A stretch of 64,000 nucleotides of DNA from an uncultured Fretibacterium sp. (GTDB taxonomy: Bacteria > Synergistota > Synergistia > Synergistales > Aminobacteriaceae). Position numbers and translations under genes: made by a program. Every line of letters begins with the position of its first letter. The first letter of the stretch is position 1. Positions 1-64,000 of this stretch are shown piece by piece. Location of the stretch: the NCBI GenBank assembly GCA_947168585.1, contig CAMVMK010000004.1, forward strand, positions 23,629 to 87,628, in the 5' to 3' direction. Below the pieces are notes generated by a model that worked only from the letters and a program-made list of their open reading frames with translations, made no database searches and was not told where the DNA came from.

Positions 1-1004
1 CACTTGAAATTAAGAACGAGCAGGAATAACGCTGAAAAAGGATCCATCCGCCATTTTGTATTTTTGTCGAAAGTATCATGAATTGAACGGAGCTGACGTA
101 AACCTTTGTCGCCTTCTTCCATTTCGGCAAGAAATTTTTTGACTTCTGAAATTGTGTTGATGTTAGCTGCCCGCAAAATTTTGCAGAGATAAGCGAAACT
201 CTCTCGAAGATAATCAGCTTCAGGCTTAAACTCCGGGAAACCTGCTTCAAGAGTTAAAGCGTTCCAGCGTCCGAGCAGCAGCGAATCGCCACGGAATAAA
301 TTATAGAGTTCTTCGTCTGTGAAAAGTTTTTCGGCTTCAATAGCTGTAGAATTTTCCTGTTGTAATCCCGGCTGTTTCGGCGGAATTAATAGAGCTTCGT
401 CTTTAATTTCGTTGCGGAGTGATAAAAATCCCTGATCAGCTTTCTCAAGCAGTGCCGCTAAAAGTACGAGTTCACGGGTCAATTTTTTCTCGCTGACTGT
501 TCCGACTGTCTGATTAACTTTCGGGAAAATCGTAGCCCAAGCCTCTTGAAGCATCGTGCGGATTTCGAGCCTGAAAGTTAAATCTTTATATTTTGCCCAT
601 TCTCTAAGACGTGCACGCGAGTTTGACAGCGACAAAATATAAACTACAGCAGGATAGCCGAATCTATAAGGGTCTTCGAGGCCGCTTGAAGGTACGGAAC
701 GGGAGTCATCAATTTCAAATTCAGCTTTCACTACTTCTTCAATTCTTAAAACGTCTTCGGGGAAACGCAATAAAATTCTAACTGTTACAAGGTCAACGCC
801 GCCTAATTCTTCTTCTTCAAGTTCGGAAATAGAACGCAACAATTCAGCCGGTTTTTCTGCCCAGCCGTCTATAGCGTAAAACTCAACTCCTTCAAGTTCG
901 ACTAAATCTTGAATTAGATTTCTAATTCTTGTCGCGTATTCTTCGTAGAGTTTGAGGCTTTCTACATATTTAATTCCAATTTCGTCAATTCTGCGCTTGT
1001 TCAT
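1..1004 (-). CDS. RelA/SpoT-fold domain protein, 3' end outside the window
   Basis: The first 334 codons of a gene reading off the left edge. Residues ~35-150 resemble the (p)ppGpp synthetase fold: WAEKPAELLRSI matches the nucleotide-binding strand, GGVDLVTVRI the D-x-x-G-x-R strand, GYPAVVYIL the GY-x-x-H segment, and RLEIRTMLQEAWA the E-x-Q-x-R-T...WA segment. The His of GY-x-x-H is Tyr, the Gly of D-x-x-G is Thr, and the catalytic Glu of EIQIRT falls on Arg, so synthetase activity is doubtful. The rest is mostly helical and charged, without a recognised domain. The start is ATG at 1004; there is no Shine-Dalgarno, but a -10 element sits 6 nt upstream, suggesting a leaderless message. The fold is fairly sure; function is not. 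Confidence 0.65.
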   Translation of the reverse strand, partial: MNKRRIDEIGIKYVESLKLYEEYATRIRNLIQDLVELEGVEFYAIDGWAEKPAELLRSISELEEEELGGVDLVTVRILLRFPEDVLRIEEVVKAEFEIDDSRSVPSSGLEDPYRFGYPAVVYILSLSNSRARLREWAKYKDLTFRLEIRTMLQEAWATIFPKVNQTVGTVSEKKLTRELVLLAALLEKADQGFLSLRNEIKDEALLIPPKQPGLQQENSTAIEAEKLFTDEELYNLFRGDSLLLGRWNALTLEAGFPEFKPEADYLRESFAYLCKILRAANINTISEVKKFLAEMEEGDKGLRQLRSIHDTFDKNTKWRMDPFSALFLLVLNFK

Positions 1005-1010
1005 GAGCAA

Positions 1011-1019
1011 ATTTTATCA
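1011..1019 (-). promoter_or_regulatory. extended -10 promoter for the RelA/SpoT-like gene
   Basis: Read on the minus strand, TGATAAAAT is an extended -10 (TGn-TAAAAT). It ends 6 nt before the ATG, so transcription should start on or beside the A of the start codon. No ribosome binding site is present. A good -35 is not visible, which is usual for extended -10 promoters. Confidence 0.45.
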
Positions 1020-1147
1020 CACAAACGCTTAAATTTTTATGACAATGAACTTAGAAAATTTTTTACGCGCTTAAAATTTTTTTGTGATTTCTATTTTGAA
1101 TTTTATATCTGAAAAAAATCACGAATACTAAAAAATTTTATTATTTT

Positions 1148-1171
1148 TGTTGTGGCAAATGTTGTGGCAAA
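1148..1171. repeat. two-copy 12-bp tandem repeat (site 1)
   Basis: TGTTGTGGCAAA occurs twice without a gap and is followed by AATATTTTTC. Read on the minus strand the unit is TTTGCCACAACA followed by AAAATA. The same layout recurs at 36643 and 60225, and in degenerate form at 19510. It lies in the divergent gap between the RelA/SpoT-like gene and galM. Role unknown. Confidence 0.75.
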
Positions 1172-1282
1172 AATATTTTTCTTAAACTTTGAAGAATTTC
1201 TTGGAAATTTTTTTTATTTTATCATAAATTTATCGACTATAATTAATTAAAATTTTATGAAAATTTTTCAGGAGGTATTTTC

Positions 1283-2323
1283 ATGACGAAAATTGAAAAA
1301 AGTTTATTCGGCACAACACCCGACGGACAGCGTGTCTATAATTACACGTTCATCGATGAAAAAGGACAAAGCGTCGTTATGAGCGAATATGCCTGCGCTA
1401 TCGTTGCGATTAACGTTTTGGGCAAAGACGGAAAAATTTACGATGTCGCCTTGGGCTACGATACTCTCGAAGAATATCTCAGCGACACCCGAAACTTCGG
1501 CGCAACAATCGGACGTTATGCCAACAGAATTGCAAACGGAAAATTCACACTCAACGGAGTAACTTACAACTTACCGCGCAACAACGGCAAAAATACTCTT
1601 CACGGCGGTTTCAAAGGTTTCGGCAAAAAAGTTTTCTCGTCCGAATTAAAAGATAACTGCGTAATTTTTTCGCTCGAAAGTCCTGATTTAGATGAAGGTT
1701 TTCCGGGAAATTTCAAGTTAAGCGTCAAAGTTTCGTTCGTTGACGGTGCTTTGAGAATGGCTTACGAATATATCTGCGACAAAGATACTCCTGCAAGCAT
1801 TACTAACCACAACTATTTTAATCTCAACGGACACGGGCGCGGAAGCATACTAAATCACAGCTTGAAAATTAACGCTGAAAAATATTGCCGCGCTGATGAA
1901 GGACTTTTGGCTCTTGCTCCTGCTGTAAATGTTGAAGGGACTTCGTTTGATTTCACAGGCGAACGGAAAATTATTTACAAAATGTTTGAATACTCGCCGG
2001 AAATTATTCAGGCAAGAGGCGGCTTCGATCACTGCTACGAAATTAAAGACGTTAAGAGACCTGCTGCTGTTGCTGTCGGAGATATTACAGGCATTAAACT
2101 TGAAGTATCGTCAGATATGCCGGCACTGCAATTTTATTCAGGAAATTCAATCGGCCATTGTCGCGGCAAAAACGGAGCTTTTTACAACGATCACGAGGGT
2201 TTTGCTCTTGAAAGCCAGCAGTTTCCGAACGCTGTCAACGAGCCTCAATTCCTGAGCCCGGTAATAAAAGCAGGCGAGTTACACCACGCCTTTATAGAAT
2301 ATAAATTAGGAGTTAAAAATTAA
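1283..2323 (+). CDS. galM: aldose 1-epimerase (mutarotase)
   Basis: Interconverts alpha and beta anomers of aldoses in the cytoplasm. At 346 residues it has normal GalM length. Visible motifs are the sugar-binding segment NRIANGKFTLNG (~80-91), NTLHGGFKGF with the first conserved His, NHNYFNLNGHG (~176-186) with the catalytic His, and FALESQQFPNAVN near the C-terminus with the catalytic Glu. GGAGGT lies just upstream of the ATG. It faces the pentose operon on the other strand and probably assists it by equilibrating arabinose anomers. The last five residues and the stop codon are encoded by a heptad-repeat block. Confidence 0.93.
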   Translation: MTKIEKSLFGTTPDGQRVYNYTFIDEKGQSVVMSEYACAIVAINVLGKDGKIYDVALGYDTLEEYLSDTRNFGATIGRYANRIANGKFTLNGVTYNLPRNNGKNTLHGGFKGFGKKVFSSELKDNCVIFSLESPDLDEGFPGNFKLSVKVSFVDGALRMAYEYICDKDTPASITNHNYFNLNGHGRGSILNHSLKINAEKYCRADEGLLALAPAVNVEGTSFDFTGERKIIYKMFEYSPEIIQARGGFDHCYEIKDVKRPAAVAVGDITGIKLEVSSDMPALQFYSGNSIGHCRGKNGAFYNDHEGFALESQQFPNAVNEPQFLSPVIKAGELHHAFIEYKLGVKN

Positions 2324-2358
2324 GATAATTCCTAATTTCTAACTCCTCATTCCTAATT
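2304..2358. repeat. heptad-repeat block between convergent galM and araD
   Basis: The left arm ATTAGGAGTTA lies in the last codons of galM; the right arm has CCTAATTTCTAACTCCTCAT and continues to the araD stop codon. AGGAGTTA and TAACTCCT can pair across about 25 nt, so the block could terminate both transcripts. Both genes take their stop codon from the repeat. Confidence 0.7.
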
Positions 2359-3055
2359 AATTTCCTTGCCCGTAATAAGCATTGGGGCCGTGTTTTCGCA
2401 AATAATGTTTGTCCAAAACATACTGCGGAGCTTCGGCGGCTTTAGGGTCAATAGTAATTGTATACATTGCCATTTTAGCCATCTCTTCGAGAACTACAGC
2501 GTGATAGACGGCTTTTGCGGCATCTTTTCCCCATGTAAAAGGCCCGTGGCAGCGGCAAATAACGCCCGGAACCGCGAGAGGGTCTAAATTTCTTTCTTTG
2601 AAAGTTTCAACGATAACTTTGCCCGTGTTGAGTTCATAATCGCCGTCAACTTCTTCTTTGGTCAAATTCCTTGTGCATGGTACAGAACCGTAAAAATAAT
2701 CAGCGTGTGTAGTTCCGTAGCATGGAATATCGCGCCCGGCCTGAGCCCAGCCTACAGCGTGAGAACTGTGTGTGTGAACAATTCCGCCGACAGTCGGGAA
2801 AGATTTGTATAACTCAACGTGAGTTTTTGTATCTGAAGACGGGTTCATTTTGCCTTCAACGATTTTATTATCGAAGTCAACTATAACTAAATCTTCCGGC
2901 TTAAGTTCGTCATATTCAACGCCTGAGGGTTTAATTACAATAAGTCCCTTATCCCTGTCAACGCCTGAAACATTGCCCCAAGTGTATACAACAAGGCCGC
3001 GTTTGGGCAAGTCCATATTAGCTTCATAAACTGCATCGCGTAAGTCTTTCAGCAT
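2357..3055 (-). CDS. araD: L-ribulose-5-phosphate 4-epimerase
   Basis: Converts L-ribulose 5-phosphate to D-xylulose 5-phosphate by retro-aldol chemistry at a divalent metal. The 232 residues match the AraD class II aldolase family. GNVSG (~28-32) is the phosphate-binding loop; [14 protein letters not shown] (~96-109) supplies two metal His residues; the third lies in CHGPFTWG. The segment [10 protein letters not shown] is typical of true AraD rather than fuculose aldolase. It is the last gene of the pentose operon, 9 nt after araA, and its stop codon falls in the repeat block. Confidence 0.94.
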
Positions 3056-3064
3056 GTTTATCTC

Positions 3065-4540
3065 CTATTTTAATTTCCAAATTAAATCAGACAATAACAA
3101 ATCATGTTCGAGGCTCTCTGTCGTTGTATCTTTGCTGATATGCACAAATTCAATATCCATGATACGAGACCAGTCGCGCATTTGTTCAGCGTCAACATCG
3201 TAAGAAAGCACAGTGTGATGAGCTCCGCCCGCCAAAATCCAACATTCAAGACCTGTTTTTAAGTCAGGCATAGCGCGCCACATTACACGGGCAACAGGCA
3301 AATTAGGCATCGGCATAATCGGCTTGACACATTCAATATCTTGGCAGATTAAACGCAGTCTGCCGCCCATGTCAATTAAGCTAACTACTACAGCTTTACC
3401 CTCATGACCTTCAAATACCAATCTTGCAGGAGGCTCTTTGCCGCCTATACCCAACGGGTGGACTTCAATTCTTGGTTTTGCAGCAGCAACTGACGGACAT
3501 ACTTCAAGCATATGTGCGCCAAGACTGTATTCAAAGCCCGGCACAAGGTGATAAGTGTAGTCTTCCATGAAAGCACTTCCGCCCTTTTGTCCTTCGGTCA
3601 TGAATTTAATAATTGCAGTCATACCGGCAACTTTCCAATCACCTTCAGCACCGTAGCCGTAGCCTGACGCTAATAAATGCTGGCTTGCAAGGCCGGGTAA
3701 CTGTTTCATGCCGTATAAGTCTTGGAAAGTGTTTGAGAAAGCACAGCAGCCCTCGCGGTCAAACATTTTCTTCATTGCAATTTCTTCGCGTGCTTGGTAT
3801 CTTACAGTTTCAATATCGTCAGTTGCAAAATCATAAAGATTTTTGTATTCGTTCATGAGCGCATCAATTTCCGCGTCAGTAACTGCGTTCATAACGTCAA
3901 CGAGAGAACCTACAGGCCATGTATTTACCTGCCAGCCGAGTTTAGTTTGAACTTCAACCTTGTCGCCTTCAGTAACTGCAACTTCTCTCATGTTGTCGCC
4001 AAATCTCATAATTTTAAGAGACTTTGAAAACTCTGCACCGGCGGCGGCTCTCATCCAACGTCCTAAACGTTCCTGAACGTCTTTATCCTGCCAAAATCCT
4101 GCGATAATTTTTCTCGGGCTTCGTAATCTTGCACCAATGAAGCCGTGCTCTCTATCGCCGTGAGCAGCCTGGTTTAAGTTCATGAAGTCCATATCAATTT
4201 CTTCGTTTGGTATTTCGCGGTTGTATTGTGTGGCAAAATGACACCAAGCCTTTTGTAAATTTGCAAGGCCGTTTATCCACATTTTAGAGGGGCTGAACGT
4301 ATGGCACCACGTAATTATTCCGGCGCATTTAGTGTCGTGGTTAGCGTCGCGGATAACGTCAGTGATTTCGGTGTTGGTTTTCGCTGTAACTTTGTAGACA
4401 ATTTTGCAGGGAAGAACGCCCGAAGCGTTGAGTTTATCGGTCATTTCCTGAGCGCGTTTTGCAACAGTTTCAAGAACTTCCGGCCCGTAAAGATATTGGC
4501 TTCCTACAACGAACCAAAATTCGTAATCTTTAATACTCAT
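3065..4540 (-). CDS. araA: L-arabinose isomerase
   Basis: Isomerises L-arabinose to L-ribulose with Mn(II). The 491 residues are close to the 500 of E. coli AraA. N-terminal FWFVVGSQYLYG is characteristic; EGDWK and FMEDYTYHL (~300-335) carry the two metal-binding Glu residues; SLGAHMLEVCPS and GGAHHTVLSY carry the metal-binding His residues. It sits between transaldolase and araD on one strand with short gaps (9-17 nt), so it is co-transcribed. Confidence is high from motifs and context. Confidence 0.95.
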   Translation of the reverse strand: MSIKDYEFWFVVGSQYLYGPEVLETVAKRAQEMTDKLNASGVLPCKIVYKVTAKTNTEITDVIRDANHDTKCAGIITWCHTFSPSKMWINGLANLQKAWCHFATQYNREIPNEEIDMDFMNLNQAAHGDREHGFIGARLRSPRKIIAGFWQDKDVQERLGRWMRAAAGAEFSKSLKIMRFGDNMREVAVTEGDKVEVQTKLGWQVNTWPVGSLVDVMNAVTDAEIDALMNEYKNLYDFATDDIETVRYQAREEIAMKKMFDREGCCAFSNTFQDLYGMKQLPGLASQHLLASGYGYGAEGDWKVAGMTAIIKFMTEGQKGGSAFMEDYTYHLVPGFEYSLGAHMLEVCPSVAAAKPRIEVHPLGIGGKEPPARLVFEGHEGKAVVVSLIDMGGRLRLICQDIECVKPIMPMPNLPVARVMWRAMPDLKTGLECWILAGGAHHTVLSYDVDAEQMRDWSRIMDIEFVHISKDTTTESLEHDLLLSDLIWKLK

Positions 4541-4557
4541 TTTGTATTTTTAGCTCC

Positions 4558-5583
4558 TTATTTCGCTTTGTTCTCGATCGCTGACATTAAAGACTCAAAC
4601 GCTTTATTGAACGATGTTAAACCGTCTTCAAGAAGTTTCGAGCATACAGCATTAATATCAATTCCAAGTGCAGCGAGCTTCTTTAAGTCTTCATTTGCGC
4701 CGTCAAGATTTCTTTCGAGGGTTTTAGCTGCTTTTCCGTGATTTACAAACGCTTCAAGAGTTACAGGCGGTACAGTGTTGACTGTATCAGCACCGATTAA
4801 GTCTTCAACGTATTTAACGTCTGAATACGATTTATTTTTCGTTCCTGTGCTTGCCCATAAAGGACGCTGGATTAATTTCTCGTTTGCAAAGAGTTTTTTG
4901 AACTCCTGATAAATTAATTTAATCCCGTCTACAGCTATTTTTCCGCAAAGAGAAGCGTCTTTATCTGCGAGCAGTTTATCTACTGCAGTATCAACACGGC
5001 TAACGAAAACAGAAGCAACAGAAGCCGCTTTGCCGCCGCGTTTAGTGCCCTCAATGTAGGCTTTTGCAACGTTAATATACTGTTCTTTTGAGAAAATTAA
5101 CGTTGAATTTACATTGACGTTGCCTGCAATACATTCAGTCAATGCCGAAATTCCTTCGGGCGTAGCAGGGATTTTAATCATTACGTTCGGGCGGTTTAAT
5201 AAAGCAAATAATCTTTTTGCTTCAGATATAGTAGTATCCATATCTGACGCTAATAACGGATTGACTTCAAGACTTACATAACCGTCCTTGCCGTTTGTTT
5301 TATCGTAAACAGGGCGCATAATATCAGCAGCAGCACCGACTTCCTGAAGAGTGAGAACTTCATAAATTTCAGCTGACGTTTTACCGGCCTTTGCGAGCGA
5401 TTTAATTTCTTCGTCATAGTCCGAAGTTTTTGCGATTGCGTTTTCAAAAATTGACGGGTTAGTTGTAACTCCCGTAACTCCTAAATCTATCCATTCTTGA
5501 AGTCCGCCTGCGATCATTGCTTTGTTGATGTAGTCAAGCCAAATGCTTTGACCAAGTCCAAAAGTTTCGTGTATTGATGTCAT
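4558..5583 (-). CDS. tal: transaldolase
   Basis: Transfers a dihydroxyacetone unit between sedoheptulose 7-phosphate and glyceraldehyde 3-phosphate in the non-oxidative pentose phosphate pathway. At 341 residues it belongs to the longer classical transaldolases, not the ~220-residue TalC type. TTNPSIF (~40-46) is the N-terminal signature; NRPNVMIKIPATPEG contains the Schiff-base Lys; GNVNVNSTLIFS and RPLWASTGTKN (~250) are also conserved. It lies between the sugar kinase (12 nt gap) and araA, linking arabinose catabolism to the pentose cycle. Confidence 0.92.
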   Translation of the reverse strand: MTSIHETFGLGQSIWLDYINKAMIAGGLQEWIDLGVTGVTTNPSIFENAIAKTSDYDEEIKSLAKAGKTSAEIYEVLTLQEVGAAADIMRPVYDKTNGKDGYVSLEVNPLLASDMDTTISEAKRLFALLNRPNVMIKIPATPEGISALTECIAGNVNVNSTLIFSKEQYINVAKAYIEGTKRGGKAASVASVFVSRVDTAVDKLLADKDASLCGKIAVDGIKLIYQEFKKLFANEKLIQRPLWASTGTKNKSYSDVKYVEDLIGADTVNTVPPVTLEAFVNHGKAAKTLERNLDGANEDLKKLAALGIDINAVCSKLLEDGLTSFNKAFESLMSAIENKAK

Positions 5584-5595
5584 TTTAGTTTTTAC

Positions 5596-7179
5596 CTACC
5601 ATTTCATTGAGTTAATTGCTGCTTTTTCGATTTCAAGCCCTGCAACATAACGCTGTGTGAAAATCTCAAAGCCTTTCACTTCGTCAGGGTCGGGGCTTAC
5701 AGCTTCTCCGGCCAAATTTTTGAAGATACATTTATCCAAATAATCTTCAAGTTTTCCGTCTTTTTTGCCGTCTGCAAGATAAGCCGCAAGCAAAGCAATT
5801 CCCCACGCTCCGCCCTCTGAAGCCGTTGACATTACAGTAACTGGTGAATTTACAGCCGCCGCTAAGAATTTCTGCATTACCAAAGGAGTTTTGAAAAGTC
5901 CGCCGTGTCCCGTGATACGGTCTAACTTCACGCCCTCATCTTTGAGCAGAATATCCATTCCCAATTTCACCGCGCCTAATGATGTGTACAAATTTGTACG
6001 CATGAAATTAGCGAGATTGAATTTGCTGTCTGGAGTTCTTGCAAATAAAGGTCTGCCCTCATTGATAAATGTAACATTTTCGCCGGAATAATACCCGTAA
6101 GCTAAAAGCCCTCCGCAGTCTTTATCGCCGCTTAAAGCATTAGTGTAAAGTTTGCTGAATAATTCGCCGGTATCAGCTTTTATGCCCATTAGCGAGCAAA
6201 ATTCGCTGAAAATATTTACCCAAGCATTTAAGTCGCTTGTTCCGTTATTTGCGTGGGACATTGCGCAAGGAAAGCCGGACGGTGTCGTAACCATATCAAT
6301 TTCGCGGTGAAGTTTGGATAATTTTTTCTCCAATACAATCATAGCGAACATGCTCGTGCCTGCTGAAAGATTACCCGTTCTTGGAGCTACTGCATTTGTT
6401 GCAACCATGCCCGTACCTGCATCGCCTTCAGGAGGACAAAGAGGTATTCCTGCTTTCAAATTTCCGCTTTCGTCAAGGAATTTAGCTCCGTCAACGGTTA
6501 ATCTTCCTGCGTCCTGACCCGCAACTAAAACTTTCGGGAAAACTTCACGGAGTTTCAAAGGCTTGATTAAAGCGTTAAACTTTTCCTCCATAACTGCGTC
6601 ATAATCTAATTTTTCGGAGTCAATCGGGAACATTCCTGCAGCGTCTCCGATACCAATAACTTTTTCGCCCGTTAATCTGTAATGGACATAAGCAGCAAGA
6701 GTGAAGACTGACGCTATATTTTTAATGTGCTCTTCTTTATCCAAAATTCTTTGATACAAATGAGCGCATGACCAGCGTAACGGGATATTAAACTGAAATA
6801 CATCAGTGAGTTCGTCAGCGGCCTTTGTTGTGTTAGTATTTCGCCACGTCTGGAAAATTGCAATCTGCTTATCGTCTTTATCGAGAGCAATATAGCCGTG
6901 CATCATTGCACTGATACCAATCGCCCCGAATTTTGAAGGAGTTACTCCGAATTTTTTTTCAATATCTTTGCGGAGATTTGAGTAGCAGTCTTTAAGACCT
7001 TTTTCAACGTCCTCAAGAGAATATGTCCAAACGCCGTTTACTAATTTATTTTCCCAGTCATGAATGCCGGAAGCTAAAACATTGCCGTCATAATCGGTTA
7101 AAACGCCTTTAATTCTTGTTGAGCCGAACTCAATCCCGAGCGCAGTTTTGCCCTCTAAAATTAAATTTTTTGCGTCCAT
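5596..7179 (-). CDS. FGGY-family sugar kinase, probable L-ribulokinase (AraK type)
   Basis: Most likely phosphorylates L-ribulose at O5, the step between AraA and AraD. The 527-residue protein has the FGGY/actin-like ATPase fold: GIEFGSTRIKG (~15-25) is the first phosphate loop, GISAMMHGYIAL a core strand, GNLSAGTSMFAM the second phosphate loop and ITGHGGLFKTP the adenosine region. It differs from classical AraB and resembles the alternative kinases of clostridia and Bacteroides ara loci, so the substrate rests on context. It starts 3 nt after tkt and precedes tal. Xylulokinase remains possible. Confidence 0.8.
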   Translation of the reverse strand: MDAKNLILEGKTALGIEFGSTRIKGVLTDYDGNVLASGIHDWENKLVNGVWTYSLEDVEKGLKDCYSNLRKDIEKKFGVTPSKFGAIGISAMMHGYIALDKDDKQIAIFQTWRNTNTTKAADELTDVFQFNIPLRWSCAHLYQRILDKEEHIKNIASVFTLAAYVHYRLTGEKVIGIGDAAGMFPIDSEKLDYDAVMEEKFNALIKPLKLREVFPKVLVAGQDAGRLTVDGAKFLDESGNLKAGIPLCPPEGDAGTGMVATNAVAPRTGNLSAGTSMFAMIVLEKKLSKLHREIDMVTTPSGFPCAMSHANNGTSDLNAWVNIFSEFCSLMGIKADTGELFSKLYTNALSGDKDCGGLLAYGYYSGENVTFINEGRPLFARTPDSKFNLANFMRTNLYTSLGAVKLGMDILLKDEGVKLDRITGHGGLFKTPLVMQKFLAAAVNSPVTVMSTASEGGAWGIALLAAYLADGKKDGKLEDYLDKCIFKNLAGEAVSPDPDEVKGFEIFTQRYVAGLEIEKAAINSMKW

Positions 7180-7182
7180 GAT

Positions 7183-9102
7183 TTAGCCTTTCAAAAATTC
7201 CTGAGCTACCTGTTCCGCTGAAATTCCCATTTCAACGCGGACTTGATCCGAAGTTCCTGAAGCACCGTAACGGGTAACGCCGAGAGTTTTGAAATTAGGA
7301 AGTAAAATTCCGTTCTTAGCCGCTTCAAGAGCCATAATCGCGCCCATTCCAGTATTAACATTATGGTCTTCGAGTGTGATAACACGATTGGTTTTAACGG
7401 CCTCTTTAATTGCGTTCATATCCGGCTCTAACGGGCAGGAAACAGCATAAACAGAGACTTTTTTATTGTTATCGCGCTCTAAAATTTCTGCGGCATTAAG
7501 AGCAATCTGCGCTGTATATCCGAGTGCAAAAATAGCACCGTCATTGCCTTCGCGTAATTTATCAGCCTTGCCGTACTCAAATTTATAATCTCCTGTGTAG
7601 TATTTGAGGCCGTCAATCTTACTGCGTCCTACAGCCATGCAAATATCTCCGGGAGTTTTTAACATCCAGCGAGTAGCCCTGTCTGTCTGGTTAGGGTCAA
7701 CAGGTACAACTAACTTCCAGTTAAACATGTTGCGCATTAATCCAACGTAGTCTATGCACTGGTGAGTTTTTCCGTCCTCGCCGACATCAAGTCCAACGTG
7801 AGTTAATACTGTTTTATTTCCGGCGTGGTTAATGTCGTTCAATCTCTGCTGATTGTAGACTTCATCAATGCCGAAGACCCCGAACTCTGCCCAAAGTGCA
7901 ACAACTCCTGCAGTGCTTGCTGCTCCCGAAGCTGTTGCTACAGAATGTTCTTGAATACCGCACTGAATGAAATTATCCGGGCATTCGTCTCTAAATTTCC
8001 CGGTCATTACTGACGGAATTAAATCGCAATCGAATACTAAAATCGGAGTTTTTCCGGGAACTTTGTAATTTAATTTGCCGACATCAGCAAGAGCCTTTCC
8101 GAATGCTCCGCGATTATCAGAAACTTTTTTGCCTTCGTAATCAAACGGCGTTCCTGTATCAATATTAGGAGCGGGCGGGAAATCAATTTTTCTTCCTTTA
8201 TAAACGGGCGGATTTTTGCGGCGTTCGAGAGCTTTATCAAGAGTATCAGGGCTTTCACCTAAATTTTTAACAATTTCGCCGTAAGCGTCAACAGGGACAG
8301 CCTTTCCGTGATAATCCGGCTTGCCCTCCATTATTCCGCCGTCTTTGCCCATAACAGTGTGGCATAAAAGGACAGTAGGCTTGCCGTTTTTGCCTGCATT
8401 TTTGAGAGCGTCATAAAGCTGTACGAAATCATTTCCGTCAACGTCTACAGCCTCCCAGCCGTCAGCCTCCCATAATTCTTTAATGTTGCAGGGCATTATT
8501 TTTTTGCGTTCGCCTGAAAGCTGAATATCGTTGTAGTCTATTAAAGCGGTTACGCCCGTGAGATTTTCTTTGACGGCCATTCTACGAGCCTCAGCGATTT
8601 GTCCTTTTGTCTGACCGCCGTCGCCCATTAAAACATAAACGCGGCCTTTATGATTATTAGCCCTTTGAGCGAGAGCAAAGCCGACTCCTGCTGAAAGTCC
8701 CTGACCTAAATTTCCTGAGCCCCAGTCAATTCCTGGAACTTCGCGGGTTATATGACCCTGAAATGCGCTGTAGCAGTTTCTGAAATGTGCCATAGCTTCT
8801 TCACGGTCGATAAATCCCCATTCGGATAAAGCCGCGTAAACTCCTGCGGAAGTATGGCCGTGAGAGACGATAACGTAATCGCGGTTAATTTCGCTGCAGT
8901 TTTCGGGAGTTAAATCAGCAACTCCGTAGACAGTCAAGAACATTTCCATGCTTGAAAAAGCTCCGGCGGGGTGTCCGCTCTTGGCCGCGTTGACCATCGT
9001 TAAAGCCGCGACTCTTGCACGTTTGGCCGCTGCTTTGAGAGCGTCAAGATTATCGCCGGTTAATTTATCCACAATGAATTTATTAATCTTAGGTAAAGAC
9101 AT
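7183..9102 (-). CDS. tkt: transketolase
   Basis: Thiamine-diphosphate enzyme moving two-carbon units between ketoses and aldoses. The 639 residues include HPAGAFSSMEMF (~40-52), VSHGHTSAGVYAAL with the substrate-binding His, the cofactor motif from GDGGQTKGQ to YNDIQ (~160-195), and in the pyrimidine-binding domain IQEHSVATASGAAS with the catalytic Glu. The GDGGQTKGQ form marks a non-TktA-like subfamily common in anaerobes. First gene of the pentose operon, with CAGGTG before the ATG. With tal it would turn xylulose 5-phosphate into glycolytic intermediates. Confidence 0.92.
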   Translation of the reverse strand: MSLPKINKFIVDKLTGDNLDALKAAAKRARVAALTMVNAAKSGHPAGAFSSMEMFLTVYGVADLTPENCSEINRDYVIVSHGHTSAGVYAALSEWGFIDREEAMAHFRNCYSAFQGHITREVPGIDWGSGNLGQGLSAGVGFALAQRANNHKGRVYVLMGDGGQTKGQIAEARRMAVKENLTGVTALIDYNDIQLSGERKKIMPCNIKELWEADGWEAVDVDGNDFVQLYDALKNAGKNGKPTVLLCHTVMGKDGGIMEGKPDYHGKAVPVDAYGEIVKNLGESPDTLDKALERRKNPPVYKGRKIDFPPAPNIDTGTPFDYEGKKVSDNRGAFGKALADVGKLNYKVPGKTPILVFDCDLIPSVMTGKFRDECPDNFIQCGIQEHSVATASGAASTAGVVALWAEFGVFGIDEVYNQQRLNDINHAGNKTVLTHVGLDVGEDGKTHQCIDYVGLMRNMFNWKLVVPVDPNQTDRATRWMLKTPGDICMAVGRSKIDGLKYYTGDYKFEYGKADKLREGNDGAIFALGYTAQIALNAAEILERDNNKKVSVYAVSCPLEPDMNAIKEAVKTNRVITLEDHNVNTGMGAIMALEAAKNGILLPNFKTLGVTRYGASGTSDQVRVEMGISAEQVAQEFLKG

Positions 9103-9203
9103 AAATATTTCACCTGAATTTTTTTAGAATTTTAATGCTTGTTTTTGAGATGAAATAATTTTAACACATAAAAGTTTTAGACGTTAGGGGGATTTTTAAC
9201 GGC

Positions 9204-9234
9204 TTGACCGATAGTTACAACCTGTTGTTATACT
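9204..9234 (+). promoter_or_regulatory. MerR-type promoter with 19-bp spacer (upstream copy)
   Basis: TTGACC (9204-9209) and TATACT (9229-9234) are separated by 19 bp, two more than optimal, the hallmark of promoters untwisted by MerR-family activators. The spacer holds a dyad centred on CAACctGTTG with outer AGT/ACT arms. A near-copy with the same GACCGATAGT left half lies at 11690. It drives the secreted hydrolase and CMD genes. Confidence 0.75.
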
Positions 9235-9267
9235 CCGTTCAAATTTTTAATTCATGGAGGTTTTATC

Positions 9268-10362
9268 ATGAGAATCACAATATTCGCTATGATAATGATG
9301 TTTGTACTTTTTGGAACTGCTTTTGCTGACATGAAGCCCGTTAAAAGTTTTGAAGAAAGAAAGGCGACCCCTTTTAATGGAAATCCTTTCGGCTTTGTCT
9401 ACGGCGGTGCTCTGACTGAAAATGTTAAAGGCAAAGTCAACGTTCACCCGATTACTTATGAACTTAACGGAATTAAAATTGCTGCGAATGTTTATACTCC
9501 TGCTGATTATGACGCTTCAAAAAAATATCCTGCTGTTACAGTTGCCCACCCTAACGGAGGAGTTAAAGAGCAGGTTGCAGGACTTTTTGCCCAAAAACTT
9601 GCGGAACTCGGATATATCACAGTTGCTGCTGACGCTGCTTATCAGGGTGAGAGCGGCGGAGAACCGAGACATACAGATATTCCGTTCTTTAGGACAGAAG
9701 ATATTCACGGCATGGTAGATTTATTGACGATTTATCCCGGCGTTGATAAAGAAAAAATCGGTATGCTGGGAATTTGCGGCGGAGGCGGTTACACTTTGAA
9801 CGCTGCTAAATCTGAAAAGCGAGTCAAAGCTGTTGCAACTTTGAGCATGTTTAATTCAGGCCGTGTCCGCCGTGAAGGTTACATGAGCACTCAGATTAAA
9901 GACGTTCAGGAAAGATTAAAGCAGGCAAATGACGCAAGAAACGCAATAATTGAGAAAGACAACGTCATAGCGGCAGGCGGAACTTTAGATCTTGATCAGC
10001 TTACGGACGAATATATTTCTTCAATTAAAAATGACCTGTATCGCGAAGGACTTTTATATTACGGCAAAACTCACAGACACCCGAACTCTACGTTTGAATA
10101 TACTCAGGCAAGTTTGATTGAATTAATGGCTTGGGACGCTACGGACAATATTAAATTAATCAATGTTCCGCTGTTAATGATGGCAGGAAATATCGCAGAT
10201 TCTCTTTATATGTCCGAAGACGCTATTGAGAAAGCAACAGGAACTAACGACAAAGAATTATTTTTAATTCCAGGAGCAATGCACATTCAGACTTATTGGA
10301 AGCCGGAATTTGTCGAGCAGGAAGTTAGTAAACTCAAGGAATTTTTCGGAAGGACGCTTTAA
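9268..10362 (+). CDS. secreted alpha/beta hydrolase with Cys nucleophile
   Basis: A predicted exported hydrolase of the dienelactone hydrolase/YcjY type, 364 residues. An N-terminal signal peptide (~1-20, hydrophobic core ending AFA) precedes the fold. The nucleophile elbow is GICGGGG (~171-177), with Cys in place of Ser. Candidate Asp is in AGNIADS (~313-319) and candidate His in PGAMHIQ (~343-349), completing a Cys-Asp-His triad. GGAGG sits 8 nt before the ATG. First gene under the 19-bp-spacer promoter at 9204 and 4 nt upstream of the CMD gene. The substrate, perhaps a lactone or ester, is unknown. Confidence 0.8.
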   Translation: MRITIFAMIMMFVLFGTAFADMKPVKSFEERKATPFNGNPFGFVYGGALTENVKGKVNVHPITYELNGIKIAANVYTPADYDASKKYPAVTVAHPNGGVKEQVAGLFAQKLAELGYITVAADAAYQGESGGEPRHTDIPFFRTEDIHGMVDLLTIYPGVDKEKIGMLGICGGGGYTLNAAKSEKRVKAVATLSMFNSGRVRREGYMSTQIKDVQERLKQANDARNAIIEKDNVIAAGGTLDLDQLTDEYISSIKNDLYREGLLYYGKTHRHPNSTFEYTQASLIELMAWDATDNIKLINVPLLMMAGNIADSLYMSEDAIEKATGTNDKELFLIPGAMHIQTYWKPEFVEQEVSKLKEFFGRTL

Positions 10363-10366
10363 TTCA

Positions 10367-11203
10367 ATGAGAGGAATTTTAATTTTAAGTTTGAGTTTTA
10401 TTTTTCTAGCGCTTCCGGCATTTGCAAGCACTCTTGACGGTTATGACAGAGCGAAAGTTGCTGATGAAAATTATGCGAAGATGCACGGAAATAAAATTTT
10501 TGACTCGGCGAAAGATGATCCGGAATTATTCGCAGTTATGAAAAAATATATTTACGGTGATTTATCAAAGCAGATAAAATTAACTGACACGGAACGTCAA
10601 TTAATTACAATCGTAGTGCTGACGAGTAATCAAAATTATAAATTTTTGAAACGTGCCGTTGAAGGCTCGCTTGCTCTGAACGTCAAGCCTATTGAAATTC
10701 GTGAAGCATTGTATCATGTTGCACCTTATATCGGATTTCCGAAAGTTTTTGAGGCTCTTGATGTCGCAAATGAAGTTTTCGAGGATAATGGGATTAAACT
10801 TCCGCTTGAAAATCAAGCCACAACGACTGACGCGGATAGATTTGAAAAAGGTTTAGAATTTCAAGTCAATGCGTACGGCGAAAGAATTAATAAAATGAGG
10901 GAAGCGACCCCCGATTATCAGAAACATTTACAAGATAATCTTTCAGCTTTTTGTTTCGGAGATACTTACACTCGCGGAACTCTGAACTATAAAATGCGCG
11001 AAATGCTTACAATGGCTGTAATTGGGACGCTTGGAACGGCAGAAGCTCAATATAAATCGCACGTAATCGGAACTCTTGACGCAGGCGCAACAAATGAAGA
11101 AGTTATAGGCGTAATTACGACAATGAATCCTTATATCGGATTTCCGCGAACATTAAACGCTTTGAGAATTGCAAATGAAGTTTTCAACGAACGCAAAAAA
11201 TAA
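10367..11203 (+). CDS. exported protein with two carboxymuconolactone decarboxylase-like domains
   Basis: A 278-residue protein with signal peptide (MRGILILSLSFIFLALPAFA) and two CMD/AhpD-like helical domains, roughly 60-135 and 185-275. Each ends with a nearly identical helix: APYIGFPKVFEALDVANEVF and NPYIGFPRTLNALRIANEVF. Neither has the CxxC of AhpD, so peroxidase-type redox activity is unlikely. The ATG at 10367 is preferred over longer frames because it starts the signal peptide and follows the previous stop codon by 4 nt; GGAAGGA lies 12 nt upstream. Role unproven; it pairs with the hydrolase. Confidence 0.8.
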   Translation: MRGILILSLSFIFLALPAFASTLDGYDRAKVADENYAKMHGNKIFDSAKDDPELFAVMKKYIYGDLSKQIKLTDTERQLITIVVLTSNQNYKFLKRAVEGSLALNVKPIEIREALYHVAPYIGFPKVFEALDVANEVFEDNGIKLPLENQATTTDADRFEKGLEFQVNAYGERINKMREATPDYQKHLQDNLSAFCFGDTYTRGTLNYKMREMLTMAVIGTLGTAEAQYKSHVIGTLDAGATNEEVIGVITTMNPYIGFPRTLNALRIANEVFNERKK

Positions 11204-11222
11204 TCTCAAATTTTTTTAGAAT

Positions 11223-11245
11223 AGCCTCTGAATTTATCAGGGGCT
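11223..11245. terminator. bidirectional terminator hairpin
   Basis: AGCCTCTGA and TCAGGGGCT flank a 5-nt loop, giving a 9-bp stem with G-U pairs. It lies between convergent genes (CMD and merR). Downstream on the plus strand is a moderately T-rich stretch; on the minus strand TTCTAAAAAAATTTG follows. Confidence 0.65.
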
Positions 11246-11257
11246 GTGTTGTTATTT

Positions 11258-11665
11258 TTAACTTTGGCATGAACACGGAATTAAATTGCTGAAATATTCT
11301 CGCTCACCTGAGAGAACTTCATCGTAAAATTCCTGTTTTTTGTCTATATATTCAATTGAAGCATTTAAGGCCGCAATATTTTTTTGAAGCTGTAATTTTT
11401 TTTGCGCTAAAATTTTTTTTCTCTCTGGAATCGTTGACTCTCCTTCAAGACATAAATTAGTGTATTCTTTCATTTCCTGAAGGCTCATTCCGCAATTTTT
11501 AAGACAGGTTAAACTTTTAATCCACGCAATATCGCGGTCGTCAAAAATTCTTCTATTAATATTGTCGCGCTTAACGTTCGGAATTAATCCCTCATTGCAG
11601 TAAAATTTTAATCCCTGATAAGTCATTCCCGTTTCTTTACATGCCTGCATCATTGTATAAATCAT
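11258..11665 (-). CDS. MerR-family regulator, AdhR/NmlR-like
   Basis: A 135-residue transcription factor with an N-terminal winged HTH (TGMTYQGLKFYCNEGLIP, ~13-30; RRIFDDRDIAWI), the segment LTCLKNCGMSLQEMKEY (~53-69) with the Cys shared by AdhR/NmlR aldehyde sensors, LCLEGESTIPER, and a dimerisation coiled coil (~82-118). It ends in CSCQ, a possible extra metal or thiol site. AAGGAGA precedes the ATG. It is transcribed away from the cupin operon, and both cluster promoters have 19-bp spacers with matching dyads, so it probably activates both. Carbonyl or thiol stress is the likely inducer class, by family only. Confidence 0.88.
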   Translation of the reverse strand: MIYTMMQACKETGMTYQGLKFYCNEGLIPNVKRDNINRRIFDDRDIAWIKSLTCLKNCGMSLQEMKEYTNLCLEGESTIPERKKILAQKKLQLQKNIAALNASIEYIDKKQEFYDEVLSGEREYFSNLIPCSCQS

Positions 11666-11689
11666 AAAAAATTCTCCTTAAAAATACGC

Positions 11690-11720
11690 TTGACCGATAG
11701 TATAAACCGATTGTTACTAT
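11690..11720 (+). promoter_or_regulatory. MerR-type promoter with 19-bp spacer (cupin operon)
   Basis: TTGACC (11690-11695) and TACTAT (11715-11720) lie 19 bp apart. The dyad ATAGTA...TACTAT has perfect outer arms. The left half GACCGATAGT is identical to that at 9204. It sits between the divergent merR gene and the cupin operon. Confidence 0.78.
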
Positions 11721-11752
11721 TACGTCAAAATTTTTCAGGAGGTTATATTTTT

Positions 11753-12232
11753 ATGATTAAAAAATTTCTGTCATTATTATTAATCCTGTCGTTTTCGGCG
11801 GGAACAGCTTATGCCGAAGCAATACCGGATTATTTGAGCAAGATTATTCCCGTCGGAACGCCCAACACTATTGCCGGAGAACATTTCACGGGAAAAAGTT
11901 TTCTTGCTCCTCTTTCGCTTGAGCAGGTCGGAATTTTCAACGTAACTTTTGAACCCGGAAGCTATAACGAATGGCATATTCACCACGCTTCAAAAGGCGG
12001 CGGACAAATTTTAATCGCAATTTCGGGACGCGGCTGGTATCAGGAAGAAGGCAAAGAAGCTCAGGAATTAAAGCCCGGTGATGTTGTAAATATTCCTGCA
12101 AACGTCAAACACTGGCACGGTGCTGCAAAAGATTCATGGTTTCAACATATAGCCCTCGAAGTACCAGGCGAAGAAACTAAAACAACGTGGCACGGATTTT
12201 TACCCGCTGAAGAATACGAAAAATTAAAATAG
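11753..12232 (+). CDS. exported single-domain cupin
   Basis: A 159-residue protein with signal peptide (to ~21, ending TAYA) and one cupin beta-barrel. The metal motif is present: NEWHIHH (~65-71), GGGQILIAISGRGWYQEEG (~74-92) and VNIPANVKHWHG, giving several His ligands. Such cupins often sit next to CMD proteins in anaerobe gene clusters. The ATG at 11753 is chosen over upstream starts because AGGAGG lies 9 nt before it and a signal peptide follows. It begins the operon that runs to 16510. Enzymatic activity is unknown. Confidence 0.83.
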   Translation: MIKKFLSLLLILSFSAGTAYAEAIPDYLSKIIPVGTPNTIAGEHFTGKSFLAPLSLEQVGIFNVTFEPGSYNEWHIHHASKGGGQILIAISGRGWYQEEGKEAQELKPGDVVNIPANVKHWHGAAKDSWFQHIALEVPGEETKTTWHGFLPAEEYEKLK

Positions 12233-12243
12233 GAGGTATTTTA

Positions 12244-13284
12244 ATGAAAAATTTTTTAGCGTTAATAATTTGTTTATTGAGCGTTCCGGCATTTGCAAGT
12301 GAGCCGTTAATAATTCGAGAGCAGGGAATTTTTTCAGCAGGCGGAGCAGTAACAGAACCGCTTCCGGGCGAATTTAATGTTTCAGAAAATTGGCAGGATT
12401 TTTCACGCGCAGGAAATACGGCGCATGTTGACCACGCGAATGTTTTTTATCAAATTCCTGACGGCGAAAATAAAACTCCGATAGTTTATCTTCACGGTTA
12501 TGGGCAGACCAGAACAGGCTGGCAGTCTACCCCCGACAGGCGCGAAGGCTGGAGCGATATTTTTCTCAGAAAAGGCCGGGCAGCATTTCTTGTTGACCAG
12601 CCCAGACGCGGCGCAGCAGGTTCAACAGTTAAAATCGTAAACGGCGACATGGATACTCGTGCAAACGGGACAGAATTTAATCCCGGCGACCAAGCATGGT
12701 ACACTCATTTTAGAATTGGACGCGGAACTCCTAACCGTTATGAAGGAAGCCAATTCCCCGCCGGAGAAGCAGCATTAAATCAATTTTTGCGCCAAATGAC
12801 CCCTAATACTGGAAATTATGACGTTGTGATTTTAGGCTCGGCCTTGAGCGCAGTTTTATCCGAAGTTCGTTCAATGACAGGCAAGAAAGCAATTTATTTA
12901 ACTCATTCACAGGGCGGTCGTGTAGGCTGGCAGACAGATACAGAAAATATCGCGGCAATCGTAGCCATTGAACCGGGATTTGCTCCGGAAGTGGGCAGTG
13001 AAAACTATAAAAAATTTGTAGCTGCGAAAATTCCGATGATTTTTTATTTCGGCGATTATATCGAAAACGGCCCCGAAGATATTAAGAGCACAGCATTCTG
13101 GAAAAGTGTTTTAGACCAGTGCCGCGATTTTGCTGAACATTACAACAAAGACGGCGGAGATGCGACTGTCATATATCTTCCTGATGAAAAAATAACGGGA
13201 AACAGTCATTTTATGTTTCAGGAATTAAATAATAAAGAAATTGCCGACCATATAGAAAAATGGCTTGAATCAAAAGGATTATAA
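12244..13284 (+). CDS. secreted alpha/beta hydrolase (Ser nucleophile)
   Basis: A 346-residue exported esterase-like protein with signal peptide (~1-18, ending AFA). IVYLHGYGQTRTGW (~81-94) is the oxyanion-hole strand and LTHSQGGRVGW (~219-229) the nucleophile elbow with Ser. A C-terminal His in GNSHFMF (~319-325) is the probable catalytic base; IEPGFAPE may hold the acid. AGGAGGT lies 6 nt before the ATG, 12 nt after the cupin gene. It is unrelated in detail to the other hydrolases here, implying an array of specificities. Substrate unknown. Confidence 0.8.
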   Translation: MKNFLALIICLLSVPAFASEPLIIREQGIFSAGGAVTEPLPGEFNVSENWQDFSRAGNTAHVDHANVFYQIPDGENKTPIVYLHGYGQTRTGWQSTPDRREGWSDIFLRKGRAAFLVDQPRRGAAGSTVKIVNGDMDTRANGTEFNPGDQAWYTHFRIGRGTPNRYEGSQFPAGEAALNQFLRQMTPNTGNYDVVILGSALSAVLSEVRSMTGKKAIYLTHSQGGRVGWQTDTENIAAIVAIEPGFAPEVGSENYKKFVAAKIPMIFYFGDYIENGPEDIKSTAFWKSVLDQCRDFAEHYNKDGGDATVIYLPDEKITGNSHFMFQELNNKEIADHIEKWLESKGL

Positions 13285-13288
13285 AATA

Positions 13289-14905
13289 ATGAGACGAAAA
13301 ATTTTTGCATTTGCTTTTATTTTTGCGTTAGTTTTAAGCGGAACGGCCTTTGCAGAAATAATTTCAGGGCCGGGCATTGCAGTCGTTGAAGTTGAAGGCG
13401 GAAAAATTCAAGGTTATATCCATGATGAGATTTTCACTTATCACGGAGTTCCTTACGCTGAATCGGAAATTTTCATGCCTCCTGCGAAATTAAAATCGTG
13501 GGACGGTGTAAAACTCGCTTTGAATTACGGTCCTATGCCCCCTCAGGATATTACACCCGAAGGCGATATGTTTCCGTTTCATTATTATTGGCCTTTATGG
13601 GAGGGCAGAAATTACGCGCAGAGCAACAACTGTCAAAATCTCAATATCTGGACTCCCGGCCTCGATAATAAACAGCGTCCCGTAATGATATGGCTTCACG
13701 GAGGCGGTTTTGAGGCCGGAAATTCTGCGGCTGAGAACGTATACGATGGGGAAAATCTTTCACGAAAGGGCGATGTTGTAGTCGTAAGCATTAATCACAG
13801 GCTTAATGTTCTTGGTTTTCTTGATTTGTCAGCTTACGGCGAAGAATATAAATATTCCGGAAATCTTGGAATGTTGGATATAATCGCGGCTCTCGAATGG
13901 ATTCGAGATAATATCGCAAAATTCGGGGGCGACCCTAAAAATATAACTTTGTTCGGACAGTCGGGAGGCGGCGCAAAAATTCTTGCATTAATGGGAATGC
14001 CTAAAGCTGCAGGACTTTTTCACAAAGGAATTGAACAGAGCGGAGCTGTTGACTTAATGGGAATAACTTTTCCTGAACAAAAAGCAACGCGGCGTGTAGC
14101 TGAACTTACGCTGAAAAATTTAGGAATTTCTCCAAAAGAAATTAACAAAATTCGTGATGTTCCATTTGAAAAACTTTTGACTGCCGGAAATGCCGCAATG
14201 AAGAAAGCTATTGAAGAGGGCGAAAAAATTTATTCGTGGTCGCCTGTTAAAGACGGTGATTTACTTCCTAAAGATATAGGCACGGACGGATTTATGGAGC
14301 ACGTAAAAAATATTCCGATGATTATCGGCTCAACTCTCAACGAATGGGAGACAGTTCCTTTGCTCGTGAACATGGATAAAAAACAGAGCGATAACAAAAA
14401 TTTCTGGGACGACGAAAAAATTGACGCAATGCTGAAGCAAAAATACGGCGATAAAGCAGACGCGGTAGTATCAGAATTTTTGAAGGCTTATCCTAACAAA
14501 AAGAAAGCTGATGCACTTTACGTTGAAGTTTGGATAAGAGAAGGCGCACTCAGGATTCTTAACGCTAAGGCGGTACAGAACGGCGCACCTGTTTATTCAT
14601 ATATTTTCACTTGGGAGACTCCTGTAATGGGCGGTTATGCAATGGCTTATCACTGCTCGGAATTGCCGTTTGTTTTCAATAATATTGCTTTGAGTGAAAA
14701 GATTACAGGCGGCGGAGATAAGACGCAGGCTCTAGCTGATAAAATGAGTCAGGCATGGATTGCTTTTGCCCGAACTGGTAATCCCGGCTGGGAAGCCTAC
14801 ACGAAAGATAACGGTGCAACAATGATTTTTGATGATGAACCTTCAATAACTTATAAGCACGACGAAGAATTATTGAAGTTGTTAATGTTCAGTGATAATC
14901 ATTAA
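13289..14905 (+). CDS. secreted type B carboxylesterase
   Basis: A 538-residue member of the carboxylesterase/cholinesterase family. A signal peptide (~1-22, ending AFA) is followed by GVPYAE, the oxyanion segment [11 protein letters not shown] (~137-147), [10 protein letters not shown], and [10 protein letters not shown] (~222-231) with the nucleophile Ser. Glu in STLNEWE and His in YHCSELPF complete the triad. C-terminal ARTGNPGW is typical. The ATG at 13289 begins the signal peptide, 4 nt after the previous stop codon; AAGGA lies upstream. Hydrolyses carboxylic esters; physiological substrate unknown, plausibly plant or host esters or antibiotics. Confidence 0.9.
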
Positions 14906-14924
14906 AAAGGAGAGAATAATATTT

Positions 14925-15581
14925 ATGCGAAACGGAATAATACCTGATCCAAATAGAATTTACCCTATAAATGGCGTAAAAACTCTCACATATGTAAAAC
15001 CTACTTTGAAGAATCCTAATATCATTGTAGGAGATTTCACGTATTTTGGAGATGTTGATTTTGAAAAGCACGTTACACATCATTATAGTTTTAACGGCGA
15101 TAAATTAATAATAGGGAAATTTTGCCAAATTGCCGCAGGTATCGAATTTGTTATGAATGGTGCTAATCATCAAATGAATGCTGTAACAACATTTCCATTT
15201 TATATTTTTGAAGGTTGGGATCAGGCAGTGCCGCCTAAATCAGAAATGCCGTTGAAAGGCGATACAATAATCGGAAATGATGTCTGGATATGTCAGAATG
15301 TAACAATACTACCTGGAGTTCACATTAACGACGGGGCTATTATTGGATTAAACAGTGTCGTTGCATCTGATATTCCGCCTTATACGATTGCAGCCGGCAA
15401 TCCTGCAAAAGAAATAAAAAAAAGATTTGATGATGAACTTATTTTACTTATGCTTAAATTACGATGGTGGGATTTGAGCATAAATGAAATTAACGATTTA
15501 ATTCCCATTTTGACATGCAGCGATCTTAATAAGGTTAAAAATTTTATTACGAACATGTTAAAGGAGCAAAATAAATTATGA
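14925..15581 (+). CDS. Vat-like xenobiotic (streptogramin A-type) O-acetyltransferase
   Basis: A 218-residue left-handed beta-helix acetyltransferase very like Vat enzymes, which acetylate streptogramin A with acetyl-CoA. Diagnostic blocks are FEKHVTHHY (~46-54), [10 protein letters not shown], the catalytic-His segment [12 protein letters not shown] (~75-86), [13 protein letters not shown] (~108-120), [13 protein letters not shown] and [13 protein letters not shown]. Length equals that of VatD/VatE. It has no signal peptide, unlike its neighbours, so it acts in the cytoplasm. AAGGAGA lies before the ATG at 14925, and its stop codon overlaps the next start (ATGA). It may be a resistance gene or an ancestral xenobiotic acetyltransferase. 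Confidence 0.87.
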
Positions 15582-16510
15582 AAAATTTTTCCATTATTTG
15601 TTTGCTTTTATTTTTTCTTTTTATTAATTTGAAAGAAGCAAAAGCTGTAATTCAAAATAAAGTTAATGAAAACACAAAAATTTCTAACGTAATTAATAAT
15701 CCATTATTCGGCGATTACGGCAGATTAATTTTTCCGTTAAATTCGAGTTATTACAGCGGCGATACTTTAGGAAATTTAAGCCTCACATGGTACAGCAATA
15801 TAAAACCTGCGAGAACTGTCGAGATTATAAATTATATGTTATCACAGGTTCAACAAGGCAACAAAATTTTTTACAGGATATATCCTGTAAATGACGCGCG
15901 CTCGCAAAAGACCGGATTATTTTTCTTCAAAGGAAATAAAAATTCAAAATTTGCAATCTGCAACGCCGGCGGAGGCTTTGTTTATGTAGGAGCAATGCAC
16001 GACAGCTTCCCTCATGCTTTGGAATTATCAAAGAAAGGTTATAACGCATTTGCATTAATTTATCGTCCCGGCTCTGATACAGCTTGCGAAGATTTAGCCC
16101 GTGCAATAGCTTTCATTCATGAAAACGCTTCAGAATTTGAAGTTGATACAAAAAATTATTCACTTTGGGGAGGCTCTGCAGGTGCGAGAATGGCGGCATG
16201 GCTTGGAACTTACGGAACAGAATACTTCGGTGAAAAAGTTTATCCCCGTCCTTCAGCTGTAATAATGCAATATACGGGGTTATCAGAAGTTACGGGCAGC
16301 GAGCCTGCAACCTATAACTGTGTCGGAACAAATGACGGCATAGCTTCATATCAAACAATGCAAAACAGGATTAATAAAATCAAAGCCAACGGAACAGACG
16401 CAGAAATTGAAATTTTCGATGGACTATCTCACGGCTTCGGACTCGGCGAAGGAACGATTGCTGAAGGCTGGCTTGATAGAGCAGTAAATTTTTGGGAAAA
16501 AAATAATTAG
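15578..16510 (+). CDS. secreted alpha/beta hydrolase (acetyl-esterase type)
   Basis: A 310-residue exported esterase. The signal peptide spans ~1-24. The fold shows [12 protein letters not shown] (~127-138) as the oxyanion segment, [20 protein letters not shown] (~155-174), and the nucleophile elbow [12 protein letters not shown] (~199-210). [11 protein letters not shown] (~284-294) carries the catalytic His. The layout is that of acetyl xylan or feruloyl esterases of the BD-FAE/Aes group. The ATGA overlap with the acetyltransferase gene shows translational coupling. It is the last gene of the MerR-linked operon, and its 3' end is a heptad-repeat block. Confidence 0.82.
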
Positions 16511-16541
16511 GAATGAGAAGTTAAACTCCTAACTCCTACTT
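16506..16541. repeat. heptad-repeat block between hydrolase and folD
   Basis: TTAGGAATGAGAAGTTA is followed by CCTAACTCCTACTT, an imperfect inverted pair. The minus-strand folD gene ends inside it: its last three codons and stop read AGT AGG AGT TAG. The hydrolase stop TAG is also in the block. Confidence 0.7.
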
Positions 16542-17374
16542 GCCGCCTCTATAACATGTTTAGCAAGCACAGCCGTAGTTACGGATCCGACACCTGCAGG
16601 GACAGGCGTAATAGCTTTGACGATAGGCTCAGCCTGTTCAAAATCGACATCACCGCAAAGTTTATTATTTTCGTCAAGATTAATTCCTACATCAACGATA
16701 ATTTGACCTTGAGAAATAAAATTTTTATCGACAAATTTAGCTTTACCGATAGCCGCGGCGATAATATCAGAATTTCTGCAGATTTTTTCGAGTTCCTGCG
16801 TTTTAGAGTGGCACATAGTAACGGTAGCGTTAAGAGATTGAAGCATCATTGATAAAGGCTTGCCTATAACAAGACTGCGCCCGATAACGGCGATATTTTT
16901 TCCTGAAATTTCAATGCCGTAAAAATTTATTAATTCAACGCAGGCTTCAGCAGTGCAAGGAGCGTAACCCTCTCCGTGTCCTATAAAAACTTTTGCAAGA
17001 GAGCCCGAAGTCATACAGTCGACATCTTTGGACGGCGATAAAATTTCACAGGCTTTTTCTTCTGTTTTTTTGTCCTGCAGCGGACGCAGCATTAAACAGC
17101 CGTGAATAGAATTATCGTTATTAATTTCGCGGATTACATCTAAAATTTTTTCCCCCGTAGAATTTTCAGGCAAAATAAATTTTTTGACGTTAATTCCGAT
17201 TTTTTCACACCGTTTCATTGCTCCGGTCTCGTAAGAAATATCGCCGGGATTTTCGCCTACTCTTAAAATAGCAAGCGTCGGGATAATATTTTTTGATTTT
17301 AATTTTTCAGCACGCGAGATTAATTTTTCAGTTAATGCCGCCGCAACAGGAGCACCTTTCAAAATTTCAGCCAT
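16529..17374 (-). CDS. folD: 5,10-methylene-THF dehydrogenase (FolD, probably without cyclohydrolase activity)
   Basis: A 281-residue FolD family protein oxidising methylene-THF to methenyl-THF with NAD(P). Conserved parts are SKDVDCM, GHGEGYAPCTAEACVELI, the nucleotide-binding GRSLVIGKPLSMML (~165-178), ATVTMCHSKT and ITPVPAGVGSVT. In the usual Y-x-x-x-K-x-K block this protein reads YETGAMK: Tyr is kept but the Lys needed for cyclohydrolase chemistry (Lys56 in human MTHFD1) is Ala. The conserved Q-L-P segment reads HGCLMLRPLQ, losing Gln100. The next upstream gene is a stand-alone cyclohydrolase (FchA), 2 nt away, which would supply the missing step. Confidence 0.9.
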   Translation of the reverse strand: MAEILKGAPVAAALTEKLISRAEKLKSKNIIPTLAILRVGENPGDISYETGAMKRCEKIGINVKKFILPENSTGEKILDVIREINNDNSIHGCLMLRPLQDKKTEEKACEILSPSKDVDCMTSGSLAKVFIGHGEGYAPCTAEACVELINFYGIEISGKNIAVIGRSLVIGKPLSMMLQSLNATVTMCHSKTQELEKICRNSDIIAAAIGKAKFVDKNFISQGQIIVDVGINLDENNKLCGDVDFEQAEPIVKAITPVPAGVGSVTTAVLAKHVIEAASRS

Positions 17375-17376
17375 AA

Positions 17377-18000
17377 TTATTTCCCCCTAACGATTTTAGT
17401 AACTTTATAAGCAACTTCAGAAGCCCTCGAAGAATATTCATTCAAAATTTTATCCGTTTGAGTTTCGATTTTTAAGGCTTCGTCTCTATCTTTTAATAAT
17501 AAAGTGTTCACGAAGACATTTAACGCCGCGCTTTCCATAGCCGCCCTGCACAGCAAAGCACCGCACCCGACATCGGAAATTAATAATTTGCTGCCTTTCT
17601 CTAACATTTCTTCGAGTAAAATTATAATTTCGGCGCAGTTTTCAATCATTTTCAAAGGAGCTTGACATGCGTTTAACAAAGCCTTTTCTAAAATTTCATC
17701 GCGTTCGGGATTTTCTTTAGCGATAGAATAAGCTTGCGAGAGAGGCTCAAAAGCTCTTGCGTCTTCGTCAACGAGTTCGAGCAGATTTAATCTTAATTTT
17801 TCAGCTTTTTCTAAAATAATTTTTATATCGTCTTCAACGTCAGCATATTTTTTTTTGCCGAGCGTAAAATTTCCGGCCATTGAACATAAAGCTGCACTTA
17901 AAGCCCCGGCAACAGCAGCCGCTCCGCCTCCGCCCGGTACAGGAACTTTCGAGGCAAGAAGCCCTGCAAAATTTTCACAGCTTTCCTGAATTAATTTCAA
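17377..18000 (-). CDS. fchA: methenyl-THF cyclohydrolase, FchA/FTCD C-terminal type
   Basis: A 207-residue helical protein of the formiminotransferase-cyclodeaminase family. PVPGGGGAAAVAGALSAALC (~21-40) is the signature folate-binding loop and helix; NFTLGKKKY (~44-52) and LVDEDARAFEPLSQAY (~76-91) are also conserved. Alone, the domain hydrolyses 5,10-methenyl-THF to 10-formyl-THF. It lies 2 nt upstream of folD and divergent from fumC. AGGAGG lies close to the ATG. Formiminotetrahydrofolate cyclodeaminase of a histidine pathway is the alternative, but no partner gene for that is nearby. Confidence 0.85.
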   Translation of the reverse strand: MKLIQESCENFAGLLASKVPVPGGGGAAAVAGALSAALCSMAGNFTLGKKKYADVEDDIKIILEKAEKLRLNLLELVDEDARAFEPLSQAYSIAKENPERDEILEKALLNACQAPLKMIENCAEIIILLEEMLEKGSKLLISDVGCGALLCRAAMESAALNVFVNTLLLKDRDEALKIETQTDKILNEYSSRASEVAYKVTKIVRGK

Positions 18001-18085
18001 AATTTATTCCTCCTCGAATTTAATAAAATTTATTATAAAATATTCGCTGTTTTCTAAAATTATAAACGAAAGAGATTTTTAAAAA

Positions 18086-19462
18086 ATGAACTTTAGAACA
18101 GAACACGACACTATGGGCGAGGTTAAAGTCCCTGCAGAAAAATATTGGGGGGCTCAGACCCAAAGAAGTTACGAAAATTTTAATATCGGTCGCGGAATTG
18201 AAACTATGCCCGCTGAAATTATTAACGCTTTTGGAATTTTGAAGAAAGCTGCCGCCCGTGCAAATAATTTTCTTAAGCCCGAAAAAATGACCGGCGAAAA
18301 ACTTTCTTTAATTGAGCAGGCCTGCGACGAAATTATTTCAGGAAAATTAAATGAGCATTTTCCGCTTGTAGTTTGGCAAACTGGCTCAGGAACTCAATCT
18401 AATATGAACGCTAATGAGGTCGTAGCTAATCGCGGCAACGAAATTGCAGCTAAAAAAATTCTTCACCCTAACGATGATATTAATATGTCGCAGTCTTCTA
18501 ACGATACATTTCCGACGGCAATGCACATTTCGGCGGTCTTAGCATTGAAGAAGAAATTAATTCCTGCGGCCTTAAATTTAATCGAAACTTTCAAAATTTT
18601 AGAAGAAAAAAATAAAAATATCGTCAAGAGCGGCCGTACTCATTTGCAAGACGCTGTGCCTATAAGTTTTTCTCAAGAGATTAGCGGCTGGCGGAGTTCT
18701 CTTGAACGCGATGTTGAATTAATAAATTTATCTTTAACGCCTTTGCATGAGCTTGCTCTCGGCGGGACGGCTGTAGGAACGGGATTAAACGCTCCTGAAA
18801 ATTTTGCGGAAAAAGCAGCTGAAGAAATTTCAAAATTGACGGGCGAAAATTTTGTTAGTGCTAAAAATAAATTTCATGCTTTAACTTCAAAAGACGAGAT
18901 AATTTTTTCACACGGAGCAGTTAAAGCACTCGCCGCCGACATGATGAAAATAGCTAACGATGTCCGGTGGCTTTCATCAGGGCCGAGATGCGGACTTGGA
19001 GAAATTTTTATACCTGAGAACGAGCCCGGAAGTTCGATAATGCCGGGCAAAGTAAATCCTACTCAATGCGAGCAGGTTACAATGGTAGCTGTGCAGATTA
19101 TGGGCAACGATGCCGCTGTAAGTTTTGCAGCAAGTCAGGGAAATTTTGAGTTAAATGTTTTCATGCCGGTTATAGCTTATAATTTTTTGCAGTCTGTGAG
19201 ATTGTTGTCGGATTCTATAAATTCTTTCAACAAAAATTGCGCGTGCGGAATTATAGCTAACGCCGAAAAAATGAAAAATAATCTTTATAACTCTTTAATG
19301 CTTGCAACGGCGTTAAATCCTTATATAGGTTATGAAAATGCCGCAAAAACTGTAAAATTAGCTTTCAAAGAAAATTTATCGCTGAAAGAAGCCTGCGTAA
19401 AATTAGGTTTTTTAACCTCTGAACGTTTCGATGAGGTCTTTCACCCCGAAAAAATGATATAA
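18086..19462 (+). CDS. fumC: class II fumarate hydratase
   Basis: Reversible hydration of fumarate to malate in the cytoplasm; homotetramer without an iron-sulfur cluster. The 458 residues show SGTQSNMNANEV (~98-109), SQSSNDTFPTAM (~132-143), GRTHLQDAVP (~180-189) with the catalytic His, and the family signature GSSIMPGKVNPTQ (~314-326). These favour fumarase over aspartase. The spacing after ATG at 18086 is normal, with AAAGAGA upstream. It is divergent from fchA. Its 3' flank holds a degenerate tandem repeat and a palindrome before purL. Confidence 0.93.
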   Translation: MNFRTEHDTMGEVKVPAEKYWGAQTQRSYENFNIGRGIETMPAEIINAFGILKKAAARANNFLKPEKMTGEKLSLIEQACDEIISGKLNEHFPLVVWQTGSGTQSNMNANEVVANRGNEIAAKKILHPNDDINMSQSSNDTFPTAMHISAVLALKKKLIPAALNLIETFKILEEKNKNIVKSGRTHLQDAVPISFSQEISGWRSSLERDVELINLSLTPLHELALGGTAVGTGLNAPENFAEKAAEEISKLTGENFVSAKNKFHALTSKDEIIFSHGAVKALAADMMKIANDVRWLSSGPRCGLGEIFIPENEPGSSIMPGKVNPTQCEQVTMVAVQIMGNDAAVSFAASQGNFELNVFMPVIAYNFLQSVRLLSDSINSFNKNCACGIIANAEKMKNNLYNSLMLATALNPYIGYENAAKTVKLAFKENLSLKEACVKLGFLTSERFDEVFHPEKMI

Positions 19463-19509
19463 TAAACATGAAAAAATTCCACACAAAATTTCAATGAGAA
19501 AAAATAAAT

Positions 19510-19533
19510 TTTATTACTACTTTTATGACTACA
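19510..19533. repeat. degenerate two-copy 12-bp repeat (site 4)
   Basis: TTTATTACTACT and TTTATGACTACA lie side by side and are followed by AAACTC. Nine of 12 positions match between copies. The layout and the ACTACA-AAA end resemble the sites at 60225 and 36643. This is the weakest of the four. Confidence 0.4.
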
Positions 19534-19618
19534 AAACTCGCGGTTTTAATTTGTTGTTGTCGAAGTTTACGCGCACGCTCTAAGAAAATTTTTGAATGAA
19601 ATTTTGAGCCGTTATCGT

Positions 19619-19636
19619 GTGAAAAAATTTTTTCAC
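19619..19636. promoter_or_regulatory. 18-bp perfect palindrome upstream of purL
   Basis: GTGAAAAAATTTTTTCAC is a perfect palindrome about 85 nt before the purL start codon and directly before a heptad-repeat stretch. It could be an operator or the end of the fumC transcript; AT-rich palindromes also arise by chance. Confidence 0.35.
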
Positions 19637-19664
19637 TTTCTGCTTCCTAACTTCTATTTCCTAA
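19637..19664. repeat. heptad-repeat block in the purL leader
   Basis: TTCTGCTTCCTAACTTCTATTTCCTAATT carries one arm of the repeat family (pyrimidine-rich strand). No complementary arm is obvious; the palindrome precedes it immediately. Confidence 0.55.
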
Positions 19665-19720
19665 TTGTTTTTAATGGTATTATCTTATGGCAATTTTTTA
19701 TTAAGGAGCAAAATTTTTTT

Positions 19721-22700
19721 ATGCAAATATTTAGAATTTATACCGAACGTAAAGACCGCGAAAATTTCGAGGTTCTTTCACTGCTTGACGAAATTAAAAA
19801 TATTCCCGGCAATGAAAATATTTCGGGCGTAAGAATATTAAACCGCTATGACGTTGAAGGACTTAATAATAAAATGTTCGAGACGTGCAAACATGAAATA
19901 TTCGCAGAACCTTTCACTGATAATATTTTAGATACTCTTCCTAATGATTTTGAAACAGGAGAAATTTTAGCTGTAGAGTTTTTGCCCGGCCAATACGACC
20001 AGAGAGCAGACGCGGCTGAAAGGTGTGCAATGCTGCTTTTAGGATTTAGACCTGTAATTAAAACTGCAAAAATTTATATTTTTTATGGTGATCTTAAAAA
20101 TTTCAGTGCTGTCAAAAAATTCTTAATTAACCCCGTCGAAGCAAGAGAAGCACAACTAAGCGAATATAAATCCCTCGAAATTGATTATCCCGCCCCAAGC
20201 GATGTTAAAAAAATTCCGCTGAATAAATTAACCGAATTAAAAAATTTAGCGATGAGCCGCGAGGATTTAGAATGCTGCCGAAAATATTTTGAAGCTGAGG
20301 GCCGCGACCCGACCGAAACTGAAATTAAAGTTTTAGATACTTACTGGTCAGACCATTGCAGACACACAACTTTTTTAACTCAAATTGAAGCCGCAGAAAT
20401 CCAAGATTTGAAAGTCCTCGAAGTTTACGAAAATTATTTATCAATCCGCAAAGAATTGCACCGTGATAATAAACCCGTAACTTTAATGGACATTGCTACA
20501 ATCGGCGCGAAATATCTTAAATCAAAAGGCAAACTCCCTGATTTAGTTGAAAGTGAAGAAAATAACGCCTGTACTGTAAAAATTAATGTTGATGTTGACG
20601 GTAAAAATGAAGATTGGCTTTTACTCTTCAAAAATGAAACTCATAACCACCCGACTGAAATAGAGCCTTTTGGAGGCGCGGCAACCTGTATCGGCGGAGC
20701 TATCAGAGATCCTTTATCGGGGCGCGCTTATGTTTATCAGGCTATGAGAATTACTGGTGCTGCAAGTCCTTTTGAGCCTACAATGCCGGGTAAATTATCT
20801 CAACGTGCAATTATCACAAAGGCTGCTGCAGGTTACAGTTCATACGGAAATCAAATCGGACTTCCTACGGGATTAGTTGACGAAATTTATCACGAGGGCT
20901 ACAAAGCTAAAAGGCTCGAAGTCGGCGCGGTTATTGCAGCTGCTCCTGAAAAAAATGTTATAAGAGAAAGGCCAAGCAGCGGCGATTTAGTTTTGTTATT
21001 AGGCGGCAGGACAGGCAGGGACGGAATAGGCGGTGCAACAGGCTCTTCAGTGTCGCATAATTCGAGCTTTATAGAAACTCGCGGAGCAGAAGTTCAAAAA
21101 GGCAACGCTCCTGAAGAAAGAAAGCTGCAGAGATTATTTAGAAATCCTGAATTTACGAAACTAATTAAACGCTGTAACGATTTCGGGGCAGGCGGTGTCA
21201 GTGTTGCTGTCGGTGAACTTGCTGACGGGCTTGAAATTAATCTTGACGCTGTGCCTTTGAAATATTCCGGCCTTGACGGTACTGAAATAGCCGTTAGCGA
21301 ATCTCAAGAAAGAATGGCCGTAGTTGTTGCTGAAAAAGATGCTGAAAAAGTTAAAAATTTAGCATTAAGCGAGGACGTTCAAGCAACGGTAATAGCGCGC
21401 GTAAATAATTCAGGCCGTATGAAAATGACTTGGCGCGGCAAAGAAATAGTTAATCTTTCACGCGAATTTATAAACAGCAACGGAGCAGCGAGAAAAATCA
21501 ATGTTAAAGTCAATAATTTTCACTCCTCACCCCTCACCCCTCACTCCTCACTTTTAACTGACTTAAATATCTGTTCTCATCGCGGACTTGCTGAAAGATT
21601 TGACTCGACAGTCGGAGCTCACAGTGTTTTAATGCCTTTCGGAGGGAAATTCCAAAAAACTCCGGCTCAAGCTATGGCCGCTAAAATTCCTGTAGGAAAT
21701 CACGAGACTGACACATGCTCTGTAATGTCATGGGGCTTTGACCCTTTTATATCAGAAAAATCGACTTTTAACGGTGCTTATTTAGCTGTTCTTGAATCTC
21801 TCTGCAAAATTATCGCAGCGGGAGCAGACTTAAAAAAATGCTGGCTGACTTTTCAGGAATATTTCGGGAAGCCCGGCGATAATCCTGAGCGTTGGGGGCT
21901 TCCTTTCGGAGCATTGTTAGGGGCTTTGAAAGCTCAGTTAGATTTTGAAGTTGCTGCTATAGGCGGTAAAGACTCAATGAGCGGTTCTTTCACTGATATT
22001 GACGGTAAAAATTTAGATGTTCCGCCTACTTTAATATCTTTTGCTGCTGCTGTAACAGACGTGAAAAAAATTCTCTCGCCCGAATTTAAGCGTGCAAATT
22101 CAAAAGTTTATATTCTTGAACCCGAATATGACGGGCGCGGACTTCCTGAAAAATCTTCAATGCTGAAAAATTTTGCTTTAATCGAGGAATTAAATTCGCA
22201 GGGAAAAATTTTATCGTGTTATGTTCCTACATTCGGCGGAGTCAAGGCCGCAGTTTTCAAAATGTGTTTAGGAAATAATTTAGGCTTTGAATTTGCAGAT
22301 AAAAATTTTGATGATAAACGCGGAAAATTCATAATCGAAGCTGATGAAGAATTAAATCTTAAAGTTTTAGGCCGTGTTCTTGAAACTCCTGAAATAATTT
22401 TAGACAGCGAGAAAATTAACTTGGCCGATGCTGAAAAAATTTATAATTCACCGTTTGAAAAAATTTTCCCGACTGAAGTTAAAACTTCTGCAAAAATCCC
22501 TGAAATTAAATTCAGCGGAAATAAAAGTTTTTCAAACCCTCACCCCTCATCTCTAACCCCTAAGTTTTTAATTCCTGTTTTCACTGGTACGAATTGCGAA
22601 TATGAAACAGCTAAGGCAATTTCAAAGGCCGGAGGAAATGCAAAAATTTTTGTCGTGAGGACTTTAACGCCGGATTTAATGAAAATTTCAGCGGAAGAAT

Positions 22701-23359
22701 TTGCAAATGAGTTAAAATCTTCGCAGGCTCTTGTTTTGCCCGGAGGATTTTCAAACGGCGATGAACCTGACGGCTCAGGAAAATTTATAGCGATTTTCTT
22801 ACGAAGTCCCGTAGTGCGCGCTGCCCTCGAAGATTTAATCGACAAACGCGGCGGACTTGTCGCAGGAATTTGCAACGGTTTTCAAGCTCTCGTTAAGACG
22901 GGTCTGTTGCCTTACGGAAAAATCTGCGAACCTGACGAACTCAAAACTACTTTAACTTTTAATAAAATCGGCCGTCATCAATCAAAAATCATTTTATCGC
23001 GCGTCATTAATAATTCTTCAGCGTGGCTTAGAAAAACAAAAATCGGCGAAATTTATTCAATTCCTATTTCACACGGTGAGGGGAGATTTTCATGTTCGCC
23101 GGAAATTTTTGAAAGTTTAATGAGCAGCGGCCAAATAGCCGGACAATATGTAAATCACTCGGGCGAGCCTTCAATGGAGACGCAGTATAATCCTTCAGGT
23201 TCATTCGGTGCTGTCGAGTGCTTGACTTCGCCTGACGGAAGAATTTTAGGCCGAATGGGACATGTTGAAAGGGTCGGACGGGATTTATATAAAAATGTTC
23301 CGGGAAATTACGATATGAAATTTTTTGAATCAGCAATAAATTTTTTGAAAAACAGTTAA
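19721..23359 (+). CDS. purL: phosphoribosylformylglycinamidine synthase, single-chain
   Basis: Fourth step of purine synthesis: converts FGAR, ATP and glutamine to FGAM. The 1212 residues join the synthetase and glutaminase parts. Synthetase motifs: DTYWSDHCRHTTF (~204-216), LLFKNETHNHPTEIEPFGGA (~301-320) and GGKDSMSG. The class I glutaminase (~950-1212) has PGGFSNGDEPDGSGKF, the nucleophile Cys in GICNGFQALVKTG, and SHGEGRF. AAGGAG lies 12 nt before ATG 19721, preferred over an upstream frame that runs through a repeat. Two heptad-repeat insertions, at ~601-612 and ~938-948, add Ser/Pro/Leu/His-rich linkers without breaking the frame. Confidence 0.93.
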   Translation: MQIFRIYTERKDRENFEVLSLLDEIKNIPGNENISGVRILNRYDVEGLNNKMFETCKHEIFAEPFTDNILDTLPNDFETGEILAVEFLPGQYDQRADAAERCAMLLLGFRPVIKTAKIYIFYGDLKNFSAVKKFLINPVEAREAQLSEYKSLEIDYPAPSDVKKIPLNKLTELKNLAMSREDLECCRKYFEAEGRDPTETEIKVLDTYWSDHCRHTTFLTQIEAAEIQDLKVLEVYENYLSIRKELHRDNKPVTLMDIATIGAKYLKSKGKLPDLVESEENNACTVKINVDVDGKNEDWLLLFKNETHNHPTEIEPFGGAATCIGGAIRDPLSGRAYVYQAMRITGAASPFEPTMPGKLSQRAIITKAAAGYSSYGNQIGLPTGLVDEIYHEGYKAKRLEVGAVIAAAPEKNVIRERPSSGDLVLLLGGRTGRDGIGGATGSSVSHNSSFIETRGAEVQKGNAPEERKLQRLFRNPEFTKLIKRCNDFGAGGVSVAVGELADGLEINLDAVPLKYSGLDGTEIAVSESQERMAVVVAEKDAEKVKNLALSEDVQATVIARVNNSGRMKMTWRGKEIVNLSREFINSNGAARKINVKVNNFHSSPLTPHSSLLTDLNICSHRGLAERFDSTVGAHSVLMPFGGKFQKTPAQAMAAKIPVGNHETDTCSVMSWGFDPFISEKSTFNGAYLAVLESLCKIIAAGADLKKCWLTFQEYFGKPGDNPERWGLPFGALLGALKAQLDFEVAAIGGKDSMSGSFTDIDGKNLDVPPTLISFAAAVTDVKKILSPEFKRANSKVYILEPEYDGRGLPEKSSMLKNFALIEELNSQGKILSCYVPTFGGVKAAVFKMCLGNNLGFEFADKNFDDKRGKFIIEADEELNLKVLGRVLETPEIILDSEKINLADAEKIYNSPFEKIFPTEVKTSAKIPEIKFSGNKSFSNPHPSSLTPKFLIPVFTGTNCEYETAKAISKAGGNAKIFVVRTLTPDLMKISAEEFANELKSSQALVLPGGFSNGDEPDGSGKFIAIFLRSPVVRAALEDLIDKRGGLVAGICNGFQALVKTGLLPYGKICEPDELKTTLTFNKIGRHQSKIILSRVINNSSAWLRKTKIGEIYSIPISHGEGRFSCSPEIFESLMSSGQIAGQYVNHSGEPSMETQYNPSGSFGAVECLTSPDGRILGRMGHVERVGRDLYKNVPGNYDMKFFESAINFLKNS
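21521..21556. repeat. heptad repeat inside purL (first)
   Basis: Five period-7 units of CACYCCT type (CACTCCT, CACCCCT, CACCCCT, CACTCCT, CACTTTT) lie in frame and encode a Ser/Pro/Leu/Thr/His-rich linker between synthetase subdomains. The sequence belongs to the same family as the intergenic blocks. Confidence 0.75.
22535..22565. repeat. heptad repeat inside purL (second)
   Basis: AACCCT, CACCCCT, CATCTCT and AACCCCT run with period 7 immediately before the glutaminase domain begins (LIPVFTGTNCEYET). In frame, it encodes a Pro/Ser/Leu/Thr linker. Confidence 0.7.
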
Positions 23360-23424
23360 GAGTTAGGAATGAAAAAGATTTTTTGTCTTTTCAGTTCCTA
23401 CTTCCTACTTCCTAATTCCTACTT
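23357..23424. repeat. heptad-repeat inverted pair after purL
   Basis: GTTAGGAATGAAAAAGA pairs with TCTTTTCAGTTCCTAC around a T-rich loop, then CTTCCTACTTCCTAATTCCT repeats with period 7-8. It can form a hairpin of about 15 bp just after the purL stop codon and is a candidate terminator. Confidence 0.65.
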
Positions 23425-23451
23425 AAAATAAAATTAGAGGAGTGTTAAATT

Positions 23452-26400
23452 TTGGATAGTAAAAGTCTTGAACCTTATATAGGTAAAAATATTGAATTAT
23501 GGTTAATGCCGGACGGACGAAGAACTATAACCGGCGTTTTAGTAAAATGCGAGGAGCAGCACATAGTCTTAAGTAACGGCAGTATGTTAGGTTATCCTCT
23601 TATATTAGGTTTCCAGCCCGCCGCAGGGGCAGCAGAAATTGTTATCGAACAGCCCGCGCCCGCTCCAGAGCCGATAATAGAAGAGAAAAAATCCGCCGTT
23701 ATAAAATTTCAAGCTGATCTCGAAAAAATTTTTGATAAGCTGAAAGAAACTTTAGAGACTTTCACACTTAACGCCGATTATGTCAGAAAATTCCGGCCTA
23801 AGGGTCAGAATAAAATTCAAAGTGTAATTGAAAGTATCCTAACTAAATATCAATACGCAGTCAAAACTCACGAAGATAGACCCTACTCAATGCGAATGAG
23901 AGAACTTGTCGAAAATGCTTATCATCTATGGAAAAATAATAAAACGAGCATGGCCGCAAGCGAAATTTATGCTTTTACTCTTTATCTTACGGGCGAAAGT
24001 GAAAAGAGCGTGAAACTTTACATGAGAATTCACGATTTTCACGGGGCTTTTATGGCAGCGTCTTCAGCAGCATCGAAAATTTTATCAGCAGCCTGTATTG
24101 CTGTCAGTGAGGATTTAACACCGGCAAAATTCGCAGCATTTTTGAAGTTAGAGCCTCCGCAGTTAGCTTCGATTTTAATTTGGATTTTAGACAACGTTAT
24201 AAAAGACAACAAAGAAGCCGAATTTAATAACGCCGCTGCTCTTGCCTGCAAAATTTTAGGTTTTAACGACTGGGCGGACAGTGAAATTTTATTTAACAAT
24301 GAAAATAAAAAAGCTCTCCGTGATTGGCTTTCAACACGTCCTACTGACGATAAAATTATTGCAGACGCTCTGAAAATTTTAAGCAAAGACAGTTTATTAA
24401 CTCAAGAAGAAACTGTTCAGAAAGTCGATTGGACAACGCAGAGATTTGAGGGAGATTTTGATTTCTTTAATCCTAACCGCGATAAATTATACGGATTTAT
24501 AAAATGTCCGGTCTTAAAAAAATACGGCGTAACTTTGAGCAATGAAAATTCTATTTTCGTTCATTTTAATCAAATTCAAGACAGACAGCTCCGTCAAAAA
24601 TTATTACTCGGGAAAAAAATGCACCCGGACTTGCGCGTAACTTTCAAATTAGGCAGCAATAATTACGGCCCTGCGGCTTCTGAAGTCCGCGAGAAAAGCG
24701 ATATTGATACCGTATTAAAAATTAATATGCAGTCGGCACTTGCTGAAGAGGGGAAAATAGATTTTTACCGCCGTCATGACGCAATTCCTTTCGGGAAAAT
24801 CCGTGCTAAAAGCGGAGAAGTTTTTACGTTTAACGAGTTAAATATCTCTGACCCTTTATTGATGGTATTTCTTGAATATTCGCCGTCAGCTGAGGGCTTG
24901 CCTGTAAGATTTACGCGTTCGTCTCTTGATAACGAGAAAGTTCAAATTCATAAAGTCGAGGCCGCTGAACCTTTCCCCGATGATAAAATTAAAGCGTGGC
25001 AGGAGGGCGGATTAATCGAAAAAGCCCGCGAGAAAATGAATTTGGCCGTTGCTGAAAAAGATTTTGAATTAAAATTTGACGAAGAAGAATTTGATCCCGA
25101 AGTTGAAGAACTTTTAGAGCGCGATTATTTCCCTTTAGCACCGTATGTTCCGGGCGAAAATAAGCAGCAGAATTTTTCAGCTCCCGAGAAAAAATTTCAG
25201 CCTCATAATAATAAAAATGGCGTTGAAACTTTCAACGAACTTCCGAAATTTTTGCAGGATAAAATTTTGAGCGCAACTATCGCGGGAAAATGCAACACTG
25301 AATTTTTAGGCGACAGCTTTTACAGGCGCGGACATTACCGTGAAGTCAAAGCAAATTATTTGCAGTTAATCAGCCGTTTCAACAGCGATGACGCAAGTTT
25401 ATCGAACGCTGAGAGAGCCGAGAGATATTTTTTGATAGCGCGTTACGTTTATAATTTTTTCTCGCTTGCGGACGAGACGGACATTAAATTATATTCAGCT
25501 GCCGACGAAGACAATATTAGAATTATGGCTTATAAAGGTCTTGAGTATATGATTTATGACCAATTCGACTTGGCCAAGAAAAATGATGAACATTACGACA
25601 CGGCGCGGCGTTATTGTTTGATTAGAATTGCGGACGAAATTCAGACGGCGCGGCGTATTGATAACGAAAATACTTGGTTTAAGATTTATATTTATTCTTA
25701 TTTTGTGAACGGCCTGCACTATCATTCTAAATCGGGAAAATATTCGCCTCAGGATATTTCGCTGACGGGCAGCAGTCTTCTTGAATGTAACGATTTTGCG
25801 AAATTTTTTGACGGACTTTTGGCACTTGCTTACGTTACAGAGCCTTCAATGCTTTACCCGACTTTGCGCTCATTAATTTATAATCCCGAATACTCGGCCT
25901 TTATGATTGAAAAGTTAGGAATAAGCTACAAAGACGGCGACGGAATGACGGAACTTCAGGCAGCTTTTCAGGCTTCCGTTGATGAGTATGCAAAACGCAA
26001 AGATATTTTTGAGCTTGACCCTGAAGTAAAACTTTCGCCGGAGATTTTTAGAATTTTGAGCGTTCAGTCGGCATTAATACGCTTAATGAAAAAAGAATTA
26101 ACGCATATTTTGAGGACTCCGCTTGAAAATCTTGACGCGGCATTGAAACGCGCGACACCGATTTTAGACACTGAAGAATATAAAAATTCTCTTGAGAAGA
26201 CGCGCCGGAAATACAATCCTGAAGCGGGGCTTTTGGATATTCTGCCGATTAATGTTTTAGGGAAAATCATGGGACAATATTGGGGACATTTTGCGCCTTA
26301 TTTTGATAACAAACCGTTTTTGACTTATTGGAAAGAACGTTTTGATAAATTGCAGTGGGTAAGAAATCCTGTTGTTCATGCACACCCTGAATATTTGAAG

Positions 26401-26463
26401 AAAGAAGACATCGAGGAAGTTCAAGCGATTTGCGGCGAATTGACAGATTGTCTTTCAAAGTAG
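23452..26463 (+). CDS. large RNA-binding-like protein: Sm-like, cold-shock-like and HEPN-like regions
   Basis: I do not recognise a named family. The 1003-residue cytoplasmic protein shows: residues ~8-50, an Sm/SH3-like strand pattern (IGKNIELWLMPDGRRTITGV, then IVLSNG); a Pro/Ala/Glu linker (~60-80); a long helical region (~85-330) rich in short amphipathic helices; two OB/cold-shock-like modules (~345-420 with KLYGFIKCP and IFVHFNQIQD; ~445-505 with PFGKIRAKSGEVFTF and LPVRFT); further helices; and a C-terminal region with WVRNPVVHAHPEY, where Arg971 and His976 fit the Rx4-6H nuclease motif of HEPN domains. The start is TTG with AGAGGAG upstream. Inferred role: RNA binding or RNA cleavage. 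Confidence 0.75.
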   Translation: MDSKSLEPYIGKNIELWLMPDGRRTITGVLVKCEEQHIVLSNGSMLGYPLILGFQPAAGAAEIVIEQPAPAPEPIIEEKKSAVIKFQADLEKIFDKLKETLETFTLNADYVRKFRPKGQNKIQSVIESILTKYQYAVKTHEDRPYSMRMRELVENAYHLWKNNKTSMAASEIYAFTLYLTGESEKSVKLYMRIHDFHGAFMAASSAASKILSAACIAVSEDLTPAKFAAFLKLEPPQLASILIWILDNVIKDNKEAEFNNAAALACKILGFNDWADSEILFNNENKKALRDWLSTRPTDDKIIADALKILSKDSLLTQEETVQKVDWTTQRFEGDFDFFNPNRDKLYGFIKCPVLKKYGVTLSNENSIFVHFNQIQDRQLRQKLLLGKKMHPDLRVTFKLGSNNYGPAASEVREKSDIDTVLKINMQSALAEEGKIDFYRRHDAIPFGKIRAKSGEVFTFNELNISDPLLMVFLEYSPSAEGLPVRFTRSSLDNEKVQIHKVEAAEPFPDDKIKAWQEGGLIEKAREKMNLAVAEKDFELKFDEEEFDPEVEELLERDYFPLAPYVPGENKQQNFSAPEKKFQPHNNKNGVETFNELPKFLQDKILSATIAGKCNTEFLGDSFYRRGHYREVKANYLQLISRFNSDDASLSNAERAERYFLIARYVYNFFSLADETDIKLYSAADEDNIRIMAYKGLEYMIYDQFDLAKKNDEHYDTARRYCLIRIADEIQTARRIDNENTWFKIYIYSYFVNGLHYHSKSGKYSPQDISLTGSSLLECNDFAKFFDGLLALAYVTEPSMLYPTLRSLIYNPEYSAFMIEKLGISYKDGDGMTELQAAFQASVDEYAKRKDIFELDPEVKLSPEIFRILSVQSALIRLMKKELTHILRTPLENLDAALKRATPILDTEEYKNSLEKTRRKYNPEAGLLDILPINVLGKIMGQYWGHFAPYFDNKPFLTYWKERFDKLQWVRNPVVHAHPEYLKKEDIEEVQAICGELTDCLSK

Positions 26464-26518
26464 TTAGGAGTTAGGAATGAGGAGTTAGCCTGCTGTTTGG
26501 TCAGGTTGCTCCTTATTT
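26462..26518. repeat. heptad-repeat block and terminator hairpin
   Basis: AGTTAGGAGTTAGGAATGAGGAGTTAG starts at the stop codon of the 1003-residue gene (TAG). GGAG-ttaG-CCTG and CAGG-ttG-CTCC then form a hairpin followed by TTATTTTTATTTTT, a good terminator for the plus strand. Confidence 0.7.
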
Positions 26519-27184
26519 TTATTTTTGTTTCGCTAAATCAATTATCGGCATATAAACATATTCTGAATCTTTTTTATAAAAATCCGTTTGATTTTTGTAG
26601 AGTTCAAATTCTTCGGCTCGTTCGGCGATTTTTTGTTTAAGTTTTTTTACGAGGGCGTTTTCTGTTTCAAAGCGATAAACTACGTACCATTTATTATAAC
26701 CTCCACCCAAATTTCTCGAAGCATCAACCAAAGCGTAGCCGCCTTGTATTGCCCCTGAACCTCGATCTGTATCTTCATTTACAGATGGTATAATTCTTAC
26801 ATCTTCTGGAGGATACGCAGTTTTGATATATTTCATAACGGTATCGCGGCCATGCTCTTTATCGCTTTTTTTGCGCATAACATTTTGAATACACTGCTCG
26901 GCTTTCCCCTTCAAAAAATATTCATCATTAAGAGTTGAATAAGGATACGTAACCATATAGTTAAATTTTCCTGTACGGTCAATATAATCGCCGTAATCTG
27001 CAATCCATTCGAGAGCCGCAGATTTTAATATTCTCATGTTGTTAATGATGTTATTAGCTTCAGCCGAGATAATACTCTCATCGCCGGAGATCATGATAGT
27101 GCCTGCCAAAATTACAACTACAACAATGACTAATAATAATTCGATGAGCGTGAAACCTTTGCGTGAAAATTTTTCTTTTTTCAT
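26519..27184 (-). CDS. type IV pilin-like/pseudopilin protein
   Basis: A 221-residue prepilin-like protein. The N-terminus has the class III signal: basic leader MKKEKFSRKG, cleavage before Phe, then FTLIELLLVIVVVVILAG with Glu5. A globular C-terminal domain follows (~45-221), containing many aromatic residues and no Cys pair. It would be processed by a prepilin peptidase and inserted in the inner membrane as a pilus or secretion pseudopilin. No assembly genes lie nearby. The ATG overlaps the stop codon of the upstream coiled-coil gene (ATGA), so the two are coupled. Exact pilin class unknown. Confidence 0.8.
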   Translation of the reverse strand: MKKEKFSRKGFTLIELLLVIVVVVILAGTIMISGDESIISAEANNIINNMRILKSAALEWIADYGDYIDRTGKFNYMVTYPYSTLNDEYFLKGKAEQCIQNVMRKKSDKEHGRDTVMKYIKTAYPPEDVRIIPSVNEDTDRGSGAIQGGYALVDASRNLGGGYNKWYVVYRFETENALVKKLKQKIAERAEEFELYKNQTDFYKKDSEYVYMPIIDLAKQK

Positions 27185-27807
27185 TTTGAAACCGCCAATG
27201 CTTGTTGAATTTCAAATCTTATTAAATCTCTTAATTTTTCTAAATCTACTGCAGGCTGAGGTGTTGAAGTCATAAATTTTAATTTGCTGAAAATCTTTTT
27301 TAACCACGGCGCAAGACTCGGAACTACGGCAAGCAAGGTTGCTAAAATTCCCAAAATCGTAAGTATCCAATAAATCATTGTTTCAACGTTATTGACTTTG
27401 ACTTCTAATTTAGCTGTCTGCATTTCGAGAGCATGAATATCATTCTTTAATTCTGCTTTAACACCTTGAATCTCCTCATGAAGTCCAGATTTAACGCTCT
27501 GAATTTCCTCGTGAAGTTCAGCTTTTACGCTCTGTATCTCTTCGTGAAGTTCTGTTTTAACAGCTTGAATTTCTTCATGAAGTTCTACCCTAACAGCTTG
27601 AATTTTATTATTTAATCTTGCTTCCATTTCCTGCATTTCACGGCGCAGCTGTTCATTGCCGAGTTTTATTTCGGTCATAAAAGCGTCCATTTTCGCTTCA
27701 AAAACATCGCGGCGCAAATAAATTTCATTATCTTTTGAGACTTCAGCAAACGCAATAGACGAAAAAATCAAGAGAAAAAACCAAGCTGCGTAAAATTTTT
27801 TATACAT
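27181..27807 (-). CDS. exported coiled-coil protein with 11-residue repeats and C-terminal membrane segment
   Basis: A 208-residue protein, family not recognised. A signal peptide or N-terminal anchor (~1-21, ending AFA) is followed by a long coiled coil (~40-140). Its core is five 11-residue units of the type ELHEEIQSVKA, near-identical in sequence and reflected in a 33-bp DNA repeat. A hydrophobic segment (~143-165, MIYWILTILGILATLLAVV) would anchor the C-terminus, leaving a basic tail. It resembles bacterial coiled-coil anchors such as DUF1640- or Bdr-like proteins in layout only. It is coupled to the pseudopilin by an ATGA overlap, suggesting a joint surface role. Confidence 0.65.
   Translation of the reverse strand: MYKKFYAAWFFLLIFSSIAFAEVSKDNEIYLRRDVFEAKMDAFMTEIKLGNEQLRREMQEMEARLNNKIQAVRVELHEEIQAVKTELHEEIQSVKAELHEEIQSVKSGLHEEIQGVKAELKNDIHALEMQTAKLEVKVNNVETMIYWILTILGILATLLAVVPSLAPWLKKIFSKLKFMTSTPQPAVDLEKLRDLIRFEIQQALAVSK
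27449..27610. repeat. 33-bp tandem repeat within the coiled-coil gene
   Basis: About five 33-bp units encode the 11-residue coiled-coil repeat. Units differ mostly at third codon positions, so selection on the protein is plausible. Copy number could vary between strains. Confidence 0.75.
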
Positions 27808-27855
27808 TCATAAACACCTTGCCTTTCATTAAAATTTTCTTTTAATTATATCAGG

Positions 27856-28275
27856 CTAAATTTTTATTAAATTTATTGTTTTTTCGTCTCGTCCGCCGCC
27901 GAAAAATTTTTCAAGAACTTTATGAAAGACTGAATTTTTTTCCGAAATATAAGCGAATAAAGTCATTGAAGATTTTAATTTCATTGCGTCAATGTTGCCG
28001 TTCATGACTTTTATGGGATCATTTTCAGGAAGATTTAATAATGCTTCTGTGATCTCTATTAATCTCTTGCCGAGTACGGGGTGAGCGAGATAATTTTTAG
28101 CTTCGTCAAGATTTTCAATGCCGTAAAATTTCGCGTTATAGCTGTAACCTAAGTCTTTAAGCTGCGGAAAAATATACCAGATCCAATGGCTTTGTTTTTG
28201 ACCGGCTTTAATTTCTCTCAGAGCAATTTTATAGTCTCTTCCCTGAGCGCGCGTAAATCTTTCTAAATCAGACAT
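27856..28275 (-). CDS. DUF1810 family protein
   Basis: A 139-residue cytoplasmic protein matching the DUF1810 pattern: LERFTRAQ (~4-11), the hallmark SHWIWYIFPQLKDLGYS (~29-45), FYGI, YLAHPVLGKRL (~62-72), and the C-terminal segment DAMKLKSSMTLFAYIS. The family is widespread in bacteria, usually as a single gene, and its biochemical role is not established. It lies downstream of the Mrp operon on the same strand, separated by about 100 nt, so it may be transcribed separately. ATG at 28275 follows a GGAACG stretch; a strong Shine-Dalgarno is not evident. Confidence 0.85.
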   Translation of the reverse strand: MSDLERFTRAQGRDYKIALREIKAGQKQSHWIWYIFPQLKDLGYSYNAKFYGIENLDEAKNYLAHPVLGKRLIEITEALLNLPENDPIKVMNGNIDAMKLKSSMTLFAYISEKNSVFHKVLEKFFGGGRDEKTINLIKI

Positions 28276-28373
28276 AAATTTTTCACGTTCCTTCCTTAAA
28301 AATTGTTATTTTGATTTAAGATTTTAGCATAAAAAATCTCTCCCCTCCAAACTTTAATATTCGGGAGCAATTT

Positions 28374-29864
28374 TTACAGCAATGAGGAAACTATTTTTGC
28401 ATTAATAAAATTAATTAAAAATCCTGCAAAAAGTCCCGTCAAAACCGCACCGGCGCTCAATAATAAAAGCGGAATTTTCATGTTCCAAGATAATTTTATC
28501 TTAAATACACGCGAGTAATTAAAATCATCGCCAGGGAAAAAAGCGTCCGTAACGATCGGCAGCAAATATCCTGCTGTTAAAAGCGCGCTTATCATTAAAA
28601 CAATTATTCCGATTATGCCTAAATTCCCTAAATTTAACGCGCCCGAAGCCATATACCATTTAGCAGTGAAGCCGCCTGTTATAGGCAAACCTATTAAAGA
28701 CAAGGACGCAAGAGCAAAACACGTCATTGTAATCGGTAATTCTTTACCAACTCCGCGAAGCTGATCAGCATAATGGTAATTAGCCCCCTCAAGAGTAAAG
28801 TAAATTACAACGCCTGCACTAAGGAATAGACAGCTTTTAGCCATAGCATGAGCAGCAATTTGCATAACAGCACCGTTAATGCCGTCAGGATTTAATAACA
28901 TCATTGCAAATACAACATAAGAAACTTGACTGACTGATGACCATGCAATACGCCGTTTCAAGTGTTTTTCGATGTAAGCCATCATTGACCCCGTGAAAAT
29001 TGTTAATAGTGCCATTGATAAAATTGCGGTCTGTACCCAAGTTCCGCGAAGAAAATCAGCTCCGGCTACATAATAAATAACTCGAAACATAGCTATAATT
29101 CCGGCTTTAGTAATTAATCCCGATAAAACCGCGCTCGCAGGTGTCGGCGCAACAGGGTGGGCAGTCGGGAGCCAGGCGTGTAACGGAACAAGTCCGGCCT
29201 TAGCCCCGAAGCCTAAAAGAGTTAAGAAAGTTACAATTAAAATCATACCTTCAGATTTTTCGTTGGTAATTCGAGCCATATCCAAAACTCCGCCCGGCGT
29301 GAAATCCATTGATACACCGTAAACTTGGAAAAAGAAAAAGCCTCCGAGTGCCAACGCAGCACCAGTTAATGAGTATAGTAAATATGAAACAGTAGCGCGT
29401 ATAGCCTCACGCTGCTGAGAGTGCATTACAAGCGGTAAAGTCATAAAAGTCATTAACTCATAAAATAAATAAAGCGTCAGCAAATTTCCAGCACATGCAA
29501 CCCCAATTAATATACCAAAAGTAGAGAGAAAGAAAGCATAAAATCTGTCTACAGGCGGTCTCCGTCTTAGATATTCAAAAGCATACAGCGTAACAAGCGG
29601 CCATATAAACGCAACAAGGCACGAAAAAGCCCGTGCAGGGTAATCAAGTCGGAATGCTATTGAAAGATTTTCACTAATCCGCCACAGCGTTATTAATTCT
29701 TCACTGGTCATGAAAGCCGCGAAATAAGTAATTATCGAAGTTGCGAACGTCATAACGCCGACATAAATATGACGGTCTTCAAAAATTGGACGCGAAAATA
29801 ACGCAAATCCCGTTACAATCGGAAATAAAATCGGCATCAAAGTCATTATAGTGTTGCTTGTCAT
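28374..29864 (-). CDS. mnhD: Mrp-type antiporter proton-channel subunit D (second copy)
   Basis: A 496-residue membrane protein of the NuoL/M/N-MrpD family with about 14 transmembrane helices. Functional residues in the family are visible: Glu in LYLFYELMTF (~130-139) and Lys in GFGAKAGLVPLHAWLP (~218-233), followed by TPASAVLSGLITKAG. RRIAWSSVSQVSYV marks another conserved helix. It probably forms half of the Na+/H+ antiport channel. Its start overlaps the stop codon of the neighbouring D-like subunit by 4 nt. Last gene of the Mrp cluster. Alternative: a subunit of a complex I-like or Mbh-type membrane hydrogenase. Confidence 0.87.
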   Translation of the reverse strand: MTSNTIMTLMPILFPIVTGFALFSRPIFEDRHIYVGVMTFATSIITYFAAFMTSEELITLWRISENLSIAFRLDYPARAFSCLVAFIWPLVTLYAFEYLRRRPPVDRFYAFFLSTFGILIGVACAGNLLTLYLFYELMTFMTLPLVMHSQQREAIRATVSYLLYSLTGAALALGGFFFFQVYGVSMDFTPGGVLDMARITNEKSEGMILIVTFLTLLGFGAKAGLVPLHAWLPTAHPVAPTPASAVLSGLITKAGIIAMFRVIYYVAGADFLRGTWVQTAILSMALLTIFTGSMMAYIEKHLKRRIAWSSVSQVSYVVFAMMLLNPDGINGAVMQIAAHAMAKSCLFLSAGVVIYFTLEGANYHYADQLRGVGKELPITMTCFALASLSLIGLPITGGFTAKWYMASGALNLGNLGIIGIIVLMISALLTAGYLLPIVTDAFFPGDDFNYSRVFKIKLSWNMKIPLLLLSAGAVLTGLFAGFLINFINAKIVSSLL

Positions 29865-31363
29865 AAAACGTTCACACCTCTCGTTATAAGTCTTAACAGC
29901 GGCATACAGAATAAACCCAAATAAAAATTCAATGCTAAAAATACAAACATAGAAATTTTGTATAAAAGTGTCGGCTGTTCATGAGTTTCTAAGACAGCAT
30001 CTTTATTTTTCGTCAAAATTACTATAACAGCCGGAACATAATACAAAGCATTTAACACTGAACTTGCTGCAAGTGCCGCGAGTGCCCAAACTATAAAAGG
30101 ATTATCGAATGAAGCGAGAGTTAAACTCAATTTTGAAGCAAATCCCGCAAAGGCCGGTATTCCCATCATCGAACACGCTCCGGCTATTAATCCAAGACCT
30201 GCCCACCTATTTATATAAAATGTACCCATTAAAGCATGAAGATTTTTTTTGTGTCCTGCGGCTGTGCTTAACCCTCCGGCGGCAGTAAACAACATAGGTT
30301 TAACGCAGGCATGAACTATAATATGCAGACACGCGGCGGCAATTCCTGCAGCTGTATTTAAGCCTATACCTAAAAATATATAGCCGACTTGAGCAACAGA
30401 AGACCATGCTATCATTCGTTTTATGTTGCTTTGTTTTAAGGCGTGTATTGAGCCCATTATCATTGCAATGATACCCAAAATAAAAATTACTGTATCCATT
30501 CGCAAAAAATGAATGACATCAAGACCGAAAACTCGATAATAAATCTTGATTAACGCAAAGATGTGTCCTTTTAATACTAATCCGGATAAAATTGCACTCG
30601 AAGCATTTGTTGAAGTCCCATGAGCGTCAGGAAGCCATGAAGCAAAAGGATAAAGCGCGCTTTTTATACCAAGTCCGACGGTAATTAATGCCAATGAAAC
30701 TGTCAAAGGCATTGTATATTCTTTAGTTATCATCAAGACTTTTATAGCACCGTGCATATTTTGCATTAATAAATGTCCTGTTAAATCGTAGAGCAGACAT
30801 ATAGCAATCATCACTAATCCCGACCCTACGAGGCTCATTATTAAATATCTTAAAGCCGCTCGGACTGTTGACGCTCCTTCTTTTACTACAACAATAGCAC
30901 AAGCAGCTATTGTATTAATTTCGATAAAAACGTAAGCTGTAAATAAATCATTGGTATAAGTCAATGCCAAAAGCGAAGCAGTTAATAAATTCACTAAAAC
31001 ACAGAAAATCTGCCGTCTTGCGGGCGAAATATCTTCAGCAGTTGACGAAAAATTGCCGGTTAATGATAAAAACATAGCCGCGCAAAAGAAAAAAGATAAA
31101 ACAGCTTCAAGCGGTCCGGCTCTTAATTCATTGCCCCAAGGAGCGGGAAAATGTCCCATTGGAAAATTAAAAGTTAAACTTTGTCCCGAATTAGTAAGAG
31201 AGTATAAAAGATAAAGAGATAAAATAGCTGTAAAACCTATAACACAGCACGAAAATTTTTCCGGGAGTCTTTTTTTAAGCGGCAGTAAAGGCGTTATAAA
31301 AGCTGTAATCATTAACACAAAAATGCTGATGAAAGGAATATTAAATGCAAGTAAATTAATCAC
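29861..31363 (-). CDS. Mrp-type antiporter proton-channel subunit (NuoN/MrpD-like, first copy)
   Basis: A 500-residue polytopic protein of the same family as its neighbour. LFTAYVFIEINTIAACAIV (~134-152) contains the membrane Glu; GLGIKSALYPFASWLPDAHG (~230-249) has the channel Lys and the helix break; SSAILSGLVLKG and KRMIAWSSVAQVGY are family blocks. Two D-like subunits instead of a full-length MrpA, together with separate MbhD/E-like pieces, match Mrp modules of the Mbh/Mrp type. It overlaps mnhC by 8 nt. Whether it pumps H+ or exchanges Na+ cannot be read from sequence. Confidence 0.85.
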   Translation of the reverse strand: MINLLAFNIPFISIFVLMITAFITPLLPLKKRLPEKFSCCVIGFTAILSLYLLYSLTNSGQSLTFNFPMGHFPAPWGNELRAGPLEAVLSFFFCAAMFLSLTGNFSSTAEDISPARRQIFCVLVNLLTASLLALTYTNDLFTAYVFIEINTIAACAIVVVKEGASTVRAALRYLIMSLVGSGLVMIAICLLYDLTGHLLMQNMHGAIKVLMITKEYTMPLTVSLALITVGLGIKSALYPFASWLPDAHGTSTNASSAILSGLVLKGHIFALIKIYYRVFGLDVIHFLRMDTVIFILGIIAMIMGSIHALKQSNIKRMIAWSSVAQVGYIFLGIGLNTAAGIAAACLHIIVHACVKPMLFTAAGGLSTAAGHKKNLHALMGTFYINRWAGLGLIAGACSMMGIPAFAGFASKLSLTLASFDNPFIVWALAALAASSVLNALYYVPAVIVILTKNKDAVLETHEQPTLLYKISMFVFLALNFYLGLFCMPLLRLITRGVNVL

Positions 31364-31793
31364 CTAAAACGTCCTCCTCAGCTTGTTCTATTCGTGTTTC
31401 GAGTTCGACCTGTTCTTCTGTCATTTTTAGTAAAGCCTCATCAATATTCAGAGTTCCGTAGTTCTCGTAAAGTTTCAAAGCTAAAGACAAAGAGAACGCA
31501 GTAACGCTGACACTGACTACAATTCCAGTTAATACTAAACCGGCCGGAACAGGATTAACATACAATGCTGAAGACGTGAGCCAGCCTCCCGCGCCGTCTT
31601 CTATTAAGATTGGAGCCTCCCGCCCTGCAACATAACCTTTTGCGGCTAAAAATAGGTAAACAGCTGTATCCATGATATTAAGACCGATGATTTTTTTTAT
31701 TAAATTACGCTGTAATAACAAATTGGTCATGCCGATACCAAATAAAATTACAGCAACGGCCTCATAATGATTCAAAAATAATTTGCTGAGCAT
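31356..31793 (-). CDS. mnhC: Mrp antiporter subunit C (NuoK-like)
   Basis: A 145-residue protein with three transmembrane helices, homologous to NuoK. GIGMTNLLLQRNLIKKIIG (~19-37) is the first conserved block, followed by INPVPAGLVLTGIVVSVSVTA-type residues (~80-100) that include the typical ALVLTGIV motif variant. A charged C-terminal tail (~115-145, rich in Glu) is longer than in most MnhC proteins. It starts directly after mnhB (1-nt spacing) and overlaps the next gene, consistent with one operon. Confidence 0.87.
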   Translation of the reverse strand: MLSKLFLNHYEAVAVILFGIGMTNLLLQRNLIKKIIGLNIMDTAVYLFLAAKGYVAGREAPILIEDGAGGWLTSSALYVNPVPAGLVLTGIVVSVSVTAFSLSLALKLYENYGTLNIDEALLKMTEEQVELETRIEQAEEDVLGD

Positions 31794-32750
31794 TTACAAA
31801 TCTCCTTTATTAAAAAGCGAGTAAAAAGTGTAAAGAGTTCCGGCTACAATCAAGCCTACGCAAATATTCAGCGGCAGAATTAAACCTGCACTCAAAATAT
31901 TTCCGACTGTGCCTTTTGGTATTATTGAATGAAATAAATTCGCCCCGGTGAAGAAAGAATAACCTTTAGACAAAGCGTAAATCATCAAGGCAGTCGAACT
32001 TAAAATTACAAAAGTTCTTTCATTAAAAAATTGGTGAACTCTCTGCGATCCGTAAGCATTAGCCGCTAAAATAAGAGCAGTACTCAAGATAGCACCGCCG
32101 GAAAAACCTCCGCCAGGAGTTAAATGTCCGTTAATTACAACAACACAGCCAAGCATTAAAATAGCTGGTATAGAAAATGAAGCTATACCGCGCAAAATAG
32201 GTTCGTCATTGAGATTATGAGCAGGAATTTTTAATTTCGGCTGATGAGTTTTAATTCTATTACGTCGCGATTTTCCGAGCATCATTAAAACACTGCATGC
32301 AGCTGTGAACAAAACTGAACTCTCTCCGAAAGTATCAAAGGCTCTATAATCCAAAATTAAACCTGCAACGATATTCTGCGCTCCTGTTTCGTGCCCTCCA
32401 TGTTCGACATAACGGCGTATAACCTCGTTGTTAGCCGGATTTCTTTCATGGCCGAACGGCGGAAGTTCAGCGACAGTTGCAAGCAAAAGACAAACTATAA
32501 CGACACAAGTTAAAATGCTCAAAGCGGAATATAAAATCGAAAATATATGCAGTCCGTGAATTTCAAGCCATTGATTATAACGTTCTTTTAGTGTAGCTTC
32601 ATGAAAACGCGAATATTTATCGTTAGGTCTTTGACTGAAAGGCAAGTCCGGCGGCGGTTCTACTGGGATAACTTCATTTTCAGGTCTCGGCCCGTTGCCT
32701 AAAACCCAATTAAAAAATTTTTTCCAAATTAGTTTTAATTCTTTGTTCAA
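31794..32750 (-). CDS. mnhB: MbhE-MnhB fusion, Mrp antiporter subunit
   Basis: A 318-residue membrane protein. The N-terminal ~60 residues are hydrophilic. A first helix (~63-85) and GAQNIVAGLILDYRAFDTFGE (split here: GAQNIVAGLILDYRAF then DTFGE, ~125-145) match the end of MrpA, also known as MbhE. The C-terminal half (~185-318) is MnhB, with INGHLTPGGGFSGGAIL (~209-225) as the signature. So the two pieces are fused. With the MbhD-like gene at 34258 it replaces the C-terminal third of MrpA. A Sel1/zinc-ribbon cassette separates it from that gene. Confidence 0.87.
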   Translation of the reverse strand: MNKELKLIWKKFFNWVLGNGPRPENEVIPVEPPPDLPFSQRPNDKYSRFHEATLKERYNQWLEIHGLHIFSILYSALSILTCVVIVCLLLATVAELPPFGHERNPANNEVIRRYVEHGGHETGAQNIVAGLILDYRAFDTFGESSVLFTAACSVLMMLGKSRRNRIKTHQPKLKIPAHNLNDEPILRGIASFSIPAILMLGCVVVINGHLTPGGGFSGGAILSTALILAANAYGSQRVHQFFNERTFVILSSTALMIYALSKGYSFFTGANLFHSIIPKGTVGNILSAGLILPLNICVGLIVAGTLYTFYSLFNKGDL

Positions 32751-32777
32751 AGTTATAAACTCCCTTCGTGAAAAATT

Positions 32778-32858
32778 TTACAAAGCCTCTTCAATATTTT
32801 TTGATTGTTGTAGGTGATGAATTAAATAATCAGAATTTCCAAGTGTACTAAAAATCAT
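32778..32858 (-). CDS. 26-residue open frame coupled to the zinc-ribbon gene
   Basis: An ATG overlapping the TGA stop codon of the zinc-ribbon gene (ATGA) opens a 26-residue frame, MIFSTLGNSDYLIHHLQQSK followed by NIEEAL. No family is recognised. The overlap favours translation; the small size leaves room for chance or for a decayed remnant of a longer gene. It lies in the gap before mnhB. Confidence 0.3.
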   Translation of the reverse strand: MIFSTLGNSDYLIHHLQQSKNIEEAL

Positions 32859-33097
32859 TCTGTTTTATCCTCTACTCCCAGCCTGCCTCGTCCGAAAAAT
32901 CTCATATTACCGCAATTTTTACACTCAACTGCAATAATCGGAAACGTCGATATTCCTGGTGTGTCGCTATTTTGTTGAGCCAAAGCCGCAAAATTATTCA
33001 GGAGTACCCAATCAGTTTTTCCGCAGCATTCGCATTCTTCGCGTACACCTTTCTCTTTGAATAATTGTGAAACTGTATTAGCATATATTGTTTTCAT
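32855..33097 (-). CDS. small zinc-ribbon protein
   Basis: An 80-residue protein with two Cys pairs, ECECCGKTDW (~19-28) and ECKNCGNMRFFG (~56-67), spaced as in a zinc ribbon. The stretch between is Ala/Gln/Asn rich and ends ISTFPIIAVEC. Such proteins occur as small cytoplasmic zinc-binding modules, function unknown. It lies between a Sel1-repeat gene and a 26-residue frame inside the Mrp cluster. AAAGGAG precedes the ATG at 33097. Confidence 0.6.
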   Translation of the reverse strand: MKTIYANTVSQLFKEKGVREECECCGKTDWVLLNNFAALAQQNSDTPGISTFPIIAVECKNCGNMRFFGRGRLGVEDKTE

Positions 33098-33118
33098 TAA
33101 AAAACTCCTTTCAAGTTT

Positions 33119-33643
33119 TCATTTTTCGCCGAGTTCTTGAAGCCAGTTTTGAGCTTCTATATTGCCCTGCAAAGCGGCTTTATAAATCCATTTATTAGCT
33201 TCAGCATAATCTTTTTTAACTCCCTCGCCTCTTCCGTACATACAGCCTAAATTAAATTGAGACTGTGAATGACCTTGTTCAGCGGCTTTTTTATACCATT
33301 TGAAAGCCTCTTTGTAATTTTGTTCTACGCCCTTGCCCTCGTAGTATTTGTTAGCTAAATTAAATTGGGCTTTGGCGTTGCCTTGTATTGCAGATTTAAG
33401 ATACCATTCAGCGGCCTGCTGATATAATTCTTCTTTGTAATAAATAAGTCCCGCGATATATTGAGCGTCAGAATTTCCATTTTCTGCGGCTTCTAAAACA
33501 TCTTGAAGACTTATATCTTTTTTAATATTAGTATTAAAAGGGGCTTGTTTTTTCTGAGAAAAAACTTTTACATAAAGCCCCCAGCTGATTGCAAATACTA
33601 TTAACGTGCAAAATAAACACGCTAATAATTTTTTTATTACCAT
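33119..33643 (-). CDS. Sel1-repeat protein, membrane-anchored or exported
   Basis: A 174-residue protein. An N-terminal hydrophobic helix (~5-25) acts as anchor or signal; residues ~50-170 form three to four Sel1 repeats of ~36 residues, with cores such as AQFNLANKYYEGKGVEQNY and SQFNLGCMYGRGEGVKKDY. Sel1 repeats are TPR-like scaffolds for protein contacts in the envelope. It overlaps the upstream Sel1 gene by 7 nt, so the pair is coupled. The two are probably tandem duplicates. They interrupt the Mrp operon. Confidence 0.85.
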   Translation of the reverse strand: MVIKKLLACLFCTLIVFAISWGLYVKVFSQKKQAPFNTNIKKDISLQDVLEAAENGNSDAQYIAGLIYYKEELYQQAAEWYLKSAIQGNAKAQFNLANKYYEGKGVEQNYKEAFKWYKKAAEQGHSQSQFNLGCMYGRGEGVKKDYAEANKWIYKAALQGNIEAQNWLQELGEK

Positions 33644-34224
33644 TTCTCGCCCATCTGAATAAGAGCGTCCTGTGCGCCTGCATGGCCTTGTTTAGCGGCC
33701 TTACGAAACCATTCAATGCCTAATTGTTCATTTTCTTCAACGCCCTCGCCTTTGTAATACAAAACTCCTAAATTATATTGCGACTGCGCATGACCCTGCT
33801 CAGCGGCTTTGCTCCACCATTTTAGAGCTTCTGAAGGATTTTTTTCAACACCTTCGCCGGTTGCGTATGAAATTCCTAAATTGTATTGAGCGTCAGCAAG
33901 TCCGTTTTTAGCAGCCTTAGTGTACCATTTTATGGCCTCATCGTAATTTTTCTCGACACCCCAGCCGTTTTCGTAGGCGATTGCTAAATTATACTGAGCA
34001 TCGTCGTGGCCTTTTTCAGCTGCTTTGCGCCACAATTCAGCGGCCTTTTTGTAATCTTTCTTGACTTCTTCGCCTTTGAAGTATTTACCGCCCAACAAGA
34101 ACATTGCATTAATATCGCCTTTTTCGGCTTTTTCCTGCAAATCCTTGAAACGTTCTGTAGCGGAAGCAGTACCCGCAACAAACAAAACAACAACACAAAC
34201 AACAAACGCTAAAAACTTTTTCAT
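33637..34224 (-). CDS. exported Sel1-repeat protein
   Basis: A 195-residue protein with a clear signal peptide (~1-22, ending TASA) and five Sel1 repeats (~30-190), e.g. AMFLLGGKYFKGEEVKKDY, AQYNLAIAYENGWGVEKNY, AQYNLGISYATGEGVEKN and SQYNLGVLYYKGEGVEEN. Predicted periplasmic scaffold. GGAGGT precedes the ATG. It starts the cassette of Sel1, Sel1, zinc-ribbon and small ORF that splits the Mrp operon, 33 nt after the MbhD-like gene. No specific partner is evident. Confidence 0.87.
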   Translation of the reverse strand: MKKFLAFVVCVVVLFVAGTASATERFKDLQEKAEKGDINAMFLLGGKYFKGEEVKKDYKKAAELWRKAAEKGHDDAQYNLAIAYENGWGVEKNYDEAIKWYTKAAKNGLADAQYNLGISYATGEGVEKNPSEALKWWSKAAEQGHAQSQYNLGVLYYKGEGVEENEQLGIEWFRKAAKQGHAGAQDALIQMGEKW

Positions 34225-34257
34225 AAAAAACTACCTCCTAAAAATTAAATTTATAAT

Positions 34258-34536
34258 TTAAGAATTATTTTTTATTCCTAATTCCTCATTGCTTTTCTCG
34301 TGGCCAATCTGCCCGATTTTTCGCAGTGCAAGAAAAAATAACACGCTTGTAACTCCTGCTCCGACTGCCGCCTCCGTTATCGCTAAATCCGGCGAACGCA
34401 GCAATACCCATATAACCGCCATAACAAGGCTATAACTCATAAAAATTATTACGGAATTAAGCAAATTTTTTGAAATCGAAACAGCTATAGCGCACACGAT
34501 CAAAAAAATTAATAAAAGCCACTCAATTACTATCAT
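34258..34536 (-). CDS. MbhD-like (DUF4040) Mrp antiporter subunit
   Basis: A 92-residue protein with three transmembrane helices. The block RSPDLAITEAAVGAGVTSVL (~48-67) is diagnostic of the MbhD/DUF4040 region that forms part of MrpA in other bacteria. Its start overlaps the stop of the mnhG gene by 14 nt. The last residues (SNEELGIKNNS) are encoded by a heptad-repeat block, so the C-terminus has been extended or replaced by the repeat. Confidence 0.85.
   Translation of the reverse strand: MIVIEWLLLIFLIVCAIAVSISKNLLNSVIIFMSYSLVMAVIWVLLRSPDLAITEAAVGAGVTSVLFFLALRKIGQIGHEKSNEELGIKNNS
34274..34290. repeat. heptad-repeat block in the 3' end of the MbhD-like gene
   Basis: ATTCCTAATTCCTCATT on the plus strand encodes, on the minus strand, the last residues of the MbhD-like protein. 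Two period-7/8 units are visible. Confidence 0.55.
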
Positions 34537-34870
34537 TTTTAATTTCGTCTCCCTGCGTTAAATCTACATAATCGCAAATTAAATTCAAATCCGGGTTCGT
34601 CATGACTTCTGCCCGCGCTATTAAATGACTTGCTACAGGATTGCAGAGCCACAAAAAAACTATAACTAAAAATAATTTCAATGAAAAAACTGTAAGCCCC
34701 GAAATTATTATTAATCCCGTCAAAACTAACAAAGCCGCCGCAGTGTCGCACTTTGAAGCAACGTGAACGCGGTTTAACATCGTCGAAAATCTGAAAATCC
34801 CTACGACCGAAATTCCAAGCGTGAACAGTCCCGCCGCTATAAAAAGTCCGGCAATTATTATTCTAATCAT
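34523..34870 (-). CDS. mnhG: Mrp antiporter subunit G
   Basis: A 115-residue protein with three helices. FRFSTMLNRVHVASKCDTAA (~27-46) and LWLCNPVASHLIARA (~74-88) are the hallmark MnhG blocks. It follows mnhF directly and overlaps the MbhD-like gene, in the usual E-F-G order. The hydrophilic C-terminus (~90-115) is normal for the family. Confidence 0.9.
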   Translation of the reverse strand: MIRIIIAGLFIAAGLFTLGISVVGIFRFSTMLNRVHVASKCDTAAALLVLTGLIIISGLTVFSLKLFLVIVFLWLCNPVASHLIARAEVMTNPDLNLICDYVDLTQGDEIKNDSN

Positions 34871-35164
34871 TTATTCTTCGTCCTCTTCTTTTCTTTCAAT
34901 TACTGAACGCCCAAGCACAACTATCGAGAGAAAACTTATAATAGCGTAAATCAAACATATATCCGCTAAATAATCTTCGCCGACTACCACAGCCAAAACC
35001 GAAATTAATAAAATTATCTGCGTTCCTGTCATGCTCGCAGCAATTATTCTATCTGAAAAACGGGGTCCGAGAGCCGCCCTCATTAGACATATAAAAACCG
35101 TTACCGATAAAAATATCCCTGCTCCGGTAAGAATAAAATTTTGAATAAAATTTACATCAGGCAT
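34871..35164 (-). CDS. mnhF: Mrp antiporter subunit F
   Basis: A 97-residue protein with three transmembrane helices. RAALGPRFSDRIIAASMTGT (~28-47) is the family signature, and EDYLADICLIYAIISFLSIV (~61-80) is the last helix. It overlaps mnhE by 8 nt and is adjacent to mnhG, the conserved order. A short acidic tail ends the protein. Confidence 0.9.
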   Translation of the reverse strand: MPDVNFIQNFILTGAGIFLSVTVFICLMRAALGPRFSDRIIAASMTGTQIILLISVLAVVVGEDYLADICLIYAIISFLSIVVLGRSVIERKEEDEE

Positions 35165-35633
35165 TTATTCTTCTCTCCATTCTCTTTAATAATCTTTCAA
35201 ATAAAGAGCCCTGCAGACCCTCTGCTATATCTCTGTTCAAAGCGTGAACTAAAAATTCATTATCTTTAAGTTCTACCGTTATCGTTCCAGGCGTTAAAGT
35301 TATCGAATTTGCAAGAGCAACGCGAGCCGCGTGAGTTTTTAATTTCGATTTGAATTTCACAAGGCACGGCTCAACAGAAATTTTCGGAGCTAAAACTAAT
35401 TTAGTTATCGCTAAATTAGCTTTGAATATTTCAATGAGAAGAACTATCACGTAAATTAAAACTTCCGGCAAAATTTTCAAAAATTTAATTAAATCTGTCC
35501 ATGTAAAATTAATCTTCAAAAATTTTTTCACGAAAGCGTCAAGCAGCAGCGAAATTAAAATTCCAGCCGCTAAAATTTCAAACGTAACTCTGCCGTTAAA
35601 TATTATCCATAAAGAAAAATAAATTAAAATCAC
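35157..35633 (-). CDS. mnhE: Mrp antiporter subunit E
   Basis: A 158-residue protein. Two to three N-terminal helices (~1-75) precede a cytoplasmic domain with ANSITLTPGTITVEL (~107-121), the signature of MnhE, and FLVHALN. Start is GTG with AGGAGG 7 nt upstream. It is the first gene of the Mrp cluster. TTATAC directly before the Shine-Dalgarno might be a -10, which would give a very short leader. It helps assemble the antiporter complex; no catalytic role is known. Confidence 0.9.
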   Translation of the reverse strand: MILIYFSLWIIFNGRVTFEILAAGILISLLLDAFVKKFLKINFTWTDLIKFLKILPEVLIYVIVLLIEIFKANLAITKLVLAPKISVEPCLVKFKSKLKTHAARVALANSITLTPGTITVELKDNEFLVHALNRDIAEGLQGSLFERLLKRMERRINA

Positions 35634-35761
35634 CCGCCGGCCTCCTGTATAATTTGAAAAAAATTTTGGAATTTGAAAGAAAATTTTGATTTTAATTTTA
35701 GCACAGCAAGTTATAAAATTGACTTTGCTTAAAAAAAATTTATAAGGAGAGAAAAAATTTT

Positions 35762-36214
35762 ATGAGCAAAATAACTTTCAATGATAAATGCGTTCACGTT
35801 GTCTTTTTGGGACTGCCTAACGTTCCGGGAATTGCGGCGGAAATTTTCAACGAATTATCGAAGCGTTCCGTAAATGTCAGCATGGTAATTCAAAATACTA
35901 TGCGCGGCGGACGTTCAGACCTTTCTTTTCTTATTAATAAAGACAGGCTCGACGAAATGATTTCCGTATGCCGTGAAATTTCTGAAAAAGTCGGAGGTCA
36001 GGGAGTTTCATTCGCAACCGAAGTCGCGGCTATAACAGTCAGTTTTGAAAGTCAATCGTCAGCAGAAACTCTCGCAAAAATTTTCGCGGCTCTTGCTTCA
36101 GTCGGAGCAAATATCGAAATTATTAATTCAACTTCAGACAGCGCGATCTGCATAGTCAGCATCACGAAAGCCCGTGAAGGACTTGAAGCCCTCGAAAAAG
36201 TTTTCGGGGTATAA
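35762..36214 (+). CDS. stand-alone tandem ACT-domain protein (aspartokinase regulatory-like)
   Basis: A 150-residue protein made of two ACT domains (~10-75 and ~80-150) like the C-terminal regulatory part of aspartokinase. VFLGLPNVPGIAAEIFNELS (~14-33) and SVNVSMVIQNTMRGGRSDLS (~36-55) match the lysine/threonine-binding loops. No kinase domain is encoded nearby. It probably binds an amino acid and may regulate an aspartokinase encoded elsewhere, or be a free beta-subunit. AAGGAGAG lies before the ATG, and GTTATAAAAT lies ~50 nt upstream as a possible -10. It is divergent from the Mrp operon. Confidence 0.85.
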   Translation: MSKITFNDKCVHVVFLGLPNVPGIAAEIFNELSKRSVNVSMVIQNTMRGGRSDLSFLINKDRLDEMISVCREISEKVGGQGVSFATEVAAITVSFESQSSAETLAKIFAALASVGANIEIINSTSDSAICIVSITKAREGLEALEKVFGV

Positions 36215-36269
36215 TTTTAGAAATTAAAAATGCGATACGTGCTAAAATGTCTAATTTGGAGGTGTAAAA

Positions 36270-36587
36270 ATGAAGAAAAATATTTCGGAAGTACCGTCCA
36301 TTGATGAACAGGAAATAGCATTAATTGTGGCCGAAGCCAATAGAATCGGTGTTAGAGCTGCTGCAGAAAAACACGGACTGACATGGCAGCGCGTAGCTGC
36401 TTGGAAAAAAACAGCTCAAGAGAACTCATTAAGTAAAATCATAATTCAATCGCCGCTCGGAGGAGAAATCTCAGCCGAAGAAATTTTAGTCAAGACTGGT
36501 GATGCAGATAAAATTTATGTCCGTCCTGACGAAAATAAAGCCTATTGGGTCAAGGGCAAACAAAGCGGCTCGATTGATTTATGGTAA
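36270..36587 (+). CDS. small HTH plus DUF6465-like protein
   Basis: A 105-residue cytoplasmic protein. Residues ~15-50 form a helix-turn-helix-like region (RAAAEKHGLTWQRVAAWKK). Residues ~56-105 resemble the DUF6465 module seen in anaerobes: IIIQSPLGGEISAEEILVKT, then KIYVRPDENKAYWVKGKQSG. Function unknown. GGAGGT precedes the ATG and a strong terminator follows, so it forms a single-gene unit. Confidence 0.65.
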   Translation: MKKNISEVPSIDEQEIALIVAEANRIGVRAAAEKHGLTWQRVAAWKKTAQENSLSKIIIQSPLGGEISAEEILVKTGDADKIYVRPDENKAYWVKGKQSGSIDLW

Positions 36588-36612
36588 AAACTAATTATGC
36601 TATAATAATTTA

Positions 36613-36647
36613 ATCAGTTTCTTGCAGAGCAGGAGACTGATTTTTTT
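36613..36647 (+). terminator. Rho-independent terminator
   Basis: ATCAGTTTC and GAGACTGAT pair around a 10-nt loop and are followed by a T tract. It ends the small HTH/DUF6465-like gene. The T tract merges with the first 12-bp tandem repeat unit. Confidence 0.85.
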
Positions 36648-36666
36648 CCACTCATTTTTCCACTCA
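36643..36666. repeat. two-copy 12-bp tandem repeat (site 2)
   Basis: TTTTTCCACTCA occurs twice in direct succession, then AAAATCTTTAATTTAATTCG follows. The flank nearly matches that at 60225 (AAAATCTTAATTTTAATTCG). Confidence 0.78.
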
Positions 36667-36713
36667 AAAATCTTTAATTTAATTCGTCATCATCAAAGTT
36701 CATCGATACAGCT

Positions 36714-36760
36714 TCAAAAAAATTTCGTCCCGGTTTTTATTTTTTAGTCCGAGACGAAAT
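36714..36760 (-). terminator. Rho-independent terminator of the papain-like protease gene
   Basis: On the minus strand ATTTCGTCTCGGA and CCGGGACGAAAT pair around an A/T-rich loop and are followed by TTTTTTTG. Confidence 0.75.
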
Positions 36761-36791
36761 TAATTTAATTTACTTTGAAAAATTTTAATTT

Positions 36792-39700
36792 TTATTTCGT
36801 GTCATTTTTAACGGCTATTACAGGCTCGTAAGTATCTCCTGCGTTAAGCCAAACTGAAATTATAATTTTATGTTCAGTTGTAGTCTTTGTAATTTCGCGG
36901 CCGTCAGTGTCGAAAAATTCTGCGATTTCGTCATCAGAGTTTTTCTCGCGGTTCTTTACGAAAGCAAACCACGCTAATTCTTTTCCGGCTTCGATTTCAG
37001 GCTCAAGGTCAACTTCAAAGTCGTACATGTCGCTTTCTGTTACAGTAATTTCAGGCAGGACAGCCGCGACTGTATAGCCCTCTAAGTCTTGAAGTTCTTT
37101 GCTTCCGAGTGATTTAATGCTTCGAAGGCCGCCAAAATTCACAACGCCCGAGTCTTTCGGAGTTTCTTGAGGCTCTGTCTCTTGAGTTTCCTGAGAAATT
37201 TCGTCGCTCGTGTTTTCAGCTTCTTCAGAATTTTCTTGAGTCTCTCCAAGAACTTTAGGGGCTTCGCTTACGTCCGTATCTTTCTTGGCATAAAGAATTA
37301 TAGTCTTGGTAACTTTACCGTCAGCATTAGCCGCCGTAATTTTAAGATTTACTTTTCCGGCCTTTGCGGGCGCAGTTCCTGTAATTGTTGCGCTGTAATT
37401 ATCGTTTTGAGTCAAAGTAAAGCCGCTGACTTTATTCATTGATAAAGTTATTTTTGGCGATCCCTCGACTGTAACATTAATTTCAGCCGAACTTCCGAGA
37501 GATTTCGTTAAACTCGCGGGCGTTGAAGACGTGAACGAAGGTTTATCGCCTTTTGCCGTGAAAGTTAATTTTTTCGTTACAGTACCTGCAACATTATCTG
37601 CGGTTATGTAAATCGGAAGATTTTTTATAGACTGATTAGGCGTGCCTGTGATTGCAGCTGTGCCTTCGGAGCTTGTTGAAGTAAATGAGAGTCCGATGTC
37701 AGATAAATCATTAATCCCGAATTTAGTTTTATCGGTGTCTTTTATCTCATATGAAAATTCTATCGGGAGCGTTCCTTTAGCTGAAATTTTTGAGCCGGTA
37801 TATTCTTCATCGACTTCAGCTTTTGCGAGCGAGGCTGTTAATTTCGGCGCAACACCTTTGACTACTAGAGATAAAGTTTTCTCTTCGCTGTCTCCTGCCT
37901 CGTTTGATGCCGTTATTGAAAGAGTATAAGTATCTGCTTCGGTCGGCGTTCCTGAAATAGTCAGCTGAGTTCCGGTCGTGTTAGGAGCTGCTGTCAAAGT
38001 TTCCGGAAGTCCGCTGATATTCCAAGTTATAGGTGTTGTGCCTTTAGCGGCAAGTCTTACGGTGTATTTTTTATCTGTAACGCCGTTTGAAAGTTTTGTT
38101 GTAGTTATCTCCGGGATTTGATAGACAATAAGCGGAACTTTTATTGAGGCCTGACTCCTGTCGTTTTTGGCTTTTATAGTCATGTTGAATTTTCCGGCCT
38201 TTGTAGGTTTCCCTGAAAGAACGCCGGACGAGCTTAAACTCAATCCCTTAGGCAGACTGGAAGCTGACCAAGTTACAGGCTCAGTGCCTTCTGAAAGCGT
38301 GAAAATATATCCCTCGTAATTTTGATTTAACACAGCCATCGGTAATTCTGAAGGCGTATTAATGACGGGAGCTTTAGCTTTGATTTTTAATTTTACTTTT
38401 TTAGTTATGGTAACGTTATTAAGTTCCGTGTAAATATTTGAGGCCGTTACAGTTATAGTGAAATTTCCTGCCACTGCCGGAGTTCCTGAAATTTCTCCGT
38501 CTTCGTTCATGCTTAGACCATTGGGAAGGCCGTTAGCTGAAAGAGTTATAGGTGCAGTGCCGGAAGTTTTTATATTCGCTGAATATTCTTCGCCTATTTC
38601 GCCGTCTTTTAATTTTGATGTTGAGATTGTCGGTTTAGTCGGCTTTGAATTAATTGTAAAATATACGGCCTTTTCAACTTCCCATGAAGTTCCGGCAGCC
38701 TTGAAAGTTACGCTTGTAGAAGTTTTTGCTGTAGGTTTGCCTGTTATTGCGCCGGTCGATGTATTGAGAGTAAGACCTTTGGGCAATTTCCCGCTTGTGA
38801 TTGTCCATGACGCTGCATTACCGGCAGAAAGTTCAAGATTTTCGCTGAAAGTACAGCCTACATAACCTGTTAGTTCACTCGTTAAAATTTCAGGCTGTTC
38901 TATAATGCTTATCGTAAATTCTTTAGTGTCAGAGCCGTAAGAATTTGCCGCAGTTATAGAGAAAGTATAATCGCCCTCAACTGTCGGAGTTCCCGATAAA
39001 GTTCCAGGACTCGAGAAGTTAAGTCCAGGAGGTATAGTGCCGCTTGTCGAACTCCAGCTTATTGACCTTGCTCCTGAAGCTGACATTTTTTGACTGTAAG
39101 CAACTCCTATAAGTCCGTCCGGCAGATAAGTCGTCGTGATTTTCGGGGGAGTATTTGAAGCAGTAACTGTGAACGCTTTAATGCAAAAATTGCAGTCCGA
39201 TCTCGCTGACCAAGATGAGCCGTTTGACGAAGAAAAACTTCCTTTTTCAATCACGGCATTATCTGAATAACCGCTTGTCTTCATTTCAACCGGAAATTTA
39301 GATGTTCCTGTGAATTTTATAACAACGGAAAAATAACCGCCCTCCGTCAGAGTAACAGGCGTATCAAGCGTTACAGTGTGATAACCTGCAAATGCTTCCG
39401 TGCCTGTAGTAGTTGAAACAGAAGAGCCGTTAATAGGATTAGACGAGGGCATCGAAGACATTCCCGTATAAATATTAATTTCGTAACCGACATTATTATC
39501 CGGCGTATAAAAACCGACTTCGGTTAAAATTTCGTTACGTTCGGATTTGAAAACGTTCGCCGCGTAAGGAACGGACGAATTTCCGCACCAGCCTAAAGCG
39601 TCATAATAATAGGCTTTCATATCATCGTCAGCTTTTTCGACAATGAAGGCTGTACCGTCAGTTAAATCCTGCTCATAGGACATCCAGAAATAGCCTTCAT

Positions 39701-40583
39701 CTCCCCAGCTTGTTCCCCATGAATTTTTTATCAGCCATGCTCCGTCTGATGAAGGTTTTGTCTTAAAATTATCTTTAGAATAATTATCGTCCCAGCCGAC
39801 TATTAAAATAGCGTGTCCCCGAGTCTCATCGTTTACTTTTGAATAGAAAGAATATCCCCCGTCTTTATCAGTTGTATATGCGCTATCATTATTGTAATAA
39901 CTTCCCGCGACACCGCCTACCTGCATAATTCTACGTTTGATAATATTACGGTTTGAGGAACTGGCGTTGATTTCATAGTCGTCATTTGAGAAACTTAAAT
40001 AATAAACATCGCGGAGCCTTAAAACCCGTGTATAAGAGTCCGGCGTTGAAGCTGAAGGTGCTGTGCTATATGGAACTTCACTATCAAGTACAGGGCCGTC
40101 AAGTCTGCTGTAAAGTGCTGTAGGATAAAAAGAATGACCGCCTTGAAGCACGCCGCTTAATGTCGTTGCAGTAATATTTTTGAAAGCCTTAGATTTGTCG
40201 GAATTTTTGAACGTAAACCAGGCTAAGTGCATTTCTGAAAGATCTATATCTGAGCCTAAACCCTGCATTAAATAATTTGATTCCATCGCTCCGATAGACG
40301 CAAATGCCCAGCAAGTCCCGTAAGGATTTTGATTTTTTACGCTCGTAACGTAACTCTTGCCGTCTACGTTTCTTAAATCATATTTTGAAGGAGGTGTTAT
40401 ATCTTGAAGCAGCCGACGGCCTCCTCCGTCAACATTTACTTCCTGCGGAGGATTGTCAGCTAAATAAGATAAATCTATAGGCGGACGAACATAGCCGTTA
40501 TTTTCAGCAGCCGTTGCCGATAATGATATTGAAAATATAAGAATTAAAACCGTCATAAATATCAACGAAATTTTTTTTATCAT
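36792..40583 (-). CDS. secreted papain-like (C1A) cysteine protease with Ig-like repeats
   Basis: A 1263-residue exported protein. The signal peptide (~1-25) is followed by a C1 peptidase domain (~50-320): the oxyanion Gln and catalytic Cys in VKNQNPYGTCWAFASIG, catalytic His in GHAILIVGWDD and Asn in LIKNSWGTSWGDEGYFWMSY. A lectin-like domain (~325-475) follows, then about seven He_PIG-type Ig repeats of 80-90 residues (e.g. IPPGLNFSSPGTLSGTP, LPNGLSMNEDGEISGTP), and a Ser/Glu/Thr-rich region with a final beta domain. ATG 40583 is preferred over TTG 40601 because GAAAGGAG lies 9 nt upstream. It likely degrades host or dietary proteins. Confidence 0.9.
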   Translation of the reverse strand: MIKKISLIFMTVLILIFSISLSATAAENNGYVRPPIDLSYLADNPPQEVNVDGGGRRLLQDITPPSKYDLRNVDGKSYVTSVKNQNPYGTCWAFASIGAMESNYLMQGLGSDIDLSEMHLAWFTFKNSDKSKAFKNITATTLSGVLQGGHSFYPTALYSRLDGPVLDSEVPYSTAPSASTPDSYTRVLRLRDVYYLSFSNDDYEINASSSNRNIIKRRIMQVGGVAGSYYNNDSAYTTDKDGGYSFYSKVNDETRGHAILIVGWDDNYSKDNFKTKPSSDGAWLIKNSWGTSWGDEGYFWMSYEQDLTDGTAFIVEKADDDMKAYYYDALGWCGNSSVPYAANVFKSERNEILTEVGFYTPDNNVGYEINIYTGMSSMPSSNPINGSSVSTTTGTEAFAGYHTVTLDTPVTLTEGGYFSVVIKFTGTSKFPVEMKTSGYSDNAVIEKGSFSSSNGSSWSARSDCNFCIKAFTVTASNTPPKITTTYLPDGLIGVAYSQKMSASGARSISWSSTSGTIPPGLNFSSPGTLSGTPTVEGDYTFSITAANSYGSDTKEFTISIIEQPEILTSELTGYVGCTFSENLELSAGNAASWTITSGKLPKGLTLNTSTGAITGKPTAKTSTSVTFKAAGTSWEVEKAVYFTINSKPTKPTISTSKLKDGEIGEEYSANIKTSGTAPITLSANGLPNGLSMNEDGEISGTPAVAGNFTITVTASNIYTELNNVTITKKVKLKIKAKAPVINTPSELPMAVLNQNYEGYIFTLSEGTEPVTWSASSLPKGLSLSSSGVLSGKPTKAGKFNMTIKAKNDRSQASIKVPLIVYQIPEITTTKLSNGVTDKKYTVRLAAKGTTPITWNISGLPETLTAAPNTTGTQLTISGTPTEADTYTLSITASNEAGDSEEKTLSLVVKGVAPKLTASLAKAEVDEEYTGSKISAKGTLPIEFSYEIKDTDKTKFGINDLSDIGLSFTSTSSEGTAAITGTPNQSIKNLPIYITADNVAGTVTKKLTFTAKGDKPSFTSSTPASLTKSLGSSAEINVTVEGSPKITLSMNKVSGFTLTQNDNYSATITGTAPAKAGKVNLKITAANADGKVTKTIILYAKKDTDVSEAPKVLGETQENSEEAENTSDEISQETQETEPQETPKDSGVVNFGGLRSIKSLGSKELQDLEGYTVAAVLPEITVTESDMYDFEVDLEPEIEAGKELAWFAFVKNREKNSDDEIAEFFDTDGREITKTTTEHKIIISVWLNAGDTYEPVIAVKNDTK

Positions 40584-40701
40584 GCTAAAATCTCCTTTCA
40601 AGTTTTATTTTTTATCTCATTAAATAAATTTCGGAATAAATTTTTATTTATTTTATAAGAATTTTCAAAAATTCTAAAGATTAGGAGAGAAAAAATTTTT
40701 T

Positions 40702-40908
40702 ATGAGATTATTTATAACGACACTTTCATTATTAAGCGTTATCGGATTCGGCTATGCTCTTGCAGGCTATGGAGCTTCTTTAATCGGCGGCGAAATTAAT
40801 TCAGTTTATGTCATCAACGGATTGAGTGCGGGATTTTTGTGCGGCTTTCTTGCCATGTTTTTATGGTATAGACACAGAAAAGATTTTTTTGATTCCGGTG
40901 AGGAGTGA
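40702..40908 (+). CDS. small membrane protein with two helices
   Basis: A 68-residue protein, unknown family. Two transmembrane segments (~1-26 and ~33-56) are joined by a short loop with Asn-Ser-Val; the C-terminal WYRHRKDFFDSGEE is charged and probably cytoplasmic. AGGAGAG lies 13 nt upstream of the ATG. It is divergent from the papain-like protease gene. The last residues and the stop codon are read from a heptad-repeat block. Confidence 0.6.
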   Translation: MRLFITTLSLLSVIGFGYALAGYGASLIGGEINSVYVINGLSAGFLCGFLAMFLWYRHRKDFFDSGEE

Positions 40909-40920
40909 GGGGTTAGAGTT
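40897..40920. repeat. heptad-repeat block at the end of the small membrane protein gene
   Basis: GGTGAGGAGTGAGGGGTTAGAG has period 7 (GGTGAGG, AGTGAGG, GGTTAGA). It includes the TGA stop codon. Confidence 0.65.
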
Positions 40921-40978
40921 TTGTTCCGCGCTTAGTTTTTTTTAAGAAGAAAATTTTAAGCACGCGCAAAGGCTTTTT

Positions 40979-41049
40979 AAGGTGAGGGGTTAGGAGTGAG
41001 GGGTGAGGAGATTTTTTACTTCCTACTTGCTTTTTTTACTTCCTACTTA
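40979..41049. repeat. heptad-repeat inverted block before the histidine kinase stop
   Basis: The left part is GGTGAGGGGTTAGGAGTGAG with continuation GGGTGAGGAG; the right part is ACTTCCTACTTG plus TTTACTTCCTACTTA. The kinase stop codon (TAA on the minus strand) is at the edge. Strands alternate between purine-rich and pyrimidine-rich, so partial hairpins are possible. Confidence 0.65.
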
Positions 41050-42447
41050 AATTCTAAAGTTTGCTGTTATGTCCGTGCCTTCGCCGGGTGCGGATTTAAT
41101 TTTCAAATTTCCTCCCATTAAAGACATTCTCTCGGTCATGCTCGCCAGTCCTCTATGGCCTCCGACTCTCAAAGTTTCGTGATTAATATTTTCAGAGTCA
41201 AATCCGCAGCCGTTGTCAGTAATTTCGAGAGTTACATTATTTTCATTATCTTTGCTCAGCTGAATATGAATTTCTGTAGCTTCTCCGTGCCGGACTGCAT
41301 TAGATACAGCCTCTTGAACTATTCTTAATAATGAAAGAGATTTTTCATTTTCCATTTCGATCTCGTGTGAATTATCAGCGAAATCAAAATCAGCTGTAAC
41401 TTGAACATCATAGACCTGCGACAATCTTTCAGCTAATTCCGTGAGAGCCTCGACAAGTCCCAAGTCCATCCACGGCGGAGCAAGTTCATCGCATAAAGAC
41501 CTAAGTTCGCGGACAACTCCTTTAGCGATAGTTTCAGTTAGTTTAATTCTTGAAATATCTACGTTATCTTCGTCGTCTAAAGTCATATGAAGCTGCTGAA
41601 CGAGTGCCGTAACATCCTGCAGAGGTCCGTCGTGAATTTCGCGGGCCATATCGACTCTTTCGCGTTCTTGAGCTTGAACGACATCACGGACGTAACGGTT
41701 TCTTAAATTGTCGCGTTCGACTGCTGCGCCTGCAAATCTTCTTAAGGCACTGTGAACACTTTCAATTTCTTTAACGGCTTTCTTTTCTAATTTTTCCGGG
41801 ACATCGCGGCCGAGAGTCATTTCGTCAATTTCAGCGACTAAAGATTTCAAAGGATTAAAGAGCCTGCTCCAAAGTAATCTAATAGCTATAAAACTGCTCA
41901 GAGCTATTGCCATTAAAAGGAACGGCCAAACTCTGACTACTCCGACAAGTCCTCCGAGTAACTGCTGCCACGATACAGCCGCAACAACATAGCCTCCGCC
42001 CGCGCGTTTAACGGGATAGACAGCCAAAGTATACTGCGAGCCTTGAGGGTCTTCGATTTTTACGGCCTGCCCGATAGGAAGATTACTGCGCCAAATTGTA
42101 GCAATGTTCATAGCACCCGGTGAAGCTATTATTACGCGCCCGCTGTTGTCGATTAAAGCAACCCAGCCCGGAATTGACGGCCCCCAAGAAAAGAAAGGAA
42201 ATCTCGTAAAATCGTTCAGCATTGAGAAAGACCAAATTTCAGAACTTGAACTCAAATGATAAGACATACTCTCGGCCAAGTCCTGAACGTAAGAAGTAAC
42301 GGCGGCTTCCATTGCTCTTTCCTGGCTTATCATTCCCGCAACAGCTACGAGTAAGACAGCAACTGACGGAAAAATTAACGCGCATAACAAAAAGGCCAGA
42401 AAATTTGCTCTTGGCCTCGCAAAAAAATTTCTAATCTTTGAAATCAT
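41047..42447 (-). CDS. NarX/DegS-like sensor histidine kinase
   Basis: A 466-residue membrane kinase. Two transmembrane helices (~15-37 and ~170-190) bound a periplasmic or extracellular sensor region with the segment SWGPSIPGWVALIDNSGRV. A HAMP-like linker (~195-245) leads to the HisKA_3 box EREREDMAREIHDG-like residues VDMAREIHDGPLQDVTALV (~260-280) with the phosphorylated His, and HATPase_c with ITDNGCGFD (~405-413) and GHRGLASMTERMSLMGG. Translated 3 nt after the response regulator. The stimulus is unknown. Confidence 0.9.
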   Translation of the reverse strand: MISKIRNFFARPRANFLAFLLCALIFPSVAVLLVAVAGMISQERAMEAAVTSYVQDLAESMSYHLSSSSEIWSFSMLNDFTRFPFFSWGPSIPGWVALIDNSGRVIIASPGAMNIATIWRSNLPIGQAVKIEDPQGSQYTLAVYPVKRAGGGYVVAAVSWQQLLGGLVGVVRVWPFLLMAIALSSFIAIRLLWSRLFNPLKSLVAEIDEMTLGRDVPEKLEKKAVKEIESVHSALRRFAGAAVERDNLRNRYVRDVVQAQERERVDMAREIHDGPLQDVTALVQQLHMTLDDEDNVDISRIKLTETIAKGVVRELRSLCDELAPPWMDLGLVEALTELAERLSQVYDVQVTADFDFADNSHEIEMENEKSLSLLRIVQEAVSNAVRHGEATEIHIQLSKDNENNVTLEITDNGCGFDSENINHETLRVGGHRGLASMTERMSLMGGNLKIKSAPGEGTDITANFRI

Positions 42448-42450
42448 GAA

Positions 42451-43101
42451 TTAATCTTCGTTGTCTTCTAATAATTCTTCAAGAGTTACAACGCCGTACT
42501 TCAAAGCGAGCAATAACGCTTCAGTTTTATTCCTTGAGCCTAATTTATCGTAAATCGAAGCTAAGTGAGTTTGAACTGTACGTTCACTGATGAATAACTG
42601 CCGCGCTACTTCTTTGCTTGAAAGTCCTTTTGCAGCTAATAATAAAACTTCACGTTCACGCGCTGAAAGCTGGTCGGGAATAAATTCTTTATCGCCGTTC
42701 AAAACTGACGCTACCTCCGGATCAAGATATAAACCGCCTTTTGCTACGGTGTTAATTGCCGTTGTTAATTCTTTAGGGCTGACTGTTTTTAATACGAAAC
42801 CGTGAGCCCCCGCCCTCAGCGATGCTATAACATACTGCTGGGCATCGTATGAAGTCAGCATTAAAATCGCCGTTGAAACTCCTTCGGCTTTGACTTTTTG
42901 AGCAACTGAAACCCCGTCCATCTCCGGCATACGAATATCAAGCAAAGCAACATCGGGCGAAAGTTTTTTAATTAAATCCCATGCCTCTACTCCGTCCTGA
43001 GCTTCGGCAACAAGTTCAAAGGTAGGTTCGCGCCTTATAAATTCCGCGATCCCTGAACGAGTTAAGGGGTGATCATCTGCAAGTAAAATTTTTATAGACA
43101 T
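42451..43101 (-). CDS. NarL/FixJ-family response regulator
   Basis: A 216-residue regulator. The receiver domain (~1-120) has the acidic pair ADDHPLTRSG and the phosphoacceptor Asp in DVALLDIRMPEMDG (~51-64), plus conserved Thr in MLTSYD and Lys in LKTVSPKE. The C-terminal LuxR-type HTH (~145-210) shows LSAREREVLLLAAKGLSSKE and ERTVQTHLASIYDKLG. Dimerises and binds DNA after phosphorylation by the kinase encoded 3 nt downstream. Targets are unknown. GGAGAT lies upstream of the ATG at 43101. Confidence 0.93.
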   Translation of the reverse strand: MSIKILLADDHPLTRSGIAEFIRREPTFELVAEAQDGVEAWDLIKKLSPDVALLDIRMPEMDGVSVAQKVKAEGVSTAILMLTSYDAQQYVIASLRAGAHGFVLKTVSPKELTTAINTVAKGGLYLDPEVASVLNGDKEFIPDQLSAREREVLLLAAKGLSSKEVARQLFISERTVQTHLASIYDKLGSRNKTEALLLALKYGVVTLEELLEDNED

Positions 43102-43181
43102 TCTAAAATTATCTCCGAACTAAAATAAAAATAAATAAAATTTAATAATAAATATGTATAATAACACACGCAGAAAAAATA

Positions 43182-43214
43182 ATGAGGAATTAGGAGTTAG
43201 GAATTAGGAATTAA
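43182..43214. repeat. heptad-repeat block upstream of the DUF2442-like gene
   Basis: ATGAGGAATTAGGAGTTAGG followed by AATTAGGAATTA, period 7 (GAATTAG, GAGTTAG, GAATTAG). It lies between divergent genes rather than at a gene end, so is an exception to the 3'-end pattern. Confidence 0.7.
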
Positions 43215-43306
43215 AAAACGACACAAACTTTTTATGGAAGTGAAAAGATAATATGTCAGAATTATGCAGACTTGCAGGAATTATTATTTCAGCGAGGTAG
43301 AAAAAA

Positions 43307-43612
43307 ATGTATATCGTGAATGGAATATGCTACGCAGGCGAATATCAAAAGGATATAAAAGTTACAGCTGTCAAGCCTTTAAGCGGAAGAATGATGCTTT
43401 TAACTTTTTCGACCGGCGAGCAGAGATTATGCGACACAACAATATTTAACGGGCCGGTAATGGAACCTCTGAATAATCCGGAAATTTTTAATAATCCTGT
43501 CATAGATTTCGGCACTGTTACTTGGAACAACGGCGAAATTGACATTGCTCCCGAAACTCTTTACGTCAAAAGTTATCCGTATGAGAGTGAAAATATTTTA
43601 CTCAATATTTAG
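43307..43612 (+). CDS. DUF2442-like protein
   Basis: A 101-residue protein. VTAVKPLSGRMMLLTFSTGEQRL (shown in part: VTAVKPLSGRMMLLTF, ~19-34) and a second motif VIDFGTVTWNNGEIDIAPET (~65-84) fit the DUF2442 family, whose members often accompany small toxin-like genes but act alone here. Function unknown. GCGAGGT lies 12 nt upstream of the ATG. A possible TATAAT sits at ~43157, before the repeat block. Confidence 0.7.
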   Translation: MYIVNGICYAGEYQKDIKVTAVKPLSGRMMLLTFSTGEQRLCDTTIFNGPVMEPLNNPEIFNNPVIDFGTVTWNNGEIDIAPETLYVKSYPYESENILLNI

Positions 43613-43729
43613 ATGATAAATTTTTGCGCTGAATTAATTTCTATGATATTCTAACTTGCAAAATTTAATTTGATTCATTAAAAATAAAAATCAATAAATT
43701 AAAAAATTAAAAGGAGGAGCTTGTCGGAT

Positions 43730-45289
43730 ATGGGATTTCGTACTATTGAAGAGCTTTGCGCGGAACTTGACGAGAAACGCTCAAAGGCTTTAACAGGCGG
43801 CGGAAAAGAAGCCGTAGAAAAACAAAAATCCAAAGGCAAAGGCACTGCCCGTGAACGTATAGCACAGCTGCTTGATCCCGGTTCGTTCGTTGAGATTGAT
43901 GAATTTGTTACACATCGCTGCAATAATTTCGGTCTTGACGAGAAAAAAATTTTAGGAGACGGAGTTGTAACAGGCTGGGGAACTATCGAGGGCAGAAAAG
44001 TTTTTATTTTTAGTCAGGATTTCACAGTTTTCGGAGGATCGCTCGGCGAACAGCACGCGGCAAAAATTTGCAAAGTTATGGATATGGCTATGCAGATGGG
44101 CTGTCCTATCATCGGTATTGATGACAGCGGCGGCGCAAGAATCCAAGAAGCCGTTGACGCTCTTGCAGGTTACGGAAAAATTTTCAAACGCAACACCCTC
44201 GCAAGCGGAGTTATTCCTCAAATTTCAATCATTATGGGACCGACAGCAGGCGGAGCAGTTTATAGTCCTGCGCTTACAGATTTTATTTTCATGGTCGACA
44301 ATGAGAGCGTTATGCACATCACAGGCCCTGAAGTTATTAAAGCTGTAACAGGCGAGGCAATAACGAGCGAAGAATTAGGCGGAGCAAAAGCTCATAATGA
44401 AGTCAGCGGAGTTGCTCACTTTGAAGCAAAAGACGAGGCCGAATGTTTTGCTCAGGTTCGCAAAGTTCTTTCATATTTACCGTTAAATAATCTTGATGAC
44501 GCTCCTATGAAAGCTACAGCAGACAGCCCCGACCGTGCTGATATTTCATTAAGAAATATTGTCCCCGTCAATCCTAATAAAGGCTATGACGTTCATGAAG
44601 TTTTGACAAAAGTTTTTGATGACGGCGAATTTACAGAAGTTCAGGCCGGATTTGCTAAAAATATCGTAACAGGTTATGCCCGTATCGGAGGACGTTCAGT
44701 CGGAGTTATAGCTAATAATGCTGACGTTATGGCCGGATGTCTTGATATTAACGCTTCAGATAAGGCTTCAAGATTTATCCGTCATTGCGACGCTTTCAAT
44801 CTTCCTATCGTAACTTTCGTAGACGTTCCCGGATATTTGCCCGGAGCAGATCAGGAACACGGCGGAATTATCCGCAAAGGCGCGAAACTGCTTTATGCTT
44901 ACAGTGAAGCAACTGTGCCGTTAATCAGCGTCATAATGCGCAAGGCTTACGGCGGAGCATATATCGCTATGAGCAGCAAGTCGCTTGGTGCTGATGTTGC
45001 TTTAGCTTGGCCTCAGGCTGAAATCGCCGTAATGGGAGCAGAGGGAGCAGCGAGCATAGTTTTCAAGAAAGAAATCAATGATGCTTCAGATCCGTCGGCA
45101 AAGAGACTTGAAAAAATTGACGAATACCGCGAAGCATTTGCAAATCCTTACAGAGCAGCTGAACGCGGCTATGTTGACCGCGTAATAATGCCCGAAGAAA
45201 CACGCAAGGCAATTTTCACGGCTCTTGAGGGAATTGAAAGCAAACGCGAGACAAGACCCAGCAAGAAACACGGGGTTATCCCTCATTAA
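43730..45289 (+). CDS. mmdA: carboxyltransferase subunit of a biotin-dependent acyl-CoA decarboxylase (methylmalonyl-CoA type)
   Basis: A 519-residue carboxyltransferase of the PccB/MmdA family, moving CO2 between acyl-CoA and biotin. KGTARERIAQLLDPGSFVEI (~38-57), SQDFTVFGGSLGEQHA, IDDSGGARIQEAVDAL (~129-144), GPTAGGAVYSPAL and the C-terminal RKAYGGAYIAM are family blocks. Genes for an OadG-like delta subunit and a biotin carrier follow, fitting a sodium-pumping decarboxylase rather than a carboxylase. AAGGAGGA lies 12 nt upstream of ATG 43730; TTG at 43721 is too close to the Shine-Dalgarno. The substrate, probably methylmalonyl-CoA, is inferred. Confidence 0.85.
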   Translation: MGFRTIEELCAELDEKRSKALTGGGKEAVEKQKSKGKGTARERIAQLLDPGSFVEIDEFVTHRCNNFGLDEKKILGDGVVTGWGTIEGRKVFIFSQDFTVFGGSLGEQHAAKICKVMDMAMQMGCPIIGIDDSGGARIQEAVDALAGYGKIFKRNTLASGVIPQISIIMGPTAGGAVYSPALTDFIFMVDNESVMHITGPEVIKAVTGEAITSEELGGAKAHNEVSGVAHFEAKDEAECFAQVRKVLSYLPLNNLDDAPMKATADSPDRADISLRNIVPVNPNKGYDVHEVLTKVFDDGEFTEVQAGFAKNIVTGYARIGGRSVGVIANNADVMAGCLDINASDKASRFIRHCDAFNLPIVTFVDVPGYLPGADQEHGGIIRKGAKLLYAYSEATVPLISVIMRKAYGGAYIAMSSKSLGADVALAWPQAEIAVMGAEGAASIVFKKEINDASDPSAKRLEKIDEYREAFANPYRAAERGYVDRVIMPEETRKAIFTALEGIESKRETRPSKKHGVIPH

Positions 45290-45311
45290 TAATTAAGGAG
45301 GAATTTTAATA

Positions 45312-45695
45312 ATGCCTATTCATTTTGAAGGACTTTCGGGAGCAATTAACGTCAGTATTGTTGCTTTCTCGATCGTTTTCGGCGTTCTGTTCATTCTTAC
45401 TATGGTAATTTTCGGAATGAGACTTTTTGCCGGCGGCGACGAAAAAAAAAATGATGTAGTCAGCAAACCCGCAGCAGCTCCGGCCAAGCCCTCTACAGTT
45501 AAAGCTGCTCCGAGCGCAGACAAAGCTAAAATCGTTGCGGCAATAACGGCGGCTATCGTTGAATTCACGGGAAATTCTAATTTCAGAATTTTATCCGTTG
45601 AAGCTGAAAAGCCCGGCGACTATTGGACATCACGCTGGAAAGCTGCGGGAATGATTAACTTGAACATGAACCGCTTAAACCGCGCTTGGCGGTAA
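45312..45695 (+). CDS. mmdD: decarboxylase delta subunit (OadG/MmdD-like)
   Basis: A 127-residue protein. One N-terminal transmembrane helix (~12-40, VSIVAFSIVFGVLFILTMVI) is followed by an Ala/Pro/Lys linker and a C-terminal segment with AAITAAIVEFTGNSNFRI (~75-92) and WKAAGMINLNMNRLNR, typical of OadG/MmdD. It anchors the carboxyltransferase to the membrane. AAGGAGGAA lies before the ATG. It lies between the alpha and biotin-carrier genes. Confidence 0.83.
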   Translation: MPIHFEGLSGAINVSIVAFSIVFGVLFILTMVIFGMRLFAGGDEKKNDVVSKPAAAPAKPSTVKAAPSADKAKIVAAITAAIVEFTGNSNFRILSVEAEKPGDYWTSRWKAAGMINLNMNRLNRAWR

Positions 45696-45741
45696 TAAAG
45701 CAGCATCAAAATTATAAATATAAAAAGGAGAAAAATTTATC

Positions 45742-46137
45742 GTGAGTAATAAATATAGAGTAGTAGTTGATGGCACGGCCTACACTGTTGAGGTCGAAAG
45801 TCTTGGTGCGGGTGCGGCTATGCCTGCTCCTGTTGCTGCTCCCGTAGCGGCGGCTCCTGCTGCAGCACCTGCGGTACCGGCGGCTGCTGAAACTCCGGCT
45901 GCTCCTGCGGCTGTAGCTGAAGGCGCGTCAACAGTAACAGCTCCTATGCCCGGAAAAATTCTTAACGTAAAAGTAAACGTCGGCGACAGCGTCAATAACG
46001 GCGACTTAGTTTTATTGCTTGAAGCTATGAAGATGGAAAATGAAGTCTTTGCAACGGCAAGCGGCAAAGTTACAGAAGTCCGCGTTAAATCCGGCGACAG
46101 CGTCAACACCGGCGACGTATTGCTCGTAATTGCTTAA
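45742..46137 (+). CDS. mmdC: biotin carboxyl carrier protein of the decarboxylase
   Basis: A 131-residue protein. A short N-terminal domain (~1-25), an Ala/Pro/Val-rich flexible linker (~25-65) and a biotinyl domain (~65-131) with LLLEAMKMENEVFA; the Lys of AMKM is the biotinylation site. Start is GTG with AAAGGAG upstream. It follows the delta subunit by 46 nt. No beta (OadB/MmdB-like) subunit gene follows, so the complex would need one from elsewhere. Confidence 0.9.
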   Translation: MSNKYRVVVDGTAYTVEVESLGAGAAMPAPVAAPVAAAPAAAPAVPAAAETPAAPAAVAEGASTVTAPMPGKILNVKVNVGDSVNNGDLVLLLEAMKMENEVFATASGKVTEVRVKSGDSVNTGDVLLVIA

Positions 46138-46143
46138 AAAAAA

Positions 46144-46209
46144 GAATTAGGAGTTAGGAAGCAGGAAGTAAAAAAAATTTCCTCACCCCTAACTTCTAAC
46201 CCTTAACTA
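46144..46209. repeat. heptad-repeat inverted pair between mmdC and ABC ATPase
   Basis: GAATTAGGAGTTAGGAAGCAG is followed across AGTAAAAAAAATTT by CCTCACCCCTAACTTCTAAC. The arms are complementary with mismatches, giving a long imperfect hairpin between convergent genes. Confidence 0.7.
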
Positions 46210-46212
46210 AAA

Positions 46213-47007
46213 TTAATTTTTGTAGCGGATTAAAAACTGTTTCGTTCTTTCTTCCTTAGGATTTTCAAAAAGTTCTCGGGGATTTCCCTGCTCGCAGATT
46301 ACTCCGCCGTCCATAAAAATTACATGATTTGCGACATCGCGTGCAAATTCCATTTCGTGAGTTACGATTATCATCGTATAATTTTTTTCAGAAAGTCCGC
46401 GAATAACTTTCAAAACTTCCCCCGTTAATTCCGGATCTAATGCGCTCGTAGGCTCGTCAAAACAAAGAATATCAGGCTTCAAAATTAAAGCCCGTGCTAT
46501 TGCAACTCTTTGCTGCTGTCCGCCTGAAAGCTGATGAGGATAATTATTCATTCTGTCAGAAAGCCCGACTTGTTTTAATAATTCATGAGCATCGTGGTAA
46601 ATATCTAATAACTTAGAGCCGTGCTCATATATATCATCACTTTTTTTATTGCGTTTTTCTTTGGCCGCTAATTTCGGAGCTAACATAACATTTTCGAGAG
46701 CCGTATATTGAGGAAATAAATTAAACGACTGAAAGACAAGTCCGAAATGAAGACGTTTTTTTCTAATTTGGCTTTCGCTCCTTGTTAAAGGGTCTGAACT
46801 GTCAAATAAAATTTCGTCATTGACTTTTATAACGCCCTCGTCTGGAGTTTCTAAAAAATTTAAGCAGCGTAATAATGTCGTCTTGCCGCTTCCCGATGAG
46901 CCTATAATTGAAAGTGCCTGGCCTTTCTCAAGAGAAAAATCTATGCCCTTAAGAACTTCTATATCGTCAAATTTTTTGCGGATATTTTTAACTTCTAAAA
47001 TTGCCAT
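46213..47007 (-). CDS. polar amino-acid ABC transporter ATPase
   Basis: A 264-residue ATPase of the GlnQ/HisP family. Walker A GSSGSGKTTLLRCLNFLE (~36-53), Q-loop FQSFNLFPQYTALENVML, signature LSGGQQQRVAIARAL (~163-177), Walker B ILCFDEPTSALDPEL and H-loop TMIIVTHEM. An insertion of about 20 residues rich in Lys and Asp (~115-140) precedes the signature. Last gene of the operon, 7 nt after the permease. It energises uptake of a polar amino acid. Confidence 0.92.
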   Translation of the reverse strand: MAILEVKNIRKKFDDIEVLKGIDFSLEKGQALSIIGSSGSGKTTLLRCLNFLETPDEGVIKVNDEILFDSSDPLTRSESQIRKKRLHFGLVFQSFNLFPQYTALENVMLAPKLAAKEKRNKKSDDIYEHGSKLLDIYHDAHELLKQVGLSDRMNNYPHQLSGGQQQRVAIARALILKPDILCFDEPTSALDPELTGEVLKVIRGLSEKNYTMIIVTHEMEFARDVANHVIFMDGGVICEQGNPRELFENPKEERTKQFLIRYKN

Positions 47008-47014
47008 TTTTAAT

Positions 47015-47701
47015 TTACCTGAAATAATCTAATTTACGCTCAAACCATGCAAGAGCGACCGTAACAATTCCGTTGAAAATTAAATAATAAAATGCCGTGA
47101 AAAACAGCGGCCAAACTGCTCCAGAAATTCCGTGAGAACCTTTCATGAAAGCCTGACCGGCCCAAATAATTTCCTGAAGCGCAATAATTCTCGCAAGTGC
47201 TGTATCTTTTACGAGAGTTATAATTTCGTTTGAAATCGGCGGAACTATTCTCTTTATCATCTGCAATAAAGTTATGTGAAAAAATATCTGCCTTTTCGTC
47301 AATCCTAAAACTAAACCGGCTTCCTGCTGACCCGCCGGGACGCTCTGAATACCGCCGCGGTAAATTTCAGAAAAATAACAGGCGTAATTAACAATAAAAG
47401 CTATAGCCGCCGCTAAAAATCTTCCGGACTCGCCGCCGCCCCATATAGGATTATGAAGAACTAAGCCGGGAAAATAATAGACGATTAAAAGCTGTATCAT
47501 TAAAGGAGTTCCGCGAATAATCCAAATTATAAATTGGGTCGTCAAACTTATAATTTTAATTTTCGAGAGAGTTCCGAAAGCTATTATTAATCCCAAAGGA
47601 AACGCACCTAAAAGAGTTATTGAAAAAAGTTTTAAGGTCTGAATAAAACCTTGATTTAATGCGCCGATTACGACCGGCATTTGCTGCAAAATTAATTCCA
47701 T
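47015..47701 (-). CDS. polar amino-acid ABC transporter permease
   Basis: A 228-residue inner-membrane permease of the HisM/GlnP family. It starts with the typical GFIQTLKLFSITLLGAFPLG (~18-37), has IIRGTPLMIQLLIVYY (~62-77), and the coupling helix/EAA loop EIYRGGIQSVPAGQQEAGLV (~113-132) and LVKDTALARIIALQEI. About five transmembrane helices. It lies between the secreted unknown and the ATPase with short gaps. Confidence 0.92.
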   Translation of the reverse strand: MELILQQMPVVIGALNQGFIQTLKLFSITLLGAFPLGLIIAFGTLSKIKIISLTTQFIIWIIRGTPLMIQLLIVYYFPGLVLHNPIWGGGESGRFLAAAIAFIVNYACYFSEIYRGGIQSVPAGQQEAGLVLGLTKRQIFFHITLLQMIKRIVPPISNEIITLVKDTALARIIALQEIIWAGQAFMKGSHGISGAVWPLFFTAFYYLIFNGIVTVALAWFERKLDYFR

Positions 47702-47707
47702 AATTTT

Positions 47708-48277
47708 TTATAATTTTTCTTCGTAGAGTTTTGATTTTAATGACAAAATCGCCCAAGTATCTTTGCCGTTCCATTTATGGGGCTTGGCCGTAGCTGTAAA
47801 TTCTCCGACAACTTCGTCTTTGTCTTCTTCAGCGTTATACCTGCAAAGTTCGCCTTTCATTGTTATAACTTTGCCTTCTCTTGAAAATTCCCTGACTTTT
47901 GCCTCAGTCGGAACTCCGTCAGCAGCATAGAAATAATATTTTCCGTCTTTGTAATTATATTCAGCATCTTTATGAGTTACGGACTTGTCAAAATATTTTC
48001 TGACGGAAGCGGCGACATTTTTTGCAGAAATTGAACTGTCATAATTATCGCTATTTTCTACATGTTTTATAAGGCTGCTGTTGTTTATATAGTTGTGATG
48101 AATTCCGAAATAAATTAATTCTCCCATGCTGATAGAACTTGAATCAAAATTATAAAGGTCAAGTTCTGTGAAATTGCTTATAAAAACGCTCATGCGCTTT
48201 AATTCGGATTTACTTGCGGCTGATGATGAACTGCAAAACAGCAGCAATAACGCTAATATTGAAAATAAACGTTTCAT
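47708..48277 (-). CDS. exported protein of unknown function in the amino-acid ABC operon
   Basis: A 189-residue protein with signal peptide (~1-20, ending SSAA or SSSA). No lipobox Cys. The mature part is polar, Asp/Ser/Lys/Tyr rich, with blocks VFISNFTELDLYNFDSSSIS (~31-50), YKDGKYYFYAADGVP (~105-119) and WAILSLKSKLYEE. It resembles no family I can name. Its start lies 77 nt after the binding-protein gene, and it lies 6 nt before the permease, so it is in the operon. A periplasmic accessory role is possible. Confidence 0.7.
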   Translation of the reverse strand: MKRLFSILALLLLFCSSSSAASKSELKRMSVFISNFTELDLYNFDSSSISMGELIYFGIHHNYINNSSLIKHVENSDNYDSSISAKNVAASVRKYFDKSVTHKDAEYNYKDGKYYFYAADGVPTEAKVREFSREGKVITMKGELCRYNAEEDKDEVVGEFTATAKPHKWNGKDTWAILSLKSKLYEEKL

Positions 48278-48302
48278 AATTAATTTTTAATATAAAGAAG
48301 CA

Positions 48303-48362
48303 GAAATTAGGAAACAAAAAATCTTTTCACTTCCTACTTCCTGCTTCCTAACTCCTAATTAT
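48303..48362. repeat. heptad-repeat block after the binding-protein gene
   Basis: On the plus strand AAATTAGGAAAC is followed by ACTTCCTACTTCCTGCTTCC and TAACTCCTAATTA. On the minus strand the gene's stop TAG lies at the start of the run (TAG GAG TTA GGA). Hairpin pairing is partial. Confidence 0.65.
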
Positions 48363-49128
48363 TTTCCACTAACGCCGCTTGAATTCTGTAAATAGCCGCT
48401 AATTTTTGAATACTGCCGTCAGCGTAGCCTTTTGCGAAAAATTCATTGAGAGCCGCAGCGAGGTCTGAGCCTTTTCTGAAACCTACGCCGTATTCTTCGC
48501 TGTTTAAGCCGACAGTGTAAATTAAATTTTCATAGCCCGTTCCCGGTCCGACCATAGCAGCAGCCATTAACGAGTCGATAATAGCAGCACTCGAAGAACC
48601 TGAAGCAACTTCCATTAAAGCCGAAGCCTGATCTTGAACTTCAACAACTTTGAAGCCGTTAGCCGTTGCAACTTCATTTCCTGCACTGCCGTGTTCGACA
48701 GCAAAAGTTAAATCTTTGACGCTCTCGAGAGTTTTATAATTTTCAGCTTTGTTCGCAGGAACGACGACTATTTGAGCATTATTGCAATACGGTTTTGAAC
48801 ATTCCATAGCGGCTTTAACTTCGGCGGTTAAAGTCATTCCGTTCCAAACGCAGTCAATATTTTTGCCGTTGAGTTCTAAAATTTTGTTGTTCCATTCGAT
48901 CTCTTGAAACTCGACATTGACTCCGAGTGACTCTGCAAAAGCCTTAGCGAGGTCAGCATCAAAACCGATCCATTCGCCTTTCTCGTTTTTATAGTCCATA
49001 GGCTGGAAATCTGTAATGCCGACAACTAAAACACCCTTGCCCTTGACATATTCTAAATCGCTCTCAGCAAAAGCGCAGGAACTTAAAGCCGTTACAAGCA
49101 CGAGCATTAACGCGAAAATTTTTTTCAT
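48355..49128 (-). CDS. amino-acid ABC transporter substrate-binding protein
   Basis: A 257-residue periplasmic binding protein (SBP type 3). Signal peptide to ~22 (SSCAFA). GKGVLVVGITDFQPMDYKNE (~29-48), GFDADLAKAFAESLGVNVEF and VWNGMTLTAEVKAAMECSKP (~95-115) are family blocks; GFRKGSDLAAALNEFF near the C-terminus is typical. AAAGGAGAA lies before the ATG. A -35/-10 pair is visible upstream. First gene of the operon; the ligand could be glutamine, lysine or a related polar amino acid. Confidence 0.92.
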   Translation of the reverse strand: MKKIFALMLVLVTALSSCAFAESDLEYVKGKGVLVVGITDFQPMDYKNEKGEWIGFDADLAKAFAESLGVNVEFQEIEWNNKILELNGKNIDCVWNGMTLTAEVKAAMECSKPYCNNAQIVVVPANKAENYKTLESVKDLTFAVEHGSAGNEVATANGFKVVEVQDQASALMEVASGSSSAAIIDSLMAAAMVGPGTGYENLIYTVGLNSEEYGVGFRKGSDLAAALNEFFAKGYADGSIQKLAAIYRIQAALVENN

Positions 49129-49200
49129 GATTCAAAAATTCTCCTTTTGAAATAAAAATTTTGAAAATAAAAATTACTTTAGCGTGATAAAGCGGTGAAA

Positions 49201-49229
49201 ATTTTATCGGAAAATTTTAGAATTGTAAA
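49201..49229 (-). promoter_or_regulatory. promoter of the amino-acid ABC operon
   Basis: On the minus strand TTTACA (49229-49224) and TAAAAT (49206-49201) are 17 bp apart, a good sigma-70-type promoter, about 70 nt before the ATG at 49128. Confidence 0.65.
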
Positions 49230-49234
49230 TCGCT

Positions 49235-49240
49235 TATAAT
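49235..49240 (+). promoter_or_regulatory. -10 element for a leaderless cobS transcript
   Basis: TATAAT lies 8 nt before the cobS ATG, with no Shine-Dalgarno between. Transcription would start at or within a base or two of the A of ATG. No convincing -35 is seen. Confidence 0.5.
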
Positions 49241-49248
49241 ATTACGTT

Positions 49249-50001
49249 ATGATTAATTCTTTTTTAATAACTTTGACGTTTTTATCAGTTATGCCTGTGC
49301 CGGAAAAATTTTTGCCTGAATGGAACGAAAAAAATTTGAGATTTTTCTGCGTCATGATACCAGTAACAGGAATTTTATTCGCGCTATTTTGGTTTTTATT
49401 TTTGTCAGCGTTAATGAAATTTCAAAATATTTCCGTAGAATTTCGGGGATTTTTAATGACGCTTCTAACTTTAATTTTAACGGGCGGGCTTCATATGGAC
49501 GGCTTAATGGACACTTGCGACGCAATTTTTTCACGTAGAGACCGTGAAACAAGATTAAAAATTCTTTCAGATACTCACGCGGGTTCTTTTGCTGTGATGG
49601 GCTGCTTGATTGCTTTAATGTCTAAAACTTTTTTATTCGCTGAATTTTTTTCGCGTTTTTCGGGTGATTTTCAAATAATTTTTTTTATCCCAATTTATTC
49701 GCGTTTGGGAATGGCTGTAATATTAAATAATTTGAAATTTGCAAAGTCCGGCGGTCTTGCTGTGATGTTAGGAAATTTAAGAAGACGGCGCGATAATTTT
49801 TTCTTTGCGATTTTATTTTTTGCTTTAATTTTCGTGAATAAATCTATAATAATTCCCGCGATTTTTATTTTAAGTCTTATAATCTGGTCTAAAATCTGCC
49901 TGAAAATTTTCGGAGGAATTACGGGAGATTTACTCGGAGCTTTCTTAGAAATTTCAGAGATTTTATTATTAACAGGAACGGTGATTGAAAACTGCATTTA
50001 A
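49249..50001 (+). CDS. cobS: adenosylcobinamide-GDP ribazoletransferase
   Basis: Joins adenosylcobinamide-GDP and alpha-ribazole to make cobalamin, in the membrane. A 250-residue protein with 6-7 hydrophobic helices. LTGGLHMDGLMDTCDAIFS (~79-97) is the family signature with catalytic His-Asp-x-x-x-Asp, and RLKILSDTHAGSFAVMGC (~103-120) the second block. AT-rich, Phe/Ile/Lys-rich composition is in line with neighbours. It is followed 2 nt later by the CobU-like frame. No B12 riboswitch is visible upstream. Confidence 0.9.
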   Translation: MINSFLITLTFLSVMPVPEKFLPEWNEKNLRFFCVMIPVTGILFALFWFLFLSALMKFQNISVEFRGFLMTLLTLILTGGLHMDGLMDTCDAIFSRRDRETRLKILSDTHAGSFAVMGCLIALMSKTFLFAEFFSRFSGDFQIIFFIPIYSRLGMAVILNNLKFAKSGGLAVMLGNLRRRRDNFFFAILFFALIFVNKSIIIPAIFILSLIIWSKICLKIFGGITGDLLGAFLEISEILLLTGTVIENCI

Positions 50002-50003
50002 TT

Positions 50004-50378
50004 TTGGGAGGCCGCTACATGGGCAAAAGGGCTTACGCTGAAAATTTATATAAAAATTTTGATTCCGTTTACGATTTAGAAAAAATTTCTCCTGAAAATA
50101 TAATTTCTCCGGGAAAAAATTTAATTCTAAATCTTCAGGCCGGAGTCAGAAATTTATTATCTCGAAATATAAACGCTCTAAAATTTTTTGAAGCTAAACT
50201 CGAACTTTTAAGAAATTCGATTTTAATAGGCGATGAAATTTCCGGCGGAGTTATTCCCGTCTCAAAATTTGAACGTCAATGGCGCGACGAAACAGGAAAA
50301 TTATATAAATTTCTTGCGGGCGAGGCCGTTATAGTTGATAGAATTTTTGCAGGTTTACCATTAAGACTGAAAGGATAA
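50004..50378 (+). CDS. short CobU-like adenosylcobinamide kinase/guanylyltransferase
   Basis: A 124-residue protein that looks like CobU shrunk from ~180 residues. The start gives LGGRYMGKRAYAENLY, a degenerate P-loop (GGxxxGKR for GGxRSGKS). The C-terminal part EISGGVIPVSKFERQWRDET, GKLYKFLA and VDRIFAGLPLRLKG matches CobU (EVGxGxVP...R...D..G). The middle segment is missing. Possible starts are TTG 50004, ATG 50019 (after GGGAGG, but losing the Gly-Gly) or non-ATG codons upstream within cobS; unresolved. With cobS it fits cobalamin nucleotide-loop assembly. Confidence 0.75.
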   Translation: MGGRYMGKRAYAENLYKNFDSVYDLEKISPENIISPGKNLILNLQAGVRNLLSRNINALKFFEAKLELLRNSILIGDEISGGVIPVSKFERQWRDETGKLYKFLAGEAVIVDRIFAGLPLRLKG

Positions 50379-50387
50379 AAATTTTTA

Positions 50388-51167
50388 ATGAAATATATTT
50401 TTTTCGATATAGATCACACTCTCGTAAGCCACGTAAATGAACCTCATATTCCTGAGCAGACTCTCGAGGCCGTAAAATTGTTGCGCGAGAACGGACACGT
50501 CCCTGCGATTGCTACAGGGCGCGCAGGATTTTTGACTTTCAAGACCGCAAAAGAGTTTGAAATTAATAATCTCGTCTGCTCCGGCGGTGCTGAAATTTTT
50601 ATAGATAACCGCGAAATTTATAGAAAATTTTTCCCCGATGAACATTTAGAAAAATTTTTAACTATCGCTGAAAAATTCCCGGAATTAACAGCCGCCGCTG
50701 ATGATAAATTTCTTTACACTGACGAAAGTTCCGGACTTTTTGGAAAATATTTTAATAGTCAGGCAGGTTATGACTGCGTCAAGCCCATGAAAGATTTAAC
50801 GCGCCCTATGATGTGTTATTTCATGAGATCTCATAAAAATTTGAATGATAATCACGGAATTTTTTATAATCCTCCTGAAGGCGTGAAGCTCGAATTAATG
50901 AACGGTTTTACGGAAGCAAGAGACGCAAAAACTTCAAAGTGGCGCGGGATTGAAATTTTCATGAAAGAAGCCGGAGCAAATATTAATGACGCTGTAACTT
51001 TCGGCGACGGTTCTAACGATATAGAAATGCTTGAAAATGCGAAATTAAGTGTTGCTGTAGCGAGTGCTTCAGATAAAGTTAAACAAGCTGCGAAATTTGT
51101 CTGCGGTGATATTGACAGCGGCGGAATTTTACAAGCCTGCAAAGAGTTAAAATTAATTCCTAATTAA
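50388..51167 (+). CDS. HAD-superfamily Cof-type phosphatase
   Basis: A 259-residue hydrolase. Motif I YIFFDIDHTLVS (~3-14) has the nucleophile Asp and the second Asp; motif II AIATGRAG; motif IV TFGDGSNDIEML (~203-214). The cap domain between (~85-185) is of the Cof/C2 type. Probably dephosphorylates small sugar phosphates or cofactors. It starts 9 nt after the CobU-like gene, so it may be co-transcribed. Substrate unknown; its 3' end has a small TTAATTCCTAATTAA repeat remnant. Confidence 0.87.
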   Translation: MKYIFFDIDHTLVSHVNEPHIPEQTLEAVKLLRENGHVPAIATGRAGFLTFKTAKEFEINNLVCSGGAEIFIDNREIYRKFFPDEHLEKFLTIAEKFPELTAAADDKFLYTDESSGLFGKYFNSQAGYDCVKPMKDLTRPMMCYFMRSHKNLNDNHGIFYNPPEGVKLELMNGFTEARDAKTSKWRGIEIFMKEAGANINDAVTFGDGSNDIEMLENAKLSVAVASASDKVKQAAKFVCGDIDSGGILQACKELKLIPN

Positions 51168-51171
51168 AAAA

Positions 51172-51302
51172 GCCTCCGCAGGAACCGTGTATTGAAAGTT
51201 CTGACCCGTCCCTTAAAAGACTTAAAAGCCTGTAGCATCTTGCTAAACTGGAATCGAGTGTTGGCTCAGAACGTATTCACTATCACGTGAACCCGCAGGG
51301 GC
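51172..51302 (+). ncRNA. ssrS: candidate 6S RNA
   Basis: A long, almost continuous hairpin: GCCTCCGC pairs with GCAGGGGC at the base; GTTCTGA (51198-51204) pairs perfectly with TCAGAAC (51266-51272); the apical hairpin is TAGCA-tct-TGCTA. Between lower stem and GTTCTGA stem is a large bubble (GTGTATTGAAA opposite GTATTCACTATCAC). The 3' bubble strand, TATTCAC...TGAACCC..GCAGGGGC, resembles the E. coli 6S 3' region (CATTCACCTTGAACC... CTGCGGCGGC). 6S RNA mimics an open promoter and sequesters RNA polymerase. Ends are approximate; the transcript may extend some bases on both sides. Confidence 0.6.
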
Positions 51303-51365
51303 ATGTGTAAAATTATATCAGCTTTTTGAAAAAAATTATAAAAATTTTTGCGAGGAAAAATAATT

Positions 51366-52832
51366 TTGAAGAAAAAATTTTTAAGAAATAAATTAATTTT
51401 AATTTTTATATTTTTATTTTTTACGCCCTGTCAGGCTCAAGCCGTAACTAAGGCTGAATTTATAGGCGGCTTGCTGAAGGCTCGAGGCATAGATTGGAGC
51501 GAAACTTCCGAATTTCAAAATAAAAGTCCCGTAGCTTTTATGCTTCGTTCAGGATTAATAACTGACGATGTTAAGGACGTTCAAAAAACTGTAACAAGAC
51601 GAGAGGCTCTCCGCTGGATAATTCAAAGTCTCGGACTTTCATTCGAGGCCGGAATTTTTTCGGATTATCCTACGGGCTTTGAAGACGATAAAAATTTAAC
51701 TTCGTTCGAGCGAGGATGCTTAGTTGTTGCTTCAAATATGAATCCCGTAATTTTCTCGAAAGCTAAAAATTTTAACGGCAAAAACGCTCTGAGTTCAAAA
51801 GAGTTTCAAGTTTTAATGTCGCGTGTTCAAGACGCAAGCCTGAATTTAACGCTCGATATGGTCAGAAATCCTCTTGAAGGCATGAAAATTTTTATTCACC
51901 GCGAAGGAGTTTTGACTGGCATCCCTAACTGGAGATTTTACGCTGATGGAATTAAAACGCGCCCGGCCGCTGATACTTTCAAAAATTCATTAAAATCTTC
52001 AGGAATTGCCTCAAACGTTTTCAGCTTTGAAGGAGCTTTTGGAGTCCGTACTGACAAGCTCGAAAATTATCACGAAATAAAAAAATTAATTTCAGTTGCA
52101 AAGGCGAGAGGCTTACAGTTTAGAATTTTGCCGTCATTCACGAATATAAAAACTGATATTGTCCCGAAATTTTGGGTTATTCTTAAAATAGATCCGACTT
52201 ACTGGAAAATCGAGCCGTTAATCTCAAAAAACAGCCCGAAAGATTTATTGACTCTTTCACAGCTTTCAAGACAGTACGGGGCAAAGGCTTCAATTAATGC
52301 AGGATTTTTCGCAACGACAACTCCCGGACACGGTTATCCTATAGGAGCATTAAAAATCAACGGAAATTTAATCAGCGAGGGCTACGACGGGCGGGGGTGT
52401 TTAGGCTGGAACGATGACGATGAGGCAGTCTTTCAGGTTGTCGCTAACTCCGAAGAAATTCACGAATGGAATGACATGGAAAATATTATTCAGGCCGGTC
52501 CGTTATTATTAGATGACGGTTTTGTCTCGGCAATTCCCGAAGATTTTAATAATTCTTTAACGGGCGTCAGGCATCCCCGTTCAGCTGTCGGAATTAACGC
52601 TGACGGCGATTGGGTTTTTGTTGCTGTTGACGGGCGCAACGGTCTTCACGCTTCGGGGGCGACTATTTCAGAACTTACGGAAATTTTGCGCTCTCAGGGA
52701 ATTATGTACGCCTTAAATCTTGACGGAGGCGGCTCGACTGAAATAATTATTAATGGAAAAATTTATAACTCTCCGTCTGACGCTCATGAAAGAAAAATCA
52801 GCTACGGACTCGGAGCTATAAAAAGGCAGTGA
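51366..52832 (+). CDS. exported phosphodiester glycosidase (NAGPA/DUF2233 family)
   Basis: A 488-residue exported protein. Signal peptide ~1-26. Residues ~27-150 resemble S-layer-homology-like modules (VTKAEFIGGLLKARGIDW, TRREALRWIIQSLGL), perhaps a wall- or envelope-binding region. The C-terminal domain (~270-488) is NAGPA: NAGFFATTTPGHGYPIGAL (~315-333), IIQAGPLLLDDG, GVRHPRSAVGI and NLDGGGSTEIIING. Such enzymes release N-acetylglucosamine from phosphodiesters. TTG at 51366 is chosen (GAGGA 9 nt upstream, signal follows). The stop TGA is in a repeat block. Confidence 0.83.
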   Translation: MKKKFLRNKLILIFIFLFFTPCQAQAVTKAEFIGGLLKARGIDWSETSEFQNKSPVAFMLRSGLITDDVKDVQKTVTRREALRWIIQSLGLSFEAGIFSDYPTGFEDDKNLTSFERGCLVVASNMNPVIFSKAKNFNGKNALSSKEFQVLMSRVQDASLNLTLDMVRNPLEGMKIFIHREGVLTGIPNWRFYADGIKTRPAADTFKNSLKSSGIASNVFSFEGAFGVRTDKLENYHEIKKLISVAKARGLQFRILPSFTNIKTDIVPKFWVILKIDPTYWKIEPLISKNSPKDLLTLSQLSRQYGAKASINAGFFATTTPGHGYPIGALKINGNLISEGYDGRGCLGWNDDDEAVFQVVANSEEIHEWNDMENIIQAGPLLLDDGFVSAIPEDFNNSLTGVRHPRSAVGINADGDWVFVAVDGRNGLHASGATISELTEILRSQGIMYALNLDGGGSTEIIINGKIYNSPSDAHERKISYGLGAIKRQ

Positions 52833-52898
52833 GGAGTTAGGAATTAGGAATGAGGAATTAGGAATGTTTTTTTGATTTCTCGTTCCTAATTATTTTTT
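52830..52898. repeat. heptad-repeat block with hairpin, between convergent genes
   Basis: TGAGGAGTTAGGAATTAGG and AATGAGGAATTAGGAAT lead into a hairpin, AATTAGGAA...TTCCTAATT, followed by ATTTTTTTA. It supplies the TGA stop of the NAGPA gene and encodes the last residues (RNEKSKKHS) and stop of the peptidase gene. Likely a bidirectional terminator. Confidence 0.75.
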
Positions 52899-54396
52899 TA
52901 ATGCAAATAACAAATAGACTAAAACTAAAACTTAAACTTAAACTTAAAAATGAAAAACCTGAATTACAGCCGCTGCCTGAAGAGGCTACAACATTTTCAT
53001 GTATTAACCATGTGCTTAATAATGCTTTGATTTCCGTGCTTAATTCTTCTTCCATGTTCTTTATTTTAATATTGTGAGCATCTTTTGAAGAAATAAATAC
53101 ATGAATATTTTTATTGTCAGTCTCAGGAAGTCTCATAAAATACCAAGGGTCAGAATCGCCGTAAATCATGATAACGTTGCTTGTATTTGTCTCTGTCCAT
53201 TCGAGCATTTTATTACGCATGGCAGGATTAAATTTGAAAGTGTCTAACTGTTCTTGAGTAAAACTTGACAGTGCAAGATAATTTTTTTCCGTTTCGGCAG
53301 TTAAAGCCAATGAAAGCCCGATTTTCGCTAACTCATCACGCAGAGGCTGTAAACGCAAACCGTAATTTCCATTTTCTGTAGCTGCTTGTATCAAATACGG
53401 TAAAAACCAATCTCCGTTAGCGGAGCCGTCGTCTTTAATTAAATTAAAAAGGCCGTCCAAAAATTTTTGATTTTCTTTAACGTCCGGTGTAGAAACATCA
53501 TCAACGCGCGGCGTGATTTTCATGACCTCATCAAACGAAGCAAAATTTTGCTCATACTGCCACACTCCAAAAACTAAATCTGTAACTTTTTCTTCAAAAT
53601 CCCGTGAGGGCGTTATAAGCGGATACTCGCTAAAATCTCCGGATACGAGAAGGGGCTGAAGATAATTGCGGTTTTTTATCGCTTCAACCTGAAAATCAAG
53701 CATTAAATCGCGGTATTCTTTTGCTTTTTCTTCGCCGTAACGTTCATTGCCGATTGTGGTATAAATTGCATTGAAAGCTCTTCCGTCATCTATTCCGTCG
53801 CAGAAAGGCGCAACATATGAGACATAAGCGTCTGCATCATTAGGGAAATAATAAGCAAAAACATTTGTAGCTTGTCCGCCCTTGCTCTTGCCGGTGAAGA
53901 CCCAGCGGCCTGAAAGAATTTCTTTTAACTGTTCGATTATGTTATGAAAATCATTCGAGGCGTTTTCGTCCGTTAAATATTCCCATAAGGCTGTGCTTTC
54001 GCTTGAAAGTCCTTCGGGTTTTGATTTTGAAAAGAAACGGTATTCAACATTAATATAATTTCCGTTGTAGATTTTAGAAATTTCGTGCTCGTCATCAGTT
54101 TCAATTTTATCTTCATAAAGTTCATAGCCGCCGACGTTAAATACATTGACATTATCATAACCCTTGAAGCCTATTTCAACGCGCTGTGTAAAAGTTCCTA
54201 AATCAGGATTGTTCCAGTTGATATATTGAGTGAATGTTACGATATATTTTTCAGCAAAAGGCTTGGAATCTCCGCTCTGCACTATATCATCAACGGAAAC
54301 AACGCCGTTGAGTTTCAATAAATCATCTTTGAATGAGGCTGCTGACGTTCCACAAAAAGATAAAAGTAAAAATAACGATAAAAAAATTTTTTTCAT
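52858..54396 (-). CDS. S37-type secreted tripeptidyl aminopeptidase with Synergist-CTERM-like tail
   Basis: An exported serine peptidase, 512 residues from ATG 54396 (signal peptide MKKIFLSLFLLLSFCGTSAA). Family blocks: WVFTGKSKGGQATNVFAYYF (~164-183), with nucleophile Ser in GKSKGG; IMIYGDSDPWYFMRLPETDN (~427-446) with Asp; SSKDAHN with His. The C-terminus has SGSGCNSGFSF followed by a hydrophobic run and basic residues, the layout of the Synergist-CTERM envelope-sorting signal. An earlier ATG at 54414, within the upstream gene, is possible. The final basic residues come from a repeat block. Confidence 0.83.
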   Translation of the reverse strand: MKKIFLSLFLLLSFCGTSAASFKDDLLKLNGVVSVDDIVQSGDSKPFAEKYIVTFTQYINWNNPDLGTFTQRVEIGFKGYDNVNVFNVGGYELYEDKIETDDEHEISKIYNGNYINVEYRFFSKSKPEGLSSESTALWEYLTDENASNDFHNIIEQLKEILSGRWVFTGKSKGGQATNVFAYYFPNDADAYVSYVAPFCDGIDDGRAFNAIYTTIGNERYGEEKAKEYRDLMLDFQVEAIKNRNYLQPLLVSGDFSEYPLITPSRDFEEKVTDLVFGVWQYEQNFASFDEVMKITPRVDDVSTPDVKENQKFLDGLFNLIKDDGSANGDWFLPYLIQAATENGNYGLRLQPLRDELAKIGLSLALTAETEKNYLALSSFTQEQLDTFKFNPAMRNKMLEWTETNTSNVIMIYGDSDPWYFMRLPETDNKNIHVFISSKDAHNIKIKNMEEELSTEIKALLSTWLIHENVVASSGSGCNSGFSFLSLSLSFSFSLFVICIKKIIRNEKSKKHS

Positions 54397-54403
54397 AATA
54401 AAC

Positions 54404-54883
54404 TTAATTGTCATTCAGCGAAAGTTTTATTTTTACGCCGGACTTGTTCAAAATATTTTCTAATTCGCTTTGAGTTTTGCCTGTGAGTTTTCCGAGTCTC
54501 GTGTAAGACCATGAATTAGAGCCGTAAAAAATTACAATTTGATTTCCGTTATAAAGCATAATATCGCCGGGCTGTGTTGTAATTTCGCTGTTATTTGTCG
54601 TGAGGCTGTATCCTAAACTGCCGACCTGCTCAAAACCGCCGTATTGAGTTGCATTGATAACAAGGTCTTTATCGCGCAAAATTTTTTTAAGTTCCCGTGT
54701 TGCGTTATTATCCTGCCAAGTTACGGACATTAAAACGTCATCAATTCTAAGACGGATATTTTTCGCTAAAATTTCAGAGTCTGAATCATAATCGTCTGAT
54801 GAGCCGAAATTAACACCGGCACCGCACCCTCCGACAGTGAATAAAATAAAAATTAATGATAATAAAACTGCAAAATTTTTCAT
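54404..54883 (-). CDS. lipoprotein with cyclophilin-like domain
   Basis: A 159-residue lipoprotein: lipobox VGGC with Cys ~20 follows the signal. After a Ser/Asp linker, residues ~40-155 resemble the cyclophilin-like fold of the 'cyclophilin-like' bacterial family: IRLRIDDVLMSVTWQDNNAT, LGYSLTTNNSEITTQPGDIM (~92-111), LYNGNQIVIFYGSNSWSYT (~112-130), RLGKLTG. No catalytic residue of prolyl isomerases can be assigned. It lies 7 nt before the peptidase start at 54396, so the two form an envelope-targeted operon. Confidence 0.75.
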   Translation of the reverse strand: MKNFAVLLSLIFILFTVGGCGAGVNFGSSDDYDSDSEILAKNIRLRIDDVLMSVTWQDNNATRELKKILRDKDLVINATQYGGFEQVGSLGYSLTTNNSEITTQPGDIMLYNGNQIVIFYGSNSWSYTRLGKLTGKTQSELENILNKSGVKIKLSLNDN

Positions 54884-55056
54884 GAATTAATCCCGCTCCC
54901 TTAAAAATTTTTTCAGAATTATAACATTTTGAAATTGCGTTAAATAAAAAAAATGATAAAATACTCCTTTAATAATTTTATAAATGCCCATTTTAAGCAA
55001 AAAAAATTTAATTTAATTTATATATTGCAAACAAGAAGAGAAAGGAGAGAATAAAA

Positions 55057-56490
55057 TTGTTTGCCCGGTTGGTTTATTATCTTAACGCAGGAGCTGCGGC
55101 AAGCGGCGGAATTTTAACGGTTGCTTTAATGCTGCTTTTCGGTTTCGGATTAACTCGAATAACGAAGCTCTTGAAACTTCCCAACGTTACAGCTTACATA
55201 CTCACTGGAATTTTAATCGGACCTTACTGCTTAAATCTTGTGCCGGATTTCGTAGCTACAAACACTGCTTTCCTTCCGAACATCGCGCTCGCTTTCATAG
55301 CTTTCAGCACGGGGCAGTTTTTCAGATTGAACGCCTTAAAAGGCAACGGCATGAAAGTTTTAATAATAACAGTGCTTGAGGCTTGTGTAGCTTCAATTTT
55401 TGTTTTTATAGCAGCGTTTTATATTTTGAAATTGGATTTAGCATTCTCGACAGTCTTAGCGGCTTTAGCTTCGGCGACTGCTCCGGCCTCGACTATGATG
55501 ACGATAAGACAGACAGGGGCTCACGGTGATTTTGTAAATACTTTGCTTCAAGTTGTTGCTCTTGATGATGTTGTAGGATTGATAGCTTACAGCATTGCAA
55601 TTTCAATAGCTCTTGCAAGCGAGGCATCGGGCGCAGGCTTCGAGTTAAAAAATATAATTTCGCCGATATTAATAAATTTCGTGAGCGTAATAATCGGAGC
55701 TTTTTCCGGCGTTTTCATGAAAATGCTTCTGCCTCCTAAACGTTCGACAGATAATAGATTAATAATTTCAGTTGCTGTTTTATTCGGTTTCTGCGGGATC
55801 TGCGAGATGATGGGGGTATCGCCTCTGCTCGGCTGTATGTTTATGTCTACGGTTTATATAAATATTACGGACGATGATAAATTATTCAAACAGTTAAATT
55901 ATTTCAGCCCTCCGATTTTGCTTTTATTTTTTGTCCGTTCGGGAGTAATGTTTGAACTCGGCTCATTAATCGGCGGAGATAATTTATTAACGCTCGGCGT
56001 TGTGTATTTTTTAGTGAGAATTTTAGGAAAATACGCCGGAGCTTTTTTAGGCTGCTTAATTACACGCAAAAATAAATTAGTTAGAAATTATTTAGGACTT
56101 GCTTTAATTCCTCAGGCCGGAGTTGCTATAGGACTTGCTGAATTAGGCGCGAGGACTTTGGGCGGCACGACAGGCAGTACTCTTAGAACTGTTATTCTTG
56201 CTTCGAGCGTTTTATATGAATTAATCGGCCCGGCGTGCGCTAAATTGTCATTGGCTTTGTCTCATTCTTACGACAAAAATTTGAAAGAAGAAAAGCCTTT
56301 GACCTCTCAAGAAGAAGATAAAATCATCGTTAATCTTTTAATAGAAAGAATACGGGAAATTCAGCGCGAACTCCCTGCTCACGAAAAACATTCGCAAACA
56401 GTCCCTGTTGAAATTAATAATACTAACCGGAATATGCAAGGAATGATTAACCGTCAGCATTTGCACTCGAATAACGCGAATTACCGTTAA
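55057..56490 (+). CDS. Kef/CPA2-type cation/proton antiporter
   Basis: A 477-residue membrane protein of the CPA2 monovalent cation:proton antiporter superfamily. About 12 helices; LKLPNVTAYILTGILIGPYC (~39-58) is the first conserved block, ALASATAPASTMMTIRQTGA (~137-156) the unwound helix and VVALDDVVGLIAYSIAISIA (~167-186) with the Asp-Asp transport site. C-terminal residues ~400-477 form a cytoplasmic tail with no NAD-binding domain. Start is TTG with AAAGGAGA upstream. Probably exchanges Na+ or K+ for H+. Confidence 0.9.
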   Translation: MFARLVYYLNAGAAASGGILTVALMLLFGFGLTRITKLLKLPNVTAYILTGILIGPYCLNLVPDFVATNTAFLPNIALAFIAFSTGQFFRLNALKGNGMKVLIITVLEACVASIFVFIAAFYILKLDLAFSTVLAALASATAPASTMMTIRQTGAHGDFVNTLLQVVALDDVVGLIAYSIAISIALASEASGAGFELKNIISPILINFVSVIIGAFSGVFMKMLLPPKRSTDNRLIISVAVLFGFCGICEMMGVSPLLGCMFMSTVYINITDDDKLFKQLNYFSPPILLLFFVRSGVMFELGSLIGGDNLLTLGVVYFLVRILGKYAGAFLGCLITRKNKLVRNYLGLALIPQAGVAIGLAELGARTLGGTTGSTLRTVILASSVLYELIGPACAKLSLALSHSYDKNLKEEKPLTSQEEDKIIVNLLIERIREIQRELPAHEKHSQTVPVEINNTNRNMQGMINRQHLHSNNANYR

Positions 56491-56538
56491 AAATTATATA
56501 ATTTTTCTAAAAATTTTTTCAGGAGTTGAAAATATAAA

Positions 56539-57798
56539 ATGAATCTTAAAAAAGATATGCTCGAAATTATTGATAATTCAATTAAAGCAGTTTTGCCCGA
56601 GTCAGCCGTAAAAGAGGCTCTCAAACGTCCCGACTTTCAAGCGCGATTAAATAACGGCGGGCGTTTAATTGTCGCGTCAATAGGCAAAGCAGCGTGGAGA
56701 ATGGCTAAGGCTGCGGGCGATATTTTAGGAGCAAATATTTCCGGTGCAGTCGTTACTAAATATGAACACTCAATGGGCGAAATTAAGGGACTCGAAATTT
56801 TTGAAGCCGGACACCCTGTTCTTGACGAAAATACTTTGAAGGGCACTAAGGCTCTTCTTGAACACGTCAAAAATCTCAGCGAAAAAGACACGGTTTTATT
56901 TTTAGTTTCCGGCGGCGGTTCGGCATTATTTGAACTTCCTTCTGAAGGCGTAACTCTTGAGGACATGAAAGACATCACGAGTCAATTACTTTCATGCGGT
57001 GCTGATATTGTCGAGATTAACACGATAAGAAAACATTTATCGGGCGTCAAAGGCGGAAGATTTGCACAGCTTTGCTCACCGGCTCATGTTTTCATGGTAG
57101 TTTTATCTGACGTTTTAGGCGACAGACTTGACAGCATTGCATCCGGTCCGGCTTGGCCTGACGATTCAACGAGTGAAGAGGCTCTTGCTATCGTTAAAAA
57201 ATATTCTCTCAAAATAAAACCCGAACTATTAAAAATTTTAGCCTGCGAAACTCCTAAAAAATTAGAAAACGTTACGGCAGTCATAACCGGAAGCGTTACG
57301 GCATTATGCGAAGCGGCCTGCGAAATTGCGAAATCAAAAGGCTATAATCCCTTAGTTTTGACTACGACAATGACATGCGAAGCCCGTGAAGGAGGTTCGT
57401 TAATGGCCTCGATAGCGCGTGAAGTTTTGACTTCGGGACGGCCTGTTAAAACTCCTTGCGCTATTATCGTCGGCGGTGAAACAGTCGTTCATTTAACAGG
57501 ACACGGGAAAGGCGGACGAAATCAGGAATTTGCTTTAGCAGCAGCGGCAGGAATATCCGGGCTTGATAATGTTGTCATAGCTTCATTAGGTTCAGACGGA
57601 ACTGACGGTCCTACAGACGCGGCCGGAGGAATTGTAGACGGAAGGACCGAAGAAATTTTGAAGGAAAAGAAAATTAATATTTCTGAAGTTCTTAAAGAAA
57701 ATGACGCTTACAACGCTTTGAAAGCTGCAGATGCTCTTTTAATGACCGGGCCGACCGGTACAAACGTCAATGATGTTGCATTAGCGTTAATAGGTTAA
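56539..57798 (+). CDS. glycerate 2-kinase (MOFRL/GckA type)
   Basis: Phosphorylates D-glycerate to 2-phosphoglycerate with ATP. The 419 residues show the N-terminal DUF4147 domain (ASIGKAAWRMAKAAGDILG, ~46-64; LVSGGGSALFELP, ~122-134; NTIRKHLSGVKGGRFAQL) and the MOFRL domain (VGGETVVHLTGHGKGGRNQE, ~313-332; SLGSDGTDGPTDAAGGIVD). It fits degradation of glycerate or serine. The gene overlaps the recF gene by 32 bp tail to tail. AGGAG lies 12 nt before the ATG. Confidence 0.9.
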   Translation: MNLKKDMLEIIDNSIKAVLPESAVKEALKRPDFQARLNNGGRLIVASIGKAAWRMAKAAGDILGANISGAVVTKYEHSMGEIKGLEIFEAGHPVLDENTLKGTKALLEHVKNLSEKDTVLFLVSGGGSALFELPSEGVTLEDMKDITSQLLSCGADIVEINTIRKHLSGVKGGRFAQLCSPAHVFMVVLSDVLGDRLDSIASGPAWPDDSTSEEALAIVKKYSLKIKPELLKILACETPKKLENVTAVITGSVTALCEAACEIAKSKGYNPLVLTTTMTCEAREGGSLMASIAREVLTSGRPVKTPCAIIVGGETVVHLTGHGKGGRNQEFALAAAAGISGLDNVVIASLGSDGTDGPTDAAGGIVDGRTEEILKEKKINISEVLKENDAYNALKAADALLMTGPTGTNVNDVALALIG

Positions 57799-58804
57799 TA
57801 TTTTTATCGATATTTTCAAATGGATTTTCAGGGGCTGTGATAAATGACTGCCAGCCTGTTTCAAGCAATTTTCGGCATGTCCATTCACGCCCTTCGGAGT
57901 CTAATTCGGCAGTCAAGTCATCGAATAATAAAATCGGGCTTCTCCTTAATCTAAGTTTTATTAATTTCCCGGCGTTAATTATTAAATGCAGAATTAATCT
58001 CCGTTTCTGTCCGCGACTTAATGCTTCAGAAGCAGGCTTTCCAATATCGCGCAAAGTTATAGAAAGTTCCTCATAATTAGGCCCCGTTAAAGGTCTGAAT
58101 GCTGCGCTTTCACGAGCTAAATATTTTTTATCTTTTAGAATATTTTTCAAAAATCTTTCGCCGTTAGTTTCTAAGACGGGCAAAAATTCTAAATTAAAAT
58201 TATTTTGATTTAATATAGTTTTTAAGAGCCCCGTAACTTCGCGCCGTCTGTCCATAATCCAGCCGCCTAACTCGCAAAAAAGTTTTGACGTAGGTTCGGG
58301 TGATTTTTCCTGACGCAATAAAGCAGTCCTTGAACGCATTACGTATTTGAAATCAGAAAGTTTTTTAGCGTAAGGAGCAAATAAAAGCGAGCAAAGTCTA
58401 TCTATAAATAAACGCCGTATAGCAGGAGCACCGTCAATTAAATTCACTCCGCCGGTCAAAAAAATTATTGAAGGAACAGCGAGCCTTAAATCCGTAAACG
58501 AAATAGTTTTTTCGTTAATTCTTAAAGCTATTCGCGATGAAATTGAAGCAGAGACGCTGAATTTTTCTTCGCCCGAAAACGAGCCGTACACTAAAGCCCG
58601 TGAAGCGGGATTATTCCATGAAATTAAATTTTGAGTTTGAGTGAAAGATCCCCAGCCGCAAAGAACGCTCAAAGATTCAAGCAAATTAGTTTTTCCGCTG
58701 CCGTTATGACCGAGTATCAAATTAATGCCCGGACTCCATTGAACTTTGAACTCCGGGCCGCTGAAATTTCTAAAATTTTTTATGACGCTGTAATTAAAAA
58801 TCAC
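57767..58804 (-). CDS. recF: DNA replication and repair protein RecF
   Basis: SMC-like ATPase that loads RecA at gapped DNA. 345 residues. Walker A GHNGSGKTNLLESL (~34-47), INLIDGAPAIRRLFIDRL (~118-135) and the ABC-type signature LSRGQKRRLILHLIINAGKL (~271-290), Walker B ILLFDDLTAELD (~301-312). The start overlaps the dnaN stop by 4 nt, the usual dnaN-recF arrangement, but dnaA is not in the window. It overlaps the glycerate kinase by 32 bp, in antisense. Confidence 0.93.
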   Translation of the reverse strand: MIFNYSVIKNFRNFSGPEFKVQWSPGINLILGHNGSGKTNLLESLSVLCGWGSFTQTQNLISWNNPASRALVYGSFSGEEKFSVSASISSRIALRINEKTISFTDLRLAVPSIIFLTGGVNLIDGAPAIRRLFIDRLCSLLFAPYAKKLSDFKYVMRSRTALLRQEKSPEPTSKLFCELGGWIMDRRREVTGLLKTILNQNNFNLEFLPVLETNGERFLKNILKDKKYLARESAAFRPLTGPNYEELSITLRDIGKPASEALSRGQKRRLILHLIINAGKLIKLRLRRSPILLFDDLTAELDSEGREWTCRKLLETGWQSFITAPENPFENIDKNINLLTLMQHH

Positions 58805-60078
58805 TGTTGATTATTTTCTTCTTGATTTTCGCTTTGAATTTCTTCATAGTCCATCGGAGTACCGGCTTCCGAAGCTTCTTCAGGCGCGTAATTAATATTT
58901 TCAAATTCGCCCATTTCCGTTTCTGCGATTTTATCCTGCGGGCTTAATCTTGCAGGCATGAGCATATAAAGAAAATCATCGCTGTTGCTTCTCTTCATTC
59001 GGGTTTGGCTTTCATCGCCGCTGAACTCGATTTTAATGTCGCCGTTTCCGAGAATTTTCAAGCCGTCCATGAAATAACCGACATTAAAGCCGACCTGTAA
59101 AAATTTGCCCTCGATTTCGGCGTTCATGGCCTCGCTTGCTGTACCGCGTTCGGGAGCTCTGGCTGTGATTTTTAATTCGCCCTTTTCAGGACTTAATGTC
59201 ATTGACATAACATGAGCCGGAATTGCGCGTGCAATAATGTCAATTCTTTCAAGAACGGGAATTAAATCTTCCGTTTTGATTTTCATAGAAGTTTCTACGA
59301 CATCATTCAAAATTCTTTCATAGACCGGGAAATTTGCATCGATGAGTCTTATAGAAAATTCTACGCCCTCAAGATTAAACCAGACTGTTGAATCGTCGGC
59401 TAAAATATTCACGAGTTTATCGGGATAGCTTGAGCCTAAAGTTTTGCCTAAATCTTTGAAAGCCTGAGCGGGCATGATTAAATCATCTTTATCTTGTCCT
59501 TTTGCGTTGTTAATACTATCGCACAGTGATTTTGCGAGCGCGAGTCTTTTTCCGTCAGTCGAAACAATCTGCACGAGGCCTTCTTTAGCTCTTAAAAGAC
59601 ACGCTCCGATATATTTCGGGAAATCTGTAGGCATAGAAGCTGCCGAACCGCCTTCCGCGATTAATGTTGAAAGTTCGCCGGCATTAAAATTAAAAATTTT
59701 TTCTGCTCCTGAACTTTCCGGAAGATTCGGGAACATTTCTGCGGAAATTATAGCGAATCTCGTTTTGCTTTTGCCTGCACCTAAAAAACCTCTCTCGGAA
59801 TTTATTTCTAAAAGTAAATTTTCAGACGCTGATTTTTTAATCATGCTCCCTAAAATCGCGGCAGGAACAACAGCAACGCCAGGTTCACGGACTTCAACGC
59901 CCTCAGCTTTGCAGCGCACGGAAGTTTTAAGGTCTGTAGCCTCAAGAGTTACATTACCGTCTTCAGAAGCTCTGATAAAAATTCCTGAAAGAGATTCTTT
60001 AGATGATTTCGGGTCGATATATTTTTCAGCGACCTGCCAAGCCTTAAGGAAATTTTGACGCTCTAATTCTAATTTCAT
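58801..60078 (-). CDS. dnaN: DNA polymerase III sliding clamp beta
   Basis: Ring-shaped processivity clamp. 425 residues, about 50 more than usual. Three clamp domains can be traced, with FLKAWQVAEKYIDPKSSKES (~9-28), ASMPTDFPKY, STDGKRLALAKS (~170-181) and the C-terminal LYMLMPARL at ~375, where clamps normally end. The extra C-terminal tail (~380-425) is acidic and rich in Glu, Asn, Gln: EMGEFENINYAPEEASEAG and onward. Coupled to recF by an ATGA-type overlap. No DnaA boxes are seen upstream, so this is probably not the replication origin. Confidence 0.93.
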   Translation of the reverse strand: MKLELERQNFLKAWQVAEKYIDPKSSKESLSGIFIRASEDGNVTLEATDLKTSVRCKAEGVEVREPGVAVVPAAILGSMIKKSASENLLLEINSERGFLGAGKSKTRFAIISAEMFPNLPESSGAEKIFNFNAGELSTLIAEGGSAASMPTDFPKYIGACLLRAKEGLVQIVSTDGKRLALAKSLCDSINNAKGQDKDDLIMPAQAFKDLGKTLGSSYPDKLVNILADDSTVWFNLEGVEFSIRLIDANFPVYERILNDVVETSMKIKTEDLIPVLERIDIIARAIPAHVMSMTLSPEKGELKITARAPERGTASEAMNAEIEGKFLQVGFNVGYFMDGLKILGNGDIKIEFSGDESQTRMKRSNSDDFLYMLMPARLSPQDKIAETEMGEFENINYAPEEASEAGTPMDYEEIQSENQEENNQQ

Positions 60079-60224
60079 TGAGAAAAATTCATTCCTTTCA
60101 CATTTTTAAGATAATAAAAAATTCTTTTCAGCTAATTATAGCAACTTAAAATAATAAAAAAATTTTCATTTTCTGTGATATAATTTTTTCATAAAAAATT
60201 CTCGAACGAGTCGGGAATTTATTT

Positions 60225-60248
60225 TTTTCAACTACATTTTCAACTACA
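60225..60248. repeat. two-copy 12-bp tandem repeat (site 3)
   Basis: TTTTCAACTACA occurs twice in direct succession, then AAAATCTTAATTTTAATTCG. The flank almost matches that at 36643. It lies in the dnaN-rluD gap; no other feature is visible there apart from AT-rich sequence. Confidence 0.8.
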
Positions 60249-60327
60249 AAAATCTTAATTTTAATTCGCCGCCGTAAACTCTCGCAGAAAAATTTTTTAT
60301 AATAAAAAATCGCAGAATTCCGCAGGC

Positions 60328-61374
60328 TTAATCCGAAACATCGTGAAACAAAATTTTATTTTTAATATAATCCAAGAAAGCTGGAGCAATATTTTTTCTG
60401 AACGTCATTAATTCGCCTGTCGTAGGGTGTCTGAAACTCAAACGCCACGAATGTAAAAGAACACGGCCGAGTTCAAATTCTTCTTCTGGTGCTCCGTAGA
60501 CGCAATCACCGACTAAAGGACAGCCGAGAGCCGAAAAATGCACACGGATTTGATGAGTACGTCCCGTATAAAGTTTGAACTCTACCATTGAAATTTTTTC
60601 CTGTGAAATATTTTCACGTGTCCATAAAACTTTATAGCCCGTTAAAGACGGTTTGCCGCCTGCTATTATCGCCATTTTCAAAAAATTATTCGGGTCTCTG
60701 TCGATAGGCCCTGAGATAGTTGCTTCGCTTTTTTTAGGCCGTCCGTGAGCAAGAGCAATATAATGCTTATCAATTTCGCGGGCTGCGAACATTCTTTGAA
60801 GTTCCATCGTAGATTTTTCCGTGCGTGCTACAACCATCAAGCCGCTAGTCCCGGAGTCTAATCTGTGAACTATTCCGGGACGAAGCCAGGCGTTTAATTT
60901 TTTTAATTCCGGATAACGGTAAACGAGGCCGTTTACGAGAGTATTTCGCCAATTTCCCGGCGACGGGTGAACGACAACGCCCGCAGGTTTATTGACTACG
61001 ATAATATCAGGGTCTTCGTAAAGGACTTCAAAATCTACAGGTTCGGCTCTCAAATAACTTTCATTGACAGAAGCCGGAATTTTTACGGTAAATTTATCGC
61101 CTGTTTTAACTTTTGAAGATGATTTCAAAATTTTTTCCGTGTTTTCCTGTGCGCCTGAGTATGTAATTTTTTTAGTGAAAACTAATTTTTGTATACGGGA
61201 GCGCGACATTTCAAGCTCTTCGGCCAAGAAAACATCAAGACGGTCATAATCTTTTTCAGCTGTGATTTCGATTAAATTTTCGCTGCTGCCGTCAAGTTCA
61301 ATTTCACTTTCGCCCGCAAGATTTTCAAGCCCGTTTTCCGTTTCAATTTCGTCAAGAATTTCTAAATCTTCCAT
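60328..61374 (-). CDS. RluD-family 23S rRNA pseudouridine synthase
   Basis: A 348-residue enzyme converting uridine to pseudouridine in RNA. An acidic N-terminal extension (~1-40) precedes an S4 RNA-binding domain (~42-100, RLDVFLAEELEMSRSRIQKL). Catalytic domain ~105-340: VVNKPAGVVVHPSPGN, and the catalytic Asp in GIVHRLDSGTSGLMVVA (~168-184), with YTGRTHQIRVHFSALGCPLV (~269-288). RluD or RluC cannot be separated by eye. It lies 20 nt downstream of the Cdc48-like gene, with a repeat block in between. Confidence 0.9.
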   Translation of the reverse strand: MEDLEILDEIETENGLENLAGESEIELDGSSENLIEITAEKDYDRLDVFLAEELEMSRSRIQKLVFTKKITYSGAQENTEKILKSSSKVKTGDKFTVKIPASVNESYLRAEPVDFEVLYEDPDIIVVNKPAGVVVHPSPGNWRNTLVNGLVYRYPELKKLNAWLRPGIVHRLDSGTSGLMVVARTEKSTMELQRMFAAREIDKHYIALAHGRPKKSEATISGPIDRDPNNFLKMAIIAGGKPSLTGYKVLWTRENISQEKISMVEFKLYTGRTHQIRVHFSALGCPLVGDCVYGAPEEEFELGRVLLHSWRLSFRHPTTGELMTFRKNIAPAFLDYIKNKILFHDVSD

Positions 61375-61381
61375 TATTTTT

Positions 61382-61400
61382 TACTTCCTAATTCCTACTT
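61382..61400. repeat. heptad-repeat block between the AAA ATPase and rluD genes
   Basis: TACTTCCTAATTCCTACTT on the plus strand. On the minus strand the AAA gene ends AAG TAG GAA TTA GGA, so the stop TAG is in the repeat. Confidence 0.65.
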
Positions 61401-63479
61401 GCCTTTTATGACCTTAAATGCGTTTTCAAAATCTGAATTTTTCAAAATAAAATTATCTTTGTCGCGTTTCAAAGCCTCAATTGAAGCCCTGCGGGAAATT
61501 AAATCAATATCTCCGCCGGTGAAATTTTCTGTAATTTTTGCAAGCTCTGAAATTTTTACGTCATCATCAAGAGGCTTTTTCCTTAAAGAAATTTCAAAAA
61601 TTTTTTCGCGTGTTTTTAAGTCAGGCAGAGGCATTTCAAATTTTAAGTCGAAAGTTAAAGATTTATCGAGTAAATCGATTCTGTTTGTCGTTGCTATGAC
61701 TGTAACGCCGTTTAATTCTTCAAGTCCGTGAAGTTCGCTCATAAACTGCCCGGTCAAACGGCTTTCAGTCGAAGAAAATTGCGAACTTGTTCCGGAACGT
61801 TCGGGGAATAAATTTTCGATTTCGTCAAAGCAAATTATTGACGGTGCCGCCTGCTTAGCTACTCTAAAAATATCTTTCAAAGCCCGCTCGCTCTCGCCTA
61901 AATAACGCGATAAAACATTCGCGCTTTGAACGTTTATAAAATTCACTCCGCTTTCATGAGCAAGAGCCTTAACTAAAAGAGTTTTTCCCGTGCCTGAAAG
62001 CCCGTGCAGTAAAATTCCTCTCGCAGGCTGAATATCATAACGTTCAAAAATTTCAGAATTTTTCAAAGGCCATTCGACAGCGTTAATTAATTCGGTTTTA
62101 ATTTCGTCAAGCCCTGCAACATCGTCCCAATTTACTTCGGGAATTTCAACAAAAACTTCGCGCGTTGCTGACGGTTCTGTCTCAAGCAGAGCGTTCATAA
62201 AATGCTTCATGCTGACTTCGAGGCTCGAAATTTTTTCGTAAGGAATTTCCTGCGTATGAAAATTCACGAACGGCAAAATATCCCGTACGCAAGACATAGC
62301 AGCTTCTTTAGCAAGAGCCTCTAAATCCGCGCCGACAAATCCGTGAGATAAATCCGCAATTTTTTTGAGGTCAACGTCTTCAGCAAGAGGCATTCCGCGA
62401 GTGTGAATTTTAAGAATTTCGAGTCTTCCTTTTCGGTCGGGAATTGGAATTGAAATTTCGCGGTCAAAACGTCCCGGCCTCCTCAAAGCAGGATCAAGGG
62501 CGTTAGGAATATTCGTCGCGCCTATGACGATTAACTGTCCGCGTGATTTTAATCCGTCCATCAATGCTAAAAGCTGTGCAACAACACGGCGTTCAACTTG
62601 TTTTTCTCCGCCCATGTCTTCGCGTTTCGGGGCTATTGCGTCAATCTCGTCAATAAAAATTATCGAGGGCGCACGGTCTTGAGCTTCCTCAAAAATTTTT
62701 CGCAGACGTTCTTCACTTTCGCCGTAAAATTTTCCGATTATCTCAGGTCCTGAAATATGAGTGAACCAAGCGTCAGTTTCATTAGCTACGGCTCGGGCAA
62801 TGACAGTCTTGCCTGTGCCGGGAGGGCCGTATAATAAAACTCCGCGCGGAGGCTGTATTCCTAATTTTTCAAAAATCTGCGGAAATCTCAAAGGAAGTTC
62901 TATCATTTCGCGGACTTTTTTAATTTGAGAACTCAAGCCGCCTATGTCCTCGTAAGAAATTTTATGAACGTTATTAACTTCGACAGGTTTAAGAATATTA
63001 AGATAAGTAGATTTATTAAAAATTACAGTTCCTTCGGGCGTTGTAGCGTTTACCGAAAAATCGCAGACACGAGTCCCGAAAAAATTAACACGTACTCTGT
63101 CGCCTGCTCTGACTGCTTGGCCTTCGAGCATAGATAAAATATAACTGTCGTCTTTTTCTTTGTCGGTGAGTTTAACGTCCCCAAGAGGCTGAATAGTTGC
63201 GCTTCCTGCGAAATGATAAGTAATACTGCCCTCAATGTTTACTCTTTCGTCAAGAGAAGTTCCGGCATTTTCGCGGATTAAGCCGTCAATCTGAATAATA
63301 TCGCGCCCGTTTTCTCTGTCGCCTGCTCTGACACGCGCCGGAGTAGTTTTTTTGCCTGTGATTTCGATTAAGTCGCCCTCACTTAAATTAAGCGCGGCCA
63401 TGTCGTCCGGGTGGATACGGGCAAGACCTTTCATAGCATCGCCGGAGTAGGCTTCTTGAACTTTGAAAATTTTTTGCAT
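61395..63479 (-). CDS. Cdc48/p97-like AAA ATPase with two AAA domains
   Basis: A 694-residue ATPase of the Cdc48/VAT type. The N-terminal CDC48_N double-psi barrel (~1-175) begins with VQEAYSGDAMKGLARIHPDD and is followed by two AAA+ domains. D1: Walker A GPPGTGKT (~220), Walker B IIFIDEIDAIAP, arginine-finger region RRPGRFDREISIPIPDRKGR (~342-361). D2: Walker A GLSGTGKT (~495), Walker B IICFDEIENLFPE. Unfolds protein substrates. Common in archaea and scattered in bacteria, including anaerobes, so ancient transfer is possible. First gene of the rluD pair. Confidence 0.92.
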   Translation of the reverse strand: MQKIFKVQEAYSGDAMKGLARIHPDDMAALNLSEGDLIEITGKKTTPARVRAGDRENGRDIIQIDGLIRENAGTSLDERVNIEGSITYHFAGSATIQPLGDVKLTDKEKDDSYILSMLEGQAVRAGDRVRVNFFGTRVCDFSVNATTPEGTVIFNKSTYLNILKPVEVNNVHKISYEDIGGLSSQIKKVREMIELPLRFPQIFEKLGIQPPRGVLLYGPPGTGKTVIARAVANETDAWFTHISGPEIIGKFYGESEERLRKIFEEAQDRAPSIIFIDEIDAIAPKREDMGGEKQVERRVVAQLLALMDGLKSRGQLIVIGATNIPNALDPALRRPGRFDREISIPIPDRKGRLEILKIHTRGMPLAEDVDLKKIADLSHGFVGADLEALAKEAAMSCVRDILPFVNFHTQEIPYEKISSLEVSMKHFMNALLETEPSATREVFVEIPEVNWDDVAGLDEIKTELINAVEWPLKNSEIFERYDIQPARGILLHGLSGTGKTLLVKALAHESGVNFINVQSANVLSRYLGESERALKDIFRVAKQAAPSIICFDEIENLFPERSGTSSQFSSTESRLTGQFMSELHGLEELNGVTVIATTNRIDLLDKSLTFDLKFEMPLPDLKTREKIFEISLRKKPLDDDVKISELAKITENFTGGDIDLISRRASIEALKRDKDNFILKNSDFENAFKVIKGK

Positions 63480-63557
63480 GAAATTTAATTTTTTCCCCTT
63501 AAAATTTTATTTTTAATTTTTAATGAAAAGTTTATCACGGTTAAAGTTATTAAATGA

Positions 63558-63563
63558 TATAAT
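63558..63563 (+). promoter_or_regulatory. extended -10 for the candidate RNA
   Basis: TGA-TATAAT (63555-63563) is an extended -10 with an exact TATAAT. A transcript would begin about 63570, just before the first hairpin of the candidate RNA. No good -35 is apparent. Confidence 0.55.
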
Positions 63564-63569
63564 AATTAA

Positions 63570-63830
63570 AAGCGTCCGGGAGAACAACGGACAAAAAATA
63601 TTGTCGGCTGAGGTTGCTACCCTCAACCAACGATGCTAAAGATTAACGAATGGTTAAAGGCGCATTATTTCTTTATTGAGTTTATGAGTTCAGCAATAGC
63701 TTTGATTAACATTGCTATAGCTTTTATGAGGTTAGCGAAGTTTTTCATAACTCTCACCCCTTTTCTGGCGGGGAAAGTATTTCAGCGACAACTCCCCGCT
63801 TTGAATTGCCGGGGGTTCTCCTAATTCGTG
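63570..63830 (+). ncRNA. candidate structured non-coding RNA of unknown class
   Basis: Several stem pairs stack along ~260 nt. GTCCG (63574-63578) and CGGAC (63588-63592) close a hairpin whose loop, GGAGAAC, is perfectly complementary to GTTCTCC (~63814-63820), a possible long-range pairing. Other pairs: AGGTTG/CAACC near 63610; AGCAAT/ATTGCT near 63693-63717; TTATGA/TCATAA near 63724-63750; and GCGGGGA/TCCCCGC with a 17-nt loop (63768-63799). A small open frame starts ATG 63633 and codes for a hydrophobic 63-residue peptide, but no Shine-Dalgarno precedes it. It does not match tmRNA, RNase P or a riboswitch I know. Boundaries approximate. Confidence 0.45.
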
Positions 63831-63885
63831 AGATACGAAATCACAAACTGAAAATTATTCTATCATAATTAAAAATAAAAAAATT

Positions 63886-63914
63886 CCCGCCCTTCGATTT
63901 ATGAAGATAGCGGG
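63886..63914. terminator. bidirectional terminator hairpin
   Basis: CCCGC and GCGGG flank a stem-loop with CTTC/GAAG inner pairs. On the minus strand AATTTTTTTATTTTT follows and would end the gene at the right edge. On the plus strand TTTTATTG follows and could end the candidate RNA. Confidence 0.7.
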
Positions 63915-63945
63915 TTTTATTGTCCCAAAACCGTCCAAAAAATTT

Positions 63946-64000
63946 TTAACGCTTCGAGAACTGTCTCTTTCCGCGTGCACCCTTCTGACCGAATTTCTTT
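63946..64000 (-). CDS. C-terminal end of a gene entering from the right edge
   Basis: The visible frame is KKFGQKGARGKRQFSKR then stop, a strongly basic tail. It ends 32 nt before the terminator at 63886-63914. Such tails occur in RNA helicases and ribosome-associated proteins, but 18 codons cannot identify the family. Confidence 0.45.
   Translation of the reverse strand, partial: KKFGQKGARGKRQFSKR

Follow-up and report, generated by a model that had tools for sequence, protein, structure and literature searches.

Heptad repeat blocks of the NNNAGGA type lie at gene ends in a Synergistaceae clade and may have spread as short DNA cassettes

The window, a stretch of 64,000 nucleotides from an uncultured Fretibacterium sp., carries blocks of direct seven-nucleotide repeats at or near the ends of many of its genes, as well as upstream of and inside purL (Table 1). 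Specifically, it holds 40 matches to TTAGGANTTAGGA with at most two mismatches, compared with 6.35 ± 2.57 in 100 shuffles (maximum 13). A strict block caller reports 13 blocks and skips arms that are short or degenerate, for example at 2305, 16506, 23355, 40898, 46180, 48299 and 51158. A first-pass annotation had named blocks at 13 places and a remnant near 51154, and direct reading finds the sequence as described at all of them. Additionally, it had placed nine stop codons within blocks. Six of these lie inside canonical heptads (TAG of the gene at 15578-16510, folD, the binding protein gene and the AAA gene; TGA of the 68-residue and NAGPA genes), and the galM TAA sits in a degenerate heptad, ATTAAGA, whereas two stops adjoin the first full heptad, namely TAG in the 1003-residue gene and TAA in the histidine kinase gene. 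The name araD is open to doubt, since the models that match the gene ending at 16510 are those of alpha/beta-hydrolases. An Rfam search of the window gave no match at the gathering score.

Table 1. Heptad blocks, arms and remnants in the window.
Position	Strand	Description
2305..2325	+	Degenerate heptads ATTAGGA GTTAAAA ATTAAGA; the third holds the galM stop
2330..2357	-	Four-heptad block in the sense orientation of the gene that ends at 2357; the two genes converge
16506..16519	+	Two heptads; stop of the hydrolase gene within ATTAGGA
16527..16540	-	Two heptads; stop of folD (backed by domain matches) within GTTAGGA
19638..19665	-	Four-unit block 5' of purL, antisense to purL
21524..21551	-	Four-heptad block within purL, in frame, part of a variable loop (HSSPLTPHSSLL); absent from the first-pass annotation
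23355..23368	+	Two heptads; purL stop TAA within GTTAAGA, additional to the nine stops named earlier
23396..23423	-	Four-heptad antisense arm ahead of the 1003-residue gene
26456..26483	+	Block 3' of the 1003-residue gene; stop adjoins first full heptad
34276..34296	-	AAAAGCA and two heptads
40898..40911	+	GTGAGGA GTGAGGG; stop of the 68-residue gene within the second heptad
40982..41009	+	Four-heptad block flanked by convergent genes
43182..43209	+	Four-heptad block in a divergent gap
46146..46166	+	Block 3' of a biotin-carrier gene (domain match); relatives have hairpins with T runs there
46180..46207	-	Degenerate inverted arm opposite the 46146 block
48299..48312	+	AGCAGAA ATTAGGA, degenerate arm opposite block 48332..48359
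48332..48359	-	Four-heptad block containing the stop of a solute-binding protein gene (domain match)
51158..51164	-	Single-heptad remnant ATTAGGA, end of a 259-residue gene
52829..52863	+	Five-heptad block containing the NAGPA stop; extends into the convergent gene ending at 52858
61386..61399	-	Two heptads containing the stop of a CDC48-like AAA gene (domain matches); next ATG start 11 nt beyond the block

The genome-wide count that the first-pass annotation had proposed gives 533 matches to TTAGGANTTAGGA with one mismatch on many contigs of the same genome, compared with 23 for the reversed pattern, confirming that the heptads are real and genome-wide. Among the 43 genomes of the genus, six are repeat-rich (G000, G007, G009, G018, G036 and G040); below, three values in a row refer to G000, G036 and G007 and two values to G000 and G036, with genes called by a purpose-written script without annotation. 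The unit is a direct heptad, NNNAGGA, with the core AGGA, and the triplet of unit 2 is mostly RTT. The spacing of AGGA peaks at 7, 14 and 21 in two repeat-rich genomes out of four tested. Blocks mostly comprise about four heptads (28-36 bp), four units being the commonest length (24 of 58, 44 of 78 and 36 of 77 blocks from a caller that needs two canonical units; an earlier, looser caller gave 75 in G000, 90 in G036, 13 in G028 and 12 in G017). Unit type varies with position in the block, permutations as extreme as the data arising in 16, 0 and 1 of 2000. Among clean four-unit blocks, 10 of 10, 31 of 40 and 28 of 28 28-mers are distinct. Whole blocks are thus seldom identical. This gives no sign of exact copying in the recent past, and copies are either re-typed fast or made another way. 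Longer arrays occur elsewhere, with 15 units in G103 and AGGAGTC arrays in other members of the genus.

Far more blocks lie near stop codons than random placement would give, the comparison that had been put forward for this family. Sense blocks at a stop make up 34 of 53 and 45 of 65 blocks, against expectations of 7.5 ± 2.5 and 10 ± 2.8 (maxima 15 and 19 over 300 trials); this test covered G000 and G036 and took the blocks that do not lie inside genes (53 of 58 and 65 of 78). When sense blocks no further than 60 nt from a stop are pooled over these two genomes, 79 of 80 start at -19 to +14. In same-strand gaps, blocks that start 0-14 nt past the stop are sense rather than antisense by 11:2, 22:4 and 16:3; the strand bias therefore persists past the stop, and supplying the stop codon is not the whole reason for the placement. 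Convergent genes flank 14 of 34, 11 of 44 and 13 of 45 blocks, divergent gaps hold few, and antisense blocks, read by eye only, lie ahead of starts.

Heptad blocks also occur in frame inside HisH, LpxK and PurL, in PurL within loops, the G007 cases being those among the matches listed. In LpxK, ELGVRSEELGV stands against ELGV, a difference of 21 bp. As judged from sequence, such in-frame copies illustrate how repeated DNA may, in a simple way, add peptides to conserved enzymes.

The blocks are abundant in one Synergistaceae clade, the named relatives of which were obtained from the guts of ruminants. In a PurL tree of 30 genomes, its five repeat-rich genomes form a clade with G028 at a support of 100/100. 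G028 lies within this clade yet is poor in blocks (the looser caller gives 13 in 282 kb, including 4 within genes), and the cassette explanation favoured below therefore has to allow for their loss or decay. Single sites are occupied in some lineages and empty in others. A block separates dapA and dapB in the sister genomes G036 and G007 and is absent in all 8 other scored genomes, in a comparison that scored 10 of 30 loci, the other 20 failing the start motif. At an FtsX-type gene pair, G036 carries a block, G018 carries one with other units, and G007, G040, G028, G012 and G008 carry none (G000, G009 and G017, with another orientation, were unscored). Two genomes that are 93% identical differ by 36- and 48-bp gaps at single sites, one short alignment of 404 columns being left out, and the 36-bp segment is absent or replaced in five further genomes. 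Within shared blocks, indels of 14, 21 and 7 bp occur; the unit comparison of aligned blocks took ungapped blocks only (98 units). A target-site duplication was looked for at dapA/dapB and none was seen, an imperfect direct repeat at the 48-bp gap of G036 did not read as a clean target duplication, and a search for a donor copy found none. In a Monoglobus record, three blocks lie in a defence island and three other 50-kb stretches contain only one triplet called twice (L221), so spread over the whole record is rejected.

Taken together, these findings lead us to favour, tentatively and at slightly less than an even chance, the explanation that the blocks are short DNA cassettes of about four NNNAGGA heptads that spread as non-autonomous, near-neutral DNA restricted to one clade. 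The family structure, the clade restriction, the lineage-specific sites with empty sites in relatives, the narrow range of starts around the stop and the in-frame copies are all observed, and the first-pass proposal of a dispersed family colonising 3' ends draws support from the genome-wide counts, block structure, stop proximity and placement range. Cassettes would land at many sites, and most copies inside genes would be lost. Copies at gene ends would persist because a coding-strand copy offers a TAG or TGA to one frame after another, as 7 is not a multiple of 3, and adds few residues, and also because AGGA could bind ribosomes where a start comes next. Ahead of starts, antisense copies would be tolerated. 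Once a block is born, slippage or conversion would probably add, remove and re-type its units. Part of the stop preference probably goes beyond tolerance; to account for it, insertion would have to be targeted or the blocks would have to play a role at 3' ends.

A bolder possibility, which we think unlikely though not far-fetched, is a new class of mobile DNA, in which a machine that is neither a RAYT nor a reverse transcriptase would write the four-heptad cassette whole at coding-strand stops, bringing stops and a ribosome-binding core and seeding seven-residue peptides (ELGVRSE) into protein loops; if so, gene ends and loops would have been rewritten across the whole clade. Among candidate drivers, Y1_Tnp (PF01797) has no match in G036, G007, G009 and G018, a partial one in G000 and a full one in G040, and RVT_1 (PF00078) has no match in G036, G018 and G007, the last only 75% complete, and is present in G000, G009 and G040. 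Because both are absent from G036, the best repeat-rich assembly, neither protein family is accepted as the general driver. REP elements mobilised by RAYT are likewise rejected, since the units are direct heptads rather than palindromes and Y1_Tnp is lacking in four rich genomes, as are reverse-transcriptase-copied repeats, since RVT_1 is not in every repeat-rich genome.

The tight position and strand rule would also suit functional 3'-end elements, in which a sense arm at the stop pairs with an inverted arm, the resulting RNA stem ending transcription or stabilising the mRNA, and which spread by replacing ordinary terminators, a reading we consider unlikely. In line with it, a TCCT word lies within 60 nt downstream of 21 of 34 block ends against 63 of 402 other ends in G000, the corresponding figures for G036 being 26 of 46 and 53 of 287; this excess hints at a possible RNA structure. 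A T run directly follows 9 of 49, 18 of 71 and 16 of 60 blocks of at least three units, the set also used for arm pairing and quadruplexes. However, the arms found together fold at -19.9, -22.2 and -21.3 kcal/mol and swapped arms at -20.2, -22.5 and -21.2 kcal/mol; paired arms are no more complementary than arms from other loci, and stem covariation is rejected as proof of a terminator. Moreover, among sense blocks located at stops, 20 of 34 and 33 of 44 are followed by a same-strand gene, those at dapA/dapB and at an FtsX-type pair included. Terminator replacement, suggested in the first-pass annotation, finds support at single places only (46137 and 48355, where relatives have hairpins with T runs, judged by eye), and it fails as a general rule because same-strand genes follow, copies lie in frame within proteins and arms are not matched by locus. 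Translational coupling, with AGGA heptads as ribosome-binding sites for the following gene, draws on the sense blocks with a start no more than 16 nt beyond their end (4 of 20, 8 of 33 and 10 of 32 same-strand cases) and on the 36-bp gain in G036, which supplies AGGA and an ATG in frame with the FtsX-type gene. Nevertheless, most blocks lie further from a start or between convergent genes; we hold coupling to be scarcely probable, and a ribosome-binding role is rejected as the general function because it concerns a minority of same-strand cases.

Ordinary short tandem repeats, arising by slippage from ribosome-binding-site-like or stop-like seeds and kept where harmless, would account for the indels within shared blocks, the scarcity of identical blocks and the longer arrays in other genomes. 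The length peak at four units, the mixed units with a position rule and the 36- and 48-bp gaps at single sites speak against slippage, which we judge rather improbable. Lastly, four units supply four GG tracts, which would explain the block length if the blocks were G-quadruplex elements akin to the Xanthomonas/Nostoc heptads. Two typed G036-type strings with GGT units are predicted to fold as quadruplexes (-9.8 and -19.4 kcal/mol; typed (GGGAATC)4, -8.4), whereas none is predicted for a typed G000-type string (0.0), and we do not adopt quadruplex formation as the general function. G4Hunter scores reach 1.2 in 7 of 49, 1 of 71 and 0 of 60 blocks and average 0.75-0.83; the control (GGGAATC)4, at 1.14, itself falls below the usual cut of 1.2, so this cut decides nothing. 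Overall, we regard the quadruplex reading as very unlikely.

Cyanobacterial STRR are short tandemly repeated heptanucleotides, and the first-pass annotation had pointed to those of filamentous cyanobacteria as analogues. Known heptad families extend further, as those in Xanthomonas and Beggiatoaceae have also been published. GTTAGGA and ATCAGGA arrays occur on plasmid stretches from Nostoc N6 and Anabaena WA102; unlike the lone four-unit NNNAGGA blocks, those read in these two stretches are one array of 10 units and a cluster of arrays with 3, 5 and 8 units. The closest likeness is to the GGGNATC and GGGGA(C/T)T heptads of Xanthomonas and Nostoc, which, in the portion of the report available to us, are dispersed, mostly of at least four units and variable in unit number, lie on the sense strand within 50 bp of a stop, sometimes overlapping it, or antisense upstream of ORFs, are rare between divergent ORFs, occur inside genes in a minority of cases, and in the majority lie between the same genes in two species (PMC4692102). 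The NNNAGGA blocks share the genome-wide tandem period of 7 nt, the sense placement near stops with stop overlap and, as read by eye, the antisense placement ahead of starts, the scarcity in divergent gaps and inside genes, and the variable unit number, mostly at least four. By that same portion, they differ in lacking a GGG core, in their mixed triplets with a position rule, in a coding strand that carries TAG/TGA in successive frames, and in sites that mostly differ between G000 and G036 (PMC4692102). Marine Beggiatoaceae have mostly intergenic TAACTGA heptads in short sets, with stops in three frames and some overlap with the upstream gene's stop; as far as the accessible text describes them, these are one uniform unit, mostly just 5' of starts and with little SD character, whereas NNNAGGA blocks sit at stops and carry AGGA (PMC4679880). 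Rickettsia palindromic elements are likewise short repeats in frame in unrelated protein genes, but the excerpted source gives them as palindromes of about 150 bp with a conserved peptide, unlike direct heptads of 28-36 bp mostly at gene ends (PMC10969869). In a literature search only partly aimed at Synergistetes, no account of such repeats for that phylum appeared among the papers listed. Taken together, the position rule is already in the literature for other dispersed heptads, while the occurrence in this clade, the cassette form and the peptides encoded in frame look new. The Xanthomonas/Nostoc-type position rule is now found in Synergistota, and, because one genus holds repeat-rich and repeat-poor genomes and a 93%-identical pair, both heptad spread and a gene-end role become testable.

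Most blocks of tandem NNNAGGA heptads found outside gene interiors are on the same strand as the adjoining gene (sense blocks) and lie at its stop codon. Specifically, 34 of the 53 blocks outside gene interiors in the window's own genome (G000) are sense blocks at a stop, and 45 of 65 in its congener G036, against 7.5 ± 2.5 and 10 ± 2.8 when blocks are dropped at random into the space outside gene interiors. Antisense blocks show no clear enrichment at opposite stops (11 against 7.5 random in G000, 13 against 10.1 in G036). Among blocks no more than 60 nt from a stop in these two genomes, 79 of 80 sense blocks start between −19 and +14 from it, and 29 of 48 antisense blocks lie 15–60 nt beyond it; in convergent gaps, the antisense block for one gene is the sense block for the other. 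In same-strand gaps, sense blocks remain in excess among those starting 0–14 nt past the stop, with sense-to-antisense ratios of 11:2 in G000, 22:4 in G036 and 16:3 in the congener G007. Additionally, divergent gaps hold few blocks for their length: 4/58, 5/78 and 9/77 in G000, G036 and G007, where they account for 8.8/36.3, 8.2/26.9 and 8.1/27.2 kb of total gap length, respectively. For the 55 listed genes whose stop lies within or at the edge of a block, some of which are common to G036 and G007, the stop position ranges from −2 to 16 nt relative to the start of the block, and tail peptides include VGVRS and KASRK. Because every 7-nt step changes the reading frame by one position, consecutive units with TAG or TGA place stops in all three frames.

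Every block that the first-pass annotation had listed at gene ends is present in the window, and the 2.35-Mb draft G000 (110 contigs) holds 533 matches to TTAGGANTTAGGA at one mismatch, against 23 for the reversed pattern. Among 43 genus genomes counted, 187–635 matches occur in six draft assemblies of 74–100% stated completeness (G000, G007, G009, G018, G036 and G040, the rich genomes); the remaining 37 have at most 29, the highest count being in G017, where the reversed control gives 49. The exact pattern is found in 13 of 185 genomes of the phylum, with more than three matches only in the rich genomes and G103, from another genus of the same family, which also has some short blocks. In a PurL tree of 30 genomes, five rich genomes and the block-poor G028 form one 100/100 clade; G009, without a PurL match, is absent. 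G028 (L142-L161, L044) thus lies inside the repeat-rich clade yet has few blocks, and its few arrays contain ATCAGGA and AGCAGGA as well as GTTAGGA units. A few homogeneous heptad arrays, with units AGGAGTC, AGGACTC or AGGAAGC, are seen in the genomes G001, G002, G003, G006, G008 and G010. With the window's transketolase-like protein as query, ten named relatives were retrieved (62–90% identity, all Synergistales or Synergistaceae), whose record titles name goat, sheep or red deer, two being goat rumen; an eleventh match, at 26% identity, is from a different phylum. Goat-rumen record L032 has four blocks within 19.8 kb, and the other nine show none in the 12–22 kb examined of each.

Gene coordinates come from a purpose-made gene caller, not annotation, in samples of 458 (G000), 400 (G036), 351 (G007), 282 (G028) and 334 kb (G017). 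AGGA-word spacing peaks at 7, 14 and 21 in G000 (104, 64, 43) and G036 (207, 131, 79); G028 shows a weak peak (14 at spacing 7) and G017 none (12 at that spacing). A core-free test of gene tails agrees, finding near-perfect period 7 in 8/438 (G000), 30/334 (G036), 27/308 (G007), 0/256 (G028) and 0/306 (G017); period 6 or 8 occurs in one tail each in G000 and G028 and in none in G036, G007 and G017.

In length, internal order and preceding bases, the block looks more like a cassette than a simple array. The modal length is four units (G000 24/58, G036 44/78, G007 36/77), and the second unit of clean four-unit blocks has the triplet GTT or ATT in 10/10, 34/40 and 23/28, respectively. Unit type depends on position as extremely in only 16, 0 and 1 of 2000 within-block shuffles (same order), and G036 blocks of at least four units are preceded by A in 50/50, with C one base further upstream in 64%. 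The commonest NNN are GTT, ATT, GTG, AGT, AGC and ATG in G000, and GTT, GGT, ATT, GGC and AGT in G036. Distinct 28-mers number 31 among 40 clean four-unit blocks in G036, 28/28 in G007 and 10/10 in G000, and this rarity of identical copies counts against exact recent copying.

Locations of individual heptad features and neighbouring elements (L numbers, DNA stretches from genomes or records)
Feature	Location	Description
PurL second loop (near residue 600)	window 21524-21551	heptad block inside gene
TTTGCGCGTGCTTAAAATTTT neighbourhood (or complement)	window 40940-40980; L080 near 2604; L072	recurs beside several blocks
Second dispersed element, around TTTTTTCAACTACATTTTCAACTACAAAAATC	window 60170-60320	short copies, 93–100% identity, in G017, G018, G007, G036
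G036 HisH	L134:19150-19863	frame broken upstream of heptad loop
Interrupted heptad arrays	L074:1662; L080 (-) 19238; L090:15466; L091 (-) 15678	GC-rich hairpin-like CCTGCC...GGCAGG-type stretch, then T or A run
G103 array	L222 (G103:C1:8802-8905)	15 units, first eight GTTAGGA
Monoglobus pectinilyticus blocks	L218:15600-20500	three AGGA-heptad blocks, one directly past a stop

The TTTTTTCAACTACATTTTCAACTACAAAAATC element occurs even in heptad-poor G017.

Block sites turn over between relatives. Across 178 kb aligned at 93% identity between G007 and G036, 52 block loci comprise 6 identical, 14 with substitutions, 13 in both genomes with indels, 12 called in G007 only and 7 in G036 only, some single-genome loci having degenerate remains in the partner. 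Over 98 units, divergence is 13–15% at triplet positions, 2–9% at core positions and 5.6% in flanks. At an FtsX-type gene pair, G036 has a 36-bp block past the stop and G018 a block with other units, which likely arose independently; G007, G040, G028, G012 and G008 have none there. The dapA and dapB genes overlap as TAATG in G000, G009, G028 and G040; in G036 and G007 a block separates them, as it does in none of eight other scored genomes. Among 54 reciprocal gene pairs of G000 and G036, nine carry a sense block at the gene end in either genome, and one in both.

Blocks also lie within at least 23 called genes (3 in G000, 10 each in G036 and G007), some being orthologous across genomes and some host genes unverified calls. 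The firm cases are LpxK, HisH and PurL. LpxK reads ELGVRSEELGV in G007 and ELGV in G036, a 21-bp gap, and the heptad-coded stretch of HisH aligns to a nine-residue gap in solved HisH chains. The HisH frame is open in G007; its break in G036 may be a real change or an assembly error. In PurL, heptads encode loops around residues 145, 600 and 925-955, and those of the loop around residue 600 differ among G000, G036, G007 and G018; the G036 PurL loop twice has a GTG unit at a position at which GTT would create a TAG in frame. Block sites are therefore not restricted to 3' ends.

Readings of the blocks as terminators, as ribosome-binding sites or as quadruplex elements each fit only part of these observations. 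We favour copied, near-neutral DNA whose distribution would be shaped by tolerance, with units re-typed afterwards by slippage or conversion. No driver of copying was found among Y1_Tnp and RVT_1, the two families searched. Near-neutral copying with tolerance accounts only in part for the strand rule past stops.

A window block as query finds similar heptads in seven plasmid records. Of the four records examined, plasmids of Nostoc, Anabaena and Sulfurovum carry heptad arrays, and the Sulfurovum array spans the end of a gene annotated as DNA polymerase III delta; the fourth, from Monoglobus, has blocks. The Monoglobus blocks fall in a 5-kb part of a defence island with an ABC-three component system and type I restriction, and elsewhere in this record three 50-kb stretches gave one triplet only, called twice. 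Window and plasmid heptads may have a shared or a repeated origin. The same strand rule near stops has been published for the GGGNATC heptads found in Xanthomonas and Nostoc (PMC4692102). This likeness suggests a common cause of placement, perhaps a function at 3' ends or insertion that is strand-specific.
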